Of a stretch of DNA of 62,094 nt, positions 1 to 62,094 are shown piece by piece (the stretch's first letter is position 1; every line of letters starts with the position of its first letter). Source of the stretch: Akkermansia sp. (GTDB lineage: Bacteria > Verrucomicrobiota > Verrucomicrobiia > Verrucomicrobiales > Akkermansiaceae). The stretch spans positions 1 to 62,094 of the forward strand of contig JAFQGF010000043.1 in NCBI GenBank assembly GCA_017415555.1, written 5' to 3'. The notes below the pieces were generated by a model. The model worked only from the letters and a program-made list of their open reading frames with translations. It was not told the origin of the DNA and did not search any database. The position numbers and the translations under genes were made by a program.

Positions 1-432
1 ACCGCCTTCGCCGGAGTGGAGTACTTTGCCAACGAGTCCGACACAGCCGAGGGTGCCAAGAGTGGCTCCATCCAGAACCTGCGCGGCGAGCTGGGCGTGG
101 GGGTGAGCTATGTGGCCTGGGGCGCACCCGATACGGAGCCGGTGACGGATGAGAAGGGCGGGCTGGTGTCCGCCGGAACCGCAGGCTGCCGGAAGCTTGT
201 GCTGCATGGCGAGCTGCGCTACTTCAACGACCTTGTGCGCAGCAACCCGGTGGTGGAGATGTCCGGCATCCGCGGCATGGGCACCAACCCGGGCCGCCAG
301 GGCTTCGGAGTGGAAGCGGGTGCAACCTACCGCATCAATGACCGCTGGAGCACCAGTGCGAACTATGGCTTCAATGCCATGGAGGACTCCCAGGAGCACC
401 GCGTGAACGTGGGCGCCTCCTACACATTCTGA
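1..432 (+). CDS. Autotransporter beta-barrel domain, C-terminal fragment (5' end outside window)
   Basis: The frame is open from base 1 and stops at 430-432, giving the last 143 residues of a larger protein. The sequence alternates polar and hydrophobic residues as outer-membrane beta strands do, has repeated short turns, and ends VNVGASYTF, with the terminal aromatic residue that the BAM machinery recognises. This matches the last strands of an autotransporter (type Va secretion) barrel; the second autotransporter at 19074-23369 ends in a similar way (LGYTLPF). The passenger domain and the start lie to the left of the window. A GTG at 16 could be mistaken for a start, but the frame continues upstream of it. 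A hairpin terminator follows at 453-491. Family assignment is good; the cargo is unknown. Confidence 0.75.
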   Translation, partial: TAFAGVEYFANESDTAEGAKSGSIQNLRGELGVGVSYVAWGAPDTEPVTDEKGGLVSAGTAGCRKLVLHGELRYFNDLVRSNPVVEMSGIRGMGTNPGRQGFGVEAGATYRINDRWSTSANYGFNAMEDSQEHRVNVGASYTF

Positions 433-452
433 TAAATAAAGCATTACAGACG

Positions 453-491
453 AAACATCCCGGCTTGCCGCCATGGCGGGCCGGGATGTTT
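453..491 (+). terminator. Intrinsic-type terminator after autotransporter fragment
   Basis: A perfect 12-bp inverted repeat, AAACATCCCGGC (453-464) with GCCGGGATGTTT (480-491), encloses a small inner hairpin. The arm ends in TTT but no long T run follows. It lies 21 nt after the stop. Confidence 0.6.
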
Positions 492-672
492 ACTATCCGC
501 ACTCGAGAAAGCTCTTAGAGGCCTCACTCGCGCGGATTCAAAACCAGGCCAGCCTGCGACTCGCCATTGTTTCTTTTTTACTATAAAATTGCTTATATCC
601 GTTTTATCAACTTCCGCCATAAAACCTTTGTTCCAAACTTCAATTCTTCCAACGCGCCGGAATGCATTTGGC

Positions 673-701
673 TTGACAGCGCATGAGCAAAAGCGCAGAA
701 T
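673..701 (+). promoter_or_regulatory. Promoter of the O-antigen ligase-like gene
   Basis: TTGACA at 673-678, 17-bp spacer, weak -10 CAGAAT at 696-701, then 11 nt to the ATG at 713. The predicted RNA would have a leader of only a few nt. Confidence 0.5.
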
Positions 702-712
702 AGACTTACACC

Positions 713-2761
713 ATGCCACGTCTCACCGAAAGTCGTCCGGGTCGCCTACTAGGCATCCTCTTAGCCCTGCTCTGGGTAGCCTCCATGTCCGTAGCGGACT
801 CCAATGCCTGTACCCTGGCACCACTGCTCTGGGCTCTGTCGGCGGTAGCTGTCTGCGGCTGCATCTGCATAGGCATCGGCTATAAAGTCGTGCGACTGCC
901 CCTCACCGCCTGGCTGGGGCTCCTCGGGGGGGGATATTACCTGGTACGAGCCCATCTGGGCTTCAGCCAAACGGATAACTGGAGCGACCTGGGCATCGTG
1001 CTGGGTGGCACCATCTTCTACGTGGCGGGACTGTATAGCGGGCAGAACCGAAGCAGCCGTGGCGTTGCGCTGGTGCTGAGCATCGCCATTCTCCTCAACA
1101 TAACGGCCATGGTACTGATGCAGCGGGGCGACATCAGCCTGAACTGGCTGGGGCGGCCGGACACCGCTCTCACCGGATCGAACAGCCGCAACACCAGCCT
1201 CTTTATCTACAAAAACTTTGCCGGTTTGTTTCTGAGTGCTGCCGGCATGCTTCTGGTCTGGCGCAGCATCTGGAAATCCACCCGCACATGTGGCAACATT
1301 CTCTGCGGCGCCACGGGCGTCATCGGCGTAGCGGCGGCATTTTTCTGCAACACGCGTGTTGTCTTTATCGTCCTGCCGCTCATGTTCACTCTCGGCTGGA
1401 TTCTCTGGCTCATTATCCGCCTGTACGACAAACGACCACTCAGCTGGGGCATTATTCTGGGCGGGCTGCTGCTGCTCACCGGCGGATGCATAGCCGTGTA
1501 TGATTTTCTCTTCGAGCGCAGCCTGCTGGATTTCATCAGCCAGACAGACACCCACCAGCGCTCCCTCGTGTGGGATCACGTCTGCCGCGCCGCCGGCAAT
1601 GCGCCGCTCTGGGGCTATGGCCCCGGTGGTGCGGTGTGGGAAATCGTCCCCGCATACCCTGAGGGCTGTCTGCCCAATGCCGCACACAACGAGTACCTGC
1701 AACTGTGGGCGGACTACGGTCTTATCGGCCTGAGTCTGGCTCTGCTGTTACTGTTGCTGCACATCATACAGGCCATTCGCGCACTTGCCTGCGACGAGCT
1801 CAGCGAGGAGCGCCGTCTGCGTACGGCTCTGGCTATGCTCGGATTGGGAGCACTGGCTTCTGCGGCGGCATCTGACTATGTGTGGCACAGCTTCGCCCTT
1901 ACCGCCATGAGTGCCTTCTGTTGCGGCACAATGGCTTCCCCCATACCAACCGCGCCGCCCCGCTCCCACAGACATGCGCGGCATAGCAACACTGCGCGTA
2001 TCGGAGTCCGTGCACAGGGGCTTGCCGGGCGTATTCTGATAATCTCATACGGACTGTTTCTTGCATACTGCTGCGGCCGCCTCGCCCACACACTTACCCC
2101 CACCTGGCTCAAACAGTGGCAGTACGATGCCATGGTAAGACAGCAAGCCGCCCCGGAAGAACAGCGCCGCTTCCTCCTGGACGCGCTGCAGGATTATCCC
2201 CACTTCCGCATCACTGACCACTTCATCACCCTCGCACCACGCCAAGAGCCGGATTGGGCGCGCTACGAGCAAGGGCTTCACACAGTGCTTGCCGCCAACC
2301 CGCGCCAACTCTACACCGCCTCCATCCTGGCCCAGATTCTCACCAGACAACAACGCTTTACCGAGGCCGAGCTGGTATACCGCCGGTACTATCCCGGCGA
2401 CGGCCCGGCCAACGTACAATTCGCCCAATGGGCCACCTTCTACGCAGCGCACCTCCAGAAATGGGGGCACCACGTGCTTGCCACCACGGATGACATCGGC
2501 CTGGCCTATTCCATCCTGGCCCATGCCGAAGCCATTGCAACGACCAAAGGCGGCTACATCCCCGGTGCCATGTACCGCTCCGGCCCCCGCACCTGGACCC
2601 AGGGAGGCTCCGACCGGGAACGAGCCCTGCAAAAAAGCTACAGACGCGACCTGCAATTACTGCACGCCATCAACCCGGAGAAAAACGACTCCTGGAAGCA
2701 GCCCCTCACCCCCGGCGGTAAACCTGCCCTCTACCAACGCTACCGGAAAACAGAAAAATAA
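713..2761 (+). CDS. O-antigen ligase/polymerase family membrane protein (Wzy_C type)
   Basis: A 682-aa protein. Residues 1 to about 430 hold roughly a dozen hydrophobic segments. Between segments around residues 280-350 lies a large loop with R282-SLVWDH, the glycine-rich GYGPGG and AHNEYLQLWADYG (H325), the signature of the WaaL/Wzy_C O-antigen ligase family. Members join undecaprenyl-linked glycans to lipid A core, or to protein, on the periplasmic side of the inner membrane. From about residue 435 to the end the protein is soluble and helical, resembling the TPR-like tails of some PglL/Wzy_C members. No glycan biosynthesis genes lie beside it, so the acceptor cannot be named. The ATG at 713 is supported by the promoter just upstream. 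Family confidence is high; precise role is open. Confidence 0.85.
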   Translation: MPRLTESRPGRLLGILLALLWVASMSVADSNACTLAPLLWALSAVAVCGCICIGIGYKVVRLPLTAWLGLLGGGYYLVRAHLGFSQTDNWSDLGIVLGGTIFYVAGLYSGQNRSSRGVALVLSIAILLNITAMVLMQRGDISLNWLGRPDTALTGSNSRNTSLFIYKNFAGLFLSAAGMLLVWRSIWKSTRTCGNILCGATGVIGVAAAFFCNTRVVFIVLPLMFTLGWILWLIIRLYDKRPLSWGIILGGLLLLTGGCIAVYDFLFERSLLDFISQTDTHQRSLVWDHVCRAAGNAPLWGYGPGGAVWEIVPAYPEGCLPNAAHNEYLQLWADYGLIGLSLALLLLLLHIIQAIRALACDELSEERRLRTALAMLGLGALASAAASDYVWHSFALTAMSAFCCGTMASPIPTAPPRSHRHARHSNTARIGVRAQGLAGRILIISYGLFLAYCCGRLAHTLTPTWLKQWQYDAMVRQQAAPEEQRRFLLDALQDYPHFRITDHFITLAPRQEPDWARYEQGLHTVLAANPRQLYTASILAQILTRQQRFTEAELVYRRYYPGDGPANVQFAQWATFYAAHLQKWGHHVLATTDDIGLAYSILAHAEAIATTKGGYIPGAMYRSGPRTWTQGGSDRERALQKSYRRDLQLLHAINPEKNDSWKQPLTPGGKPALYQRYRKTEK

Positions 2762-2834
2762 GCTCCCGACAAGCATTTTCCGGCACACTCCGACAAGAAA
2801 GTGTCAAAAAATGCACCTGTCATGCGTTTTGAGC

Positions 2835-2865
2835 TTGCATTAGTAAAAAAAAAGTGCATTATAAG
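2835..2865 (+). promoter_or_regulatory. Probable promoter of the Pro/Ala-rich protein gene
   Basis: TTGCAT at 2835-2840 and TTATAA/TATAAG at 2859-2865, spacer 18-19 bp and A-rich. A leader of about 30 nt to the ATG at 2904 is expected. Confidence 0.4.
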
Positions 2866-2903
2866 AATAGTCCGCTTTGCGGTTATAGACTTTACTGACT
2901 GAT

Positions 2904-3740
2904 ATGAGCACACCTCCTCCGCCACCTTCGCCTGTTCGTCCGGTGCCCCCTGCAGCCCCGGTGCCTCCTTCCGTGCCCCGTCCGGCGGCTCCCGTCCCCC
3001 CCACACCTCCCGGAGCGGCGCCCACGCGTCCCGTTCCGCCCAGACCGGCTAGTGCGCCTGTGGCTCCTGTGCCCCCCTCTCGTCCGGTAGCAGCTACCGT
3101 ACCGCTCAGTGCCCCGGTACCCCCGGCACGTCCCGGAGCCCCCGTACCGCCGCGTCCTGCTGCTCCTGCCGCCCCCGGTGCACCCGTACCGCCGGCAGCC
3201 CCGGCACGTCCTGCTGCCACTGTACCGCTCAGTGTGCCCACACGCCCTGTAGCCCCCGGAGCTCCCAAGCCTGCGGCTCCGGCAGCCCCCGCGGCACCGT
3301 CCGCCCCGGCCACTCCGGCAGCACCGGCAGCCAAACCCGCAACTCCGGCGGCACCTGCAGCCAAGCCCTCTGCCACAGCTGCCATGCCCTCGGCAACGGT
3401 TCCCGTAGGCAAGCCCGGTGGCTTCACCAAGCCTGCTGGTTTCACCAAGCCCGCCGGCTTCGGTAAGAAAGCAGCAGAACCCGTGGAAGAGGAAGAGCCC
3501 CAGAAGGACAGCCCCGTGCTCACCGTACTGGCTTCGCTTGCTCTCATCATTGTGGGTCTGATGTGCTGGGTACAGTACCAGACGGATCAGGTTCCCGGCC
3601 GTGTGACGGATGCTGACCGCGTGTTCGGTACCCCCGCTGCTCCCGGTGAAGACGCCGCTGATGACTCCGGCTACTCCGACGAAGCTTCTTCCGAGGAATC
3701 TTCCGGCGATGAAGAGAGCTACGCTGACGAGGAAGAGTGA
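2904..3740 (+). CDS. Proline/alanine-rich single-pass membrane protein, unknown function
   Basis: A 278-aa protein of strongly biased composition. Residues 1 to about 165 are almost entirely Pro, Ala, Val, Thr, Arg and Gly in short repeats (PVPP, PAAP, APAA). Three tandem KPAGF-like repeats follow near 168-188, then an acidic patch, one transmembrane helix at about 203-224 (SPVLTVLASLALIIVGLMCW), and an acidic Glu/Asp/Ser tail. There is no N-terminal signal, so the long proline-rich part is probably cytoplasmic and the acidic tail extracytoplasmic. No enzymatic motif is visible. The thioredoxin gene starts 44 nt downstream and may share the transcript. The low complexity suggests a tether or scaffold, which is inference only. 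Confidence 0.75.
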   Translation: MSTPPPPPSPVRPVPPAAPVPPSVPRPAAPVPPTPPGAAPTRPVPPRPASAPVAPVPPSRPVAATVPLSAPVPPARPGAPVPPRPAAPAAPGAPVPPAAPARPAATVPLSVPTRPVAPGAPKPAAPAAPAAPSAPATPAAPAAKPATPAAPAAKPSATAAMPSATVPVGKPGGFTKPAGFTKPAGFGKKAAEPVEEEEPQKDSPVLTVLASLALIIVGLMCWVQYQTDQVPGRVTDADRVFGTPAAPGEDAADDSGYSDEASSEESSGDEESYADEEE

Positions 3741-3784
3741 TTTTTTTGAACAAATAGAAACTCATCTGAATCTAAGCAAGCACT

Positions 3785-4102
3785 ATGGCATTACAGATTA
3801 CAGAAAGCAACTTCGAGGCAGAGGTTCTCAACTCCCCCGTTCCGGTGTTGGTGGACTTCTGGGCAACTTGGTGCGGCCCCTGCCGTATGATTTCCCCCAT
3901 CGTGGATCAAGTCGCCACTGAAATGGCCGGCGTGGCCAAGGTCGGTAAGGTGAATGTGGACGAAGCCGGTGCCCTGGCTACCCGCTTCGGCATTAAGAAC
4001 ATTCCTACCCTTATCTTCCTCAAAAACGGCGAAGAAGTGGACCGCATTACCGGCGCCACCTCCAAGGACAACATCATCGCTCGCCTGAAGGCCTGCCTCT
4101 GA
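3785..4102 (+). CDS. trxA: Thioredoxin
   Basis: 105 aa, the normal length of a classical cytoplasmic thioredoxin. The redox motif WCGPC is at W29-C33, preceded by the conserved VLVDFWATW strand. The buried aspartate is D24 and the cis-proline is P74 in NIPTLIF. It reduces protein disulfides using electrons from thioredoxin reductase, which is not in this window. The gene follows the Pro/Ala-rich gene by 44 nt. A TTGAAC (3746-3751) with a poor -10 17 bp later could give a separate start of transcription. It ends before a strong terminator at 4128-4165. Confidence 0.96.
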   Translation: MALQITESNFEAEVLNSPVPVLVDFWATWCGPCRMISPIVDQVATEMAGVAKVGKVNVDEAGALATRFGIKNIPTLIFLKNGEEVDRITGATSKDNIIARLKACL

Positions 4103-4127
4103 TACGCAGACTGCAAAAATCCCTTCC

Positions 4128-4165
4128 ATCGCGGCAAATCGGGTAACGGTTTGCCGCGATTTTTA
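4128..4165 (+). terminator. Rho-independent terminator after trxA
   Basis: Perfect 11-bp stem ATCGCGGCAAA (4128-4138) with TTTGCCGCGAT (4150-4160), followed by TTTTT. Confidence 0.9.
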
Positions 4166-4215
4166 TGCCCGATTTTCATATTCCTACAAAATTAGAAGAC
4201 ATACACATTTTCAAG

Positions 4216-4244
4216 TTGACTACAGGAGGAATCGTTACTACAAT
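4216..4244 (+). promoter_or_regulatory. Promoter of the PIN/ankyrin gene, with a long leader
   Basis: TTGACT at 4216-4221, 17-bp spacer, TACAAT at 4239-4244. Transcription should begin near 4251, leaving about 110 nt before the ATG at 4362. This is an unusually long leader for this window. It contains a 7-codon frame (ATG 4348 to TAA 4371) that overlaps the start codon. Confidence 0.65.
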
Positions 4245-4361
4245 AAGCGCGCAGACGGGAAAAGACCATCGAGCTGAGCCGCTTATATTATATCATTCAC
4301 CGAAGCCCGGCGCAGCACTTTCCCACCCACCCAATAAAACCACATACATGACCAAAACACC

Positions 4362-5873
4362 ATGGAAGTAACACCCACCGAAACAGAACTCCACCCGCTC
4401 ACTCATTTTGACGCGGTATACATAGATGCCTGTACCTGGATGGCTCCCGAGATAGAAACCCTGCTGCAACAGGCGGCTCCCGCCCTGCGCAGCCGCGGAC
4501 AACAGCTCATCATGACGTCAGGCGTGCTCAACGAGCTGGAAAACTGCGCCCCCGTCAAGTATGCCGCACAGACGGCCCTCAGAATCCGGGAGCGTTATCT
4601 GGACTACATCCTTACAGAGAATACCCCCATAGCCGCCAATACGGCAGATGGTGAGTTCGTGCGCCTTTTCTTCTTCAACCACCGCAAACGTCGGCAGCTT
4701 CTCATCACCCACGACCAGCAACTCGCAGCGGACATCCAAAACATCTGCCGCTGCAACGAGGACGAGGAAAACCCCACCGCCGTCATGACACTCTGGTCGG
4801 ATGGCAGCCTCATCACCTTTGCAGAACAGGCACGCCGCAAGGAGCAGCAGGCCCGTGTGCGACTGGAAGAAATGGTAGGCAACAGCCCGCTGTATATAGA
4901 CAGCTCGACACTCTGCGATGAAAAGCTCAGCGACTTCCTGTACAACATTTCTATCCCCATGCAGGCACAGGAAAAAGCTATTCGCCTGGTATCCAACAGC
5001 CTCCGCCCCGAGCTGCAAGACACCTTTACCTCCGCCCGGGAAAGCTACCCCGGACTCCTGCAGGTTCTTGACACCGACTCCACCATGAGCGAGACGGACG
5101 CCCTTCTCGGAGCACTGTACCTCACCCCGGACAATATGGACGCTGAGCGCCTTATCCTCGTGACCTCCGATGTAGCGAGAGCCAACGACCTGCGCGCCCG
5201 CCGCCCCAAATGTGACCGCTTCCCCTATGTGGACTTCATGGTCATCAATAAGTACGGCTTCCTGAGCTACCTGAAGCTCTCCGAGCCGACCGCCCCGGCC
5301 GGTGAGCGCAAACCCCGCCCCCTCCCCCTTCCCCGCCCCAAGGCGATTCAGCAAGTCCCAGCAGAGCGCAAACCCACAGCCTTCATTCCCCAACTCATCG
5401 GAGCCATAAAAAACGACAACATCGAGGACATGTGCTACTTCCTGGCTAAGGGGGCTAATCCCCGCAACGGCATCATCACCGCCCTCTGCCAGGAGAAAGA
5501 TTCCTGCCTGCGAGCCCTGCTGGAAACGACACCCGGCAATATCGAGGCGGGAGCTCTCAACTGGTGGGTCATCGATTACAACGCCTTTGCCGAACCGGAC
5601 TACCTCGCGCACAACGACGAGCACTTTGCCCTGCTGTGCAAGCTCATCGAGAAATCTGAGCCCCTCACCGCCTGCCAGCTCATGATGATGACACTGGCAG
5701 ACCGCGTCGGCGCACCGAATGCCGCACATGAGCGACTCTGGCACATCATCCGCCTGGCTCTGCAAAAAGGAGCCCCGGCCGCAGTCTATTCCCGCGCAAC
5801 CGGCGAAACCCTGCCTGAAATCGCGCGTCGACAAGGCAATACAGAGATGCTGCACTTCCTGCAAAGCAGGTAA
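4362..5873 (+). CDS. PIN-like domain protein with C-terminal ankyrin-like repeats
   Basis: 503 aa, no signal peptide. The N-terminal part resembles a PIN ribonuclease fold: an early acidic residue after a hydrophobic strand (VYIDACTW, D22), then MTSGVLNELENC near 50-62, then LLITHDQQLAADI near 115. A similar strand-Asp pattern recurs at about 265-285 (LILVTSDVARANDL), so there may be a second PIN-like half. A proline-rich linker (about 315-330) leads to a region from about 340 with ankyrin-like features: LIGAIKNDNIEDMCYFLAKG, later GNTEMLHFLQSR. PIN domains are usually metal-dependent RNases, many of them VapC-type toxins, but no antitoxin-sized gene lies beside it. Function is inferred from fold resemblance only. 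Confidence 0.6.
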   Translation: MEVTPTETELHPLTHFDAVYIDACTWMAPEIETLLQQAAPALRSRGQQLIMTSGVLNELENCAPVKYAAQTALRIRERYLDYILTENTPIAANTADGEFVRLFFFNHRKRRQLLITHDQQLAADIQNICRCNEDEENPTAVMTLWSDGSLITFAEQARRKEQQARVRLEEMVGNSPLYIDSSTLCDEKLSDFLYNISIPMQAQEKAIRLVSNSLRPELQDTFTSARESYPGLLQVLDTDSTMSETDALLGALYLTPDNMDAERLILVTSDVARANDLRARRPKCDRFPYVDFMVINKYGFLSYLKLSEPTAPAGERKPRPLPLPRPKAIQQVPAERKPTAFIPQLIGAIKNDNIEDMCYFLAKGANPRNGIITALCQEKDSCLRALLETTPGNIEAGALNWWVIDYNAFAEPDYLAHNDEHFALLCKLIEKSEPLTACQLMMMTLADRVGAPNAAHERLWHIIRLALQKGAPAAVYSRATGETLPEIARRQGNTEMLHFLQSR

Positions 5874-5900
5874 ACAGACAAGACAGGAAACGTTTGGACA

Positions 5901-5948
5901 GGAAGTATCGAGTTCGGCGGATAGGCTGAATACTCGATACTTCCTTTT
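5901..5948. terminator. Bidirectional terminator between convergent genes
   Basis: Perfect 13-bp inverted repeat GGAAGTATCGAGT (5901-5913) with ACTCGATACTTCC (5932-5944), followed by TTTTC. It lies between the PIN/ankyrin gene and the convergent hexosaminidase gene. Confidence 0.75.
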
Positions 5949-5956
5949 CTTCCCTC

Positions 5957-7597
5957 TCAATCCCGGGCAGGAGTGCCGTCCTCGCGGCGATAGTTGATTC
6001 CCTGAGCATCGAACCAGGGGTATTGCTTCAGGATGCGCTGCAGGAACTCATCTGCCCGACGTAGCTCTGCCGGGCGCCAGGCTACCTCGGCCAGGGCACA
6101 GATGCGGGGGACAACCTGGTACTCCAGCTTAGCGCCATCGGCTATACTCTCGCTCCAGCAATTAGCCTGCAAGCCTATGAGGTGACGCCGCTGCTCCGGC
6201 GTAATCCCCTGCGGCACGGGATTGTAGGAGTACACATGCCGCCAGTCCTGCTGCGCCTCTAGCGAACCATGCGGCCTGTAGCGGATATCTGCCGGCAGCT
6301 TTCCCTGGCTGAAGTTGAAGTAAAAGTGAGAAGCCGGGCTCTGAATGACATCATGCCCCGCCTGAACGGCTCGCAACAGAGAAGACGGGCGTACCCAGGA
6401 GCGCCAGTACATCACCACAGCCTCTGCCGGTGCCTCTCCATCATCTATAATCTCGTCCCAGCCTACAATGCGGCGGCCATGCTTTGCCAGCAACTCTGCC
6501 ATGCGGTGGGTGAACCAATGTTGAATCTGCCCGGCGTGCTGCATCCCGCGCTGCTGCATGAATGCGCGAGCCAGCGGGCTCTTCTGCCACTGGTCGCGCG
6601 GAGCCTCATCGCCCCCTATATGCACAAACTCCGCCCGGGGAAACAAGGCACACACCTCTGCAAACACATCTCTCAGAAATCCCAAGGTCTGCTCCGTGGG
6701 AGCATAGGTGTAGGGCAACACCCCCCAGGTTGTCGCCACACGGGGGGCATAGTCCGGCACATCCTTATTGCCCAGTTCGGGATATGCCGCTATAGCCGCA
6801 GAAGAATGCCCCGGCACTTCAATCTCCGGTATCACGATAATACCCAGGCTATTGGCATAAGACACCACGCTCCGTATTTCCTCCTGCGTGAAGTAAAACG
6901 GCGTCGTGGGGGAAGCATCTCCCACTTCGTGATTCGCCGCCGTGGGCGTTTCGGCACGATGCGAGCCAACCTCGGTCAGCCTGGGGTATTTCTTAATCTC
7001 GATGCGCCAGCCCTGGTCATCTGCCAGGTGCCAATGCAGGCGATTGAGCTTGTAGCGCGCCATAATGCGCAACATCTTCTTTGTCTCCTCCACCGTCAGC
7101 GGATGGCGACAGGGGTCCAGCATCAGCCCGCGGTAGGAAAGCAGCGGGGCATCCTCCACCTGCATAGACGGCAGGGCAGGCTTACCCTCCTCATCCTGCA
7201 CCACACTCTGCGCCAGGGTCTGGGCGGCGCAAAAAAGAGCCTGGGGACCGGCCACGCGCAGTTCAATTCCCTGCGGAGTCACAGAAATGGCATACCACTC
7301 CTTGTTGTCGTGCTTCACCTGCCGCACGCGCAGCTCGCCCTCATTCTCCTCTGTCCGCAGCTCCAGTCCCGCCCCCATGAGAGCGCGTATGGCGGCTCGC
7401 CCCATTTCGCAACGGCTCACATCGGAGTGCACCTTTATTCCATTCGGCATGGCAAAACCCTTGCTCCCGGTCTCCACAGACAGACGGAGCGGCTGCGGTA
7501 TGACACCGGGCACCATGTGTACAGCAGCAGACGGTGCTGCCAACAGAGGGTCGCCCATTGCCAGAGTTGCCGCAATAACAGTTATCGCCACCTTCAT
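5957..7597 (-). CDS. Exported beta-N-acetylhexosaminidase (GH20)
   Basis: 546 aa with an N-terminal signal peptide (about residues 1-21, MKVAITVIAATLAMGDPLLA). A GH20b-like N-terminal domain is followed by the TIM barrel, with HWHLADDQGWRIE and the catalytic pair D330-E331 in HIGGDEAP. GH20 enzymes use substrate-assisted catalysis to remove terminal GlcNAc or GalNAc from glycoconjugates; here the likely substrate is mucin O-glycan or host N-glycan. The enzyme should be periplasmic or outer-membrane associated. It is transcribed divergently from ahcY, and the two -35 boxes are only 8 bp apart. The length and motifs are complete, so it looks active. Confidence 0.95.
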   Translation of the reverse strand: MKVAITVIAATLAMGDPLLAAPSAAVHMVPGVIPQPLRLSVETGSKGFAMPNGIKVHSDVSRCEMGRAAIRALMGAGLELRTEENEGELRVRQVKHDNKEWYAISVTPQGIELRVAGPQALFCAAQTLAQSVVQDEEGKPALPSMQVEDAPLLSYRGLMLDPCRHPLTVEETKKMLRIMARYKLNRLHWHLADDQGWRIEIKKYPRLTEVGSHRAETPTAANHEVGDASPTTPFYFTQEEIRSVVSYANSLGIIVIPEIEVPGHSSAAIAAYPELGNKDVPDYAPRVATTWGVLPYTYAPTEQTLGFLRDVFAEVCALFPRAEFVHIGGDEAPRDQWQKSPLARAFMQQRGMQHAGQIQHWFTHRMAELLAKHGRRIVGWDEIIDDGEAPAEAVVMYWRSWVRPSSLLRAVQAGHDVIQSPASHFYFNFSQGKLPADIRYRPHGSLEAQQDWRHVYSYNPVPQGITPEQRRHLIGLQANCWSESIADGAKLEYQVVPRICALAEVAWRPAELRRADEFLQRILKQYPWFDAQGINYRREDGTPARD

Positions 7598-7605
7598 ACC
7601 AACGT

Positions 7606-7634
7606 ACCCTACACGAGATTAGTACATAAGTCAA
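7606..7634 (-). promoter_or_regulatory. Promoter of GH20 gene (leaderless type)
   Basis: On the minus strand TTGACT (7634-7629), 17-bp spacer, TAGGGT (7611-7606), then 8 nt to the ATG. Confidence 0.55.
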
Positions 7635-7642
7635 ACTAAGAA

Positions 7643-7671
7643 TTGACGAATGACGCGCGAAAGGTTACAAT
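7643..7671 (+). promoter_or_regulatory. Promoter of ahcY (leaderless type)
   Basis: TTGACG at 7643-7648, 17-bp spacer, TACAAT at 7666-7671, then 10 nt to the ATG at 7682. A TTG at 7643 in frame with ahcY is part of the -35 box and so cannot be the translation start. Confidence 0.75.
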
Positions 7672-7681
7672 CTCTCCCGAC

Positions 7682-9094
7682 ATGAACGCAACAGCAGACT
7701 ACAAAGTGGCAGACATCTCCCTGCAGGACTGGGGACGCAAGGAAATCCAGGTATCCGAATACGAAATGCCCGGCCTCATGGCCTGCCGCGAGAAATATGG
7801 CTCGCAGCAGCCCCTGGCCGGTGTGCGCATTACCGGCTCCCTGCATATGACTATCCAGACGGCCATTCTCATCGAGACCCTCGTTGCCCTGGGGGCAGAT
7901 GTGCGCTGGGCCTCCTGCAACAACTTCTCCACTCAGGACCACGCAGCAGCTGCCATAGCCGCCGCCGGCGTGCCCGTCTTTGCCTGGAAGGGCGAAACCC
8001 TCACCGAGTACTGGGACTGCACCTGGCAGGCACTCTGCCACAAGGACGGCAACGGCCCCCAGCTCATCGTGGACGATGGTGGCGATGCCACTCTGCTGCT
8101 GCACAAAGGCTACGAAATGGAAAACGGCGACAACTGGGTAAACACCCCCTCTGACAGTGAGGAAGAGAGCGTCATTAAAGCCCTCCTCCAGCGCATTGCC
8201 GCCGAGCAGCCCGGCATCTTCCACCGCTGGATGCCCGAAATCATGGGTGTGTCCGAGGAAACCACCACCGGCGTACACCGTCTCTACCAGATGGAGCGCG
8301 ACGGCCGCCTCCTCTTCCCCGCCATCAACGTGAACGACTCCGTCACCAAGAGCAAATTCGACAACCTTTACGGCTGCCGCGAAAGCCTCACCGATGGCAT
8401 CAAACGCGCAACAGACGTGATGATTGCCGGCAAGGTGGCCGTCATCTGCGGCTATGGCGATGTCGGCAAAGGCTGCGCCCAGGCTCTCCGTGGTCTTGGC
8501 GCACAGGTCATTGTAACAGAAATTGACCCCATCTGCGCCCTGCAGGCCGCCATGGAGGGCTACCGCGTCCTTACCGTGGAAGACACCCTCGGCACTGCCG
8601 ACATCTATGTGACCACCACCGGCAACTGCGATATCATCACCATAGAGCACATGGAACGCATGAAGGATCAGGCCATTGTCTGCAACATCGGCCACTTCGA
8701 CAACGAAATCCAGGTGGCTCGCCTCCAGACCCGCCCGGGCATCGTCTGCACCAACATTAAGCCCCAGGTGGATAAATACACCTTCCCGGATGGCCACAGC
8801 CTCTACCTGCTGGCCGAGGGGCGACTCGTAAACCTCGGGTGCGCCACAGGCCACGCCTCCTTTGTTATGAGCAACAGCTTCACCAACCAGGTGCTTGCCC
8901 AGATGGCTCTGTGGCAGGAGCGCGGCACCCGTGCCAACACCGTGCAGGTGCTCCCCAAGGTGCTGGACGAAGAAGTTGCCCGCCTCCACCTTGCCAAGCT
9001 CGGCGTGCACCTCACCACTCTCACGCAAAAACAGGCAGACTACATCGGCGTGAAGGTCGAAGGCCCCTACAAGGCAGAGTCGTACAGATACTAA
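7682..9094 (+). CDS. ahcY: S-adenosylhomocysteine hydrolase (adenosylhomocysteinase)
   Basis: 470 aa when started at ATG 7682. It reversibly splits S-adenosylhomocysteine into homocysteine and adenosine, removing the product that inhibits methyltransferases. The sequence shows the substrate-domain motif [16 protein letters not shown], the [17 protein letters not shown] segment, the NAD-binding loop [18 protein letters not shown], and the conserved C-terminus ending YKAESYRY, whose Lys and Tyr complete the NAD site of the neighbouring subunit. All point to a functional cytoplasmic enzyme. metK at 47505 supplies the other half of the methyl cycle. The start is set by the upstream promoter. Confidence 0.97.
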
Positions 9095-9145
9095 ACAATG
9101 GCAACGGCAAAGTAAAAGATTGAACTTTACCGTTTGCAGATACCC

Positions 9146-9571
9146 ATGGTAGTTATTTCCATACGAGAGCAGAAGCTCCGCTTTGCGGAGCTCTGCTTCC
9201 CCTGCTCCACAGGCAAAGCCGGTGTGGGCAGCGAGTCGGGCAGCGGGCGTACCCCGCTGGGGCGTTTCAAAATATGCAGCATGCACGGCGAGAACGCCCC
9301 GCTGCTCACCGTCTTTCGCGGGCGCATTCCCGTGGGTACCTACCCCGCTGCCGCGCAAGGGCAGGACGCCATCCTCACCCGTATTCTCGCCCTGCATGGG
9401 CTGGAGCCCCACAACGCCAACACCCGCTCCCGCTACATCTACATACACGGCACCAATGACACCCACCTGCTCGGCACCCCCGCCTCCCACGGCTGCATCC
9501 GCCTTGCCCCGCAGGATATGCTTACCCTCTACCAACGCGTCAGCATCGGCACCCCGGTCTGCATCGAATAA
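9146..9571 (+). CDS. L,D-transpeptidase (YkuD) family protein
   Basis: 141 aa from ATG 9146 (an in-frame TTG at 9134 is possible). It is a bare YkuD catalytic domain: GRTPLGRFKI early, HGTNDTHLLG in the middle, then the active-site motif SHGCIRL with nucleophile C117. These enzymes form 3-3 crosslinks in peptidoglycan or attach proteins to it, normally outside the inner membrane. No signal peptide or transmembrane helix is seen from either start, which is odd for that role. Other single-domain YkuD proteins of this kind exist. It begins 51 nt after ahcY on the same strand, and I see no convincing promoter of its own. Confidence 0.88.
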   Translation: MVVISIREQKLRFAELCFPCSTGKAGVGSESGSGRTPLGRFKICSMHGENAPLLTVFRGRIPVGTYPAAAQGQDAILTRILALHGLEPHNANTRSRYIYIHGTNDTHLLGTPASHGCIRLAPQDMLTLYQRVSIGTPVCIE

Positions 9572-9612
9572 CCCGGGACACACCAGTTGCCGTGTGCTGA
9601 CATGCATTGGCC

Positions 9613-9640
9613 TTGACGCGGACGCATGCACGCGTAAAAT
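9613..9640 (+). promoter_or_regulatory. Promoter of htpG
   Basis: TTGACG at 9613-9618, 16-bp spacer, TAAAAT at 9635-9640, then 27 nt to the ATG at 9668, so a leader of about 20 nt. No clear Shine-Dalgarno sequence is seen. Confidence 0.6.
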
Positions 9641-9667
9641 GGGAAGCACGATTTTTTCTCAAGCATT

Positions 9668-11509
9668 ATGGCTAATACTCACCAATTTCAGACAGAAGTA
9701 AGACAGCTGCTCGACATTGTAATTCACGCGTTCTACAGCGACCGCGAGGTCTTTGTGCGAGAGCTTGTTTCCAACGCCTCAGACGCGCTGGAGAAGCTGC
9801 GACTCAAGCAGCTGACCAACGCTGTCATCTGCCAGCCCGAACGCGACCTGCGCATCAGCATCACAACCGATGAGGAGGGCAAGACCCTCACCATTGCCGA
9901 TGCCGGCATCGGTATGACCCGCGATGAAGTTGTGGAATACCTGGGAACCATCGCCCACTCCGGCACAAAGAAGTTCCTGGAGATGATGAAGGAGAGCCAG
10001 GGCGGCACGCAGGACCTCATCGGCCAGTTCGGAGTGGGATTCTACAGCGTGTTCATGGCTGCAGACAGCGTGGAAGTGACAACGCGCTCCTGGCAACCCA
10101 ACGCCGAGCCTGTGAAATGGACGAGCGATGGGCGTGAGGGTTACAGCCTGGAAGCCGCACCCGCGGATACAGTACGAGGCACCAGCATCCTCATCCGCCT
10201 GAAGGAAGATGCGGCAGACTTTGCCCGTGCAGAGCACGTTCGCCACATTATCAGCAAGTACAGCAACTTTGTAGGCTTCCCCATCGACTTTAACGGTGAG
10301 CACCTCAACACCGTGCAGGCCATCTGGATGAAGAACAAGAAGGACGTAAGCCCCGAGGAATACGAATCCTTCTACAAGTTCACCGCGCACACGGAAAGCG
10401 CCCCGCTTACCTACATGCACTTCAGCGCAGACGCCCCCATCGTGCTCAACTCCGTACTCTTTGTACCGGAGGACAACCCGGAGGCCATGGGCTTTGGGCG
10501 CTGCGAGCCGAATGTAGCCCTGTACTGCCACAAAGTGCTCATTGACAGCAAGCCGGAGAACCTACTGCCCGAGTGGCTGCGATTCCTGACGGGTGTGGTG
10601 GACAGCGAGGATCTGCCCCTGAACATCTCGCGCGAAATGCTGCAGGATAACTCGTTGCTGCGCCGCATCTCCGGCATCATCACCAAGCGCTTCATCAAGC
10701 ACCTGGAAGGGCTGGCAAAGGACGACGCCGACAAGTACGAGAAATTCTGGAGCAAGTACAGCCGTTTCCTGAAGGAAGGCATTGTGACCTCCTGGGAGCA
10801 CAAGGATGCCCTGGGCAAGCTGCTGCGTTTTGAGTCCACCTTCACCGAGCCGGGCAAGCTTACCTCCTTTGCGGACTATGTGAGCCGCATGAAGGAGAAC
10901 CAGAAGGATGTGTATGTGCTCTTCGGGGCCTCCCGCGCCCAGCTGGAGCACAGCCCGTACCTGGATGCCCTGCGTGCCCGAGGGTTCGAGGTAGCCTTCT
11001 TTACCGATGGTGGCGACCAGTTTGTGGTGGAAAGCCTCATGAAGGTGGAGGACAAGGAGATAAAATCCATCGACCGCGCCAACCTGGAGCTGCCCCCGCT
11101 GGAGAGCCAGCCGGACCAGCCCGGCCTGGATGAAGAGGAGGCCAAAGGGCTTACCGATTGGGTGAGCACCATCTTTAAGGACAGTTTCAGCAAGGTCAGC
11201 ACCAGCGACCGCGTGAGCAGTGCTCCCGCCATTGCCCTGCAGGGCGAAAATGATATTTCTCCTGAAATTAAGGCCTATCTGAAGGCCATGGGCCAGCCGG
11301 TGCCGGAGACGCACCCGGAGATTGCCTTCAACCCGCACAACCCCATTGTGCAGAAGCTCGCAGACCTGCGTACCAGGGACGAGGAGCTTGCCACCCTTCT
11401 GGCAGGACAGCTCATCAACACGGCTCTGCTGCGCGCCGGCATGCTGGATGACCCGGCCAAGCTGGCCGACAACTCACAGGCTCTGCTGGAGAAGCTGCTG
11501 AGCAAATAA
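9668..11509 (+). CDS. htpG: Chaperone protein HtpG (bacterial Hsp90)
   Basis: 613 aa, the normal length for HtpG. It is an ATP-dependent dimeric cytoplasmic chaperone that remodels near-native client proteins together with DnaK. The GHKL ATPase domain is at the N-terminus, with YSDREVFVRELVSNASDAL (the Mg-binding Asn and catalytic Glu), DAGIGMT and GQFGVGFYSVFM. The middle domain has LPLNISREMLQ, and a C-terminal dimerisation domain follows. All motifs are intact. It stands alone between the transpeptidase gene and the convergent MerR-family gene. Confidence 0.98.
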   Translation: MANTHQFQTEVRQLLDIVIHAFYSDREVFVRELVSNASDALEKLRLKQLTNAVICQPERDLRISITTDEEGKTLTIADAGIGMTRDEVVEYLGTIAHSGTKKFLEMMKESQGGTQDLIGQFGVGFYSVFMAADSVEVTTRSWQPNAEPVKWTSDGREGYSLEAAPADTVRGTSILIRLKEDAADFARAEHVRHIISKYSNFVGFPIDFNGEHLNTVQAIWMKNKKDVSPEEYESFYKFTAHTESAPLTYMHFSADAPIVLNSVLFVPEDNPEAMGFGRCEPNVALYCHKVLIDSKPENLLPEWLRFLTGVVDSEDLPLNISREMLQDNSLLRRISGIITKRFIKHLEGLAKDDADKYEKFWSKYSRFLKEGIVTSWEHKDALGKLLRFESTFTEPGKLTSFADYVSRMKENQKDVYVLFGASRAQLEHSPYLDALRARGFEVAFFTDGGDQFVVESLMKVEDKEIKSIDRANLELPPLESQPDQPGLDEEEAKGLTDWVSTIFKDSFSKVSTSDRVSSAPAIALQGENDISPEIKAYLKAMGQPVPETHPEIAFNPHNPIVQKLADLRTRDEELATLLAGQLINTALLRAGMLDDPAKLADNSQALLEKLLSK

Positions 11510-11544
11510 CACCGCCCCGCCGGCATTTCATCTATGTACAACAA

Positions 11545-11575
11545 AGCGCGCACCTCTGCAAATGGGGTGCGCGCT
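11545..11575. terminator. Hairpin between htpG and the convergent merR-type gene
   Basis: Perfect 10-bp inverted repeat AGCGCGCACC (11545-11554) with GGTGCGCGCT (11566-11575). The T-rich side (TTTGTTGT) follows on the minus strand, so it would best terminate the MerR-family gene. Confidence 0.5.
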
Positions 11576-11648
11576 CAAACGTATCGGGGGCAATGGAAAT
11601 CCACAAAGGTGCCTCCTTTATCCGGCCACTTTTTCAAATGCGAGCACC

Positions 11649-12161
11649 TTACTTCTCCAGCGAGGTAAAGAGGGAAGTAAGATCGGGGGCAAGCTTGCCA
11701 TCCTCCATCATCATCGTTGGCAACTCTCCTATGCCGGCACGAGTCAGCAGAGGGAATGCCTCATCCGGATTCCCCCCACTTCTGAGGGCCTCCAATGCTT
11801 CATTAGTTCCCCCGATGAAAAACTCCACCAGCTTAAGACTGCGGGCAATCCCCTCCTGCATATCCAGCAGATTGGCACGCGCCTCGCTAAGCATTTCCAG
11901 ACGATGCGGCAGTGATTCCTCGCCACGCACAGTGGCATCAAAGAACTCCTTAATCTGCGCCAGCGTCAGTCTTGCCTGCTTGAGACAAAGTGCACCTATA
12001 AGACAGGCGACGGCATCATCTCCATACACACGGCGACCGGAAGGAGTTCGCTCCACATGACGAATAATACCCTCTTTCTCATAAAAGCGGAGAGTATGAA
12101 CCGAAAGCCCGGTCTTACGAGCCAGGGCAGAAATGGTATAGCGAGTCGTCTTTGTTGTCAT
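11649..12161 (-). CDS. MerR-family transcriptional regulator
   Basis: 170 aa from the ATG at 12161 (MTTKTTRYTISALARKTGLS). Residues 7-75 form the winged helix-turn-helix typical of MerR (SVHTLRFYEKEGI, then GRRVYGDDAV). Residues 80-125 form the long dimerisation helix, with a C-terminal helical part of about 45 residues that has no cysteine pair for metal binding. Members twist long-spacer promoters when they bind their effector; here the effector is unknown. The gene is divergent from the rseP-type gene with 153 bp between starts, and the regulator may control that region or itself. A longer frame reaching 12305 would cross its own promoter and is unlikely. Confidence 0.88.
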   Translation of the reverse strand: MTTKTTRYTISALARKTGLSVHTLRFYEKEGIIRHVERTPSGRRVYGDDAVACLIGALCLKQARLTLAQIKEFFDATVRGEESLPHRLEMLSEARANLLDMQEGIARSLKLVEFFIGGTNEALEALRSGGNPDEAFPLLTRAGIGELPTMMMEDGKLAPDLTSLFTSLEK

Positions 12162-12179
12162 TTCACTGTAAGTGCCGGC

Positions 12180-12208
12180 ATTAGAACATACCCCCGAAAA
12201 AAAGTCAA
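12180..12208 (-). promoter_or_regulatory. Promoter of the MerR-family gene
   Basis: Minus strand TTGACT (12208-12203), 17-bp spacer containing T and G runs, TCTAAT (12185-12180), then 18 nt to the ATG. Confidence 0.55.
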
Positions 12209-12267
12209 GCCAAATTTGATTGATTTTAATGTGCGAGGATTTTGTCACATTATGGCAGAAGGAAAGC

Positions 12268-12296
12268 TTGCAAGAAGGGAGCGGATATGGCAGTAT
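12268..12296 (+). promoter_or_regulatory. Promoter of the RseP-type protease gene
   Basis: TTGCAA at 12268-12273, 17-bp spacer, CAGTAT at 12291-12296, then 18 nt to the ATG at 12315, so a leader of about 11 nt. Confidence 0.5.
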
Positions 12297-12314
12297 GGGC
12301 GGCAATACACCATT

Positions 12315-13760
12315 ATGGACGCCATTTTATCCGTACTCCAGGCAGCGGGCATCATTCTGCTGGTCATTATGTTCTTCAACCTCATGATATTTGTGCATGA
12401 GCTGGGGCATTTTCTTGCCGGCAGATGGCGAGGTGCCTATATCGACAGGTTTCAGATATGGTTCGGCAAGCCCCTGTGGAGTAAGACTATTAACGGAGTA
12501 CGCTGGGGCATAGGTTGGCTGCCGCTAGGCGGTTTTGTATCACTCCCTCAGCTGGAAGACATGCAAAGCGTTGAGGGCAAGGCCGATATCCCCAAAGACC
12601 TCAAACCGCTCAAGGCGCTGGACAAAGTGATTATTGCGGCAGCGGGGCCTCTGTTCTCCCTGCTGTTAGCTTACGTCTTTGCCGTAATCGTATGGGGCGT
12701 GGGCAAGCCCGTGGCAGAGATGGAAGGCACCCGCATCGGCTACCTGACGGAAGATTCCCCCGCAGCGGCGGCAGGCCTGCAGCCGGGCGACCGCATCCTG
12801 GCCATAGATGGGCAGGAGGTGAACAAATGGGCCGGCAATATGGAGGGCGTGCGTGAGCTTGTCGCGCTGAGCGAGGGCGAAACAATCCGCTTTACCATCG
12901 CCCGCCCCACCCCGGACGGCAGCGAGCAGACAATGGATATTTGCAGCTCCTACAAAGTGCCGGAAACTTCCTGGTGGCAACGCAGCGCCCTGCGACAGGT
13001 CGGCATACTGCCCGCACAGCCCGCCATTGTGGGAGACCTTATCCCCGACTCCCCCGCTGCGGCAGCAGGTCTGCAGAAAGGCCAGACAATTGTGGCGGTG
13101 AATGGCACCCGCGTCTATACGCCCTATGCCGTCATGGAGGAGGCGGAAAAAGGCGCGCCACTCCATCTTACCCTGCAAGCACAGGATGGCACAACAACGA
13201 CAACCTCACTTACCCCGGCGATTCCGACCAACTGGCAAGGCAAGCCGGGAGCCCACCCCATCATGGGCTTCAACTGGGAGAGCAGAAGTGCCGGAATCGA
13301 GTTTGAACACCCCACACCGCAGGCGCAGGTAAGCCAAAGCCTTAAATGGATGAAGGAAACACTTGCCAAGGTATGCGCCCCCGGCAGCAACATAGGCATG
13401 CAGCATCTGAGTGGCCCGGTAGGCATCGGTTCCTACATGTACCAGATGTTCCAGGCCGGTGATGGCGTGGGCTGGCGCCTGGTACTGTGGTTTGCCGTGG
13501 TGCTCAATGTCAACCTGGCGGTTCTCAACATTCTGCCATTGCCTGTGGTGGATGGAGGCCATGTGGTGCTGGGCATAGCAGAAATGCTGCGCGGCAAACC
13601 CGTGAGCGGCAAGTTCCTGGACTGGATTATGAGCGGCTTCGTGCTTCTGTTACTCTTCTTCTTTGTCTTTGTAACGCTTAAGGATGTAGGCGACCTGGTC
13701 GGCAGCAACAATAAGCCGGAGGAATTGCCGGCACCGGTCTTTTCCACCCCCGGTCAATAA
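12315..13760 (+). CDS. rseP: RseP-type intramembrane zinc metalloprotease (site-2 protease, M50)
   Basis: 481 aa from ATG 12315; the frame stays open further upstream, but that part overlaps the divergent MerR promoter. The first helix carries the zinc motif H28-E29-L-G-H32. Two periplasmic PDZ domains follow, at about 135-220 and 235-320 (SPAAAAGLQPGDRILAIDGQ; SPAAAAGLQKGQTIVAVNG). The third zinc ligand lies in NILPLPVVDGGH near the C-terminus, followed by the last helix. RseP cleaves anti-sigma factors and leftover signal peptides inside the membrane. In many bacteria it sits beside dxr, cdsA or bamA, but not here. A small anchored protein follows 10 nt downstream. Confidence 0.95.
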   Translation: MDAILSVLQAAGIILLVIMFFNLMIFVHELGHFLAGRWRGAYIDRFQIWFGKPLWSKTINGVRWGIGWLPLGGFVSLPQLEDMQSVEGKADIPKDLKPLKALDKVIIAAAGPLFSLLLAYVFAVIVWGVGKPVAEMEGTRIGYLTEDSPAAAAGLQPGDRILAIDGQEVNKWAGNMEGVRELVALSEGETIRFTIARPTPDGSEQTMDICSSYKVPETSWWQRSALRQVGILPAQPAIVGDLIPDSPAAAAGLQKGQTIVAVNGTRVYTPYAVMEEAEKGAPLHLTLQAQDGTTTTTSLTPAIPTNWQGKPGAHPIMGFNWESRSAGIEFEHPTPQAQVSQSLKWMKETLAKVCAPGSNIGMQHLSGPVGIGSYMYQMFQAGDGVGWRLVLWFAVVLNVNLAVLNILPLPVVDGGHVVLGIAEMLRGKPVSGKFLDWIMSGFVLLLLFFFVFVTLKDVGDLVGSNNKPEELPAPVFSTPGQ

Positions 13761-13770
13761 ATAATTCACC

Positions 13771-14181
13771 ATGCTTCGAATCATCAAGTGGGTTCTGCTG
13801 GCTCTTGTTATCCTGATGCTGGGCTTTATTGCCGCTGACAGGCTTAATCCCTCACAACAGGCTCTGTACCTCACCGGCGTGGATACCACCACAGCCGGTG
13901 CCGTTCCCCATCCGGATTGGGAAACGCTCAACCCCTTCGGATGCCGCTACCGCTTTAACCTGACCAGGGAGGAGTTTACCAACCTGCGCGCACAGCAGCT
14001 CACCGGTGACAACGGATGGGAAAAAGCAAACACCCGCGGCGAGCTGTACTACCCTTCCCTCAATGAGATTCTGACGGACGATGCCGAGGTTTACCTCAAC
14101 CTTGAGCTTCCGAATCGCGTACGATGGGTGGTATTCTGTCCGGAAGCGGAGCTGCTGTATCTGGGGTACTTTGCCCACTGA
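13771..14181 (+). CDS. Small membrane-anchored protein, unknown function
   Basis: 136 aa. A single N-terminal hydrophobic helix (residues 4-22, IIKWVLLALVILMLGFIAA) is followed by a soluble domain of about 110 residues with no motif I recognise. The domain ends VRWVVFCPEAELLYLGYFAH. It starts 10 nt after the rseP stop, so it is almost certainly in the same operon and faces the periplasm. It might be a partner or substrate of the protease, which is inference from position only. Confidence 0.7.
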   Translation: MLRIIKWVLLALVILMLGFIAADRLNPSQQALYLTGVDTTTAGAVPHPDWETLNPFGCRYRFNLTREEFTNLRAQQLTGDNGWEKANTRGELYYPSLNEILTDDAEVYLNLELPNRVRWVVFCPEAELLYLGYFAH

Positions 14182-14264
14182 AACGCGGCATATCCGGTGT
14201 CATCCCCTCAGGGGGCAGCCCTCTAATTGTTTCTGACAGTCTTCCCCGCGAGCGATTTTTTTAC

Positions 14265-14293
14265 TTGTCGCGGGCAGATTTTTTTCTTAGAAT
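14265..14293 (+). promoter_or_regulatory. Promoter of SGNH hydrolase gene (leaderless type)
   Basis: TTGTCG at 14265-14270, 17-bp T-rich spacer, TAGAAT at 14288-14293, then 9 nt to the ATG at 14303. Confidence 0.65.
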
Positions 14294-14302
14294 AAAATCA
14301 GG

Positions 14303-16312
14303 ATGAAGAAGACACTACTATTGAGCCAGCTTGTGGTCTGTATGCTTCCAGCCGCAGGAGCCGCGACGTACAGCCAATTGTCCGAGCCCCGGTGCGATGA
14401 AGCCAACAGGGTTATCTATGATGGCAAGGGGAATTTCTCCGTTCAGTCACCGGCCGACAATCAGACGGAGCTGAGCATCGACCTGAAGTCTTTTCTGAGC
14501 TACGCGAACTCCAACGACTACAAAAGCGGCAGTCCGCTGCTGCTATGGGACGCGAACCTGATGGACTACGGCCTGACAGACGAGGCCGACACACGCGTGC
14601 CCACAGGGAGCCGCAAGCCCGCCATCACAGGCTACTGTGCCGGCAAAATCTGGCCGCAGGGTGGGCGGATAGAGTACGACACCCTGCAGCAATATGCAGA
14701 TGCTGACGGGAAAGTGACGCTGCGCATCACGGCCACCAGCCGGGGCGGAGTTGTGGTACAGGCCAAAAGTGCGGATGGCAAACTAACGAATTTGTACAAA
14801 GCCCCGGCGCTCCGGGCAAGCGGCAACACAAGCCTGAGTGCATACCGCATTAACCTGAATTACGCCACAGCACTCAGCCTGCACACTCCCTCCACGCTGG
14901 ACACCTCCACCTATACCCCGCCGCCGGACTATACTCAACCCTTCAGGAGCAAACGCGGGGAAGACGGGCTGAGCCTGGGACGCGTGATGTTCCTGGGGGA
15001 TTCGATTACGCATGGTGTAAACGACCAGACCTGGCGCTGGCAACTCTTCAAGATACTGGTGGACAATGGAGTGGAAGCAGAAATCACAGGTCCGCGCAGC
15101 GGCTACACCCCGGGCTACACAAAACTGAGCACAAAAGATGCCGGCGATAGCTACGGTGGAGTGCCCTTCCCGAATGTGCACCTGGCTCAATCCTCCGGCC
15201 GCACACACAATATCATCACCGGCTCCAATGCCGGCATGAGCGGTGTGAACTACGGCGGACACTCCACCGGCAGCTCGGCCGACACCTACAACTGCGACAC
15301 TTGGTGCTGCCTGATGGGAACGAATGATTTGTTGTCTGACGCAGGCTATAGCCCAAGCGATTTCGCGGCAAAAATGCAGCGTATGCTGGGCGGAAAGGTG
15401 AGAGCCAATGGCAGCAGCTACAGCTGGAGCCCCGGCAGCGATTGGGGCAACCTGGGCAAAATCGCCACAGATGTACTGCGCGACAAGGGGGATGTGCTCT
15501 ACATCATGAGCGTTCCCTGCTGGGGGCACCATTCCAACAACAATGAAGCCGCACGGCACGAAGCTGTAGCCCAGTACAATAAGCTGCTCAGAAAATGGGT
15601 GGAAACCAGCAGTCGCAAATGCGGGCTGAACATCCGCTATGTGGACGTGAACACAGGAATGGTCGACCCCACTGCCCCCACTCCCTTCACCTGGCCGGAC
15701 TCCATGTCCAACCGCCCGGGGCGTGATGGCTTACATCCCAATGAGCAGGGTTCCCTCATCATCGCCGGCAACCTGGCACGCGCCATGGGCATTGGCGGCC
15801 GTACGGCCGGGCTTCCCCGTGCAGCCGCCTCCAGCTGGAGCAAGAGTCGCAAGGCCGATTTGAAAACAGGCAAAAAACTTACCCTGGCAGCAAACAGCCT
15901 GACGGCGGACAGCGGCTATAGTTTCGAGTTGCAGGCAGAGTGCGGCAAGAATACCACACTCAGTGTCACCCTGAACGATGGCACACACAGCGGCACCCTG
16001 AATATCAGCCGCGAGCGCATCTGCTGGGGAGATACCCCCCTCTACTGCACCACCGAGCTACAGGGGCGCATCCGCATCGTCCGCCACATGGGCAACAGGC
16101 AGCAGAACGTGCTTCCCGGCTACTATGTATGGCTGGATGATATGTTGGTAGGCCAGGGGCTCAACTCTACACCGGTAGAGGCCGACAATGGCATCACCCT
16201 CTCCGTTAAGGGTGGAAGCGCCGAGCTCAACTCCGCCAGGTGGACGAAAAAAGCCTGCGCCCCTGCCACCCCCCTTAAAACTTCACCGCAACACGCATAC
16301 ACCACCCAATAA
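14303..16312 (+). CDS. Exported SGNH/GDSL-family hydrolase
   Basis: 669 aa with a signal peptide (MKKTLLLSQLVVCMLPAAGA, cleavage after about residue 20). Residues 40-215 form an N-terminal domain of unknown type. The SGNH core starts with block I GDSITHG (S234), continues with GTNDLL (block III Asn), and ends with DGLHPNEQG, supplying the catalytic Asp and His. A C-terminal beta-rich domain covers about 500-669. Such enzymes remove acyl groups, often acetyl groups, from carbohydrates. The sialate O-acetylesterase gene begins 14 nt downstream, so the pair probably deacetylates host glycans before glycosidases act. The exact substrate is not shown by the sequence. Confidence 0.85.
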   Translation: MKKTLLLSQLVVCMLPAAGAATYSQLSEPRCDEANRVIYDGKGNFSVQSPADNQTELSIDLKSFLSYANSNDYKSGSPLLLWDANLMDYGLTDEADTRVPTGSRKPAITGYCAGKIWPQGGRIEYDTLQQYADADGKVTLRITATSRGGVVVQAKSADGKLTNLYKAPALRASGNTSLSAYRINLNYATALSLHTPSTLDTSTYTPPPDYTQPFRSKRGEDGLSLGRVMFLGDSITHGVNDQTWRWQLFKILVDNGVEAEITGPRSGYTPGYTKLSTKDAGDSYGGVPFPNVHLAQSSGRTHNIITGSNAGMSGVNYGGHSTGSSADTYNCDTWCCLMGTNDLLSDAGYSPSDFAAKMQRMLGGKVRANGSSYSWSPGSDWGNLGKIATDVLRDKGDVLYIMSVPCWGHHSNNNEAARHEAVAQYNKLLRKWVETSSRKCGLNIRYVDVNTGMVDPTAPTPFTWPDSMSNRPGRDGLHPNEQGSLIIAGNLARAMGIGGRTAGLPRAAASSWSKSRKADLKTGKKLTLAANSLTADSGYSFELQAECGKNTTLSVTLNDGTHSGTLNISRERICWGDTPLYCTTELQGRIRIVRHMGNRQQNVLPGYYVWLDDMLVGQGLNSTPVEADNGITLSVKGGSAELNSARWTKKACAPATPLKTSPQHAYTTQ

Positions 16313-16326
16313 TAGAATCCACAGTT

Positions 16327-17808
16327 ATGAAAAAAACACTTCTGTACACCATACTGGCTCTGGCGCCTCTGTACGCCATGGCGGATGTAGCGGCTGACAA
16401 AATATATGCAGACCACATGGTACTGCAACGCGGGGTAGAGGTGCCCATTACCGGAACCTGCACCGGCACAGAGCCAGTAAGAGTCCGCTTCGCCGGCCAA
16501 ACAGTTGAGGCTACTGTGCAGGACGGCCGCTGGACGGCCACACTGGCCCCCATGAAAGCCCGCAACCGAGGTCAAACCCTCACCATCACCCAAGGCAACG
16601 ATACCCAGGAAATCAAAGACGTGCTGGTGGGCGAAGTATGGATAGCCTCCGGCCAAAGCAACATGCTCTGGCGTCTCAACCAGACAGGTGACACCAATTC
16701 CCTGAAAGAAGCTGAGACTCCCCTCTTCCGCTTCTACCACTCCGAGCCCCAGGTGCACACCTCACCGCCGGCCTACAAGGAGAAGGAGAAAAACATACTT
16801 CTGACCGGCGAAATGTACAAGGGCAGCTGGTCTGCCAACACCCCACAGACCCGCCCCCGCATGAGTGCCGTGGGCTACTACTTCGGTCGCGAGCTACAGA
16901 AGCATCTGGGGGTGCCGGTGGGGGTTATCCATGCAGCCCTCGGCGGCTCCGAAATGATGGCCTGGATGCCCACCGAGGTACTGAATGCCAAATACCCCGA
17001 GTGCACCACCGAACAGTGGCTGGACAGCAAGTACATGTCCGCCTGGGTGCGCGGACGCGCCCGCCAGAATATCGGCAAGGAACTCAACGCCCCGCACCCC
17101 TACAAACCTGCCTATCTCTTCGAGACGGGCATACGGCCCTGGCTGAACTTCCCGGTGGCCGGTGTCATCTGGTACCAGGGAGAAAGTGATGCGGAGATTC
17201 AGGACATGGAGCAGAACTACGCCTTGCTCAGCGACCTCATCACCGGCTGGCGCACGGCGTTCAACCGCCCTGCGCTACCCTTCCTGCAGGTGGAGCTTCC
17301 ACGCATCAACGACCGCACCAAACTGCGTGCCTACTGGCCGGAGTTCCGCACCGTGCAGCGCCGTGCCGCAGAAAAAATGAACGGAGTCTATGCCGTTACC
17401 ACCATCGACCTCGGCTCCACCAACAGCGATGTCCACCCCCCGCGTAAGCTGGAGGTAGGCACCCGCCTGGCAAACCTGGCCGCCGCCACGGTGTACGGCA
17501 AAAAGAATGTGGATTATAAAGGCCCGGTGGTCACTAAGGTTATTCCCAAAGGTAAAAAGCTGACTGTCTACATGAGCGACAAACTCAGCACAATCGATAA
17601 AAAGCCCCCGGTGGGCTTTGAAGTATCAGAAGACGGCATAACCTTCCACCCTGCCCAGGCAGATATCAAAGGCTCGCGCATTGAGCTAACCAGCCCACAG
17701 GCAGAGAAACCGAAATTCGCCCGCTACGGCTGGTACACTTATATGCAGCCCAACCTGGTGAACGAAGCGGGGCTGCCCGCTCAGCCCTTTGCGCCGGGGC
17801 TCTACTGA
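16327..17808 (+). CDS. Exported sialate O-acetylesterase family protein
   Basis: 493 aa, signal peptide at about 1-18 (MKKTLLYTILALAPLYAMA). It shows the family order: N-terminal beta domain (DHMVLQRGVEVPITGT), the nucleophile loop ASGQSNMLW with S111, GVIHAALGGSEMMAW, VIWYQGESDAE, and the DVHPPRKLEVG region with the catalytic His. These SGNH-fold enzymes remove O-acetyl groups from sialic acids, which otherwise block sialidases. It is the second gene of a pair with the SGNH hydrolase. The kelch/MFS operon at 41776-45355 fits the same use of sialic acid. A strong terminator follows. Confidence 0.92.
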   Translation: MKKTLLYTILALAPLYAMADVAADKIYADHMVLQRGVEVPITGTCTGTEPVRVRFAGQTVEATVQDGRWTATLAPMKARNRGQTLTITQGNDTQEIKDVLVGEVWIASGQSNMLWRLNQTGDTNSLKEAETPLFRFYHSEPQVHTSPPAYKEKEKNILLTGEMYKGSWSANTPQTRPRMSAVGYYFGRELQKHLGVPVGVIHAALGGSEMMAWMPTEVLNAKYPECTTEQWLDSKYMSAWVRGRARQNIGKELNAPHPYKPAYLFETGIRPWLNFPVAGVIWYQGESDAEIQDMEQNYALLSDLITGWRTAFNRPALPFLQVELPRINDRTKLRAYWPEFRTVQRRAAEKMNGVYAVTTIDLGSTNSDVHPPRKLEVGTRLANLAAATVYGKKNVDYKGPVVTKVIPKGKKLTVYMSDKLSTIDKKPPVGFEVSEDGITFHPAQADIKGSRIELTSPQAEKPKFARYGWYTYMQPNLVNEAGLPAQPFAPGLY

Positions 17809-17830
17809 GCCATATCCCGTCCTTCCCTTC

Positions 17831-17858
17831 ACGCCCGCCTCAGCGGGCGTTTTTTTTC
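17831..17858 (+). terminator. Rho-independent terminator after sialate O-acetylesterase
   Basis: ACGCCCGC (17831-17838), CTCA loop, GCGGGCGT (17843-17850), then a run of T to 17858. Confidence 0.95.
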
Positions 17859-17916
17859 ATCACCGTCAACAAATGTCGTTATTTCTATCATTTTTGTAGA
17901 AAAAGACTTTTTAGCA

Positions 17917-17945
17917 TTGACCGGAGGGGGGTAATATGCTAGCAT
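17917..17945 (+). promoter_or_regulatory. Promoter of double-thioredoxin gene (leaderless type)
   Basis: TTGACC at 17917-17922, 17-bp spacer, TAGCAT at 17940-17945, then 9 nt to the ATG at 17955. Confidence 0.65.
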
Positions 17946-17954
17946 TCGGGCGTT

Positions 17955-18995
17955 ATGAGACACACCATCCTTCTCTGCGCCCTGCTTCTGGGCATCTTCT
18001 GCTGGGCTCTGCCGCAGCAGGCTCTGGCAGATGATACCCCTGCAAGCGAAGTCAGCAAAAAGAAAAAGAAGAAGAAGAAAAAGAGCAAGAAGAAAAGCAA
18101 GGATAAGGAGGCCGATGAGGCAACAGAACAGCCTACAGAGCTTTCTACCGTGGCAAGTCTGCTGAAAGATGCGGAATACCTGACCAAGGCCCGTCCTAAC
18201 CTGCAGGCCAAATACTTTATTGTGCTGAAGTCTGCGAGCTGGTGCGGTCCCTGCCGTGCGGAGATGCCCAAGATTGCGGCGGAATACGCCAATATCCGCA
18301 AGAGTGGGCAGGTGGAGCTCATTCTGGCCAGCCAGGATCAGGATGTGAATGCCGCCCTGCAGTTTGTGAACAGCAACAATGGCAAATTCCCCGTCATTCC
18401 CAACGGGAAAATGCCGCAGCTGCCTAATATGCCGCAGACACCGGGCATACCGTGGGCAGTCTTCTTTGATGCGAATGGCAAGATGCTGGCCAGCAAGCAT
18501 GGCGGAGCTGTACTGCAATGGCGAGACTTCACCATCGGGAACGCCGAAGATGTGCCCCTTCCCGAAGAGACGGCCGATGAGGAAAATGAGGATGAAACAC
18601 CACGCGTACACGAGGCCATAAGCAAGGCAAAGTTCTTTAATGGCAAGCCCAGCAAAAAAGCCGATTACTATGTGTACCTGCACTCTGCCAGCTGGTGTGG
18701 GCCCTGCAAAGCGCTCATGCCGCAGATTGTAAAGGAATACAAGAAAATGAAACGCAAGGGTGTGGAAATCATCCTGATGGGACACGATAAAACGGAAGAT
18801 GAGGCCAAGGCTTATCTGAAGAGCTACAAGGCTAAGTTCGCAGGCATACTGGACAATACCCCCACGGCAAAGGCCTTGCCCGGCTATGCTCCTGCAAATG
18901 GCATTCCGAATGCCACTATTGTGGACAAACACGGGCAGATTATCACCTCCGGCCACGGCAACATCGTGCTGGAGTGGGAACAGCACTGCAAGTGA
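17955..18995 (+). CDS. Exported protein with two thioredoxin-like domains
   Basis: 346 aa. A signal peptide (about 1-24, ending QQALA) is followed by a very lysine-rich stretch at about 35-52 and an acidic patch. Two thioredoxin folds come next: the first with WCGPC at W96-C100, the second with WCGPC at W247-C251. Each is preceded by YFIVLKSAS or YYVYLHSAS and followed by a helix of the thioredoxin type. Both CxxC pairs are intact. Likely a periplasmic dithiol/disulfide protein acting on envelope proteins or, given ResB/CcsA 5 kb away, on apocytochrome c. The second role is speculation. The lysine run may bind membrane or nucleic acid. It stands alone, with a terminator behind it. Confidence 0.85.
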   Translation: MRHTILLCALLLGIFCWALPQQALADDTPASEVSKKKKKKKKKSKKKSKDKEADEATEQPTELSTVASLLKDAEYLTKARPNLQAKYFIVLKSASWCGPCRAEMPKIAAEYANIRKSGQVELILASQDQDVNAALQFVNSNNGKFPVIPNGKMPQLPNMPQTPGIPWAVFFDANGKMLASKHGGAVLQWRDFTIGNAEDVPLPEETADEENEDETPRVHEAISKAKFFNGKPSKKADYYVYLHSASWCGPCKALMPQIVKEYKKMKRKGVEIILMGHDKTEDEAKAYLKSYKAKFAGILDNTPTAKALPGYAPANGIPNATIVDKHGQIITSGHGNIVLEWEQHCK

Positions 18996-19020
18996 TTTAA
19001 AGCGCTTATTTCTTGCAGAA

Positions 19021-19064
19021 AGAATCCGGAGGGCTGCCATGGGGCGCCCTCCGGATTCTGTTTT
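19021..19064. terminator. Terminator between convergent genes
   Basis: Perfect 14-bp inverted repeat AGAATCCGGAGGGC (19021-19034) with GCCCTCCGGATTCT (19046-19059), followed by GTTTTCC. It serves the double-thioredoxin gene, and probably also the autotransporter gene ending at 19074. Confidence 0.85.
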
Positions 19065-19073
19065 CCCCACACC

Positions 19074-22000
19074 TCAGAACGGCAGGGTATAGCCAAGTCC
19101 CCCGTTGAACTCGCTGAGGCGGGAGCGCAGAATGACAGAGGCCTCGAAGAACAAGGTGCCACTCTCCGCGCCCAGCGGCACAGAAAGACCAGCCCCGAGT
19201 TCCACCCCGAAGGCTCCCGGACGGGAGCCGAGCACCGACTCGCGAGCCGAGCCATTCATCAGGGCCACAGATGCCTCGCCCCGGCGGTTGCCGATATCAA
19301 AAGCCAGCAGGGCGTGACATTCGAAGCGAGAGCTGCGGTTGTACCAATTCTCTCCGATGGTGGCCTGCATACGGGCTCCGGCAGCGAGGGTGAGGGTATT
19401 CATGCTGTGTGGAGCAACTCTCAAGGCGGCATCGCTTCCGTGCTCGGTAAAGCCACCAACGGAGCTATGGCGATAGCTGATGTTGAGCAGCGGCTGAATG
19501 TTCCACCCCTCATCCGTACCGGAAAGATGGTCATAAGCAAGCTCATACATCAGCCCGAATGCCCTGCCATCTGCCGCACTGTGAGTGTGGTAGTGAGTAG
19601 TACCCATATGCACCCGCCGATTAGTATCAAAATCCGTCCAGCCGAAGGCACCAGCCAGAGTATGGGACCAGGAACAATTGCGGTAGCGAGCAAAAAAGGA
19701 GAGGTAGGAGGCATCTGCATCGCTTTCCAGCGCATCCGGAGCATCCGTGCGCAGCTCTCCCCAGAGGGCACTGAAGGCAAGCCCGGCCGAAAAAGCCTCG
19801 CTGACATCTGCACTCATGCCCAGCGTAGCCCCCCAGCGAGAGAAATCGTAGCCAGGGGAATCACCGCTGCTACCCAGGCTGCTGTAATCCCCCTCACCCT
19901 GCACCCAGAAATGGTAATAGGGCATACCGTTGTTCACCACGCAGGGATTCACCCCGGAGGCAACAGCCCAGTTGCGGATGCTGCGCAGGCGGCGTTCCAC
20001 ATCGCCCTGCAAGGCCGGGGACAATGCGGAAAATGCAGCTCCGGCCACGGCTGCCATAGCCCGGCCTGCGGAGACTCGCTGCCCGGAGGCTATCAGCTCG
20101 GTGACACTGCGATATGCCGCAGCAAGCTCCCCACCGGGAGGCGGGGTGGCATCCCAGAGAAGCCGGGCCCCGGCTCGGGCATTATGAGAGGCGGCATAGG
20201 GCAAAAGGAGGTTACTGCTGCTGCGAACGGCATGCAGAATAATGCGCCCTGCGGCATCCGTATACAGATAACTGGCTCCCGGCTGTAGCTGAGAAAATGA
20301 AAAGCCCTGCAGGGAAAGCGTAACAGTGCCCTGTATATTGGTGGCCGCAGAATCCTCCACCTTGCCCAAAACATAGTCACCACCGCGCAGCAGGGCATCT
20401 CCCACAGAGTTCAGGGTCACAGCAGCCCCGGGCTCCACCGCCAGGCTGCCAAGCAACAGACTATTCGCGAAAGGTGCATCCGTGTTGAACACAAGCTCAC
20501 TCCGGGAGCCCGCCCCCAAAGAAAGGTGCACCAGGTTCAGACTGCCGGAGGTCGTGACATCTGCCACGGCAGATCCGCTGTTGGCCAGGGTCCAGGCATT
20601 TCCGGCGGATGAAATATTGTCCAGCAGCAAGGTTCCGCCCGCATTCACCACCAGGGTTCCACTACCTTCCAGCGATTTACAAAGCTGCAGCGCACCGCCC
20701 ACTTGCAACGTAGCCCCGCTGCCGGACAGGGCCTCCACCCGGTTACCGGAGCCATTGAGGAGAAGGGTTCCCGCAGTCATTACGAGAGAAGACGCCCGGA
20801 GGTTTCCTTCTACCTCCAAAGTACCCACACCCTGTTTAACAAGCTCCGTGCCGGTGGTGGCCAGTATATCGCCCGCCATCATCGTGCGAGAAGGAATATC
20901 CGGGTAATTCGGGTCGCCTGTGGAATTTATGGCACCATTCCGGAGCACCACCGTCACCAGACCGGAGCCGGAATTATTCTCCACCTGCAGCAGGCTGCCG
21001 GAAGCCCCCATCAGATTATTGACCGTAGCCACAGTGGTAGCGTCATCGTCCCCGGGCAGGCTGAGGGTAAGACTTTGGCCACTCTCAATCACCACACCAC
21101 TGTATAACCCGAGAACCGGGTACTCCGTCACCAGATGCGGATCTGTTGTCTCAGCCTCCGAGGTAACATAATATATACCTGCCGCACTGCCATTCACCAC
21201 CAGAGAGCCATCCGCCACTCCGGCAATGCGCAGTCCGTAAGCCGCCAACAAGGCATTGAGGGACAACTGAGCCGGCTGCTCACAAGTCAGTTCACCATCC
21301 ACCAGGCTGAGGTAACTGCTCACCGACGGAACCGCATTTTTGTGCGCCAGAAGGAGCCCGATCACACCATCGGCACCAATATCCAGCGTTACATTCTCTG
21401 CGCCATGAAGAGCCAGATTAACAGGGGAATCTCCCAGGCCCGTTATCATAGGGGTCGCGGCTTCATCTGCTCCGATATTTTCCGGCGACAAGACGAGGCT
21501 CAGCTCAGTTTCTCCGGGAGCACCGGCAGAGATAGTACCACTCACCCCGGCCAGACTCGTTCCGGCGGCCAGACTGAGGCTCCGAAGCCGAGTTCCCTCC
21601 ACCCCACCCTGCAATGAGAGGCTGCCCGCTTCCACGGTAAGGGAATCGAACGCCGAATGAGCCGAAAGCGTCAGGCTACCGCTGCCGGTTTTACGCAGAG
21701 CAGAGCTATCGCTTGTCAGGCTGCCCAGTGTAGCACTTGCCCCCTCGGCAACCTGCACCACATCAAAATCCTTAAACAACACAGCAGCGGTATTGGTATA
21801 TGTGCCAGCTCCCAACAGTTGCAACACGCGCTCCCCCGTCACAACGGAATTGATATAGCTACCTGTATAGCCGCCGGAGATAGTAATGCCCTCCGTCAGC
21901 AGAACTGCCTGGGAAAGCTGCACGGTGGTCGAGGCCGTCTCCATATAGGTGGTACCATCCTGATATCCGGCAGAATAGATATCACCATTCACGCTGCCAC

Positions 22001-23369
22001 TCTGTAGATTGAGAACAATATTACCCTGAGAGATGAAACTCTCTGCGTTATTGCGCTGTGTATAACTGCCGCCGACAACAGACTCCAGCGCTCCGCCATC
22101 CAGCGTTATATTGATATTCCCCAGTGTGGCATCCACCGTGGCGTTGGCGTTGCCGTTAATGCAATAGCCGCCGTACAGAGTCCCGCCAAGAACAGACTCG
22201 CCACCGACAGACAGTGATACATTCCCGGTGTTCATGGTGCAGTTACCGGTGCTGATATACGTAGCTCCCAGAACAGAGCCATTATACGTTCCCCCGCTGA
22301 GAGACATCCGTATTTCTCCGACCGAAGTATTAGTACCGCCGGTATCCGTCCAGAAGCCGCCAAGAACCCAGCTGTTGAAGGTACCTCCACTGATGGTAAG
22401 AGTTGAAGTACCGGTGATGGAAGCAGTACCGGCATTCACCCAGGCACCTCCTACCACCTTGCTATTTGCCGCCATGGCCACCCCGGAGAGATTCACAGAG
22501 ACGTTTGTGTCCCCGGTGATAACCTGCGTATTACTACTGGCGCCATTAAACCCGCCGCCGACAATATGTTTTGAAAACGACTGCACATTACCTGTATAGT
22601 CGGCCAAATCCACTGTGACATATGTACTGCCCTCCAGAGTCTGTGTTTTCCAAGTATTGGTACCCCAGGCAAATCCGCCCATTATCATGTTGGTCGGCAC
22701 AGAGTTCAGCCCCGGGCCGGCGTTGGATCTCAGCGGAGTGTACACAAAGATGTGAGTATTGCCGTTGAAGGAGGTGTTCGCATTATGCGTCACCACCGTA
22801 GCCCCCACAATAGCCCCGGTCACATTACCGGCGGCAACGGTAATGTAGGAATTGCCCGTGAACTCAGCGTTGCGGCCTTCCTTGTAGTTACCGCCCACTA
22901 TATTTGCCACGCTTGCGCCATCCACCATGATGTGAGAATTGCCGGTAAAGTTGAAAGCGGCTCCGCTCTGCCAGTTGTCGGCATAGCTGCCACCGATAAA
23001 GAGGTTATAGCTACCCTCCCCGGCGGCAATCCAGCTATTACGCTCCACAGCGCCCACCAGCGGCGTCAGTGTAGCGGATGCACCACCAACGATAATGGCC
23101 TCGGCATTGCCGCTGCCTGTCAGGGTAATAGCCGTGTACGAGCCAAAATCCCAGGGAGCCTCCTGCCCCGTGGGTGGCACAAGCGCCGTCACACCGGCGG
23201 CAGTGATGGTAGCCTGATACTGGGCTGCAGAGGCATCGGGGGCGCCTTCCAGCCCGGCAGCCCCCCAGGCTGGGTCCCAGGTACTGCCCACAACTGCCTG
23301 AACTGCGGGAACAGCAGACAGACACAAAAGAACAAGACAACGAAGCGTCAGGGGTAGATGGAGTTTCAT
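19074..23369 (-). CDS. Autotransporter (type Va) with beta-helical passenger
   Basis: 1431 aa. Signal peptide about 1-25 (MKLHLPLTLRCLVLLCLSAVPAVQA). The passenger, to about residue 1130, is rich in Gly, Ser, Thr and Asn with loosely repeated strands such as ITLTGSGNAEAIIVGG and SVNLSG, as in right-handed beta-helices. The segment about 840-960 has the autotransporter-repeat style (LVKQGVGTLEVEGNL, AGTLLLNGSGNRVEALSG). The last 270 residues form a translocator barrel ending LGYTLPF. No protease or lipase motif is seen, so it is probably an adhesin or surface structural protein. The promoter has a perfect -10 box 8 nt from the ATG, which suggests strong expression. Confidence 0.9.
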   Translation of the reverse strand: MKLHLPLTLRCLVLLCLSAVPAVQAVVGSTWDPAWGAAGLEGAPDASAAQYQATITAAGVTALVPPTGQEAPWDFGSYTAITLTGSGNAEAIIVGGASATLTPLVGAVERNSWIAAGEGSYNLFIGGSYADNWQSGAAFNFTGNSHIMVDGASVANIVGGNYKEGRNAEFTGNSYITVAAGNVTGAIVGATVVTHNANTSFNGNTHIFVYTPLRSNAGPGLNSVPTNMIMGGFAWGTNTWKTQTLEGSTYVTVDLADYTGNVQSFSKHIVGGGFNGASSNTQVITGDTNVSVNLSGVAMAANSKVVGGAWVNAGTASITGTSTLTISGGTFNSWVLGGFWTDTGGTNTSVGEIRMSLSGGTYNGSVLGATYISTGNCTMNTGNVSLSVGGESVLGGTLYGGYCINGNANATVDATLGNINITLDGGALESVVGGSYTQRNNAESFISQGNIVLNLQSGSVNGDIYSAGYQDGTTYMETASTTVQLSQAVLLTEGITISGGYTGSYINSVVTGERVLQLLGAGTYTNTAAVLFKDFDVVQVAEGASATLGSLTSDSSALRKTGSGSLTLSAHSAFDSLTVEAGSLSLQGGVEGTRLRSLSLAAGTSLAGVSGTISAGAPGETELSLVLSPENIGADEAATPMITGLGDSPVNLALHGAENVTLDIGADGVIGLLLAHKNAVPSVSSYLSLVDGELTCEQPAQLSLNALLAAYGLRIAGVADGSLVVNGSAAGIYYVTSEAETTDPHLVTEYPVLGLYSGVVIESGQSLTLSLPGDDDATTVATVNNLMGASGSLLQVENNSGSGLVTVVLRNGAINSTGDPNYPDIPSRTMMAGDILATTGTELVKQGVGTLEVEGNLRASSLVMTAGTLLLNGSGNRVEALSGSGATLQVGGALQLCKSLEGSGTLVVNAGGTLLLDNISSAGNAWTLANSGSAVADVTTSGSLNLVHLSLGAGSRSELVFNTDAPFANSLLLGSLAVEPGAAVTLNSVGDALLRGGDYVLGKVEDSAATNIQGTVTLSLQGFSFSQLQPGASYLYTDAAGRIILHAVRSSSNLLLPYAASHNARAGARLLWDATPPPGGELAAAYRSVTELIASGQRVSAGRAMAAVAGAAFSALSPALQGDVERRLRSIRNWAVASGVNPCVVNNGMPYYHFWVQGEGDYSSLGSSGDSPGYDFSRWGATLGMSADVSEAFSAGLAFSALWGELRTDAPDALESDADASYLSFFARYRNCSWSHTLAGAFGWTDFDTNRRVHMGTTHYHTHSAADGRAFGLMYELAYDHLSGTDEGWNIQPLLNISYRHSSVGGFTEHGSDAALRVAPHSMNTLTLAAGARMQATIGENWYNRSSRFECHALLAFDIGNRRGEASVALMNGSARESVLGSRPGAFGVELGAGLSVPLGAESGTLFFEASVILRSRLSEFNGGLGYTLPF

Positions 23370-23377
23370 ACCCGGCC

Positions 23378-23408
23378 ATTATAGCAGAGCCGGGAGGGGA
23401 GACGTCAA
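23378..23408 (-). promoter_or_regulatory. Promoter of autotransporter gene (extended -10, leaderless type)
   Basis: Minus strand TTGACG (23408-23403), 19-bp spacer ending TGC, perfect TATAAT (23383-23378) preceded by the extended TGn, then 8 nt to the ATG. Confidence 0.75.
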
Positions 23409-23435
23409 CCTTATAGGGCTAACCATTTTACTGCG

Positions 23436-24194
23436 TTACTGAGCGTAGCTGTGCACACTGACAATATTCGGCAGAAGGTTCACCACAAAGAATGTGACAA
23501 GCACAGCAACAAACCCCAGCAACAACAAGATGCGCCGCACACAAACGGTAGCCTTGCAGCCCAGATGGAAGTACAGCAGGTACACGCACCAGGTGATGAG
23601 AGCCCAGACCTCCTTAATATCCCATGCCCAATAGCGCGCCCAGGCGGCATCTGCCCACAAAGCACCACTCCATAAACCAAAGGTCAGGAAGGGGAAGGCC
23701 AGGCGCACCGCAGCATCCGCCGCCTGCAAATGCAAAGCTGCCACCCTGCGACGGAACGAAAGCAGTGCCGAGCCGAACGAAACAGCCAGCAGCCCATAGG
23801 CCACGACATAGCTGGTCACATGCGGCGCAAACCAGGGAGACTGAAGAGCCGGCATCTGCCGCCAAGCCGCCTGCATGGGCATGCAGAGGGCACCCACCAT
23901 CGCCAGTGCTCCTACAGCGGCAAAACCGATAGTGAGCTCCACCCCGCGGCAACGGCGCATGTAGAGAGAAGCCGGAGCCAGTACCAGCGGAAAAAAACAG
24001 AGCACATGGCGCATATTTCCGAAGGGGAGAGCCTGCGCCAGGCACCAATTAGCCACAAACAGAGCGAGCGCGGTACCCCAGGCTGCAACTTCCAGCATAC
24101 GGCCCAAAGCCGTGCGCCCCATGATAAATGCTGTACAACAAGCCGCACAGAGCAGCAGAACAAATATGGTAAGCAGAGTGATGAAAATGGTCAT
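23436..24194 (-). CDS. ccsA: Cytochrome c biogenesis protein, CcsA/CcmC-like
   Basis: 252 aa, seven to eight hydrophobic helices. The C-terminal half has the heme-handling WWD-like segment in altered form (YWAWDIKEVWALITWCVYLLYFH), with histidines in the loops (VTSY, WFAPHVTSY). This places it in the CcsA/CcmC/CcmF family, which in system II moves heme across the membrane and ligates it to CxxCH motifs with ResB. It overlaps the end of the ResB-like gene by 4 nt (ATGA), so translation is coupled. System II CcsA proteins are usually longer (about 300 aa), so this is a short version. Confidence 0.85.
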   Translation of the reverse strand: MTIFITLLTIFVLLLCAACCTAFIMGRTALGRMLEVAAWGTALALFVANWCLAQALPFGNMRHVLCFFPLVLAPASLYMRRCRGVELTIGFAAVGALAMVGALCMPMQAAWRQMPALQSPWFAPHVTSYVVAYGLLAVSFGSALLSFRRRVAALHLQAADAAVRLAFPFLTFGLWSGALWADAAWARYWAWDIKEVWALITWCVYLLYFHLGCKATVCVRRILLLLGFVAVLVTFFVVNLLPNIVSVHSYAQ

Positions 24195-25294
24195 ACCTGA
24201 AATGATGCCTCAACAGTTTCTGATTCCTCCTCCCGGCGCCACCAGCACCAGCAGGCCGTACAAAGAATGACACCCACCATACCTGCCAGCGCGGGGAAGC
24301 GTCCGGGCGCCCTGCGCAGCTGGAGTGTAACCAGCGTACTACTGCTCATGGTACTGTAGGAGTTCAGGTAAATATACCACCCCTTGCACTGGAGCGGGGC
24401 ATTCACTCGCACCACCTCATCGCGCACTTCGTTGCGCCCACGGTGCTCCGTTTCGATATGGCAGGTGGCCGCATAATCCTTCACCGGTCGGGTATTGCGC
24501 ATGAGAAGTCGGTCCGGTTGTTCCGCACTGCCGGGAAGCAACATGAATGGCTGAGGCATACCGGGAGCACTCTGCAGGTTTTCCAACGCCCACATCTCCT
24601 CCCCGTATTTCAGGCAATCCATCACAACCTCAGGGTGCCCGATCAGCTCCCACCCCTCCCCCCGGCGAAGGTACAGGCTGTAGCTGTCGTCCCCATAGTA
24701 CGAAGCGTGAAAAGCATCCACCCGCAGAGTGAAAGGCAACGGCACCTTCTCCCCCTCAGCGGTCATCACCTCGCAAACGGATGTACGCCCGTGGGAAGGC
24801 AGCTGGGCAAAGGCACGAACCTCGCCACAATAGTCCAAATACGCCCCAAATGCCAGGACAAAAAGGCTCCAATGTACCCCTGCCAACCACAGACGACGGG
24901 TCATGAAACGGTATACAAAGTAGCCGAAAATGCAGGTAAACAACAGCCCGACCATAGCCGTGCATGCCATTCCCAGAGCTCCGAGCCACATCAGCCCGCC
25001 CATGGTAGTATATTGCAGAGCCTTACTACCGTATTGCCAGAACACCACCACACCGGCACAGGCAAAGAATGTGCTCACCAGCCCACAGACAAAACGAGCC
25101 CTCTGCCCCACGGCAAGCCGCCAACCGCCCCAGAACGAAAGCAGCCCCGCGCTAATCCCCAGCCCCAGCATCAGACCACTGCGATACACCGAGGGCTCCC
25201 CCCACAGAGGAAAGCCCCCTATGAGCAGTACCAGACATGCCGCGCCCAACACCATGAGAGCCGGCAGAAGGAGAGAAGTTTTACGATTCATCAT
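24191..25294 (-). CDS. ResB-like cytochrome c biogenesis protein
   Basis: 367 aa from the ATG at 25294, which overlaps the preceding stop as TAATG. It has a group of hydrophobic segments in the first 165 residues (MNRKTSLLLPALMVLGAACL onward). A large extracytoplasmic domain follows, with VNAPLQCKGWYIYLNSY, which is the typical ResB/Ccs1 signature (a short conserved stretch that contacts heme/apocytochrome). A last helix lies near 335-355 (FPALAGMVGVILCTACWCWW). With the CcsA-like protein it would form the system II heme lyase. Assignment rests on the signature, topology and partner gene. The upstream gene is an LpxR-like protein, an unusual companion. Confidence 0.8.
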   Translation of the reverse strand: MMNRKTSLLLPALMVLGAACLVLLIGGFPLWGEPSVYRSGLMLGLGISAGLLSFWGGWRLAVGQRARFVCGLVSTFFACAGVVVFWQYGSKALQYTTMGGLMWLGALGMACTAMVGLLFTCIFGYFVYRFMTRRLWLAGVHWSLFVLAFGAYLDYCGEVRAFAQLPSHGRTSVCEVMTAEGEKVPLPFTLRVDAFHASYYGDDSYSLYLRRGEGWELIGHPEVVMDCLKYGEEMWALENLQSAPGMPQPFMLLPGSAEQPDRLLMRNTRPVKDYAATCHIETEHRGRNEVRDEVVRVNAPLQCKGWYIYLNSYSTMSSSTLVTLQLRRAPGRFPALAGMVGVILCTACWCWWRREEESETVEASFQV

Positions 25295-26265
25295 TACCAG
25301 TGCCACGTTGCCGAGAAGGTACCGTAGAGAGATTCCGTACCCTGTGTGCGATAGGTGGGACTGTGGTACACCCCTCCGGCAAAGTAATCTATACCGTGGT
25401 AGGAAACCCCCACCCCGAGCTGAGCTTCCACCTGCCAGGGCTTGCGGCTGCAGGTTTGCTCAAAATGGCGGAATACGCCACCATCCACTGTGATATCGCG
25501 GGCTACGTATTCCATGTAGAGGCTGCCCACCAGGAAATAGGAAATCTCGTCGTTTCTGTACCCGGGCTTATCCAACAGGCCAATGCCGAAATTGGCTGCC
25601 CGATTACCATTTACCTGCATCGAGGGAGACAGATTCACACCATAGCGCATGCTCACACCGGCTCCACCGCGGATAAAGGCAGTCCCCACCTCCTCGCGAG
25701 TGAAAAAGACGGCATCCGTCTGCCAGCCATTACCACAGTCGAACTCCAGACAGGGCAGGCGGAAATCCTGGCGCATGGAAAGCTGCATCGTCAGTTCGCC
25801 GGGCACCTGGTCATGCCAGCCATCCCACGAGCGCATGCCGAAAATATCATGTAACCCATTCTGGGCATCCCGGGCTCCGGATTGATCGCCGGTTGCCCCG
25901 AGCTGGAACTCAAAAGCCGCACCAAAGTCCTGCCCACGCAGCATGTATGCACCACCGAGGGCCAGATAACCGCAATACGGGTGTTGCCCCTGCACCGCGC
26001 CATCGGTATGCGCCTCAGGGGTATAGATATTCTGAGTGAGGGAGATACCCCAGGCATCACCTCCCGGAAGATTCTGCGCGTAATCGATACGAGTACCATG
26101 GCTGTAGTTGCAATCATTGCCGAATGCGGAATCGTTCTCGAACATAACCCGCAAATGATGTTGCGGTGCAGCCATATATCCCGGCTCTCCCGGCTGAGGG
26201 ATTGGGTTGTAGTAATCGGCGAGTAGAGACCCGCCTGCCATAATAGCCCATGGTAAAACGCTCAT
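25294..26265 (-). CDS. LpxR-like outer-membrane lipid A deacylase
   Basis: 323 aa from the ATG at 26265, chosen because a promoter -10 box lies 6 nt upstream and because MSVLPWAIMAGGSLLA then forms a signal peptide. The mature protein follows the LpxR pattern: RVMFENDSAFGNDCNYSHGTRIDY (Asn-Asp near the start of strand 1 and a Ser/Thr on strand 2), LTQNIYTPEA, HPYCGYLALGGAY, then QNGLHDIFG with the catalytic His. LpxR removes the 3'-acyloxyacyl group of lipid A in a calcium-dependent way, which weakens TLR4 recognition. The C-terminus ends in an aromatic residue (ATWHW), as outer-membrane barrels do. First gene of an operon with the ResB- and CcsA-like genes. Confidence 0.87.
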   Translation of the reverse strand: MSVLPWAIMAGGSLLADYYNPIPQPGEPGYMAAPQHHLRVMFENDSAFGNDCNYSHGTRIDYAQNLPGGDAWGISLTQNIYTPEAHTDGAVQGQHPYCGYLALGGAYMLRGQDFGAAFEFQLGATGDQSGARDAQNGLHDIFGMRSWDGWHDQVPGELTMQLSMRQDFRLPCLEFDCGNGWQTDAVFFTREEVGTAFIRGGAGVSMRYGVNLSPSMQVNGNRAANFGIGLLDKPGYRNDEISYFLVGSLYMEYVARDITVDGGVFRHFEQTCSRKPWQVEAQLGVGVSYHGIDYFAGGVYHSPTYRTQGTESLYGTFSATWHW

Positions 26266-26271
26266 GCGTGG

Positions 26272-26300
26272 AGCATACTCCTTTTGAGCCTGTCTGGCAA
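26272..26300 (-). promoter_or_regulatory. Promoter of the lpxR-like operon (leaderless type)
   Basis: Minus strand TTGCCA (26300-26295), 17-bp spacer, TATGCT (26277-26272), then 6 nt to the ATG at 26265. Confidence 0.65.
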
Positions 26301-26347
26301 GCCTAAAATGTAATAACATTTATAATTTTTCAACAAATCTCGCTCGC

Positions 26348-26365
26348 GTTACGCGCGCGCGTAAC
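26348..26365. promoter_or_regulatory. Perfect 18-bp palindrome between divergent promoters, candidate operator
   Basis: GTTACGCGCGCGCGTAAC reads the same on both strands. It lies 11 bp upstream of the beta-galactosidase -35 box and 47 bp upstream of the lpxR-like -35 box. Its centre is an alternating CG tract. Confidence 0.45.
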
Positions 26366-26376
26366 ATGCTTTTTGC

Positions 26377-30830
<4,454 letters not shown>

Positions 30831-30856
30831 CGTACCGGTCGCACAGCGTCATTTCA

Positions 30857-30888
30857 CCCCGGCTTCGTTCCCGAAGCCGGGGATTTTT
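30857..30888 (+). terminator. Rho-independent terminator after beta-galactosidase
   Basis: CCCCGGCTTCG (30857-30867) pairs with CGAAGCCGGGG (30872-30882), loop TTCC, followed by ATTTTTT. Confidence 0.95.
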
Positions 30889-30970
30889 TACGAGAATACC
30901 ACAGGCAAAATTCTCCAATAGCAAGCCCCCTGCATCAAATACGTTTGCCCGGCCATGCCATATTCCACAC

Positions 30971-30999
30971 TTGCCACGCCATGGCAAATGTAGTATGAT
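30971..30999 (+). promoter_or_regulatory. Promoter of GHL10-type gene (leaderless type), with overlapping dyad
   Basis: TTGCCA at 30971-30976, 17-bp spacer, TATGAT at 30994-30999, then 7 nt to the ATG at 31007. The -35 box is the left arm of TTGCCA-N5-TGGCAA (30971-30987), which could be an operator. Confidence 0.7.
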
Positions 31000-31006
31000 T
31001 CCGGGC

Positions 31007-32428
31007 ATGAAGCAACTTCTGCAGGTTCTACTCTTCATGGCCGCAGCCCTGCTGTCACCGGCCTGGCAACAGGTAAACGAAGGAGCTCCGGAGCCCTCCC
31101 GCGAGTTCCGAGCCGTATGGGTATCCACAGTGTACAACCTGGACTGGCCCTCCCGCGCCGGCCTTCCGGCGGAGCAGCAGAAGCAAGAGCTGCTCACCAT
31201 CCTGAACAAAGCCGTCCAGCTGAAGCTCAATGCCGTCATTCTGCAGGTGCGTCCGAATGGGGATGCCATCTACCGCTCCTCCATCGAGCCCTGGAGTGCC
31301 TGGCTGAGCGGCCCGGGGGTGAATCCCGGTTATGACCCGCTGGCCTTTGCCATCCAGGAAGCCCACCGCCGGGGGCTGGAACTGCACGCTTGGTTCAACC
31401 CCTTCCGCGCTACCATCAGTGGCCGCCCCGTAGGCCGCAATCACATCTCCCTGAGCCAGCCCGGGCTGCTGAAGAAGGCGGGGTCCACCACCATACTGAA
31501 CCCCTCCAGCAGCAAAGCTCAGCAACATGTGCTCAAAGTCATCCTGGACGTAGTGCGCCGCTACGATATCGACGGCGTACACCTGGATGACTATTTCTAC
31601 CCCTATCCCCCCAATCACAACATCCGCGACGGCAAAACCCCCGCCCAGAGGCGCACCGCCATAAATGCCTTTGTTCAAAAACTCTATAGCAGTGTAAAGC
31701 AGGCGAAACCCTGGGTTCGTGTCGGTATCAGCCCCTTCGGTATATGGCAACCCGGGTATCCGGCCGGCGTCGAAGCCGGTGTTAACGCCTACGAACACCT
31801 GGCCTGCGATGCTCGCAAATGGCTGGCAAGCGGGTGGGTAGACTACCTGGCCCCGCAGCTCTACTGGCGTATCGACAGTGCCCAGAGTTTCCCGGAGCTC
31901 ATGCGCTGGTGGAGCGATATCAACCCCTCCCGCCCCGTGTGGCCCGGCATCGCTTCCGCTCGCATCAACAGCAAAGAGGATCCCGGCCGCCCGGCATCCG
32001 AAATCGATGCCCAGATAGACCTCTCCCGCCGCCTTGCCCGCCAGAGTGCCGGGCAACTCTTCTGGAGCTGGCGCTCCATTGGCAACAATGCCGGCGGCAT
32101 CCAGAAATACCTGACCCGCCGCTACACCTCCTATGCCCTGCCCCCGGCCATGCCCTGGTGCGGCAGAGTGCGCCCCGCGCGTCCGTCAGCGCAGGCTCGA
32201 GACAATGGGCGCACCCTCTCCCTGGCCTGGCAACCTGCAGATGCAGCAGCCCGCAAATGGGCCATTCAGGCCGGCAGCGGCCGCAATTGGCGCACAGTTT
32301 GCATCCTTCCCGGCGGGCAGCGCAAGGTTACCATTCCATCGGCGCTCATCGGCAATGCCGCCCGCATCGCCATTCGCCCCATATCCGCCTGCGGCAACAG
32401 CGGCATTCCTGCCGTGCTGGCCCGATAA
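31007..32428 (+). CDS. Exported GH10-like (GHL10, YddW-type) glycoside hydrolase family protein
   Basis: 473 aa from ATG 31007; the signal peptide spans about 1-20 (MKQLLQVLLFMAAALLSPAW). Residues 30-330 show the GHL10 barrel: REFRAVWVSTVYNLDWPS at the start, VILQVRPNGDAIY, LHAWFNPFRA, and IDGVHLDDYFYPYP, which carries the conserved acidic pair. The C-terminal 100 residues resemble a fibronectin III or similar beta domain. Proteins of this family are often outer-membrane lipoproteins acting on peptidoglycan or glycans; YddW and the denuded-glycan hydrolase DigH are studied examples. No lipobox cysteine is visible here. The TM2 protein gene starts 19 nt downstream, probably on the same transcript. 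Confidence 0.9.
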   Translation: MKQLLQVLLFMAAALLSPAWQQVNEGAPEPSREFRAVWVSTVYNLDWPSRAGLPAEQQKQELLTILNKAVQLKLNAVILQVRPNGDAIYRSSIEPWSAWLSGPGVNPGYDPLAFAIQEAHRRGLELHAWFNPFRATISGRPVGRNHISLSQPGLLKKAGSTTILNPSSSKAQQHVLKVILDVVRRYDIDGVHLDDYFYPYPPNHNIRDGKTPAQRRTAINAFVQKLYSSVKQAKPWVRVGISPFGIWQPGYPAGVEAGVNAYEHLACDARKWLASGWVDYLAPQLYWRIDSAQSFPELMRWWSDINPSRPVWPGIASARINSKEDPGRPASEIDAQIDLSRRLARQSAGQLFWSWRSIGNNAGGIQKYLTRRYTSYALPPAMPWCGRVRPARPSAQARDNGRTLSLAWQPADAAARKWAIQAGSGRNWRTVCILPGGQRKVTIPSALIGNAARIAIRPISACGNSGIPAVLAR

Positions 32429-32447
32429 ATCCTCCCAATATCAAACA

Positions 32448-32678
32448 ATGAACAACAATCCAAATATCTCCCCGCTCAGCCGTACAACGGCGCTGCTGCT
32501 GGCACTTCTGGGGTTCTTCCTGGTCTGTGGTCTGCACCGTCTTTACGCCGGCAAGGTTATCTCCGGCCTGCTCCAGCTCATTACAGTTGGCTTCTTCGGC
32601 ATCTGGCAGATTATCGATATCCTCCGCCTCATTTTCGGCAGCTTCGAGGACAGCAAGGGGCGCGTTATCGCCCTCTGA
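32448..32678 (+). CDS. TM2 domain-containing small membrane protein
   Basis: 76 aa. The body is the TM2 fold: a first helix (ALLLALLGFFLVCG), the loop LHRLYAGKVISG with the family's conserved His and Tyr-x-Gly, and a second helix (LLQLITVGFFGIWQIIDIL). A DILRLIFGSFEDSKGR tail follows, as is usual. TM2 proteins have no settled function. It is read as a separate gene because a start follows the GHL10 stop by 19 nt and the family begins in this way. A terminator follows directly. Confidence 0.9.
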   Translation: MNNNPNISPLSRTTALLLALLGFFLVCGLHRLYAGKVISGLLQLITVGFFGIWQIIDILRLIFGSFEDSKGRVIAL

Positions 32679-32701
32679 TAAGCCGGCCATTCGCCCTTTT
32701 C

Positions 32702-32728
32702 ATAGCCCCGCACAGGGGCTATTTTTCT
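32702..32728 (+). terminator. Rho-independent terminator after TM2 gene
   Basis: ATAGCCCC (32702-32709), loop GCAC, GGGGCTAT ending at 32722, then TTTTC. Confidence 0.9.
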
Positions 32729-32849
32729 TTTCTCTCGAAGGACATTTCAGCCCCTTCCGCCCCTTTTGCTCCCACCGGGGATAGTACAAGAAAGAGCCGA
32801 TGCTACCACCCTGGCAGCACCGGCAGAGGAACAAAAGACTGAGCAGTTT

Positions 32850-33893
32850 TCAGGCCTCCAGCTCTTTAAGAACCGGATTAATCCTGGCCATCGTCTCGAT
32901 GATGCGGTCGTTCACGCTGTTGCGCACCATGCCGGCCGCCATACGGCAGGCGTTCAGGATAGCCGTGGCATTGGCGGAACCGTGTGCGATAATGGACACA
33001 CCGTTCACCCCCATAAGCGGGCAGCCGCCAATGGCATCTGCACTCATGCGCTGCTTGAGGTTTTTAAACACAGAACGCATACAGAGGGCACCCATCTTGG
33101 CAAGAGTGCTGGACATAATGCCGGCCTTAATCCAGTTAGTGTAAGCGTGAGCAGTTGCCTCCACACTCTTGAGAAGAATGTTACCGGTAAAGCCGTCTGT
33201 CACAGCTACGTCCAACTCGGTCTCGAAGAGGTCATGCCCTTCGCAGTTACCCTGGAACTTATACGGCAACAGCTCACGGTCTGCAAGCGCACGCAGAAGA
33301 GCATAGGTCTTCAGCGAGAATTCACTGCCCTTGCACTCCTCCGTACCATTACTCATCACGCCCACATTGGGCATCTCGCGGTTGTAGACGTAGCGGGCCA
33401 TCAGCGCAGCCATCACGGAGTAACCCACCAGATGGCGGGGCTTGGCATCCGGATTGGCTCCTGTATCACTCACCAGCACATAGCCATGAATGCTGGGCAA
33501 TGGTGAAACGATACCGGCACGCTCCACCCCTTCCAGCAAACGCAGTTTAATGGTACTGGCAGCCACGGCCGCCCCTGTATTACCGGCAGAAACAACGGCA
33601 TCCGCCTCACCCTTCTTCACCATATCCACAGATATGCTCATGGATGAGTTTTTCTTCTGTCGTACAGCGGCCAAACCGCTCTCACACATGCCCACAACCT
33701 CCGGAGCATGCACAATCTCCACCTTAGGGTTGCTACCAATGCCGACGGCATCGCAACTCTTCTTCAGAGTCGCCTCATCACCAACAAGAAAAAGCTTGGA
33801 AAGAGACTCCAACTTGGAAAGCACCTGCACGGCGCCTTCAATATTAATCCGCGGCGCATCATCGCCGCCCATAGCATCTAACGCCAATTTCAT
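32850..33893 (-). CDS. plsX: Phosphate acyltransferase PlsX
   Basis: 347 aa. It makes acyl-phosphate from acyl-ACP for PlsY, the first step of phospholipid synthesis in most bacteria; the protein is peripheral to the inner membrane. The start MKLALDAMGGDDAP is the family hallmark. Further conserved stretches are VSAGNTGAAVAAS, LLEGVERAGIVSPLPS, GVMSNGTEECKGS, FQGNCEGHDLF, DVAVTDGFTGNILLK and CPLMGVNGVSIIAHGSANATAI. It lies downstream of rpmF and yceD in the order found in many bacteria, but a terminator and its own promoter separate it from rpmF here. Confidence 0.97.
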   Translation of the reverse strand: MKLALDAMGGDDAPRINIEGAVQVLSKLESLSKLFLVGDEATLKKSCDAVGIGSNPKVEIVHAPEVVGMCESGLAAVRQKKNSSMSISVDMVKKGEADAVVSAGNTGAAVAASTIKLRLLEGVERAGIVSPLPSIHGYVLVSDTGANPDAKPRHLVGYSVMAALMARYVYNREMPNVGVMSNGTEECKGSEFSLKTYALLRALADRELLPYKFQGNCEGHDLFETELDVAVTDGFTGNILLKSVEATAHAYTNWIKAGIMSSTLAKMGALCMRSVFKNLKQRMSADAIGGCPLMGVNGVSIIAHGSANATAILNACRMAAGMVRNSVNDRIIETMARINPVLKELEA

Positions 33894-33923
33894 AAAAAGA
33901 ATGAAATGTATAAGTTCACCTAT

Positions 33924-33952
33924 ACTCTAACACCCCCGGAGCCTGTTGTCAA
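33924..33952 (-). promoter_or_regulatory. Promoter of plsX
   Basis: Minus strand TTGACA (33952-33947), 17-bp spacer, TAGAGT (33929-33924), then 30 nt to the ATG, so a real leader of roughly 23 nt. Confidence 0.65.
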
Positions 33953-33954
33953 CA

Positions 33955-33988
33955 CAAAAACCGCCCCGCATATAAAATCTGCGGGGCG
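33955..33988 (-). terminator. Terminator after rpmF
   Basis: Minus strand: CGCCCCGCA pairs with TGCGGGGCG (33988-33980 and 33970-33962), followed by GTTTTTG. It is placed between rpmF and the plsX promoter. Confidence 0.85.
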
Positions 33989-34030
33989 ATTGAAGTCTTT
34001 TTGCAGGGGTTCTTCGGTTGAAGCGGCGGA

Positions 34031-34222
34031 TTAGTCCACGAGCTTCACGATAACCTCAGCCCCACTCTGGGTCTTGTAGGTGCCACACTGCGGGCAAGCG
34101 GTATGACCGGGAACGGCTGCACCGCACTTGGGGCACTTGCCGAGTTTGGGTGCCTTCCAGGCCTGAGCGGCCAGGCGGGAGCGCTGCTTCATCTTGGACG
34201 TTCTGCGTTTCGGAGCTGCCAT
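34031..34222 (-). CDS. rpmF: 50S ribosomal protein L32
   Basis: 63 aa, starting [20 protein letters not shown] as bacterial L32 does. It contains a zinc-ribbon with two CxxC pairs ([20 protein letters not shown]), so it is the zinc-binding C+ form. A basic, small ribosomal protein of the large subunit near the peptidyl transferase region. It follows yceD by 54 nt, the common yceD-rpmF arrangement, and is transcribed with it from the yceD promoter. Confidence 0.97.
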
Positions 34223-34276
34223 AGTTCTGTATTTCGGTTAAGATGTTACTGAGATGAGGAGAGTGGAACCTCAGCG

Positions 34277-34765
34277 TCACTTGCGGGGGAAATCATCTAA
34301 GGCATCCCAGACGCTATTGCCACTCGGGGTGGCAGAGTTTACACCCGAATGGGGGTCTTTGTCCAGCCTAAAATCACAAAATGTGTCATTTATTTCGCAT
34401 TCAAGGCCTGAAATTTCACATTTCGGGTATCCGGGGAGCTCCAGAAGCACCTCTTCACGCAATTCTTCCGTCACATCGGCCACGGCTTTACCCTTCACAT
34501 CGCAGGAGATGGTAAGTCCATCTATAGCCACGGTATACTCAAATTCACGCAGGCAACGGTCGCACCGCAGAAGGAAAGGAGCAGAGATACTCCCCCGCAC
34601 GACCAACTCGGTCTCATAAAGCTGAGCCTCGAGGCTGTAAGTGAGTGGGCCGATACTCTGAGCGCCTGTATGATCGATGCCGAAAAGGGCACCATCTGCT
34701 TCGCCTTCGATAAACACCCCTTCTTCGGGGAATTCCTCCAGCGGTATGATGACTCGGTCTTGCAT
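34277..34765 (-). CDS. YceD/DUF177 family protein (23S rRNA accumulation protein type)
   Basis: 162 aa from the ATG at 34765. A paired cysteine motif (LLRCDRCLREFEY) and a later CEISGLECEIND are typical of DUF177/YceD. In E. coli and plants the family promotes 23S rRNA maturation or accumulation. The position upstream of rpmF and plsX agrees. The start is chosen from the promoter 6 nt upstream and because the longer frame would enter the divergent gene's promoter. Metal binding by the cysteines is likely but not shown. Confidence 0.85.
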   Translation of the reverse strand: MQDRVIIPLEEFPEEGVFIEGEADGALFGIDHTGAQSIGPLTYSLEAQLYETELVVRGSISAPFLLRCDRCLREFEYTVAIDGLTISCDVKGKAVADVTEELREEVLLELPGYPKCEISGLECEINDTFCDFRLDKDPHSGVNSATPSGNSVWDALDDFPRK

Positions 34766-34771
34766 GGCGAT

Positions 34772-34800
34772 ATTGTGCCTGCTGACACGCCCAGTGTCAA
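34772..34800 (-). promoter_or_regulatory. Promoter of yceD-rpmF (leaderless type)
   Basis: Minus strand TTGACA (34800-34795), 17-bp spacer, CACAAT (34777-34772), then 6 nt to the ATG. Confidence 0.65.
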
Positions 34801-34818
34801 GCGCGAAATAAAAAGAGA

Positions 34819-34847
34819 TTGCCAGGAAGGACAGAAGGCGATACAAT
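34819..34847 (+). promoter_or_regulatory. Promoter of Tat Fe-S protein gene (leaderless type)
   Basis: TTGCCA at 34819-34824, 17-bp spacer, TACAAT at 34842-34847, then 7 nt to the ATG at 34855. It is divergent from the yceD promoter, 18 bp apart. Confidence 0.7.
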
Positions 34848-34854
34848 AGAACGC

Positions 34855-36984
34855 ATGCAGCAGGTAAACAGGCGGGGAATCTCGCGGCGCAGCTTTCTGA
34901 AAGGGCTGGGCGCGCTGGCACTCACCGCACTTCCGGCCTGTCGGCGTGCACAGCAATTTGCCATAGAGCCGGAAGGGTGCCCGGAGTGGCAACTCCCCGG
35001 TGAGTCTACCGCCTTTGCCACCAGCATGCCCTGGCCCACCGGAAGCATCCCTGTGCTGGCGGTCTGCCAGCAGGGGCTGCCCACCATGCTGCACCCCAAC
35101 CCGCACTATGCTTCCGTGCGCTCGGGCTTACCGGCCTTTGCACAAGCCTCGATTCTCGACCTGTACACGCCGCTGCGTCCTGCAGAACCCACATTTAATG
35201 GTCGCCCCTATCCGTCGAAAGGCATGCAGGGAGCCTTCCGTGCCTGGAGCACCGCCCTGAAGGAAGGGCGGCGCATGGCCTTCCTCTTCCCGGCCGGGTA
35301 CTCGGCACTGCGCATGGCGCAGGTAGAGGCACTGCGGCAGTACAGCGGCACAAGATTTTATGCGTACGACCCCGTAAGCGAAGCCCGCACCCGCACATTC
35401 CCCGAACTGGACACACTGACAGACAACACCCTGGGGAAGGCCGTAAAGTTCGATACAGGCATGGAGACTCTGGACAAACTCACAGAGGACCTGCCGGAAA
35501 CAGAGATACTCTTTATCTTCACCCCGGCAGATGCAGCGGGGCTCCATCCTGCTTTTGCCACGGCCCTGCAGCACACACAGGCCGAAACCATTCGCTTCTG
35601 TAGCCTGGCGGAAGACCATACAGCCCGGCTCTGCCGCTACACCGTACCGCAAACTCATTTTCTGGAAGAATGGGGGGCAGATGCCGATGCCTATGGAAAT
35701 CTCTGTCTGCGCCAGCCTGTCACTGTGCCGCTGCGCCCGGCAGTATCCGAAGCAGAAGCCCTGCATAGTCTGCTGAGTGGGGAAGAGCTACCGATGACAA
35801 AGCGGCCGGACGTCTCACCGGCGCGACAATGGTTGCTTGGTGCAGTGCCGGAGGCAGAAAGCGCCCTGCGGCAGGGAATCATCCCCGGCAAAGCCCCGAT
35901 ACCACAGCAGCTCCCCCCGGCTGAGCCCAGCGGCAACAGCATCTTTTACCTGCATCCCTTTTATGCAGATGGTCGTTTTGCACACAACCCCTGGCTGCAG
36001 GAAACCTGGTTTCCCCTGACCGGATACGCCGGAGCGGCAGAAGCGTTTGTACCCGGTACCGACAAGGTCTGTTCTGTGCAGGTGAATGACCATACACTGC
36101 CGGCTGTTCCCGAAAAACAGTTGCAACACATTTGCCTGCCGCTTTGCCCCCAAACGCTAAACGCAGCCACACCAGTTATCCGGCAGGAAATACCACTCCC
36201 CCACCGCCCGGCAAAACAGCTTCCCCCTCTCAGAATCGGCACTCCACCCCATTACCCGCATGCGGACCGGCCACAATGGGCTCTGGTGATAGACCTCTCC
36301 CGCTGCAACGGATGCAGCGCCTGCACCCTGGCCTGTCGGGCAGAGAACAACATCCCGATTGTCGGAGCCGCAGAACTTGCACGCGACCGCGACTTGCAAT
36401 GGCTCCGCATCGAGTGCTATACGGCTCCTCACCAGCACCGGCTCTTTGTCCCCACCGCCTGCCGACAGTGCGAGAATGCCCCCTGCGAGGCCGTATGCCC
36501 CGTGCATGCCACAGTGCACACGGATGAAGGGCTCAACGCCATGGTGTATCCCCGCTGTTGGGGAACCCGCTACTGCTCAGCCGCCTGCCCCTACGAGGCT
36601 CGTACGTTCAATTTCCGCGACTACGCCCGGCAGGCACAAGCCACCACAGCTCTGCCGGCAAATCCGCAGGTCAGCATCCGCTCCCGTGGCGTCATGGAAA
36701 AATGCACCTACTGCCTCCAGCGCCTCAATGCAGCCCGCAGAAACGACACCATGCCGCAGACAGCCTGCCAGCAAGCCTGCCCGCGCGGAGCTATACGCCT
36801 CATCGACCTGCGGCACGAAGCACCGGAATCAATCATTACCTCATTCGATGCCCCGAACACCACTCCGAGAACTCTTTACACGGGGAGTGATGCCACGCGC
36901 GGAATCTTTCAGGCCAATACTCCCGGCAACTCTGCCACCACATCCATGGCACGGATGGCACGGGGATACCCGCCACGGCAATAG
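34855..36984 (+). CDS. Tat-exported iron-sulfur protein, ActB/molybdopterin-oxidoreductase-like
   Basis: 709 aa from ATG 34855. The N-terminus is a Tat signal, S10-R-R-S-F-L-K16, plus a hydrophobic stretch ending PAC. Residues about 60-450 look like a reduced molybdopterin-oxidoreductase-type domain without a visible cofactor-binding cysteine or 4Fe-4S motif at its start. The last 230 residues form a four-cluster ferredoxin module: C484-NGCSACTLAC494, then CRQCENAPCEAVCP, RYCSAACPYEA and KCTYCLQRL with QACPRGAI. This layout resembles ActB of alternative complex III and NCBI's 'TAT-variant-translocated molybdopterin oxidoreductase', but ActB is nearer 1000 aa. No other Act subunit genes are adjacent. 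Its 3' end overlaps the convergent nnr gene. Confidence 0.8.
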   Translation: MQQVNRRGISRRSFLKGLGALALTALPACRRAQQFAIEPEGCPEWQLPGESTAFATSMPWPTGSIPVLAVCQQGLPTMLHPNPHYASVRSGLPAFAQASILDLYTPLRPAEPTFNGRPYPSKGMQGAFRAWSTALKEGRRMAFLFPAGYSALRMAQVEALRQYSGTRFYAYDPVSEARTRTFPELDTLTDNTLGKAVKFDTGMETLDKLTEDLPETEILFIFTPADAAGLHPAFATALQHTQAETIRFCSLAEDHTARLCRYTVPQTHFLEEWGADADAYGNLCLRQPVTVPLRPAVSEAEALHSLLSGEELPMTKRPDVSPARQWLLGAVPEAESALRQGIIPGKAPIPQQLPPAEPSGNSIFYLHPFYADGRFAHNPWLQETWFPLTGYAGAAEAFVPGTDKVCSVQVNDHTLPAVPEKQLQHICLPLCPQTLNAATPVIRQEIPLPHRPAKQLPPLRIGTPPHYPHADRPQWALVIDLSRCNGCSACTLACRAENNIPIVGAAELARDRDLQWLRIECYTAPHQHRLFVPTACRQCENAPCEAVCPVHATVHTDEGLNAMVYPRCWGTRYCSAACPYEARTFNFRDYARQAQATTALPANPQVSIRSRGVMEKCTYCLQRLNAARRNDTMPQTACQQACPRGAIRLIDLRHEAPESIITSFDAPNTTPRTLYTGSDATRGIFQANTPGNSATTSMARMARGYPPRQ

Positions 36985-38366
36985 GCCATAGCAGCAGCGC
37001 GGCCACAGGCATATGCGCCGACTACAGCAGCCCTCAAGGGAGCCAGCCCCTGTGCCGCAAGTGCGCCAATGCAGCCGGAAAGCACATCTCCCTGCCCTCC
37101 GTTTGCCATGTAGGGGCCACCGGTGGAGTTGTACCACAGTTCGTCTCCATCCGTTATAATCGTTCTGGCCCCCTTAAGTAGTAGAGTGACAGGCTGCCGG
37201 GTCACGTAGCTGAGGGCACACTCGGCTCGGCTCAACCCGGCAGACGCCGGAAACAGGCGGCGCATCTCCCCGGGATGAGGGGTCAGAATACTCTGCGGTG
37301 GAAGTTCCCATCCCAACTCCGCCGCCAGGTTCAGCCCATCGGCGTCTAGAATAAGAGGCACCCGACACCGCCACAGCAGGTCGTGCAGAGCTCGCGCTTC
37401 ATCCCCACGCGGCTTTCCCAGCCCCGGCCCCACCACAAGTGCCTGAGCCCCCTCCACCGGCACCTCTGTATAGGAGGCCACAGGATGCACCATGATTTCC
37501 GGTGCCACCCGAGTAGCCAACACCGGGTATACATCCTCCCGGCAATACAGCGCCACCAATCCGGCTCCGGCGGCCATAGCTGCCTCGGCACACATCTGCG
37601 CAGCCCCTGCATAACCAACGCTCCCGGCCACAATATTCACCCGCCCTGCCCGGTTTTTGAAGCAGGAATACGCCCGCTGCGGCAACCAGCGCAGCACCCC
37701 CGCCGTAGCCACCAGCCCGGCGGATTCCGCAGGCAAGTCCACCTCCGGCAGGGGAATTCCCAGCAACCGCCCCACATAATCCTCTGCCCCATCAGCCAGC
37801 ATACCCGGTTTCACACAGCCGATAGCAGCCGTCACATCCGCCCGCACTGCCTCGCCAAGCACCTCCCCGGTATCGGCATTCAGCCCCGTAGGCACATCAA
37901 TTGCCAGAGTACAACTGCGCGGGCTCGCCTCGCGCAGAGCATTAAGTTCCCGCACCAGTTCGGCATACGTCTCCCGCAACGCTCCGGTAGCGCCACTCCC
38001 CAGCAAACCATCAATAATAATCAGCCCGTCCTGCGGCTCCGGCTTCTCCATACTCAACTCCACCCCGGACAGCATATTATACTGCCCGCGGCTCTCCGGC
38101 GAAAAATCCTGCGGCTCACACACCGCGCGCAGTGTCACCGGGCAGCCAAAACACGCCGCAAGCCCCAATGCGTCCCCCGCATTATTCCCCCGCCCTGCAT
38201 ACACTACCACACGCCGCACTTGTCGGGCGCGCAACTCCGGTTCACTCTGCACGGCCTTCCAAAGCCGCGCCACCACTGCATTCATCAACTCCGCAGATGT
38301 CACGCGCCCGCTCCCAAACAACGCCTGCTCCGCTGCCCGGATAACTGCACAGCCATGTATCTTCAT
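36909..38366 (-). CDS. nnr: Bifunctional NAD(P)H-hydrate epimerase / ADP-dependent NAD(P)H-hydrate dehydratase
   Basis: 485 aa from the ATG at 38366. It repairs hydrated NADH and NADPH. The N-terminal YjeF_N domain (1 to about 215) shows VVVYAGRGNNAGDALGLA and DGLLGSGATGAL. The C-terminal YjeF_C domain (about 225-485) has the ribokinase-like motifs LTPHPGEMRRLFP and GGPYMANGGQGDVLSG, with the catalytic aspartate in the last. The start is fixed by the promoter 7 nt upstream. The last 76 bp overlap, tail to tail, with the Fe-S protein gene. Confidence 0.95.
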   Translation of the reverse strand: MKIHGCAVIRAAEQALFGSGRVTSAELMNAVVARLWKAVQSEPELRARQVRRVVVYAGRGNNAGDALGLAACFGCPVTLRAVCEPQDFSPESRGQYNMLSGVELSMEKPEPQDGLIIIDGLLGSGATGALRETYAELVRELNALREASPRSCTLAIDVPTGLNADTGEVLGEAVRADVTAAIGCVKPGMLADGAEDYVGRLLGIPLPEVDLPAESAGLVATAGVLRWLPQRAYSCFKNRAGRVNIVAGSVGYAGAAQMCAEAAMAAGAGLVALYCREDVYPVLATRVAPEIMVHPVASYTEVPVEGAQALVVGPGLGKPRGDEARALHDLLWRCRVPLILDADGLNLAAELGWELPPQSILTPHPGEMRRLFPASAGLSRAECALSYVTRQPVTLLLKGARTIITDGDELWYNSTGGPYMANGGQGDVLSGCIGALAAQGLAPLRAAVVGAYACGRAAAMAYCRGGYPRAIRAMDVVAELPGVLA

Positions 38367-38373
38367 ACCCCTC

Positions 38374-38402
38374 AGTCTAGCACATACGCCCCGCCACTGC
38401 AA
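38374..38402 (-). promoter_or_regulatory. Promoter of nnr (leaderless type)
   Basis: Minus strand TTGCAG (38402-38397), 17-bp spacer ending TGTGC, TAGACT (38379-38374) with extended TGn, then 7 nt to the ATG. Confidence 0.65.
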
Positions 38403-38447
38403 GCACGCACTTCCCTACCGCCGGAAAAAAGCCGCAGTCCGTAACCG

Positions 38448-38487
38448 CAGAGAAAAGCCTGCCACCTGAAATAGGGTGGCAGGCTTT
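38448..38487 (-). terminator. Rho-independent terminator after guaB
   Basis: Minus strand: AAAGCCTGCCACC pairs with GGTGGCAGGCTTT (38487-38475 and 38466-38454), followed by TCTC, with the stem itself ending in TTTT. Confidence 0.85.
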
Positions 38488-38510
38488 CCATGAAACGGAG
38501 CGTATCAGAA

Positions 38511-39965
38511 TTAACGGCTGTAGTTGCCGGGATCCTGGGTTATGGTTACATCATGCGGGTGGCTTTCCTGAAGACCACCGGCAGTAATGCGCACAAAGCG
38601 GGCGTGGTCGCGCAGCTCCTGCAGATTCTTGGCACCGAGGTAGCCCATGCCGGAACGCAAACCGCCGACAAGCTGGAAGATAACGTCTGCCAGCATACCC
38701 TTGTAGGGCACACGCGCCTCCACACCTTCAGCCACCAGCTTGCCGCTGCCATTCTGACCGTAGCGGTCTCCGGAGCCGGCACGCATGGCGCCCAGAGACC
38801 CCATGCCGCGATATGTCTTGAAGTTGCGACCCTGGTAGTGAACAATGGCGCCGGGGCTTTCCTCGCAACCGGCCAGCATGCCACCCATCATGATGAGGTC
38901 GGCACCGGCAGCAAGAGCCTTCACGGCATCGCCGGAGTAGCGGATACCGCCGTCGGCAATCACTGTCACACCGGCAGGACGAGCCACGGTAGCTACCTCC
39001 TGAATGGCAGAGAATTGGGGCATACCCACACCGGAAATGATGCGGGTAGTGCAGATGGAGCCGGGGCCCACACCTACCTTGATAGCACTGGCACCGGCAG
39101 AAATGAGGTCGCGGGCACCATCCTGTGTCACCACGTTACCTGCCACAACTGGCTTACCCAGCTCGCTAAGCTTCTCGATAACATGCAGAACGCGGCTGGT
39201 GTGCCCCGTGGCCGCATCGATGAAAAGTGCATCGGCTCCGGCATCCACAACAGCCTGAGCACGAGCCATGAACTCCGGCCCCGGACCTACGGCTGCACCA
39301 CAACGCAGGCGTCCCAGCTCGTCCTTGGTGGACTCCTGGAAGGCCTCGCGCTTGCGAATATCCGTATCGGTAATCAGGCCCACAAGGCAACCGTTGTCGT
39401 CCACAAGGGGAAGCTTCTCAATACGGTTAGAGTAAAGAATCTTGCGAGCTTCCTCCTGAGTAGTGGAGGGGGTACCGGTAATGAGACGGCTCATGGGCGT
39501 CATCACATCTGCCACAGTGAGCTTGTCGAGGTCGTGACCGTCCACCACGCGCATATCGCGACCGGTGATGATACCTACAAGGAGGTTGCCCTCTGCCACC
39601 ACGGGCAGACCGGAGAAGCCATGCTCGAGCATAATGCCCTTAACACGGCTAAGGCTCATATCGCTCGTGACCGTCAGGGGCTTGGTGATGACTGCGTTCT
39701 CGAAGCGCTTCACCTTGGCCACCATGGCGGCCTGGTCGTCGATGCGATTGTTGCGATGGATAACACCCAGGCCACCCTCACGAGCCATGGCAATGGCCAT
39801 GTCTACCTCCGTCACCGTATCCATGGGAGCGGAAAGAATGGGCAGGCGGAGCGGAAAACCCGCGCAGAGCTGAGAAGAGGGGTCGGCCTCGCCGGGAAGG
39901 ATGGTGCTCAGGCACGGAAGCAGGAGCACGTCGTCAAATGTAAGTCCAAGCTGAATTTCTGCCAT
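38511..39965 (-). CDS. guaB: IMP dehydrogenase
   Basis: 484 aa from the ATG at 39965 ([20 protein letters not shown]). It oxidises IMP to XMP with NAD, the committed step of GMP synthesis. The TIM barrel is interrupted by a CBS pair at about 90-200 ([40 protein letters not shown]). The catalytic loop is GPGSICTTR, and the flap/Arg-Tyr region is [18 protein letters not shown] longer frame upstream would enter the promoter region. A terminator lies 24 nt after the stop. Confidence 0.98.
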
Positions 39966-39972
39966 AGCGGAG

Positions 39973-39999
39973 GATATAACGCCACGCACCTATTTGCAA
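39973..39999 (-). promoter_or_regulatory. Possible guaB promoter, short spacer
   Basis: Minus strand TTGCAA (39999-39994) and TATATC (39978-39973) are separated by 15 bp; the -10 ends 7 nt from the ATG. The short spacer makes this weaker than the other cases. Confidence 0.35.
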
Positions 40000-40091
40000 G
40001 CCTAATCTGACAAAAAAGTGATTTTTTTTGTATTTTTTTCAATTTCGGAGCATCTGTACGTCATTTTGAGGTATCGTGCGGCGAGCAACGA

Positions 40092-40120
40092 TTGACTCAG
40101 GCGCATTTTTCGTGTAGACT
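40092..40120 (+). promoter_or_regulatory. Promoter of ispE (leaderless type)
   Basis: TTGACT at 40092-40097, 17-bp spacer, TAGACT at 40115-40120, then 6 nt to the ATG at 40127. Confidence 0.7.
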
Positions 40121-40126
40121 AGACGC

Positions 40127-41014
40127 ATGACGACGAAGGGTACCAAGGGAGTGAAAAAAGCAAAGAATGAGGTAGTATACCAGGCACCGGCCAAGATTAA
40201 CCTCTCACTGCGTGTTCTGAGCAAGCGTGAGGACGGCTACCATGATGTGGATATTCTGATGGCTCGGCTGGATTTGGCAGATGAACTGAGCTTCCACAAC
40301 TCCCGCTCCACCGCGCTTGTGTGCGATACTCCGGGCATACCCACAGATGAGAGCAACCTGGTGATGAAGGCTGCCCGCAAGTTTGAGGAGGCATACGGCC
40401 GCAGCACACGCCAGAAAATCACCCTTACCAAGAACATTCCCCATGGTGCCGGACTGGGCGGCGGCTCCGCAGATGCGGCCATCACCCTGAAAGCATGCAA
40501 CGAAATTCTCGGCACCAACTACACGGAGGAGGAAATGCATGCCATGGCAGCTACGCTGGGCAGCGATGTGAACTTCTTCCTCAATCCCGTCATCAGCCGC
40601 TGCACCGGCCGTGGGGAAATTGTGGCTCCCGTGCCCGAGCTGGCAGGGTGGACCAGCCCCATCGTGCTGCTCAAGCCGCAGTTCGGCGTCTCCACGCCCA
40701 GTGCCTACCGGCTTCTGCATGGTGCCAACCGCATTAAGGGTGTCACCTACAACCCCCAGATGGTGGATGACATCAAACTCGTTAACGAGCTGGAGCGTGC
40801 GGTCTTCACCAAGTTCCCCGTTCTGGGGTTCACCAAGATGTGGATGCTGGGACAACCCGGCGTACGCGCGGCTCTCATGAGCGGCAGCGGTTCCACCCTC
40901 TTTGCCCTGACCGAGACCATCGAGCAGGCACAGGCCCTTGCCGAAGCCGCCCGGGCAGAAATTGACCCCACCCTGTGGAGCTACTGCGGTTATGTGAACC
41001 CGCAAGGAAATTGA
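40127..41014 (+). CDS. ispE: 4-diphosphocytidyl-2-C-methyl-D-erythritol kinase
   Basis: 295 aa. It phosphorylates CDP-ME in the MEP pathway that makes isoprenoid precursors. The GHMP-kinase order is clear: APAKINLSLRVLSKREDGYHDVD near residue 25, the ATP loop PHGAGLGGGSADAA, the ASP residues of LGSDVNFFLN, and C-terminal GSGSTLFAL. There is a short basic N-terminal extension (MTTKGTKGVKKAKNEV). The start is fixed by the promoter 6 nt upstream. ruvC follows 87 nt later. Confidence 0.97.
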   Translation: MTTKGTKGVKKAKNEVVYQAPAKINLSLRVLSKREDGYHDVDILMARLDLADELSFHNSRSTALVCDTPGIPTDESNLVMKAARKFEEAYGRSTRQKITLTKNIPHGAGLGGGSADAAITLKACNEILGTNYTEEEMHAMAATLGSDVNFFLNPVISRCTGRGEIVAPVPELAGWTSPIVLLKPQFGVSTPSAYRLLHGANRIKGVTYNPQMVDDIKLVNELERAVFTKFPVLGFTKMWMLGQPGVRAALMSGSGSTLFALTETIEQAQALAEAARAEIDPTLWSYCGYVNPQGN

Positions 41015-41101
41015 CCATAGCGGCAAGGCCACAACAGCGGACGAGACGGAAAACGCCGAAGCCCCTCCCATCGTCAACAGCCCCGGGCAAGAGTCCATTT
41101 C

Positions 41102-41608
41102 ATGCGCGTCCTTTCCATAGACCCGGCCATTCGCAACACAGGTTATGCGGTGCTGGATGGCGACCACCGGCAGGCAGCCGCATTGGATTACGGCACGCTT
41201 TCTCTGCCGCAGAAGCTGTCCCAGAGCCGCTGCCTGCTGGCCATACACGAGAAAATATGTGCCCTCATTGAGCAATGGCAACCGAACGAACTGGCCATCG
41301 AGGGCATCATCTATGTGCAATCCCACCGCACGGCCATCACCATGGGCTCCGCACGCGCAGCCTCAGTGCTGGCAGCCGCACGCTACGATTTACCCATCAT
41401 GGAGTACCCTCCCAGCTGTGTGAAACTGGCCACTGTAGGCCGAGGTGCAGCCGGCAAACAGCAGGTTGCCTTCATGATGCGTGCCCTGCTCCGTCTCACC
41501 GAAACTCCGGCCCCGGATGCCGCAGATGCACTGGCCATCGGCTTTACCCACCTGGCCGCAGCAGACCCCATCCGCTCTCACCTCTTCCGGGAACGCAAAT
41601 ACATCTGA
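41102..41608 (+). CDS. ruvC: Crossover junction endodeoxyribonuclease RuvC
   Basis: 168 aa. It cuts Holliday junctions symmetrically as a dimer with RuvAB. The four acidic residues of the active site are in place: D7 (SIDPAIRNTGYA), E67 (LAIEGIIY), D139 and D142 (PDAADALAIG). The basic region HRTAITMGSARAASVLAAA and the GRGAAGKQQVAFMM segment match the family. ruvA and ruvB are not in the window. The gene follows ispE, with no separate promoter recognised. Confidence 0.95.
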   Translation: MRVLSIDPAIRNTGYAVLDGDHRQAAALDYGTLSLPQKLSQSRCLLAIHEKICALIEQWQPNELAIEGIIYVQSHRTAITMGSARAASVLAAARYDLPIMEYPPSCVKLATVGRGAAGKQQVAFMMRALLRLTETPAPDAADALAIGFTHLAAADPIRSHLFRERKYI

Positions 41609-41710
41609 GCCCCCCCAAAAAAGGGGAATGTATATCCCCCGTGAAGACCACGTGTAGAAACAAAGCCCGACCAACGTTGCTTTCCGGCAAGCCCCTGCGG
41701 CGGGTGTGGT

Positions 41711-41746
41711 AAAAAAGTCAACCTCGGCGCAGCAAGGCGGCCGAGG
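41711..41746 (-). terminator. Terminator after the MFS transporter gene
   Basis: Minus strand CCTCGGC (41746-41740) pairs with GCCGAGG (41728-41722), followed by TTGACTTTTTT. The stem is only 7 bp but the T run is good. Confidence 0.6.
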
Positions 41747-41775
41747 CTGGAAAATCAGGCACTTTGTTCTGCTAC

Positions 41776-43239
41776 TTATGCCTTCTTCTGGGGCAGGAAG
41801 AAGAACATGAGACCGCAAACCACCATGAGCATGCCCGCGATACTGAGGGGAAGCCCCAGTCCGACGTTGGCGTCCTTAAGATAGCCGCCAAGCCAGCTGA
41901 TGAGAGCACCGGCACCTACCGACGTGAGGTTAAGCATGCCGTATCCGGTGGCTGCAAAACGTTCGTCAATCTGGGTACGAAGGACAGGCATGAGGGTGGC
42001 ATCCAGAGAGCCCTGTGCAATGCCCTGAGTGGCCACGAGGGCAAGGGTGGCGGTGAGACCGAACTCTATGGGCAAGCCAAGAGCAGGAAGCATGGCGATA
42101 ACCACACAGGGGCCGGCAAGACAGAAACCGATACCGGGCACGTAGGCACGGCTGTTGGGGTTCTTTGTTCTGGCATACCAGGCATCTGCAATAACGGCGG
42201 CAAGGAGCACGGCACCATACTTAGCGAAATTGATCCATGTAGTGGCCTGGGGACCAGCCTCGGCCTCAGATACGCCGAACATATCGATGAGGAGGCGGGG
42301 ATACCAGTTCATGAGGAACCAGTTGGCAAAGCCTGCAATGGCGTAAGCTACCAGCAGCATGGCAAAGGCGCGGCCGGTAAAGAGGTTTTGCAGCACGTCC
42401 CGGAGGGTGAAGTCTGCAGAAGCAGCAGCGGGAGCGGCCTCCTCCTTCTCATCCGCAGCAGCAGGAGCTGCCGGGGCAGACTCGGGGTCACGCAGGAAGA
42501 AGATAACAACCAGAGCGTATGCCACACCGATGAAACCAAAGGTTTCGAAGGTGAGACGCCAGCCAAGCTGGCAGGGAGAACCGGCCATGGCTGCACCATA
42601 GCCAGCCATAATCTGGCCGGCATAGATACCGCTCATGTGCAGACCGGTGGCAAGGGAGCGGGTCTTACCGCGGTGGTAGTCTGTAATAAGGGCAAGAGCA
42701 GCGGGAATGTAGAAGGCCTCGCTCACACCCATGAGGGCACGCCAGAAAATAAGCTCACCGTAGGACTCGGAAGCACCGGTCATGTAAGTCACAACAGACC
42801 ACACCACAAGAGAGCAGAGAATGATGAACTTGCGGCTGAAACGGTCTGCCAGGTAACCACCCACGGGGCTGAGAGCGGCGTACACGATAAGGAAGGCGGA
42901 GGTAACAGAGCCGAACTGTGCCTGCGTCATTGCAATCTTGTCACTACCCTCAGTTATGGACTGATTGAGCACGGCCAGCAACTGGCGGTCAAAGTAGTTG
43001 AGCATTACCACCACCCAGAGCACAGCCACGCAGGCCCAGGCCCATTTGCCGGGGGAGTCGGAAGGGCTGCCGGCCAGGGGTTTGTTGCGGAAACCGTTCT
43101 TAATCCCCAGGAAGATGGCGATGGCGGCAATTACAATGGATAGAATGAGAGTTGAGGGCGCCAGGTTGGCACACCAGGTCATGAAATCGACCAGTGCCTG
43201 CTGCATGGCGTTCAGCTCTTCTGTCTGTGTTGTTGTCAT
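41776..43239 (-). CDS. MFS sugar/acid permease, probably for a sialic acid-related substrate
   Basis: 487 aa with about 12-13 hydrophobic helices. The MFS signature follows helix 2 (GGYLADRFSRKF). The first helix region VVMLNYFDRQLLAVLNQSI is like the ACS (anion:cation symporter)/NanT side of the superfamily. An additional N-terminal hydrophobic segment (about 28-46, before the usual first helix) and an Ala/Glu-rich central loop near 260-280 are noted. It starts 6 nt after the stop of a NanM-like kelch gene, so all three genes form one operon. This linkage makes a sialic acid or its anhydro form the most likely cargo; the sequence alone does not prove it. Confidence 0.85.
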   Translation of the reverse strand: MTTTQTEELNAMQQALVDFMTWCANLAPSTLILSIVIAAIAIFLGIKNGFRNKPLAGSPSDSPGKWAWACVAVLWVVVMLNYFDRQLLAVLNQSITEGSDKIAMTQAQFGSVTSAFLIVYAALSPVGGYLADRFSRKFIILCSLVVWSVVTYMTGASESYGELIFWRALMGVSEAFYIPAALALITDYHRGKTRSLATGLHMSGIYAGQIMAGYGAAMAGSPCQLGWRLTFETFGFIGVAYALVVIFFLRDPESAPAAPAAADEKEEAAPAAASADFTLRDVLQNLFTGRAFAMLLVAYAIAGFANWFLMNWYPRLLIDMFGVSEAEAGPQATTWINFAKYGAVLLAAVIADAWYARTKNPNSRAYVPGIGFCLAGPCVVIAMLPALGLPIEFGLTATLALVATQGIAQGSLDATLMPVLRTQIDERFAATGYGMLNLTSVGAGALISWLGGYLKDANVGLGLPLSIAGMLMVVCGLMFFFLPQKKA

Positions 43240-43245
43240 GTTATG

Positions 43246-44331
43246 TTATTTTGTTATTTGTATATTGGAGATGAGAGGGGTACGGATACCAGGATGAGTC
43301 TCACCGGAGATAATGTAGAAGCTGTCGCCCCACTGCACGGCTGGGCAGGTAGCCACGCCCGTGGCATTACCGCCCTCTTTGGCCCACTGCAGGGAAGCCG
43401 GGGTGAAGGAGTAGACGGAGGAATTCTGCCCGGGATGGTCTGCCGGAGCCTGCCCACAGAGGGAGGCGCGGTAGAAGTTGCCGGGATCACCTGCCACCAC
43501 ATAGAGTTTACCGGCGTAGGAGGGAAGCGGGTTGGCCACACCGACGAGCGGCTCAGGCATGGGAGCGGGCACGGTAGACCAGCGATTCGTCTCCGGGTTA
43601 TAGCAAAGGACGCTGTGCAGGTAGGTACGCTCAGCCGCTCCTGCGGCATCCGGGTGCAGAGAGCAGCCGCCCATCACATAGATTCGCCCGTTCACCACGC
43701 CGGCAGCAGCCAGCATACGAGCCTCCGGCATGCGGGCGATGGGCTTCCAGCCCTCGCCGGGGGTGGCCATATCCAGCACATAGCCGCAGGAAAGCGTGGT
43801 AACGCTGTCTGCCTTCTCCTGCCCGCCCATCACATAGAGTCTGCTACCCACCACTGCAAAAGCGGGATAAGCCATCGTGACAGGCAGCGAGGGCCACAGT
43901 TCCGTAACAAGCTTGCCGTCTACCAGACGGGAACAAGTAACTGTAGAAACGTGACCGGAATCATTGCAGCCGCCGGCTATAACCATACTGTCGCCGTATG
44001 CCGCAAAGGCGGCGTAGCCGATGGGAGCCGGCAACTGTCCCACCACTTCCGCCTGGGGAGTGGTGCAACCCCGGCTGAGGTTCAGGAAAGAGACATCGCC
44101 ATAGTATGCCTTGGCTCCGCGCTCGGCAGGGGTTTTAGCGCCGGGTTTGGCGTTGGGGAAGTTGGCACCACCTGTCATAATGATGCCATTCCGGGACTCC
44201 AGCAACACGGCTGCCATGCCTGCGCGCCCGACTTTGTCCCCGATTTGCAGCCAGGTGTCGGAAGCGACGGATTGAATCTCGGCCTGCGCCGCAAAAGACA
44301 GCGCAGACAGGAGGAGAAGTGTGCGTTTCAT
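43246..44331 (-). CDS. Periplasmic kelch protein, N-acetylneuraminate epimerase (NanM)-like
   Basis: 361 aa, signal peptide about 1-17 (MKRTLLLLSALSFAAQA). About six kelch repeats are recognisable by GG doublets followed by strands (MTGGANFP, VIAGGCND, YVMGGQE, YVMGGCSL). The GGANFP motif near residue 53 is typical of the cyclically permuted mutarotase branch. NanM converts alpha-N-acetylneuraminate to the beta anomer in the periplasm, speeding uptake. It lies between a second kelch gene (40 nt upstream) and the MFS gene (6 nt downstream). Function is inferred from family and context. Confidence 0.82.
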   Translation of the reverse strand: MKRTLLLLSALSFAAQAEIQSVASDTWLQIGDKVGRAGMAAVLLESRNGIIMTGGANFPNAKPGAKTPAERGAKAYYGDVSFLNLSRGCTTPQAEVVGQLPAPIGYAAFAAYGDSMVIAGGCNDSGHVSTVTCSRLVDGKLVTELWPSLPVTMAYPAFAVVGSRLYVMGGQEKADSVTTLSCGYVLDMATPGEGWKPIARMPEARMLAAAGVVNGRIYVMGGCSLHPDAAGAAERTYLHSVLCYNPETNRWSTVPAPMPEPLVGVANPLPSYAGKLYVVAGDPGNFYRASLCGQAPADHPGQNSSVYSFTPASLQWAKEGGNATGVATCPAVQWGDSFYIISGETHPGIRTPLISNIQITK

Positions 44332-44371
44332 GCTAAGGTATGATATGATTATAGGCCTAAAAGATGAGGTA

Positions 44372-45355
44372 TTATTTCATGCGGGCACCCCATACCTGAT
44401 TGGAACGCTTGCCGGGGCGTTGCTCGCCGTTGACAATGACAGCCAGGCCATTCCACTCGGCGCAGGGCAGCACAGCACGCGCCACAGCCATTTCGCCGGC
44501 CTCGACCCAGGTATCGCTGCCCGGTATGTAGCAAAGGGTGAAATTGTGGAAACCGGGATGATTCTGCGGGGTATAGCCCTTCACGGTGGCATCATCGCCC
44601 CCCAGCAGGTAGATACGCCCGTCAATAACGGGAGCGGGGGTGGGCCCGGCAGCACAGAAATGGGGCAGATAGCTCAGGCGGCGCCAACCGGTAGCCTCGC
44701 TGTAGCTCCAGGCCTCAGTCAGCATATCGCGCTGCATGCGGCCATCCTCGCCCGGCTTCAGGCCAATGCCACCCAGCACGTAGATAGTGCTGCCGATGAC
44801 AGCCATCTGTTGGAGGAAACGCCCACGTGCCGGCATAGGGTCGCCCTCGGTCCAGGTTTCCGTGGCAGGGTCAAAAATCCAGAGTCGGCTTTCGGCATCC
44901 TGCTCGCCCGGAGCAATGCTGCCGCCCTGCACATAGACCGTCCCCCCCATCACCACAGCCGCATGGCCGGTAAGAGTAACGGGCAGTGCGGGCAACTCTC
45001 GGCAAGAAACCTGCCCCGCCTCCCAGCTGAGCATGTAGCAATTCGCAACGGCTCCGCCGGCATTACTGCCGCCTATAAGCATAACTCCACCGGGCAACGA
45101 GGCTGTAGCGCCATAACCCAACGGCTGAGGCAGAGGTGCCGCATCCATCCAGCCGGCACTCTCAGGAGTCATCACAAACACACGATCCGTCCAGCGTTTC
45201 GGGCCACCCTCCCACAGGGGTTTCTCCGGAAAATTGGCACCACCGGCCACAATAAGCGCGCCATTGCTTACACCGGCAAACATGCCGGCCCACCCTTCAG
45301 CGTCAGGCAAATCAGCCAATTGCTTCCAATCTAGAGAGCGTCTTTGAGTATCCAT
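44372..45355 (-). CDS. Cytoplasmic kelch protein, N-acetylneuraminate epimerase (NanM)-like
   Basis: 327 aa from the ATG at 45355. Kelch repeats are seen at IVAGGANFPEKP, MLIGGSNAGGAV, YVQGGSIAPG, YVLGGIGLKP and YLLGGDDATV. It shares GGANFP with the next gene, so they are paralogues. Unlike that one it has no signal peptide (MDTQRRSLDWKQLADLPDAE), so it should act in the cytoplasm. The start is fixed by the promoter 9 nt upstream; a GTG one codon earlier is possible. First gene of the kelch-kelch-MFS operon. An in-cell mutarotase beside an exported one is unusual. Confidence 0.8.
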   Translation of the reverse strand: MDTQRRSLDWKQLADLPDAEGWAGMFAGVSNGALIVAGGANFPEKPLWEGGPKRWTDRVFVMTPESAGWMDAAPLPQPLGYGATASLPGGVMLIGGSNAGGAVANCYMLSWEAGQVSCRELPALPVTLTGHAAVVMGGTVYVQGGSIAPGEQDAESRLWIFDPATETWTEGDPMPARGRFLQQMAVIGSTIYVLGGIGLKPGEDGRMQRDMLTEAWSYSEATGWRRLSYLPHFCAAGPTPAPVIDGRIYLLGGDDATVKGYTPQNHPGFHNFTLCYIPGSDTWVEAGEMAVARAVLPCAEWNGLAVIVNGEQRPGKRSNQVWGARMK

Positions 45356-45364
45356 CACATTCCA

Positions 45365-45393
45365 AATCTACAACAAAACTAGCCCTCTCGCAA
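45365..45393 (-). promoter_or_regulatory. Promoter of the kelch-kelch-MFS operon (leaderless type)
   Basis: Minus strand TTGCGA (45393-45388), 17-bp spacer, TAGATT (45370-45365), then 9 nt to the ATG at 45355. Confidence 0.65.
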
Positions 45394-45443
45394 GCAAAAA
45401 TTCCAAAAAAGTTTTTTATATTCATACCAAACTAAGATAACGC

Positions 45444-45472
45444 TTGCCAAGGTACGGATGTTCTGCTACACT
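45444..45472 (+). promoter_or_regulatory. Promoter of the unknown paralogue pair and metK
   Basis: TTGCCA at 45444-45449, 17-bp spacer ending TGC, TACACT at 45467-45472, then 22 nt to the ATG at 45495. The leader of about 15 nt includes GAGAG before the start. Confidence 0.6.
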
Positions 45473-45494
45473 CTGCGCGCGTAACTGAGAGAAT

Positions 45495-46463
45495 ATGGCA
45501 GAAGTCTCCCCCTATCTGAACCCCGGCTGGCCGGATGCCGTGTGGGATGTATCAGGCGCGTTCGTCAACGACCGCGAGCTGATAGCATTCCACGACTTCT
45601 GTTCTCTGCTGCTGGGGTTCTCGCCGTTCAATATCGTTCACGGGTCGCCGCTCTGTACATGGAACAGCGGGCGCGTGCTCAAACACCTGATGCGTGATGC
45701 CGAGGAAATCCGCGCCGCAGGTCTGGAGTACGAAAAACGCAACATTGCCATGTACTACACCTTCACCAATCTGAACCTGAAGGAGGAGCACATGAGCGAC
45801 CCACTGGGTAATGCCATGCTCATCTTTGCCCGCAACCACAACCCGACCAAACGCAACGCCATCATTATGGCCAGCGATGCCCTGCTGGCCCATGTGCGCA
45901 ACGAGTACCCGGAGCTGCGCACGGTCTCCAGCATTCTGAAAATCACCAACGGTGGGGGCAAAGGCAAGCTTGCCGCCTACCAACGCCTGGCAGAGCAGTA
46001 CGATGAGGTGATGGTACACCCGGACGACGTGCTGAACTACGACCTGCTGGAGCAGCTGGAAGAAAAGGAACGCTATATTCTGCTGGTGAATGAGTATTGC
46101 ATACGCCACTGTCCGCTGCGGCCATACCACTACAGCTCTCTTTCCCAGATGGCGCTCAACTACTTCGGGCACGATGGCAGCGACTTCGACAAAAAACAGA
46201 ACGAAAACGGCTGCCGGGACATGGGCACCCTGCTCACCCACGAGAAACACAGCGTGCTGGCACTCAACACACCGGAGATTGCCCGACTGCGAGAGATGGG
46301 CTTCCGACACTTCAAGATGCAGGGCCGCGGCCACGCCAATGGCTCGTCCATTCTCTTCGACTTACTGCGCCTCGTACTACGCAACGACGCCCCCGGCGAA
46401 AACGCCATGCACGCCATCAGCCAGAGATTCTGGGAATCCATCTTACCCCACCGTCCGTTATGA
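45495..46463 (+). CDS. Unrecognised protein, first of two tandem paralogues
   Basis: 322 aa, soluble, no signal peptide. The next protein aligns with it over the centre: MYYTFTN here matches VVLTFDN there; MASDALLAHVRNEYPEL matches [24 protein letters not shown] matches VCLHPVD; ILLVNEYCIRHCPLR matches [14 protein letters not shown]. Residues near 200-215 have a CIRHCPLRPYHY motif, and near 280 GFRHFKMQGRG. Together with the order of strands this recalls U32 peptidase-like TIM barrels (VNExCxxxCPxR...H and FKxQGR), but the likeness is weak. Its stop overlaps the next start (ATGA). Confidence 0.7.
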   Translation: MAEVSPYLNPGWPDAVWDVSGAFVNDRELIAFHDFCSLLLGFSPFNIVHGSPLCTWNSGRVLKHLMRDAEEIRAAGLEYEKRNIAMYYTFTNLNLKEEHMSDPLGNAMLIFARNHNPTKRNAIIMASDALLAHVRNEYPELRTVSSILKITNGGGKGKLAAYQRLAEQYDEVMVHPDDVLNYDLLEQLEEKERYILLVNEYCIRHCPLRPYHYSSLSQMALNYFGHDGSDFDKKQNENGCRDMGTLLTHEKHSVLALNTPEIARLREMGFRHFKMQGRGHANGSSILFDLLRLVLRNDAPGENAMHAISQRFWESILPHRPL

Positions 46464-47497
46464 GCTCCATCATCCGCCCCGTTACAGCCAATGACATCCG
46501 CTTTATGGTGGATGCCTACCTGCCGGAAGCCGTGTGGACATTCGGCGGAGCCATGCGCTACGACAGCTCGCTGGATACCATCATCAGCAACCTGGCTCAG
46601 AGTTTCCCCCTGCGCAAGCCGGCGCGCGTGGCGGGTTGCCCGGCCTGCAAATGGTCGCTGGACTGGTACAGCGAGCGCCGACCGATGAGTCTGAGCAACT
46701 ATACCAACGTGCTGGAGAAATACGCCGCGCAGAGCGTGGGAGTAGTGCTCACATTCGACAACCCATTCATAACGGAGGACATGTTGCAGGACAGCTACGC
46801 CAACACTCTGGTGGCAGAGCTCTACAAGCGTGACCGCGTGCATGCCAATGCCATCTGCGTGGCCAGCGACCTGCTGGCGGCCCACATCCGCCGCACCTGC
46901 CCCAAACTCCCCCTGCTCGCCCACCCGAATCGGGCCATCTGTGAGCGCGGCAAGCGCACTGCATCTTTCTACAACAATCTGCTCGGCCGGTACAACCGCG
47001 TATGCCTGCACCCGGTAGATGCCACTCGCCCCGCCATCTTCGGCGCCATTGCCGAACCAGCGCGCTGCGACATCCTCATCAACGACCCTCTGCCCCGCAA
47101 CAGCGCCGTACGCCGCGACCACCTGCGCCTGCTGGCAGATATACGTCTCGACCCCTACAATGCAGATCTCAACCGCCGCCGTACCGCCCTGGCAGAGCGC
47201 GATGGCTGGCACAGCATCTGCCGGGAAGAGCTGCGCCAAGGTGCCACTTGCAACCTGACCCGCACGGAAGCCTGCGCCCTCTATGCGGCGGGCTACCGCT
47301 CCTTTGTGGTGCAGGGCAACCAGTTCCGCAACGAGATGACCCTGCTGTGGGACATCTTCGCCTGCACTCTGGACTACAGCCCGGAACTCTGCAACAAATC
47401 TGCCCTCGTGGCCTCCGCCATCATGGCAGCCTTCGGCGCCCCCAGAAACGAGCTCCCCAGCGGACTGAAAGATTTCTCCTTCACCAATTACGAATAA
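46460..47497 (+). CDS. Unrecognised protein, second of two tandem paralogues
   Basis: 345 aa, soluble. It shares the layout of the preceding protein (see the matched segments there) and the C-terminal [15 protein letters not shown], which corresponds to GFRHFKMQGRGHANG. It lacks the two cysteines found in the first copy ([11 protein letters not shown] instead of NEYCIRHCPLR) but has a CPAC pair near residue 55. So the copies have diverged and probably differ in metal or cofactor binding. The start overlaps the preceding stop by 4 nt, and metK begins 7 nt after its stop, making a tight three-gene operon. Confidence 0.7.
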
Positions 47498-47504
47498 AAG
47501 ATTT

Positions 47505-48686
<1,182 letters not shown>

Positions 48687-48745
48687 CCTCCGGCGGGTAA
48701 GACAGGGAAGGCCGATTCCATAAAATCGCAGCATACCAAAATCCA

Positions 48746-49657
48746 ATGCTCGACATCTGCCTGCTAGGAACCGGCGGCACACAGCCGCTCGTGAACAGGT
48801 GGCTCACCTCGCTCATGGTGCGCTACCAGGGACACGCCGTGCTCATCGATTGCGGAGAAGGCACCCAGATAGCAGCGCAGAAGGTCGGGCTGAGCCTCAA
48901 GCCGGTAGATAAAATACTCATTACCCACCTGCATGCCGACCACATCAGCGGCCTGCCCGGTCTGCTGCTCACCATGGGCAACATGGGGCGCACCGAGCCA
49001 CTCTCCATTATTGGCCCCGTAGGCACAGAACGAGCCGTACACAGCCTGTTATGCATTGCTCGCACCCTGCCTTTCGAGGTGCAGGTAAGCGAGCTGGACG
49101 GCGAGGACGAGCTGATGTATTTCCTGGACTGCGATATCCGGGCCTTCGCTGTGCAGCACGGCATGCCTTGCTACGGCTACAGCTTCTCCCTGCCCCGAGC
49201 CGGCAAATTCGATGCAGCCCGGGCAAGAGAACAGGGAATTCCCCTGCAGCTGTGGAAACGCCTGCAGAAGGGAGAAACCGTGGAGGAGGCAGGCACCATC
49301 TACACCCCGGACATGGTGCTGGGCCCTGCCCGCCGCGGTCTCAAGCTCACCTATTGCACAGATACACGCCCCACCCCGGCCATCGCAAAAGCCGCGGCCG
49401 GCTCCGACCTCTTTATCTGCGAGGGGATGTACGGTGAAGACGAAAACCTGCCCAAAGCTAAAGAGAACAAACACATGCTTTTCTCCGAGGCCGCGCAACT
49501 GGCCGCAGATGCCGGCGGCGTAAAGGAACTCTGGCTCACGCACTACAGCCCCTCCCTCCCCAACCCCAAATCTTTCCGAGATGTGGCCAGAGCCATTTTC
49601 CCCAACACCCACACACCGCGTGATGGCTGGTTCAAAACCCTCACATTCGAGGATTAG
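48746..49657 (+). CDS. rnz: Ribonuclease Z
   Basis: 303 aa, the short bacterial form. It processes tRNA 3' ends. The metallo-beta-lactamase motif THLHADHISGLPG carries the zinc ligands; further ligands appear as VQHGMPCYGY, TDTRPTPAI and LTHYSP. The exosite segment before them (FSLPRAGKFDAARAREQGIP) is typical of RNase Z rather than of other MBL hydrolases. It lies 59 nt after metK, and a hairpin follows at 49680-49719. Confidence 0.94.
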   Translation: MLDICLLGTGGTQPLVNRWLTSLMVRYQGHAVLIDCGEGTQIAAQKVGLSLKPVDKILITHLHADHISGLPGLLLTMGNMGRTEPLSIIGPVGTERAVHSLLCIARTLPFEVQVSELDGEDELMYFLDCDIRAFAVQHGMPCYGYSFSLPRAGKFDAARAREQGIPLQLWKRLQKGETVEEAGTIYTPDMVLGPARRGLKLTYCTDTRPTPAIAKAAAGSDLFICEGMYGEDENLPKAKENKHMLFSEAAQLAADAGGVKELWLTHYSPSLPNPKSFRDVARAIFPNTHTPRDGWFKTLTFED

Positions 49658-49679
49658 CCCCCTTCCCATTCAATACTCT

Positions 49680-49726
49680 CCGGAAATCCGGCTTTCCATC
49701 GCAAATTGCAGATTTCCGGCAATTTT
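49680..49726 (+). terminator. Probable terminator after rnz
   Basis: CCGGAAATC (49680-49688) pairs with GATTTCCGG (49711-49719), followed by CAATTTTC. The loop is long (22 nt). Confidence 0.5.
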
Positions 49727-49778
49727 CATAGAGCTCATGCGTTCCGTGCATTTGCTATGAACGAGGAATGATTCGTGC

Positions 49779-49807
49779 TTGACAAAGAGAAGCAGAGGCT
49801 GTATACT
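49779..49807 (+). promoter_or_regulatory. Promoter of prfB (leaderless type)
   Basis: TTGACA at 49779-49784, 17-bp spacer, TATACT at 49802-49807, then 10 nt to the ATG at 49818. Confidence 0.75.
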
Positions 49808-49817
49808 CCGCGCCCGT

Positions 49818-50925
49818 ATGGAGAACCAGACGACCAATATCGATCTCTCGACGCTTGACACGGAGGCCATGCGCAGCCGTCTTTCCGAGCTCGGGAGCTA
49901 TCTTTGACCCGGCTTCCCTGGAAGCAAAAGTAGCAGAACTCGACGAGCGCATGAGTGCCCCCGATTTCTGGGATAACCCTGCTACTGCCCGTGCCCTCAT
50001 GGCCGAGGTGAACCCCATCAAACGCCGACTGGAGGAGTTCCGCGCGCTGGAAAGCGGGCTGGAGGACATCGAAGGCGTTATCGAGATGGCCATGGAGGAA
50101 CCTGAAATTGCCGAAGAAGCCCTGGCCGAATACAATGCCTGGGTGAAGCGCCTGCAGGACTTCGAGCTGATTACACTGCTGAACGGCCCGCACGACAACG
50201 CCGGCTGCTATGTGACTATCCATGCCGGAGCCGGCGGTACAGAAGCCTGCGACTGGGCCAGCATGCTGCTGCGCATGTACCTGCGCTACTGCGAGCGGCA
50301 CGGATTCAACACGGAAATCATGGAAAGTACGGATGGCGATGAGGCCGGCATTCGCTCCGTAACCATCAAAATTGAAGGTGAATACGCCTATGGTTACCTT
50401 AAGAACGAGCGCGGCATCCACCGCCTGGTTCGCATGAGCCCCTTCGACTCTGCCGGCAAGCGCCACACCTCTTTCTGCTCCCTCGATGCCACGCCCGACA
50501 TCTCCGATGATATTGAAATCGAGGTGAAGGAAGCCGACGTGAAGATGGACACCTACCGCTCCGGCGGCAAGGGTGGTCAGAACGTGAACAAGGTTGAAAC
50601 CGCCGTGCGCCTCACCCACCTTCCGACCGGCATTATCGTAGCCTGCCAGACCCAGCGCTCCCAGCTCCGCAACCGCGAGGAAGCTATGCGCATGCTCAAG
50701 GCTCGCCTCATCCAGCTGGAAGAAGACCGCAAGCGTGCTGAGGCCGACCGCCAGTACTCCGAAAAAGGCGACATTGCCTGGGGCAACCAGATTCGCTCCT
50801 ATGTGTTCCAGCCCTACCAGATGGTAAAGGATTTGCGCACCGGTGTGGAATCCGGCAACATTCAGGACGTCATGGACGGCAATATCGATGCCTACATCGA
50901 AGGCATGCTTCGGCACAACATGTAA
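49818..50925 (+). CDS. prfB: Peptide chain release factor 2, with programmed +1 frameshift
   Basis: Translation begins at ATG 49818 and runs 29 codons to an in-frame TGA at 49905-49907. The site TAT-CTT-TGA-C with an upstream GGGAG is the classic RF2 autoregulatory frameshift. When RF2 is scarce the ribosome slips +1 on CTT and continues from GAC (49906) to 50925. The coding path is thus 49818-49904 joined to 49906-50925, 368 aa. RF2 recognises TGA and TAA; the sequence has the SPF tripeptide ([10 protein letters not shown]) and the catalytic GGQ ([12 protein letters not shown]). A GTG/ATG start in the second frame alone would drop the N-terminus. Confidence 0.97.
49893..49908 (+). promoter_or_regulatory. 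RF2 programmed frameshift site
   Basis: GGGAG (49893-49897) acts as the internal Shine-Dalgarno-like element, 4 nt before CTT (49902-49904), followed by TGA-C. This is the E. coli-type arrangement. Confidence 0.93.
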
Positions 50926-50930
50926 CAAAA

Positions 50931-50978
50931 AATCTACAATCTGCAATGTTGCTTAGATTGCCATGCAGATTGTAGATT
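50931..50978. repeat. 15-bp perfect inverted repeat between prfB and trmD
   Basis: AATCTACAATCTGCA (50931-50945) pairs with TGCAGATTGTAGATT (50964-50978), loop 18 nt. It is preceded by A7 rather than followed by a T run, so it would terminate only minus-strand transcripts. The right arm contains the TAGATT that could serve as the trmD -10 box. Confidence 0.7.
50949..50978 (+). promoter_or_regulatory. Possible trmD promoter inside the inverted repeat
   Basis: TTGCTT (50949-50954), 18-bp spacer, TAGATT (50973-50978), then 13 nt to the ATG at 50992. Confidence 0.4.
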
Positions 50979-50991
50979 GCAGCTTCTCTTC

Positions 50992-51792
50992 ATGCTTACC
51001 ATCGATGTTCTGACGCTCTTCCCGGAGCTCATCTCCACCCCGCTCTCGCAGAGCATCATGGGGCGCGCGGCAGATAAAGGCATTATCGACGTGCGAGCCC
51101 ACCAGCTGCGAGATTGGGCACACGACAAACACCATCGCACAGATGACTACCTGTGCGGTGGCGGTCAGGGCATGCTCATGAAGTGCGAACCCATCTTCGA
51201 GGCAATCGAAGAACTGCGCCGGGAAAACACAAAAGTCATTCTCATGACCCCGCAGGGTCGCGTCTTCTCCCAGCCGGTAGCAGAGGAACTGGCCGCCCCC
51301 TGCGTGGATGGTGGAGATGCACACTACATCTTTCTCTGCGGGCACTATGAGGGCGTGGATCAGCGCGTCATCGACACACTCGTGGACATGGAGCTCTCCA
51401 TCGGAGATTACATCCTGACGAACGGAGCCATTGCTGCAGTCGTTGTCATCGATGCCATCGCCCGCCTGTTACCCGGGGCGCTGGGAGATGCACGCAGCAG
51501 CGAGGAAGAATCCTTTGCCAACGGCCTGCTGGAAGCACCGGCCTACACCAAGCCCAACGTATTCCGAGGCATGGCTGTGCCGGAAGTCTTCCTCTCGGGC
51601 AATCACAAAGCCATGGCAGAGTGGAAACTGGAACACTCCCTGGAGCGCACAAAAACGAACCGCCCCGACCTCTATGCGGCCTGGGCTGCCGCTCACCCGG
51701 AATACTTCTCCCCAAAAAAGAAGAAAAAGCGCACTCCGCTCACCCATTACAAACCGCGCCCGGACAAAATGGAAACGGAGCATAAGGAGTAA
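50992..51792 (+). CDS. trmD: tRNA (guanine-N1-)-methyltransferase
   Basis: 266 aa from ATG 50992; a TTG at 50977 is in frame but sits in the inverted repeat. TrmD uses SAM to make m1G37 in tRNAs and prevents frameshifting. The SPOUT knot is seen as LMTPQGRVFSQPVAEELA, LCGHYEGVDQRVID and SIGDYILTNGAIAAVVVIDA. The early motif DVLTLFPELI is typical. The C-terminal tail is unusually basic (SPKKKKKRTPLTHYKPRP). The usual partners rpsP, rimM and rplS are absent; here it follows prfB. Confidence 0.95.
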   Translation: MLTIDVLTLFPELISTPLSQSIMGRAADKGIIDVRAHQLRDWAHDKHHRTDDYLCGGGQGMLMKCEPIFEAIEELRRENTKVILMTPQGRVFSQPVAEELAAPCVDGGDAHYIFLCGHYEGVDQRVIDTLVDMELSIGDYILTNGAIAAVVVIDAIARLLPGALGDARSSEEESFANGLLEAPAYTKPNVFRGMAVPEVFLSGNHKAMAEWKLEHSLERTKTNRPDLYAAWAAAHPEYFSPKKKKKRTPLTHYKPRPDKMETEHKE

Positions 51793-51874
51793 AAAAATCG
51801 GAAAAAATGAATTTTCTTTGAACAAAACATCACTTTGTGCGTCTCACCATACGAGAGAGCGCAGCAATGTGCTT

Positions 51875-51905
51875 ATTGTGGAGGTGAGAGCCCACAATGT
51901 CTTTT
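51875..51905 (+). terminator. Terminator after trmD
   Basis: ATTGTGG (51875-51881) pairs with CCACAAT (51892-51898), loop 10 nt, followed by GTCTTTTT. The loop sequence GGTGAGA can also pair with TCTCACC at 51842-51848, an alternative fold. Confidence 0.6.
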
Positions 51906-51932
51906 TCATGTAATTTCAGAGTTGATTGATTC

Positions 51933-51964
51933 GAGCGGGAGAAGCCGAAAGGCCCCTCCCGCTC
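51933..51964. repeat. GC-rich inverted repeat upstream of the M23 gene
   Basis: GAGCGGGAG (51933-51941) pairs with CTCCCGCTC (51956-51964), loop 14 nt, without a T run. It could be a terminator aid or a regulatory hairpin. Confidence 0.5.
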
Positions 51965-52013
51965 GTTCGTTCAAGCCATTGCTGTAACACACACAATTCT
52001 TTTCTATAAAAGC

Positions 52014-52042
52014 TTGCATAAAATAGGGGCGTCCTGTATAAT
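52014..52042 (+). promoter_or_regulatory. Promoter of the M23-ompA-uvrD operon (leaderless type)
   Basis: TTGCAT at 52014-52019, 17-bp spacer, perfect TATAAT at 52037-52042, then 8 nt (alternating GC) to the ATG at 52051. Confidence 0.75.
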
Positions 52043-52050
52043 GCGCGCGC

Positions 52051-52908
52051 ATGGCAAAAAAATGGTACAGGAACCCGTACAAACTGGCATTTCTGGGGCT
52101 GGCAGCCGCAGGACTGGTGGCGGTCTGCTGTCTTTTTGCCGCAGGAGATGGTGCGGCCGCCCGCGCCACAGACAGCACAGAGAATATCTACTCTGCCAAT
52201 GAACCGCTGAGCACTATTCCCGCCAACGTGATGCCGGGGCTCATTCTTCTCTCGGCAGACCAGTTGGCGCGCATTCCCCTGGCAGACGGTTTCCAATGGC
52301 CTGTGGGCACCCGCAGCATGGCCATGATGTACGATGCGCAACCCTTCGGCGCCATGAATGAAAAACGCGGCGGCTACCACACCGGGATGGATCTCAACGG
52401 TATCGGCGGAGAAAACACCGATATGGGCGAGCCTGTTTTCGCGGCCGCCCGCGGTCTTGTTGTATACAGCGGCATCCCCCACGAAGGGTGGGGAAACGTT
52501 GTCGTCATTGCCCATCGCCTACCCGGCAGCGATGAGGTTATCCAGACACTGTATGCCCACCTTCACAGGCGAGACGTGCGCCCGGGGCAGCTGGTAGGCC
52601 GCGGGCAGAATATCGGCAGCATCGGCACGGCCAATGGGCATTACCTGGCGCATCTGCACTTCGAGGCCATCTCTTCCCTCTGCAACGAAGCCGGCATGCC
52701 CGGCTACCACCCGCAAGGCACCATGAACCGCCTGAATCCGGCAGAACTCATCGCCGCCCATCCGGCACCGGATATGGCCGACCCCTACGAGCAGGTGCGC
52801 CGCCTCATGATTATCGAAGCGGCAAACGCAACCCCCACCTCCGCTACTGCGGCTCCACCCACTCCGGGCACCATACAGCTTAACCCCTCACAATTCCTCC
52901 AGAAATGA
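52051..52908 (+). CDS. M23-family (LytM-type) metallopeptidase
   Basis: 285 aa. An N-terminal anchor or signal (about 11-32, KLAFLGLAAAGLVAVCCLFAA) is followed by a periplasmic domain. The M23 zinc site is H110 and D114 in GYHTGMDLNG, and the partner histidines are H201 and H203 in HLHFE, with an upstream AHL (LYAHLHRRDV). The complete set suggests an active peptidoglycan endopeptidase rather than a degenerate regulator. First gene of an operon; its stop overlaps the start of the OmpA-like gene (ATGA). Confidence 0.9.
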   Translation: MAKKWYRNPYKLAFLGLAAAGLVAVCCLFAAGDGAAARATDSTENIYSANEPLSTIPANVMPGLILLSADQLARIPLADGFQWPVGTRSMAMMYDAQPFGAMNEKRGGYHTGMDLNGIGGENTDMGEPVFAAARGLVVYSGIPHEGWGNVVVIAHRLPGSDEVIQTLYAHLHRRDVRPGQLVGRGQNIGSIGTANGHYLAHLHFEAISSLCNEAGMPGYHPQGTMNRLNPAELIAAHPAPDMADPYEQVRRLMIIEAANATPTSATAAPPTPGTIQLNPSQFLQK

Positions 52909-54374
52909 AACGCAGCATCATACTTTTCCTGGCCACCTTCCTCATCACAGCCGGCATCGGCGGTGGTATCTACTACGCCATTGCTCAGGGGCTCATCCCC
53001 GGAGTAAGTCTCAAACCCATCGAGAATACCAACAACAAGCCCGCTGATGCCCAGCAGACGGCTACGGCACAGCCCTCCACCCCCGAGCCGGCCCCAGAAC
53101 AACCCACCACTCCGGAACCACCGCTTCCCACAGAGCCCACCCCGGCAGAGCCTGCCCCGGACCCCCAGCCGGAACCCACTCCTGAGCCGCAGCCAGCACA
53201 ACCCACCACTCCCCCCCAGGAAGAGCCGGCTACCCCTGAGCCTGCAGCCGATGACACCACCACCCCGGAGCGTCTCATCCTCAACCCCTCCGAGCAACCC
53301 CGCAACGCCGAACATAAAGCCGCACTCATCGTGCGTGAAGCCCTCCGCAGCGAAAACCCGGAGGAAGCCCTCCGCTACCTCGTCGAGCGTGGGCAGCTCA
53401 CCCCTGAGGCAGCAGCAGCCCTGCTGGAGTGGAGCAAGAACAACAAAACCGGCGACATTGAGGAAGTGGGCAACAGCCGACGCGAAGACGGCAACCGCGT
53501 GACCCGCTACCGCATGAAGAGCGCCGAAGGCAACCTCGATATCCTGATGGATGTGGTGACGGATCGCAACGATATTGTGACAGTGGAAAGCGCCAAGACC
53601 GCCCCGGCGGATAAAACTGCTCTCGATGCCACCTGCGATCACCTCACCGTAGCCGAAGGTTTTATGGAAGCCGTGCGCCGTGGCGATATGCTGAAAGCCT
53701 GCAGCATGATTACGGGCGAGCAGGTTTCCTACGCCACCGTTGCCGGCCTTTGCATGGTATTCGAGGAAGGCGCCTACAGCCTGCGCCCCGAAGCCCCCAT
53801 CCGCAACACCTTCACGAATGAGGATTTTGCCGGCTACCTCGTCTACCTTGTCACTCAAGGCACCACCAAGCCCGCCAACATCGGTCTGGAGCTCGCCCGT
53901 ACCGAGCCCGGCTGGCGTGTACAGGCCGTTGCCATGGATGCCCTGCTGAGCAGCTATGAGGATAGCGCCAACGAGGAAGGCGGACGCTACTTCCCGATTG
54001 TGAAGAACCCCAAGGGTGGTGATTCACTGGCCCTCTTCTTCGCCTTCAACGAGTCTGATCTCACCCCCCGCTCCCTGCGCCAGCTGCAGATTGTGGCAGA
54101 ACTGCTCAAGCAAACCGGAGGCAAGCTCAACATCTCCGGCCACACAGACGACGTCGGTTCCGATCGCTACAACCTGCGCCTCTCCGAGCGACGTGCCGAG
54201 GCCGTGAAAGCCGCCCTCGTCGGATTCGGCGCCCAGGCAGAACAGATTACCACCCACGGCCTTGGTAAGAGCCAACCCCGCCGCACCTACGCAGAAGACG
54301 ACTCCGCTCAGACAGTAGACTACATCCGCGGTGAAAACCGACGCGCCGAGATTTACCTGGACTTCGAGTCATGA
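52905..54374 (+). CDS. OmpA-family peptidoglycan-binding protein with Pro/Glu-rich linker
   Basis: 489 aa. One N-terminal membrane anchor (MKRSIILFLATFLITAGIGG), then a proline/glutamate/threonine-rich spacer at about 45-120. A middle domain at about 130-365 has no recognised motif. The C-terminal OmpA-like domain starts near 374 (LFFAFNESDLTPRSLRQLQ) and includes SGHTDDVGSDRYNLRLSERRAEAVKAAL-type sequence, where the Asp and Arg bind diaminopimelate. It resembles inner-membrane OmpA-like proteins that link membrane and wall. It overlaps the M23 gene before it and the helicase gene after it by 4 nt each, so all three are translationally coupled. Confidence 0.88.
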   Translation: MKRSIILFLATFLITAGIGGGIYYAIAQGLIPGVSLKPIENTNNKPADAQQTATAQPSTPEPAPEQPTTPEPPLPTEPTPAEPAPDPQPEPTPEPQPAQPTTPPQEEPATPEPAADDTTTPERLILNPSEQPRNAEHKAALIVREALRSENPEEALRYLVERGQLTPEAAAALLEWSKNNKTGDIEEVGNSRREDGNRVTRYRMKSAEGNLDILMDVVTDRNDIVTVESAKTAPADKTALDATCDHLTVAEGFMEAVRRGDMLKACSMITGEQVSYATVAGLCMVFEEGAYSLRPEAPIRNTFTNEDFAGYLVYLVTQGTTKPANIGLELARTEPGWRVQAVAMDALLSSYEDSANEEGGRYFPIVKNPKGGDSLALFFAFNESDLTPRSLRQLQIVAELLKQTGGKLNISGHTDDVGSDRYNLRLSERRAEAVKAALVGFGAQAEQITTHGLGKSQPRRTYAEDDSAQTVDYIRGENRRAEIYLDFES

Positions 54375-56362
54375 ATGGCACGCTGAGCCCGGCCATCAGC
54401 TCGCGTGACTATGCCGCGGAGCTCAACCCCGAGCAGTACGCAGCCGTCGCCACTGACGCCCGACACGCGCTGATTATAGCCGGTGCCGGCAGTGGCAAGA
54501 CGCGCACTCTCACCTATCGGGTTGCACGGCTGCTGGACGCCGGCGTAGCGCCCTGGCGCATTCTGTTGCTCACCTTCACCAATAAAGCAGCCCGGGAGAT
54601 GCTGGAGCGAGTAGCGCAGCTCACCGGCCAGAACAGCTCGCAGATATGGGGTGGCACCTTTCACTCGGTGGCCAACCGCCTGCTGCGCCGCCACGCCGAA
54701 CGACTCGGCTACCGCCCCGGTTTCTCCATCCTGGACAGCGACGACCAGCGCGCCCTCTTCCGTGCCCTCGTCAAGCAATTCTCCGCTAAAGGCGGCAAGA
54801 GCGACCGCTTTCCCAAGCCGGAGGTATTACTGGGGCTGCACAGCCTGGCCATCAATACCGGGCGCAGTTGGCAAGACACACTCTCCACCGACTACGCACA
54901 CCTGGAACGCTTCGAGGATACCATTGGTCAGATTTTTGATGCCTACCGCACCCGCAAAATGGAGAGTAACTCCATGGACTTTGACGACCTGCTAACCAAT
55001 CTGGTACGCCTGCTCAATGAACATGACGATGTACGACGTGACCTGCAGGAGCGCTTCCAACACGTGCTGGTGGATGAGTACCAGGACACCAACACCCTGC
55101 AGGCAGAGCTCATCACCCTGCTCTCCGGTGGTGCTGCCACCTCCCTTATGGTGGTAGGGGATGATGCGCAGAGCATTTACTCCTGGCGGGGAGCCAACGT
55201 AGACCACATTTTCAACTTTACCCACAGCTACCCGGACGCACAGGTCTTCAAAATCCAGACCAACTATCGCAGCGTGCCCGCCATCCTGGATATTTCCAAC
55301 GCAGCCATCGCGCAGAACACCCGCCAGTTTGCCAAAACCCTCATCCCCGCACGCGAGGAAGGCAGACTGAAGCCAGCCGTTGTTCCCACCCCGGACAACC
55401 GCATGGAAGCCCGTTTCGTGGCTCAGCGAATCGATGAGCTCATGGGAGCCGGCATACCCGGCAAAGATATCGCCGTTCTTTACCGCGCCCACTTCCATAG
55501 CATGGATGTGCAGATGGAGCTTTCCCGCAACCACATCCCCTACCGCATTACCAGCGGCCTCCGCTTCTTCGAACAGGCACACATCAAAGACATTGTGGCC
55601 TGGCTCCGCCTGCTCACCAACCCCAGGGATGAGGTGGCTTTCCGCCGCATTGTGGGCACCTTCCCCCGTGTGGGAGATGCCACCGCCACCAAACTCTGGC
55701 AGGGCTGGCTGGCCACTATGGAAGCCTGGCAGGCAGCCAATCCCGGGACAGAACGTCCTACGGATTCCTACACCTCCATCATGCAGAAACTCAGTGTCCC
55801 CACGGCTGCCAGACCGCACTGGGCGGGATTCCTGGCAAATCTGGACAACCTGCACCCGGAGGATTGCGAACTTACCCCGACAGAGCTCGTCAAACTCGTA
55901 CAGAACTACATGGACGCCTACATGCGCGCCACCTACGATAACTACGAGGAACGCATGGAAGACATAGACCAGCTCACCAAATCCCTCTCCGACATGCCGG
56001 AGCTGGAGAGCTTCCTCAGCCAGGTGGCACTACTGAGCGAAGTAGACCACAATACCGTTACGGATGACGACTGTGTTACCCTCTCCACCATTCATCAGGC
56101 CAAAGGACTGGAGTGGAAAATCGTTTTCGTCATCTTCCTGGGGGAGGGGCTCTTCCCTCACTACAAAGTAATTACCGGCGGCGACCCGGAGGCTATGGAA
56201 GAAGAAACACGCCTCTTCTACGTGGCTATCACCCGCGCAGAAGACCAGCTCTACCTCACCTACCCCCGCTACAACGGCCACAGCTACGACAGCCAGTTCT
56301 GTCCGCCATCCCGTTTCCTCACCACCCTGCCCGAGGAACTCTTTGAACTCTGGAACCTCTGA
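54371..56362 (+). CDS. UvrD/Rep/PcrA-family superfamily 1 DNA helicase
   Basis: 663 aa. It has the SF1A motifs in order: Walker A AGAGSGKT (K43), motif Ia TFTNKAAREM, motif II VDEYQDTN, motif III GDDAQSIYSWRGA, motif IV NYRS, motif V TIHQAKGLEW, motif VI YVAITRAEDQLYL. It unwinds DNA 3' to 5' in repair or replication restart. It is shorter than E. coli UvrD (720 aa) and ends right after motif VI, with no RNA-polymerase-binding Tudor-like tail. The start overlaps the OmpA-like stop (ATGA), so a DNA repair enzyme is encoded in an envelope operon. Confidence 0.95.
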   Translation: MNGTLSPAISSRDYAAELNPEQYAAVATDARHALIIAGAGSGKTRTLTYRVARLLDAGVAPWRILLLTFTNKAAREMLERVAQLTGQNSSQIWGGTFHSVANRLLRRHAERLGYRPGFSILDSDDQRALFRALVKQFSAKGGKSDRFPKPEVLLGLHSLAINTGRSWQDTLSTDYAHLERFEDTIGQIFDAYRTRKMESNSMDFDDLLTNLVRLLNEHDDVRRDLQERFQHVLVDEYQDTNTLQAELITLLSGGAATSLMVVGDDAQSIYSWRGANVDHIFNFTHSYPDAQVFKIQTNYRSVPAILDISNAAIAQNTRQFAKTLIPAREEGRLKPAVVPTPDNRMEARFVAQRIDELMGAGIPGKDIAVLYRAHFHSMDVQMELSRNHIPYRITSGLRFFEQAHIKDIVAWLRLLTNPRDEVAFRRIVGTFPRVGDATATKLWQGWLATMEAWQAANPGTERPTDSYTSIMQKLSVPTAARPHWAGFLANLDNLHPEDCELTPTELVKLVQNYMDAYMRATYDNYEERMEDIDQLTKSLSDMPELESFLSQVALLSEVDHNTVTDDDCVTLSTIHQAKGLEWKIVFVIFLGEGLFPHYKVITGGDPEAMEEETRLFYVAITRAEDQLYLTYPRYNGHSYDSQFCPPSRFLTTLPEELFELWNL

Positions 56363-56368
56363 CCGGAT

Positions 56369-57187
56369 TCAACACCTGGCCAGTTCGTTGCGCAGATTGT
56401 CCACCAAAGTTGCCACATTGGCCAGCAAATATTCATCAACAAAGATGCAGGATTCGTCTTCCACATAATCCTGGATGCATTTCCGGAAATGCTTCACTAT
56501 GGTAAGTCTTGCCATATACAACATGATGACTTTTTGCGGAGCCTGCGGGTGAGTCATATTAAGCCATTTGAAACGCATCCCGCGGAATATCGGGCTATCT
56601 TTCAAATCGTAGCAGCACAAAGCGGCACACCACGCCCTGATAAAGGCCTCCTTTTTTCCACAGGTCGCTGCAAGTTTCAACAGCCGCCGCACATCCGGCT
56701 TCATCTGCCCGGGCATCGGTGGCACCACGCAGATTCGCATCAACTCATCATTTACTCCCATCCGGAAGGTACTGACCCCCACCACGGGTCTGGCATCACG
56801 CGCCCCGCGCAGCAACACCACCAATCCATTGTCGGCAAAACTCTCTGTAGACAGCAGTTTCCGCACATATTGCCGGGCTACATGCTCATCTACCATCTTG
56901 CATTTCACAACGGCTACACCATACTCCGGCAGTGCTCCATCCACCTTCTTCTGCAGAAGCTCCGCTTCCTTCAGCACACGGCCATCATCCTCCCCGCCTT
57001 CCGGTAAAACCACCGCAGAAAACACAGGCGTCACCTCCGGCACCTCACCATCATTCAATTGCAGCACAGGACCATACGAACGACACACGGCCTTTCTCAT
57101 CACCCAACGGGGCATCAGCCGACGCAACCAAAGCGGCATCACTTCTTCCAAACTCAGTAAATCATCCTCTCTGTTTGAATTATTCAT
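56369..57187 (-). CDS. Unrecognised protein, distal gene of a two-gene unit
   Basis: 272 aa, no signal peptide, no transmembrane helix. I do not recognise the family. The N-terminal 50 residues are amphipathic and basic (LWLRRLMPRWVMRKAVCRSYG). The rest looks globular and helical with several cysteines (VVKCKMVDEHV, AAWCAALCCYDL). Its ATG overlaps the stop of the 83-aa gene (ATGA), so the two are translated together. It ends 6 bp from the convergent uvrD-like gene. The unit lies opposite a helix-turn-helix gene, an arrangement common for small accessory systems, but no toxin or nuclease motif is visible. Confidence 0.7.
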   Translation of the reverse strand: MNNSNREDDLLSLEEVMPLWLRRLMPRWVMRKAVCRSYGPVLQLNDGEVPEVTPVFSAVVLPEGGEDDGRVLKEAELLQKKVDGALPEYGVAVVKCKMVDEHVARQYVRKLLSTESFADNGLVVLLRGARDARPVVGVSTFRMGVNDELMRICVVPPMPGQMKPDVRRLLKLAATCGKKEAFIRAWCAALCCYDLKDSPIFRGMRFKWLNMTHPQAPQKVIMLYMARLTIVKHFRKCIQDYVEDESCIFVDEYLLANVATLVDNLRNELARC

Positions 57188-57435
57188 TTCCGTTCAAACC
57201 GTATGTTCACTATCTCTTTTGTCTCCGTTGTCACCTGCGGGCTCCCGGCAGTTCTCACTTCCGCCCCCTCTTCCAAAGTGGCAGAAAACAATGACTCCCC
57301 TTCTTCCTTTTTGCCACCGGTCATTTGCAAATCGACAGCCTGGGCTACCGCCGCCACAAGCGGTAATCCGCAGGCTCGACACGCTGCATCCAGCATCGCC
57401 AGTTCATAGGCACTCAATTTGATTGTATATTCCAT
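57184..57435 (-). CDS. Small unrecognised protein, proximal gene of a two-gene unit
   Basis: 83 aa. The N-terminal 40 residues (MEYTIKLSAYELAMLDAACR) are predicted to be a short beta strand and helices, in a size and order seen in ribbon-helix-helix and antitoxin-like proteins. This is a resemblance, not a match. The C-terminal half is acidic and polar. The 4-nt overlap with the 272-aa gene and a good promoter suggest a real gene. The proximal, small partner in such pairs is often the regulator or antitoxin; that remains inference. Confidence 0.6.
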   Translation of the reverse strand: MEYTIKLSAYELAMLDAACRACGLPLVAAVAQAVDLQMTGGKKEEGESLFSATLEEGAEVRTAGSPQVTTETKEIVNIRFERK

Positions 57436-57453
57436 AGTATCGCCCTGCTGTAT

Positions 57454-57482
57454 ACTCTAAAATATTTTTACCCCAAAGTCAA
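57454..57482 (-). promoter_or_regulatory. Promoter of the two-gene unit
   Basis: Minus strand TTGACT (57482-57477), 17-bp spacer, TAGAGT (57459-57454), then 18 nt to the ATG, so a leader of about 11 nt. Confidence 0.6.
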
Positions 57483-57558
57483 GAAAAAGCTTGCACAAAT
57501 AGCATATTTTTACCCAACAACATCAAAAACTCCCCAAAAAACAAGATTTTCGACCCAT

Positions 57559-57600
57559 TTGACATTTAATCTTGACATGATTATATAAATATTTTATATT
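57559..57600 (+). promoter_or_regulatory. Promoter and candidate operator of the helix-turn-helix gene (leaderless type)
   Basis: TTGACA at 57572-57577, 17-bp AT-rich spacer, TATATT at 57595-57600, then 6 nt to the ATG at 57607. A second TTGACAT lies 13 bp upstream (57559), and the spacer/-10 region holds the near-palindrome ATATAAATATTTTATAT, a plausible site for autoregulation. Confidence 0.65.
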
Positions 57601-57606
57601 TTTGTC

Positions 57607-58065
57607 ATGACCATCGAGGAAATCAGAAGCGAACTCCAGAAACGAGGTATGACTCAAAAGGAGCTCGCCGCCATGCTCCATGTGCACCCCGTCACCCTCG
57701 GGCTCATTCTGATTGGTAAAAACAAGCTCACTGAACAGCTTGCGGCGCACATCGAGCTTCTCTTCGATAACATGCGACAGAACGACCCCGTCGAACATAC
57801 TCTCACCCTGCCCGAAACCGTCGTAGAACGCTGGATGCCCAGCTTCCGGACGCTCCCCGAATCTCAGCGTTCTGCCGCCATCCTCGATGTCATCCACAAA
57901 GCCGTTCATTGGCTCATCTGCGAGGGCGAAAAACAATTTACCCCTCAGGAGCTCGCCAATATCAGAGCATTCTGCGAGGCGCAGTCCAATCCCCCTGCCC
58001 CCACTCCCTATACCCAGGATGACGAGGAACCCCTCCTCTCCGCCGCAGACGGCAACGAAGGCTGA
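57607..58065 (+). CDS. Helix-turn-helix (XRE/Cro-like) protein
   Basis: 152 aa. Residues 1-55 form an HTH_XRE domain: IEEIRSELQKRGMTQKELAAMLHVHPVTLGLILIGKNKLTEQ. The turn (TQKELAAMLHV) is typical; the recognition helix is VHPVTLGLIL. Residues 60-125 are helical with no known motif, and the C-terminal 25 residues are Pro/Asp/Glu rich. It is divergent from the two-gene unit, with 171 bp between starts, so it probably regulates that unit, itself, or both. The promoter region has repeated and dyad elements. Confidence 0.82.
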   Translation: MTIEEIRSELQKRGMTQKELAAMLHVHPVTLGLILIGKNKLTEQLAAHIELLFDNMRQNDPVEHTLTLPETVVERWMPSFRTLPESQRSAAILDVIHKAVHWLICEGEKQFTPQELANIRAFCEAQSNPPAPTPYTQDDEEPLLSAADGNEG

Positions 58066-58305
58066 TTCTTTCTTCTGCTTCAACACCTTTCCCTCAGCCG
58101 CCGAAGATATCGCCTGGGGATGTTATGTACCATTTTTGCGCACGTGCGCGATGCCTGCCCGCCATCCCTATTATTTCTGCGCTCCTTCCCCATTTTCCGG
58201 GCATTCTAGCAGACAAAATATGCTCTGACAAGCGATTTTTGACGTATTAACAGGAATGATAGTCGTATTTCATACAACTTTTATAAGTTTTGTATGTTTT
58301 AGTTC
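58066..58305. other. Gene-free stretch between HTH and AP2-like genes (58066-58433)
   Basis: No convincing gene is seen. An AT-rich inverted repeat, CATACAACTT (58271-58280) with AAGTTTTGTATG (58285-58296, one extra T), is followed by TTTTAGTT and may terminate the HTH transcript. Two tandem promoters for the next gene follow at 58306 and 58395. Confidence 0.5.
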
Positions 58306-58334
58306 TTGACAGTTACCCGAATTAAACATAAAAT
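58306..58334 (+). promoter_or_regulatory. Upstream promoter P1 of the AP2-like gene
   Basis: TTGACA at 58306-58311, 17-bp spacer, TAAAAT at 58329-58334. Start near 58341, giving a leader of about 93 nt. Confidence 0.6.
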
Positions 58335-58394
58335 GCGCCCGCAATTCTTTTCCTTATCAGTTTTGGAGAGTTAGCTGTTTTCAACTAATTTGGA

Positions 58395-58424
58395 TTGCAA
58401 ACAAATGGGTCAATAACATAAAAT
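58395..58424 (+). promoter_or_regulatory. Proximal promoter P2 of the AP2-like gene (leaderless type)
   Basis: TTGCAA at 58395-58400, 18-bp spacer, TAAAAT at 58419-58424, then 9 nt to the ATG at 58434. The -10 context ACATAAAAT is the same as in P1. Confidence 0.5.
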
Positions 58425-58433
58425 AGCACCACC

Positions 58434-59378
58434 ATGAACACACGCCACATAACCAGATTCACCTACAAGTTCACGAACTTCCAGGGCTGGCGAGTAGCCA
58501 TCACGCGGCAAGGAGTAGCACTGGCGCGCTACTTTTCGGACAAGCAGTACGGAGACGAGGAGGCCGCATACACGCAGGCTATCCGTTTCCGGGATATGGT
58601 TCTTGCCGAACTGGAGGCCCACCCGGAGCAGACTCAGACCATCCTGATGAAGCACCGTGTCCAGCCGCAGAAAATGTACCCTGCGGGGCTGAAACCCTCC
58701 AACCCCTCCACCCGCAACGAGGGAAGCAGCACAGCCTGCAGCATGCGCAGCAACAAGGTGCTTCACAGCGTTCTCCGCAAGGTGTGCCACCGCCTGAAAC
58801 TGGACACAGCGAGTGTTCTAAAGCTCTCACTGTACCTGTTTACCCTTCAATACGGGAGTGCTCCCACCATGGCAGCACCTCTCTGCAAAACACAGCAACA
58901 CTACGCCGCCGGCTCCTTAGCAGAAGACAACGAGCCGGAAATGAATTTGCAGGAACTCATAGCCGAACTGGAAACCCGCGCACGCCAGGCCGGCCTGCCC
59001 AGTTTCGAAGAGTTTGCCACCGGCAACAGCCCCACTGCTGCAGCCACCCTCGCAGAGCAACACTCAGCTCCCCCGGGAAATGCCAATAGGGCCCCGCTTC
59101 CACCACCGGAAGACGAAGACGCTTTCCCGGACAACTACCACGCCGCTGCTCGCTATATGCGCTCCTCCCGACCGTCCCCGCCACCTGCCATGACTACTTC
59201 ACACCACCCTACTCATTCCACTACCCCCCATACTCACATTTCCAGGCATTTGCCACATACGAGAGATTATTCCAGTTTGTCGACTCTCGTTACAGCTGAC
59301 GATACATTGCCCCTTTCGAATAAACGTCAGACCAAAAAATCAGAGCGATGTATTCCGATATCGTCAGAACACATCTGA
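58434..59378 (+). CDS. AP2-like DNA-binding domain protein, unknown function
   Basis: 314 aa. Residues about 8-62 (FQGWRVAITRQGVALARYFS, then YGDEEAAYTQAIRFRDMVLAEL) match the AP2/ERF-like fold: three strands with a WRV core and a helix rich in Ala with RFRD. Bacterial AP2 domains occur in homing endonucleases and integrase-like proteins. No nuclease or recombinase domain follows; the middle has a short hydrophobic helix (about 125-145), and the last 110 residues are low-complexity (Pro, His, Thr, Ser). It may be a regulator or a remnant of a mobile element. Two promoters precede it, and the 326-bp gene-free stretch that follows holds possible RNA structure. Confidence 0.65.
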   Translation: MNTRHITRFTYKFTNFQGWRVAITRQGVALARYFSDKQYGDEEAAYTQAIRFRDMVLAELEAHPEQTQTILMKHRVQPQKMYPAGLKPSNPSTRNEGSSTACSMRSNKVLHSVLRKVCHRLKLDTASVLKLSLYLFTLQYGSAPTMAAPLCKTQQHYAAGSLAEDNEPEMNLQELIAELETRARQAGLPSFEEFATGNSPTAAATLAEQHSAPPGNANRAPLPPPEDEDAFPDNYHAAARYMRSSRPSPPPAMTTSHHPTHSTTPHTHISRHLPHTRDYSSLSTLVTADDTLPLSNKRQTKKSERCIPISSEHI

Positions 59379-59704
59379 CACCTCAACGGAAGCTCACAGT
59401 TTTCCCCACATAGTCAAGGTAATCCACGCACCTTTAACTGCGTCTTCATTACCTACCCATTGAACTACGCACCCCACACGGCAGAAGCGTAGCTCGCTAC
59501 CCGGGCGTACACCATACCGGCCATTGAGCAGTGTGGTGTGCGCTAGCGTTTTTCCGGGCTATCCAAGGCTCACAATGCCGACTGCATGAGCCGCTAAATA
59601 CCCACAGGAGCGGAAGGGCACAAGGCTGCACTCAGCGTCTCAATCCATAGCCAGCCACAGAGTAAGCGCACGCTCCACATAGAAAGACTTTCATACCATT
59701 GCAA
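59379..59704. other. Gene-free structured stretch, possible noncoding RNA
   Basis: No coding frame is credible here. A long imperfect hairpin spans about 59404-59475: CATAGTC, AAGGTAAT and ACGCA on the left pair in order with TGCGT, ATTACCT and GAACTACG on the right (loop CCTTTAAC). A second stem is CGTACACCA (about 59505-59513) with TGGTGTGCG (about 59533-59541), one wobble. On the minus strand the first hairpin begins GGGGTGCGTAGTTCAATGGG, reminiscent of a tRNA D-arm, but no T-arm or matching acceptor end follows. I cannot name a known RNA. Confidence 0.35.
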
Positions 59705-60337
59705 TTACCGGAGCTCTTTCATATAACGAGCCAGCCAAGGCAGCACATCCACATCTGCCGGCAACCACTCAAGCGAATAGAGTTCATCCACCGTCAACCA
59801 ACGGGCTGCCACATGCTCCCGCAGTGTCAGATTACCACCCCGCAGGGTGCACACATAGCAGTGCATGCGCAGGTGAAAAGCCGGGTAATGCCAGTTGACC
59901 GTGTGCAGAAACTGCCTGACTTCAATCTCCAGCGAGAGTTCCTCAGCTATCTCGCGCACCACTGCTGCCTCCACGGCCTCCCCCGGCTCAATCTTACCGC
60001 CCGGGAACTCCCAGCCCCCACCATGCTTATGCGGAGCACACTGAGTAGCCAACACACGCCCCTCCTCATCGAATACCAGAGCTGCCACCACTTCCAGAAC
60101 CTTTCTTTTCTCTTCCTTCATATCAAGTTCATCCTTCCCTACAAAAACAACAGCCACAATAAAAGCAAATAGCAAAGCACCTATCACCGCCCCGGCTCTC
60201 CCACCATCCAGAAAAAATCCGCCCACCAACGCTCCGCAGAGACAGGCCGAATACATCCATAGATTACAAGCACGATTGCGCCGAGCCTCAGCCAACTGGC
60301 GCCGCAGATACTCGCGCATCTTTGCCCATATTGTCAT
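59705..60337 (-). CDS. NUDIX hydrolase (MutT-like) with N-terminal membrane segments
   Basis: 210 aa from the ATG at 60337. The C-terminal 130 residues are a NUDIX domain with the box GGKIEPGEAVEAAVVREIAEEL, followed by the CTP/8-oxo-dGTP pyrophosphatase-type EHVAARWLTVDEL. The first 65 residues contain two hydrophobic segments (about 27-42 and 48-66, LWMYSACLCGALVGGFFL and AGAVIGALLFAFIVAVVFVG), unusual for a house-cleaning pyrophosphatase and suggesting membrane tethering. The promoter 8 nt upstream fixes the start; a TTG two codons earlier is less likely. Confidence 0.9.
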   Translation of the reverse strand: MTIWAKMREYLRRQLAEARRNRACNLWMYSACLCGALVGGFFLDGGRAGAVIGALLFAFIVAVVFVGKDELDMKEEKRKVLEVVAALVFDEEGRVLATQCAPHKHGGGWEFPGGKIEPGEAVEAAVVREIAEELSLEIEVRQFLHTVNWHYPAFHLRMHCYVCTLRGGNLTLREHVAARWLTVDELYSLEWLPADVDVLPWLARYMKELR

Positions 60338-60345
60338 GCGCAACG

Positions 60346-60374
60346 AATATACTATCCCTCCCCCTGATTGTCAA
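60346..60374 (-). promoter_or_regulatory. Promoter of the NUDIX gene (leaderless type)
   Basis: Minus strand TTGACA (60374-60369), 17-bp spacer, TATATT (60351-60346), then 8 nt to the ATG at 60337. Confidence 0.7.
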
Positions 60375-60464
60375 GAGACAATTACTAATCCCCCACATCA
60401 CAACGCGGAACTTTAGTCTCGCCCACTTATTCCTAAACAGCCCCATGCGCTCTTAAATGATGAA

Positions 60465-60560
60465 GGCAGCTATCTACTCCCGGAGTCTGCGTAGCAGACG
60501 GAGGGCTCGGCGTAGCAAGCGAGCGACAGCGAAACGCGAAGACGGGGCGCGGGACCACAC
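60465..60560. repeat. Tandem repeat array, unit 1 (partial)
   Basis: Starts GGCAGCTATCTACTCCCGG and carries the hairpin GTCTGC-GTA-GCAGAC flanked by CTCC and GGAG. Similarity to other units is lost after about 60560. A separate 12-bp hairpin, AGGACGCAAACC (60597-60608) with GGTTTGCGTCCT (60613-60624), lies between units 1 and 2. Confidence 0.85.
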
Positions 60561-60635
60561 CTCTGACCCAAACCGCCTCGCGCACTTGAATGAAGAAGGA
60601 CGCAAACCTCTCGGTTTGCGTCCTTCGTTAGCCCT

Positions 60636-61010
60636 GGCAGCTATCTACTCCCGTAGCCTGCGCAGCAGGCGGAGGCCTCGGCGTAGCAAGCGAGCGACAG
60701 CGAGACGCGAAGACGGGTCGCGGAACTTTGCGTCCGACAAGACGCCCCACGACCCCGAAGCAACCGCAATGATAGGGGAACGGGGTGGCAGATAGCGGCG
60801 TTTCAATATTAGCATGGCCTTCTGTCGCCGCCGTTTCACGGGGCTCTGATTTCTTTTTTACACGATTACAGGGGTTCCGCCGCTGCGCGGCTCCACCACC
60901 TGCCTGCTATCTGGCGTCCCTGTCGGGACTAGCTCTGCGGCAAATCCGCCCAGCCCGCTTGAAACGGAGAGCTCCACAGGGCGTTAGCTCTGTGGGGCTT
61001 CATAAATCCT
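60636..61010. repeat. Tandem repeat array, unit 2 (375 bp)
   Basis: Full unit. Head hairpin is GCCTGC-GCA-GCAGGC. It then has GCGTC-CGACAA-GACGC, a T-rich stretch (GATTTCTTTTTTACACGATT), GC-rich short hairpins and a final stem CCACAG/CTGTGG. Open frames exist on both strands in each unit but have no coding signature. Confidence 0.9.
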
Positions 61011-61382
61011 GGCAGCTATCTACTCCCGGAGTCTGCGTAGCAGGCGGAGGCCTCGGCGTAGCAAGCGAGCGCCAGCGAGACGCGAAGACGGGGCTCGGGA
61101 CATTGCGTCCGACAAGACGCCCCACGACCCCGAAGCAACCGCAATGATAGGAGGACGGGGTAGCAGATAGCGGCGTTCCATCATTAGCACGGCCTTCTGT
61201 CGCCGCCGTTTCACGGGGCTCTGATTTCTTTTTTACACGATGCAGGGGTTCCGCCGCTGCGCGGCTCCACCACCTGCCTGCTATCTGTCGTCCCTGCCGG
61301 GACTAGCTCTGCGGCAAACCGCCCAGCGTGCTTGAAACGGAGAGCCCCACAGGGCGTTAGCTCTGTGGGGCACATAAATCCT
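61011..61382. repeat. Tandem repeat array, unit 3 (372 bp)
   Basis: Full unit, about 90 percent like unit 2 by eye. Head hairpin is GTCTGC-GTA-GCAGGC (one G-T wobble). The final stem is GCCCCACAG with CTGTGGGGC. Confidence 0.9.
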
Positions 61383-61767
61383 GGCAGCTATCTACTCCCG
61401 TAGCCTGCGCAGCAGACGGAGGCCTCGGCGTAGCATGCGAGCGACAGCGAGACGCGAGGACGAGGCGCGGAACTTTGCGTCCGACAAGACGCCCCACGGC
61501 CCCGAAGCAACCGCAATGATAGGAGGACGGGGTGAGGGGGGCAGCAGATAGCGGCGTTTCATCATTAGCACGGCCTTCTGTCGCCGCCGTTTCACGGGGC
61601 TCTGATTTCTTTTTTTCCCGATTACAGGGGTTCCGCCGCTGCGCGGCTCCACCACCTGCCTGCTATCTGTCGTCCCTGCCGGGACTAGCTCTGAGGCAAA
61701 CCGCCCCGTGTGCTTGCAAAACGGAGAAGCCCGACAAGCGTCAGCTCTGTGGGGCTTCATAAATCCT
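61383..61767. repeat. Tandem repeat array, unit 4 (385 bp)
   Basis: Full unit with a small insertion (GAGGGGGGC near 61532). Head hairpin is GCCTGC-GCA-GCAGAC (one mismatch). Confidence 0.9.
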
Positions 61768-61922
61768 GGCAGCTATCTACTCCCGGAGTCTGTGTGGCAG
61801 ACGGAGGCCTCGGCGTAGCAAGCGAGCGACAGCGAGACGCGAAGACGGGGCGCGGGACTTTGCGTCCGACAAGACGCCCCACGGCCCCGAAGCAACCGCA
61901 ATGATAGGAGGACGGGGTGTAA
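61768..61922. repeat. Tandem repeat array, unit 5 (partial)
   Basis: Contains the head hairpin GTCTG-TGTGG-CAGAC and runs to GGAGGACGGGGT, then diverges. Confidence 0.85.
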
Positions 61923-61946
61923 GAAAATCGCCGCCGGGCCAACAAA

Positions 61947-61969
61947 AAAGCCCCGCAAAGCGGGGCTTT
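61947..61969. terminator. Terminator-like hairpin after the repeat array
   Basis: AAAGCCCCGC (61947-61956), loop AAA, GCGGGGCTTT (61960-61969). A-rich on the left and T on the right, so it could act in both directions. Confidence 0.75.
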
Positions 61970-62094
61970 CGAATTCCGCGCCTACGGCGCATGGGAGGCA
62001 GAGCTCCGTAGCGGCGACCACCCGCGCTTTAAGGCTCGTGGCCTGAGCGCTCCGGCGCGAAGCCCCTGCGCAGCAGGGGTGAGGGGCCGTGGGG
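61970..62094. other. GC-rich hairpin-rich sequence to window end, no gene
   Basis: Short hairpins such as GCGCC-TAC-GGCGC (about 61979-61991) and AGCCCCTGC-GCA-GCAGGGGT (about 62060-62080). The latter resembles the head hairpins of the repeat units. No coding frame is supported; the array may continue past the window. Confidence 0.5.

Follow-up and report, generated by a model that had tools for sequence, protein, structure and literature searches.

Sigma-70-type promoters abut the start codons of many Akkermansia genes, pointing to probable leaderless messages

Leaderless messages are already known in this family, since in Cappable-seq data 10% of 886 Akkermansia muciniphila start sites coincided with an annotated gene start, against 0.4% in E. 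coli (PMC4782308). These sites share with the genes described below a position at gene starts and the presence of -35 and -10 elements. The text of that report dealing with A. muciniphila gives one percentage; the extent, the promoter-to-ATG anatomy and the conservation of near-ATG promoters are new to the present analysis. A related arrangement is found in the TA-led genes of Actinobacteria and Deinococcus-Thermus, where a TANNNT element some 12 bp ahead of the start codon was read as a -10 box leaving no space for a leader (Zheng et al. 2011, PMC3160421); the main text of that survey contains no word beginning with Verrucomicrobi. Like the TA-led genes, the genes studied here have a -10 box too close to the ATG for a leader, and their genome adds a -35 box at N17 and a scarcity of Shine-Dalgarno (SD) sequences in the remaining genes too. 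Published work lists Akkermansia as SD-scarce with a canonical anti-SD, the passages that name it leaving the mechanism unstated and the conclusions tying SD-independent organisms to leaderless mRNAs in general only; near-ATG promoters would supply a mechanism for the genes that stand first in their unit (unit-first genes). In Bacteroidota-type initiation most start codons lack an SD, promoters and leaders differ in type, and features of bS21, bS18 and bS6 mask the anti-SD. The genome analysed here likewise has little SD at its starts; its promoter motif, unlike those of that system, resembles sigma-70 promoters and lies right against the ATG.

The window, the whole 62,094-nucleotide stretch of DNA that was analysed, is part of a 2.0 Mb Akkermansia-family MAG. 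The original prediction listed 19 genes with a sigma-70-type promoter ending 6-11 nt upstream of an ATG, and the element was located in all 19, as TTGnnn followed by (T/C)AnnnT. The spacer is N17 in 17 of them (N19 in the autotransporter gene, N18 in the AP2-like gene), and the first -10 base is C in wzy and yceD. Below, gap denotes the nucleotides between the -10 element and the ATG.

On the plus strand these promoters precede wzy/O-antigen ligase (Pfam Wzy_C; ATG 713; TTGACA-N17-CAGAAT, 673..701, gap 11), ahcY (ATG 7682; TTGACG-N17-TACAAT, 7643..7671, gap 10), an SGNH/GDSL gene (ATG 14303; TTGTCG-N17-TAGAAT, 14265..14293, gap 9), a double-thioredoxin gene (ATG 17955; TTGACC-N17-TAGCAT, 17917..17945, gap 9), a beta-galactosidase gene (ATG 26415; TTGCCA-N17-TAGTAT, 26377..26405, gap 9), GHL10 (ATG 31007; TTGCCA-N17-TATGAT, 30971..30999, gap 7), an Fe-S protein gene (ATG 34855; TTGCCA-N17-TACAAT, 34819..34847, gap 7), ispE (ATG 40127; TTGACT-N17-TAGACT, 40092..40120, gap 6), prfB (zero-frame ATG 49818; TTGACA-N17-TATACT, 49779..49807, gap 10), the M23 operon (ATG 52051; TTGCAT-N17-TATAAT, 52014..52042, gap 8), an HTH gene (ATG 57607; TTGACA-N17-TATATT, 57572..57600, gap 6) and the AP2-like gene (ATG 58434; TTGCAA-N18-TAAAAT, 58395..58424, gap 9). 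On the minus strand they precede GH20 (ATG 7597; TTGACT-N17-TAGGGT, 7606..7634, gap 8), the autotransporter gene (ATG 23369; TTGACG-N19-TATAAT, 23378..23408, gap 8), an LpxR-like gene (ATG 26265, not 26319; TTGCCA-N17-TATGCT, 26272..26300, gap 6), yceD (ATG 34765; TTGACA-N17-CACAAT, 34772..34800, gap 6), nnr (ATG 38366; TTGCAG-N17-TAGACT, 38374..38402, gap 7), the kelch operon (kelch1, ATG 45355; TTGCGA-N17-TAGATT, 45365..45393, gap 9) and a NUDIX gene (ATG 60337; TTGACA-N17-TATATT, 60346..60374, gap 8). A twentieth gene of this kind, guaB, was absent from the original list (minus strand, ATG 39965; TTGCAA-N17-TATCCT, 39971..39999, gap 5).

Pfam was used for the identities of most of these 20 genes, and ahcY, guaB, ispE and prfB were followed through orthologs. 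The names yceD and NUDIX were borne out, YceD scoring 32.2 bits, just under the cut-off of 33.2; a Pfam search of the AP2-like gene gave zero matches. At LpxR, GHL10, nnr and prfB the promoter suits a start other than that of the longest ORF, and knowledge of the promoter guided the choice of these four starts among the 19. Translated from the shorter start, LpxR, GHL10 and nnr still match their Pfam families in full.

Five genes had been named as a built-in comparison, with the same promoter type and real leaders. This stood for three of them: htpG (ATG 9668; TTGACG-N16-TAAAAT, 9613..9640, plus strand, gap 27), plsX (ATG 33893; TTGACA-N17-TAGAGT, 33924..33952, minus strand, gap 30) and gene 45495 (TTGCCA-N17-TACACT, 45444..45472, plus strand, gap 22). 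At rseP, also named, no promoter of this type was present within the 75 nt examined. Nine of 13 genus orthologs of gene 45495 have the promoter at gap 8-12 instead. The real leaders of rpsU, htpG, plsX and gene 45495 count against the leaderless reading.

A scan against shuffled upstream sequence, as suggested with the original prediction, was run on 693 kb of the MAG, comprising 244 unit-first and 135 operon-internal genes. Starts were picked by a promoter-blind rule, the caller matching 65 of 77 E. coli starts, and the exact pattern was TTG-N16..18-TAnnnT at gap 4-11. The expected enrichment was found: 53 of the 244 unit-first genes carry the pattern (100 shuffles: mean 2.26, max 7), and within the window 11 of 28 do (500 shuffles: mean 0.29, max 4). 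None of the 135 operon-internal genes does. With a motif model, a promoter 4-11 nt before the start was assigned to 68.2 of 244 unit-first genes (40 shuffles: mean 4.1, sd 1.2, max 7.6) and to only 1.4 of 135 operon-internal genes; 600 random in-frame internal ATGs gave 6.6. Divergent genes reached 40.8/112 (36%), and the window (13.4/28) is richer than the remaining sampled genome (54.8/216).

Two-block EM on the 244 unit-first genes, seeded with weak sigma-70 words and a flat distance prior, returned TTG(A/C)CA-N17-TA(G/T)AAT; the distances to the start peaked at gap 6 and at gap 8-9. TTG occurs at N17 in 44 cases and in at most six at any other spacer between 8 and 28; N17 makes up 75-76% of the model. 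The hexamers are TTGACA/TATAAT-like and lie about 17 bp apart, as in sigma-70 promoters, and a -10-type TANNNT with its centre some 10 bp upstream of the start codon, as in TA-led genes, occurs above chance.

The bases at the start codon were studied in pooled genus genes. At gap 6, C stands at -1 before the ATG in 32 of 33 cases, and a YR step falls on the A of the ATG in 8/9 at gap 7 and 17/19 at gap 8. The step lies at +6|+7 in 17 of 24 cases at gap 9, and among the 16 cases at gap 11 no initiator step is prominent. The baseline for this test is not 25%, because operon-internal genes in the genus samples already have C at -1 more often than any other base (47-62%).

The near-ATG promoters are also conserved (ortholog counts include the window's own gene). 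That of guaB is retained at gap 5 in 30/30 genus loci, all of which keep the ATG and the next codons (M-A/E-E/D) right at the promoter. The prfB promoter is retained in 27/29, one weak, and the ahcY promoter in 21/26. For ispE the count is 19/30, 16 with TTG and three with TTCACA, the latter read by eye; one locus matching the pattern poorly (L342) is left out of this tally. Copies of ahcY and ispE that lie inside operons have neither the near-ATG promoter nor an SD. Among the loci examined a sole ortholog each was found for beta-galactosidase (80%, L263) and yceD (60%, L028), and both have the promoter, at gap 8 and gap 6, respectively.

The share of unit-first genes with a near-ATG promoter is 28% in the window's genome, 12% in a complete genome of the same genus (G004), 20% in other genus loci and 1.2/14 in a small mixed set; five samples elsewhere in the phylum gave 6-8%. 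The signal is weaker in these other samples, and the expectation that leaderless translation is a main mode in this lineage held only in part. By arithmetic, of the promoters found within 120 nt in excess of shuffles, near-ATG sites make up about 61% in the window's genome, 44% in G004 and 42% in genus MAG loci. EM confined to 3-12 nt upstream returned the promoter in the genus (n = 551) and an AGGAG-like motif in E. coli (n = 118). Outside the genus it did not converge on a clear promoter, so what is said of the phylum comes from just two sources, the fixed model and counts of TAnnnT. A preference for N16 was seen outside the genus in few cases (G029, 7; Opitutia, 10). Free-distance EM on E. 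coli and Deinococcus deserti drifted to degenerate motifs and was set aside as evidence; consequently, the fixed model and the zone-confined EM were used. In D. deserti, a leaderless-rich control, the genus promoter model found 1.9/112. That genome does show enrichment of TAnnnT at gap 6-9 (15 vs 4), and few of these boxes, in our count none, are paired with a TTG box at N16-18.

SD enrichment 4-12 nt before starts is near background in both unit-first and operon-internal genes of the window's genome. SD 5-mers precede 2-4% of its starts against 1-6% in control windows, the values for E. coli being 23-40% against 2%; unlike this genome, D. deserti has them before 27-42% of genes. The leaderless-like genes have SD 5-mers in 3/69 (control windows, 1.0) and 4-mers in 12% against 14%. 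Since SD enrichment is scant in every start class, start-codon selection appears largely SD-independent. Some SD use may remain in operon-internal genes of G004 (4/47 vs 1.7 in control windows) and in other unit-first genes of the window's genome (7/168 vs 3.0). CCTCC is present at the 16S 3' end in 8/8 loci examined (10 fetched) from five related genomes; the window's own MAG contains no 16S. The programmed +1 frameshift site of prfB (GGGAG...CTTTGAC, 49893..49908, plus strand; SD-like GGGAG at 49893-49897, in-frame TGA at 49905) was found in 29/29 loci with upstream sequence.

Flavobacteria retain an SD at rpsU. This idea was rejected for the window's clade, where the rpsU leader is A/C-rich and has no SD; rpsU was found in 39/39 genomes, and AAGGA-type sequence is seen at it in L146, L124 and L122, the genus members that diverge most. 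Loss of S1 or IF3 was likewise unsupported as an explanation. In 20 genomes, the window's among them, S1 passed the cut-off in 17 and IF3 in 19; the S1 misses are genomes 71-84% complete, including the window's own, and the IF3 miss is a fragment at a contig edge.

Could AT-rich stretches upstream of genes simply mimic -10 boxes? TAnnnT is a weak pattern that also occurs at other distances in unit-first upstream regions, in about 5/262 genes per position, but shuffles that keep dinucleotides give 4.1 where 68.2 were observed, TTG sits at exactly N17, guaB keeps its gap of 5 in every locus despite turnover of the surrounding sequence, and operon-internal genes lack the exact pattern. Chance is hardly credible as a source of this signal. 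Over-extended gene models, with real promoters and ordinary leaders running to true start codons farther downstream, are a very improbable alternative. Start calling is imperfect, as the E. coli comparison indicates, and GHL10 and LpxR did require a downstream start. Against this, the guaB ATG and its next codons are invariant at the promoter, the C at -1 is located at the chosen ATG, little or no SD enrichment precedes any start class in the window's genome, and the A. muciniphila start sites that coincide with annotated starts make up 10% in the text of that report (PMC4782308).

The near-ATG sites might also be minor promoters, the main promoter lying upstream and yielding a leadered mRNA. 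Further promoter-like matches do exist upstream of beta-galactosidase (gap 47), GH20 (gap 35) and guaB (gap 49). However, when the 42-75 nt upstream of guaB, prfB, ahcY and ispE were compared by eye, the conserved block coincided with the near-ATG site, and such sites hold most of the promoter excess within 120 nt in the window's genome, making a secondary role unlikely.

With the promoter abutting the start codon and little or no SD present, the messages of these genes likely begin at the AUG or only a few nucleotides from it. That RNA begins at or beside the ATG, as the original prediction proposed, is strongly supported by promoter position, spacing, initiator base and conservation, all directly observed, together with the Cappable-seq percentage given for A. 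muciniphila (PMC4782308). The exact 5' ends in the window's strain and the mode of ribosome initiation we infer from sequence. Many unit-first genes have a sigma-70-type -10 element ending 5-11 nt before the ATG; it is highly probable that their mRNAs have 5' ends about 0-3 nt from the start codon, and they would be translated as leaderless messages. Initiation by RNA polymerase carrying the housekeeping sigma factor would occur at a pyrimidine-purine step, mostly 6-8 nt past the -10 box. At gap 6 or 7 this step would be CA, formed by the C at -1 and the A of the ATG, giving zero leader; at gap 8-10 a leader of 0-3 nt would be left, for example GU-AUG or GUU-AUG. The ribosome would engage the 5'-terminal AUG via initiator tRNA, without SD pairing, and start selection in operon-internal and other unit-first genes would be largely SD-independent as well. 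Even so, the CCTCC anti-SD tail in related genomes and the SD-like element inside the prfB frameshift site are retained. More tentatively, Akkermansia might have abandoned SD pairing at starts altogether, with unit-first genes relying on terminal or near-terminal AUGs from fused promoters, operon-internal genes initiating without SD, and the anti-SD kept for uses such as the prfB frameshift; we regard this as possible rather than probable.

Akkermansia is a major gut commensal, and the near-ATG promoters offer a concrete mechanism behind its combination of scarce SDs and a normal anti-SD. The resulting sequence rule (-35, N17, -10, 5-11 nt, ATG, with mostly C/T at -1) helps to locate starts and promoters jointly, which is useful for annotation repair and for expression vectors, given that a classical ribosome-binding site may contribute little in this genus. 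Genes that switch between a unit-first state, with the promoter at the ATG, and an operon-internal state, with neither promoter nor SD, form natural pairs for tests of SD-free initiation.

All 19 genes for which the original prediction had named a sigma-70-type promoter at the start codon, from the O-antigen ligase to the NUDIX gene, carry TTGnnn and (T/C)AnnnT elements ending 6-11 nt before an ATG. The spacer, predicted to be 17 nt (N17) in nearly all, is N17 in 17/19, with one N18 and one N19. For LpxR, GHL10, nnr and prfB the match requires a start other than that of the longest ORF; these four are not counted as independent cases because their starts were selected with the promoter in view. 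The same architecture was found at guaB, absent from the original list, with a gap between -10 box and ATG of 5 nt. Among the genes put forward as a leadered comparison, this promoter type stands 22-30 nt ahead of the ATG in htpG, plsX and gene 45495, whereas rseP showed none in the 75 nt examined. Most listed genes were identified by Pfam; YceD scored slightly below the cut-off and the AP2-like gene had no Pfam match. Two divergent pairs each have two facing near-ATG promoters in a short intergenic region: GH20/ahcY (window 7598-7681, 84 bp) and yceD/Fe-S protein (34766-34854, 89 bp). Near the contig end, positions 60465-61919 hold a tandem array of a 375-nt unit (3.4 copies, 91% matches) together with one further 91-nt copy preceding it; no Rfam family matched at gathering thresholds.

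The window corresponds to contig C57 in a metagenome genome of 2,018,123 bases (65 contigs, 79% complete). Enrichment was analyzed over 692,965 bases, made up of the window and 40 further stretches of its genome. Genes were called with a simple coding-potential method that chose starts without regard to upstream signals; on two 50-kb pieces of E. coli it recovered 77/83 annotated genes, 65/77 with identical starts. The 457 genes with sufficient upstream sequence comprised 244 unit-first genes (divergent, or at least 60 nt behind the preceding gene), 135 operon-internal genes (gap below 25 nt) and 78 that were left out. A two-block EM, seeded with weak sigma-70 words and a flat distance prior, derived TTG(A/C)CA, N17 (in 76%) and TA(G/T)AAT from the unit-first genes, with a mass of 71.3/244 at 4-11 nt before the start. 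The pattern extends beyond the window: a fixed model gave 68.2/244 at this distance, compared with a mean of 4.1 in 40 shuffles (sd 1.2, maximum 7.6) and 6.6 for 600 random internal in-frame ATGs. Divergent genes reached 40.8/112 and operon-internal genes 1.4/135; unit-first genes scored 13.4/28 in the window and 54.8/216 outside it. TAnnnT stood at a gap of 4-11 in 80/244 unit-first genes; TTG preceded 44 of these boxes at N17 and six or fewer at every other spacing from 8 to 28.

The likely RNA start was assessed from initiator bases in 118 strong cases pooled from three genus samples and sorted by gap. At gap 6, C occupies -1 in 32/33; a pyrimidine precedes the A of the ATG in 8/9 cases at gap 7 and in 17/19 at gap 8, where 9/19 also have a YR step at +6|+7. 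This step is found in 17/24 at gap 9, and gap 10 has YR at +7|+8 in 9/12. No one initiator step was prominent at gap 11 (16 cases), and gaps 4-5 (5 cases) were too few to include. In most cases the YR step thus lies 6-8 nt past the -10 box, and leaders of 0-3 nt would be expected. This evidence is strong but not free-standing, because C at -1 is also common in operon-internal genes (47-62% in the three samples).

Conservation was followed in those genes with usable orthologs among the loci compared, which most other listed genes did not have; counts include the window's own gene. The guaB pattern was present in 30/30 loci, at protein identities down to 72% and with varying spacer and upstream DNA; 29 scored N17, gap 5, and the remaining locus (L282), scored N18, gap 10, by eye also carries the site at N17, gap 5. 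For prfB the promoter was found in 27/29 loci with upstream sequence (gap 8-12), one of them weak (L320); L318 and L319 lack it, and L300, which begins at a contig edge, was left out. The ahcY promoter, always N17 with gap 9-11, occurs in 21/26 loci (L256, without a start, was left out). In the other five, ahcY lies 11-33 nt behind a metK-sized ORF, metK being present in those loci, and has neither promoter nor Shine-Dalgarno (SD) sequence. The ispE promoter was seen in 16/30 loci by the TTG pattern and by eye in three more with TTCACA (gap 6-7). A poor match (L342) was dropped from the count, seven loci closely behind a 420-423-nt ORF had neither promoter nor SD, and no such promoter was seen in the three most divergent members (L348-L350). 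Near-ATG promoters were absent from metK (0/21 loci) and gene 46460 (0/7), as expected because both mostly follow another gene. At gene 45495 leaders come and go: the gap is 22 in the window, whereas L036 and the three closest relatives have 14 (by eye) and nine others 8-12.

SD 5-mers 4-12 nt ahead of starts were compared with control windows. This genome had 3/69 in leaderless-like genes (controls 1.0), 7/168 in other unit-first genes (3.0) and 3/135 in operon-internal genes (8.0). The SD-using control E. coli gave 27/115 and 25/62 (2.0 and 1.3), and the leaderless-rich D. deserti 29/108 and 14/33 (8.0 and 1.7). The remaining samples mostly stayed close to their controls, with 0/66 versus 3.7 for operon-internal genes of genus MAG loci. 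Some residual SD use may persist, because counts exceeded controls in operon-internal genes of the complete same-genus genome G004 (4/47 versus 1.7), order families f2-5 (4/28 versus 1.0) and Opitutia (7/77 versus 3.0), and in unit-first genes of the Chthoniobacter/Pedosphaera group (5/85 versus 1.7). When the same EM was limited to the 3-12 nt zone, it learned the promoter in the genus and an AGGAG-like motif in E. coli; the genus has a -10 box where E. coli has its SD.

GGATCACCTCCTTT nevertheless forms the 16S tail in 8/8 loci examined (10 fetched, from five related genomes; the window's MAG has no 16S). There was no sign of loss of canonical initiation proteins among the three sought in 20-39 genomes, since S1 and IF3 were above cut-off in 17/20 and 19/20 and bS21 was present in 39/39. 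Although start codons in the genus have little or no SD, an SD-like element, GGGAG, is kept within the programmed prfB +1 frameshift site CTCGGGAGCTATCTTTGAC (window 49893-49908; L291-L320), which is conserved in 29/29 of the genus loci having upstream sequence. In E. coli, the corresponding prfB element base-pairs with the anti-SD while the ribosome elongates; by analogy, such pairing is a possible reason for retaining the anti-SD tail. At the rpsU loci (L121-L144, L146; L138 is from the window's genome), as read by eye in many genus members, a promoter lies ~40-45 nt upstream and the leader holds an element closely resembling CCGTTCCCGGACAA that could be an autoregulatory site.

In the metK tree the window's genome falls, with strong support, within a 17-row gut-MAG clade labeled Akkermansia or Akkermansiaceae in all rows except one; its metK shares 90% identity with that of Akkermansia sp. 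RGIG1739 from goat cecum. The near-ATG class is strongest in this clade and weak yet present in the phylum samples, as judged from a strict model within 4-11 nt (4 shuffles per sample) applied to metK/rpsU neighbourhoods or chosen stretches. It covers 28% of unit-first genes in this genome, 21.0/168 in G004, 28.1/139 in genus MAG loci and 1.2/14 (shuffle mean 0.3) in a small set of three loci from genome sample G015 and two sister-clade MAGs. Further samples gave 15.2/206 (G029), 13.4/158 (order families f2-5), 7.4/95 (named Verrucomicrobiales), 11.3/202 (Opitutia) and 8.4/100 (Chthoniobacter/Pedosphaera group); shuffle means outside the three-locus set were 1.9-4.2. E. coli (1.6/118 versus 2.3 in shuffles) and D. 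deserti (1.9/112 versus 1.0) served as controls. In the G029 and Opitutia loci, outside Akkermansia, the TTG box ahead of near-ATG TAnnnT is most frequent at N16 instead of N17 (7 versus 2 in G029, 10 versus 0 in Opitutia), in few cases.

In earlier work, Cappable-seq of A. muciniphila placed 10% of 886 start sites at gene starts (PMC4782308), a 2024 survey found Akkermansia SD-scarce with CCUCC conserved (PMC10783764), and TANNNT ~12 bp ahead of starts was proposed in 2011 as a leaderless signature (PMC3160421). The accessible text of two papers on non-SD starts (PMC5397173, PMC9581028) does not mention Verrucomicrobi-, and title and term counts, thin for subscription journals, found no other work joining leaderless with Verrucomicrobi- or Akkermansia. 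The promoter-at-ATG observation holds, and interpreting it as leaderless is very likely correct. The kind is already known and was measured in a sister species; what is new is the promoter anatomy, its conservation, the SD-poor setting and the natural pairs formed by unit-first and operon-internal genes.
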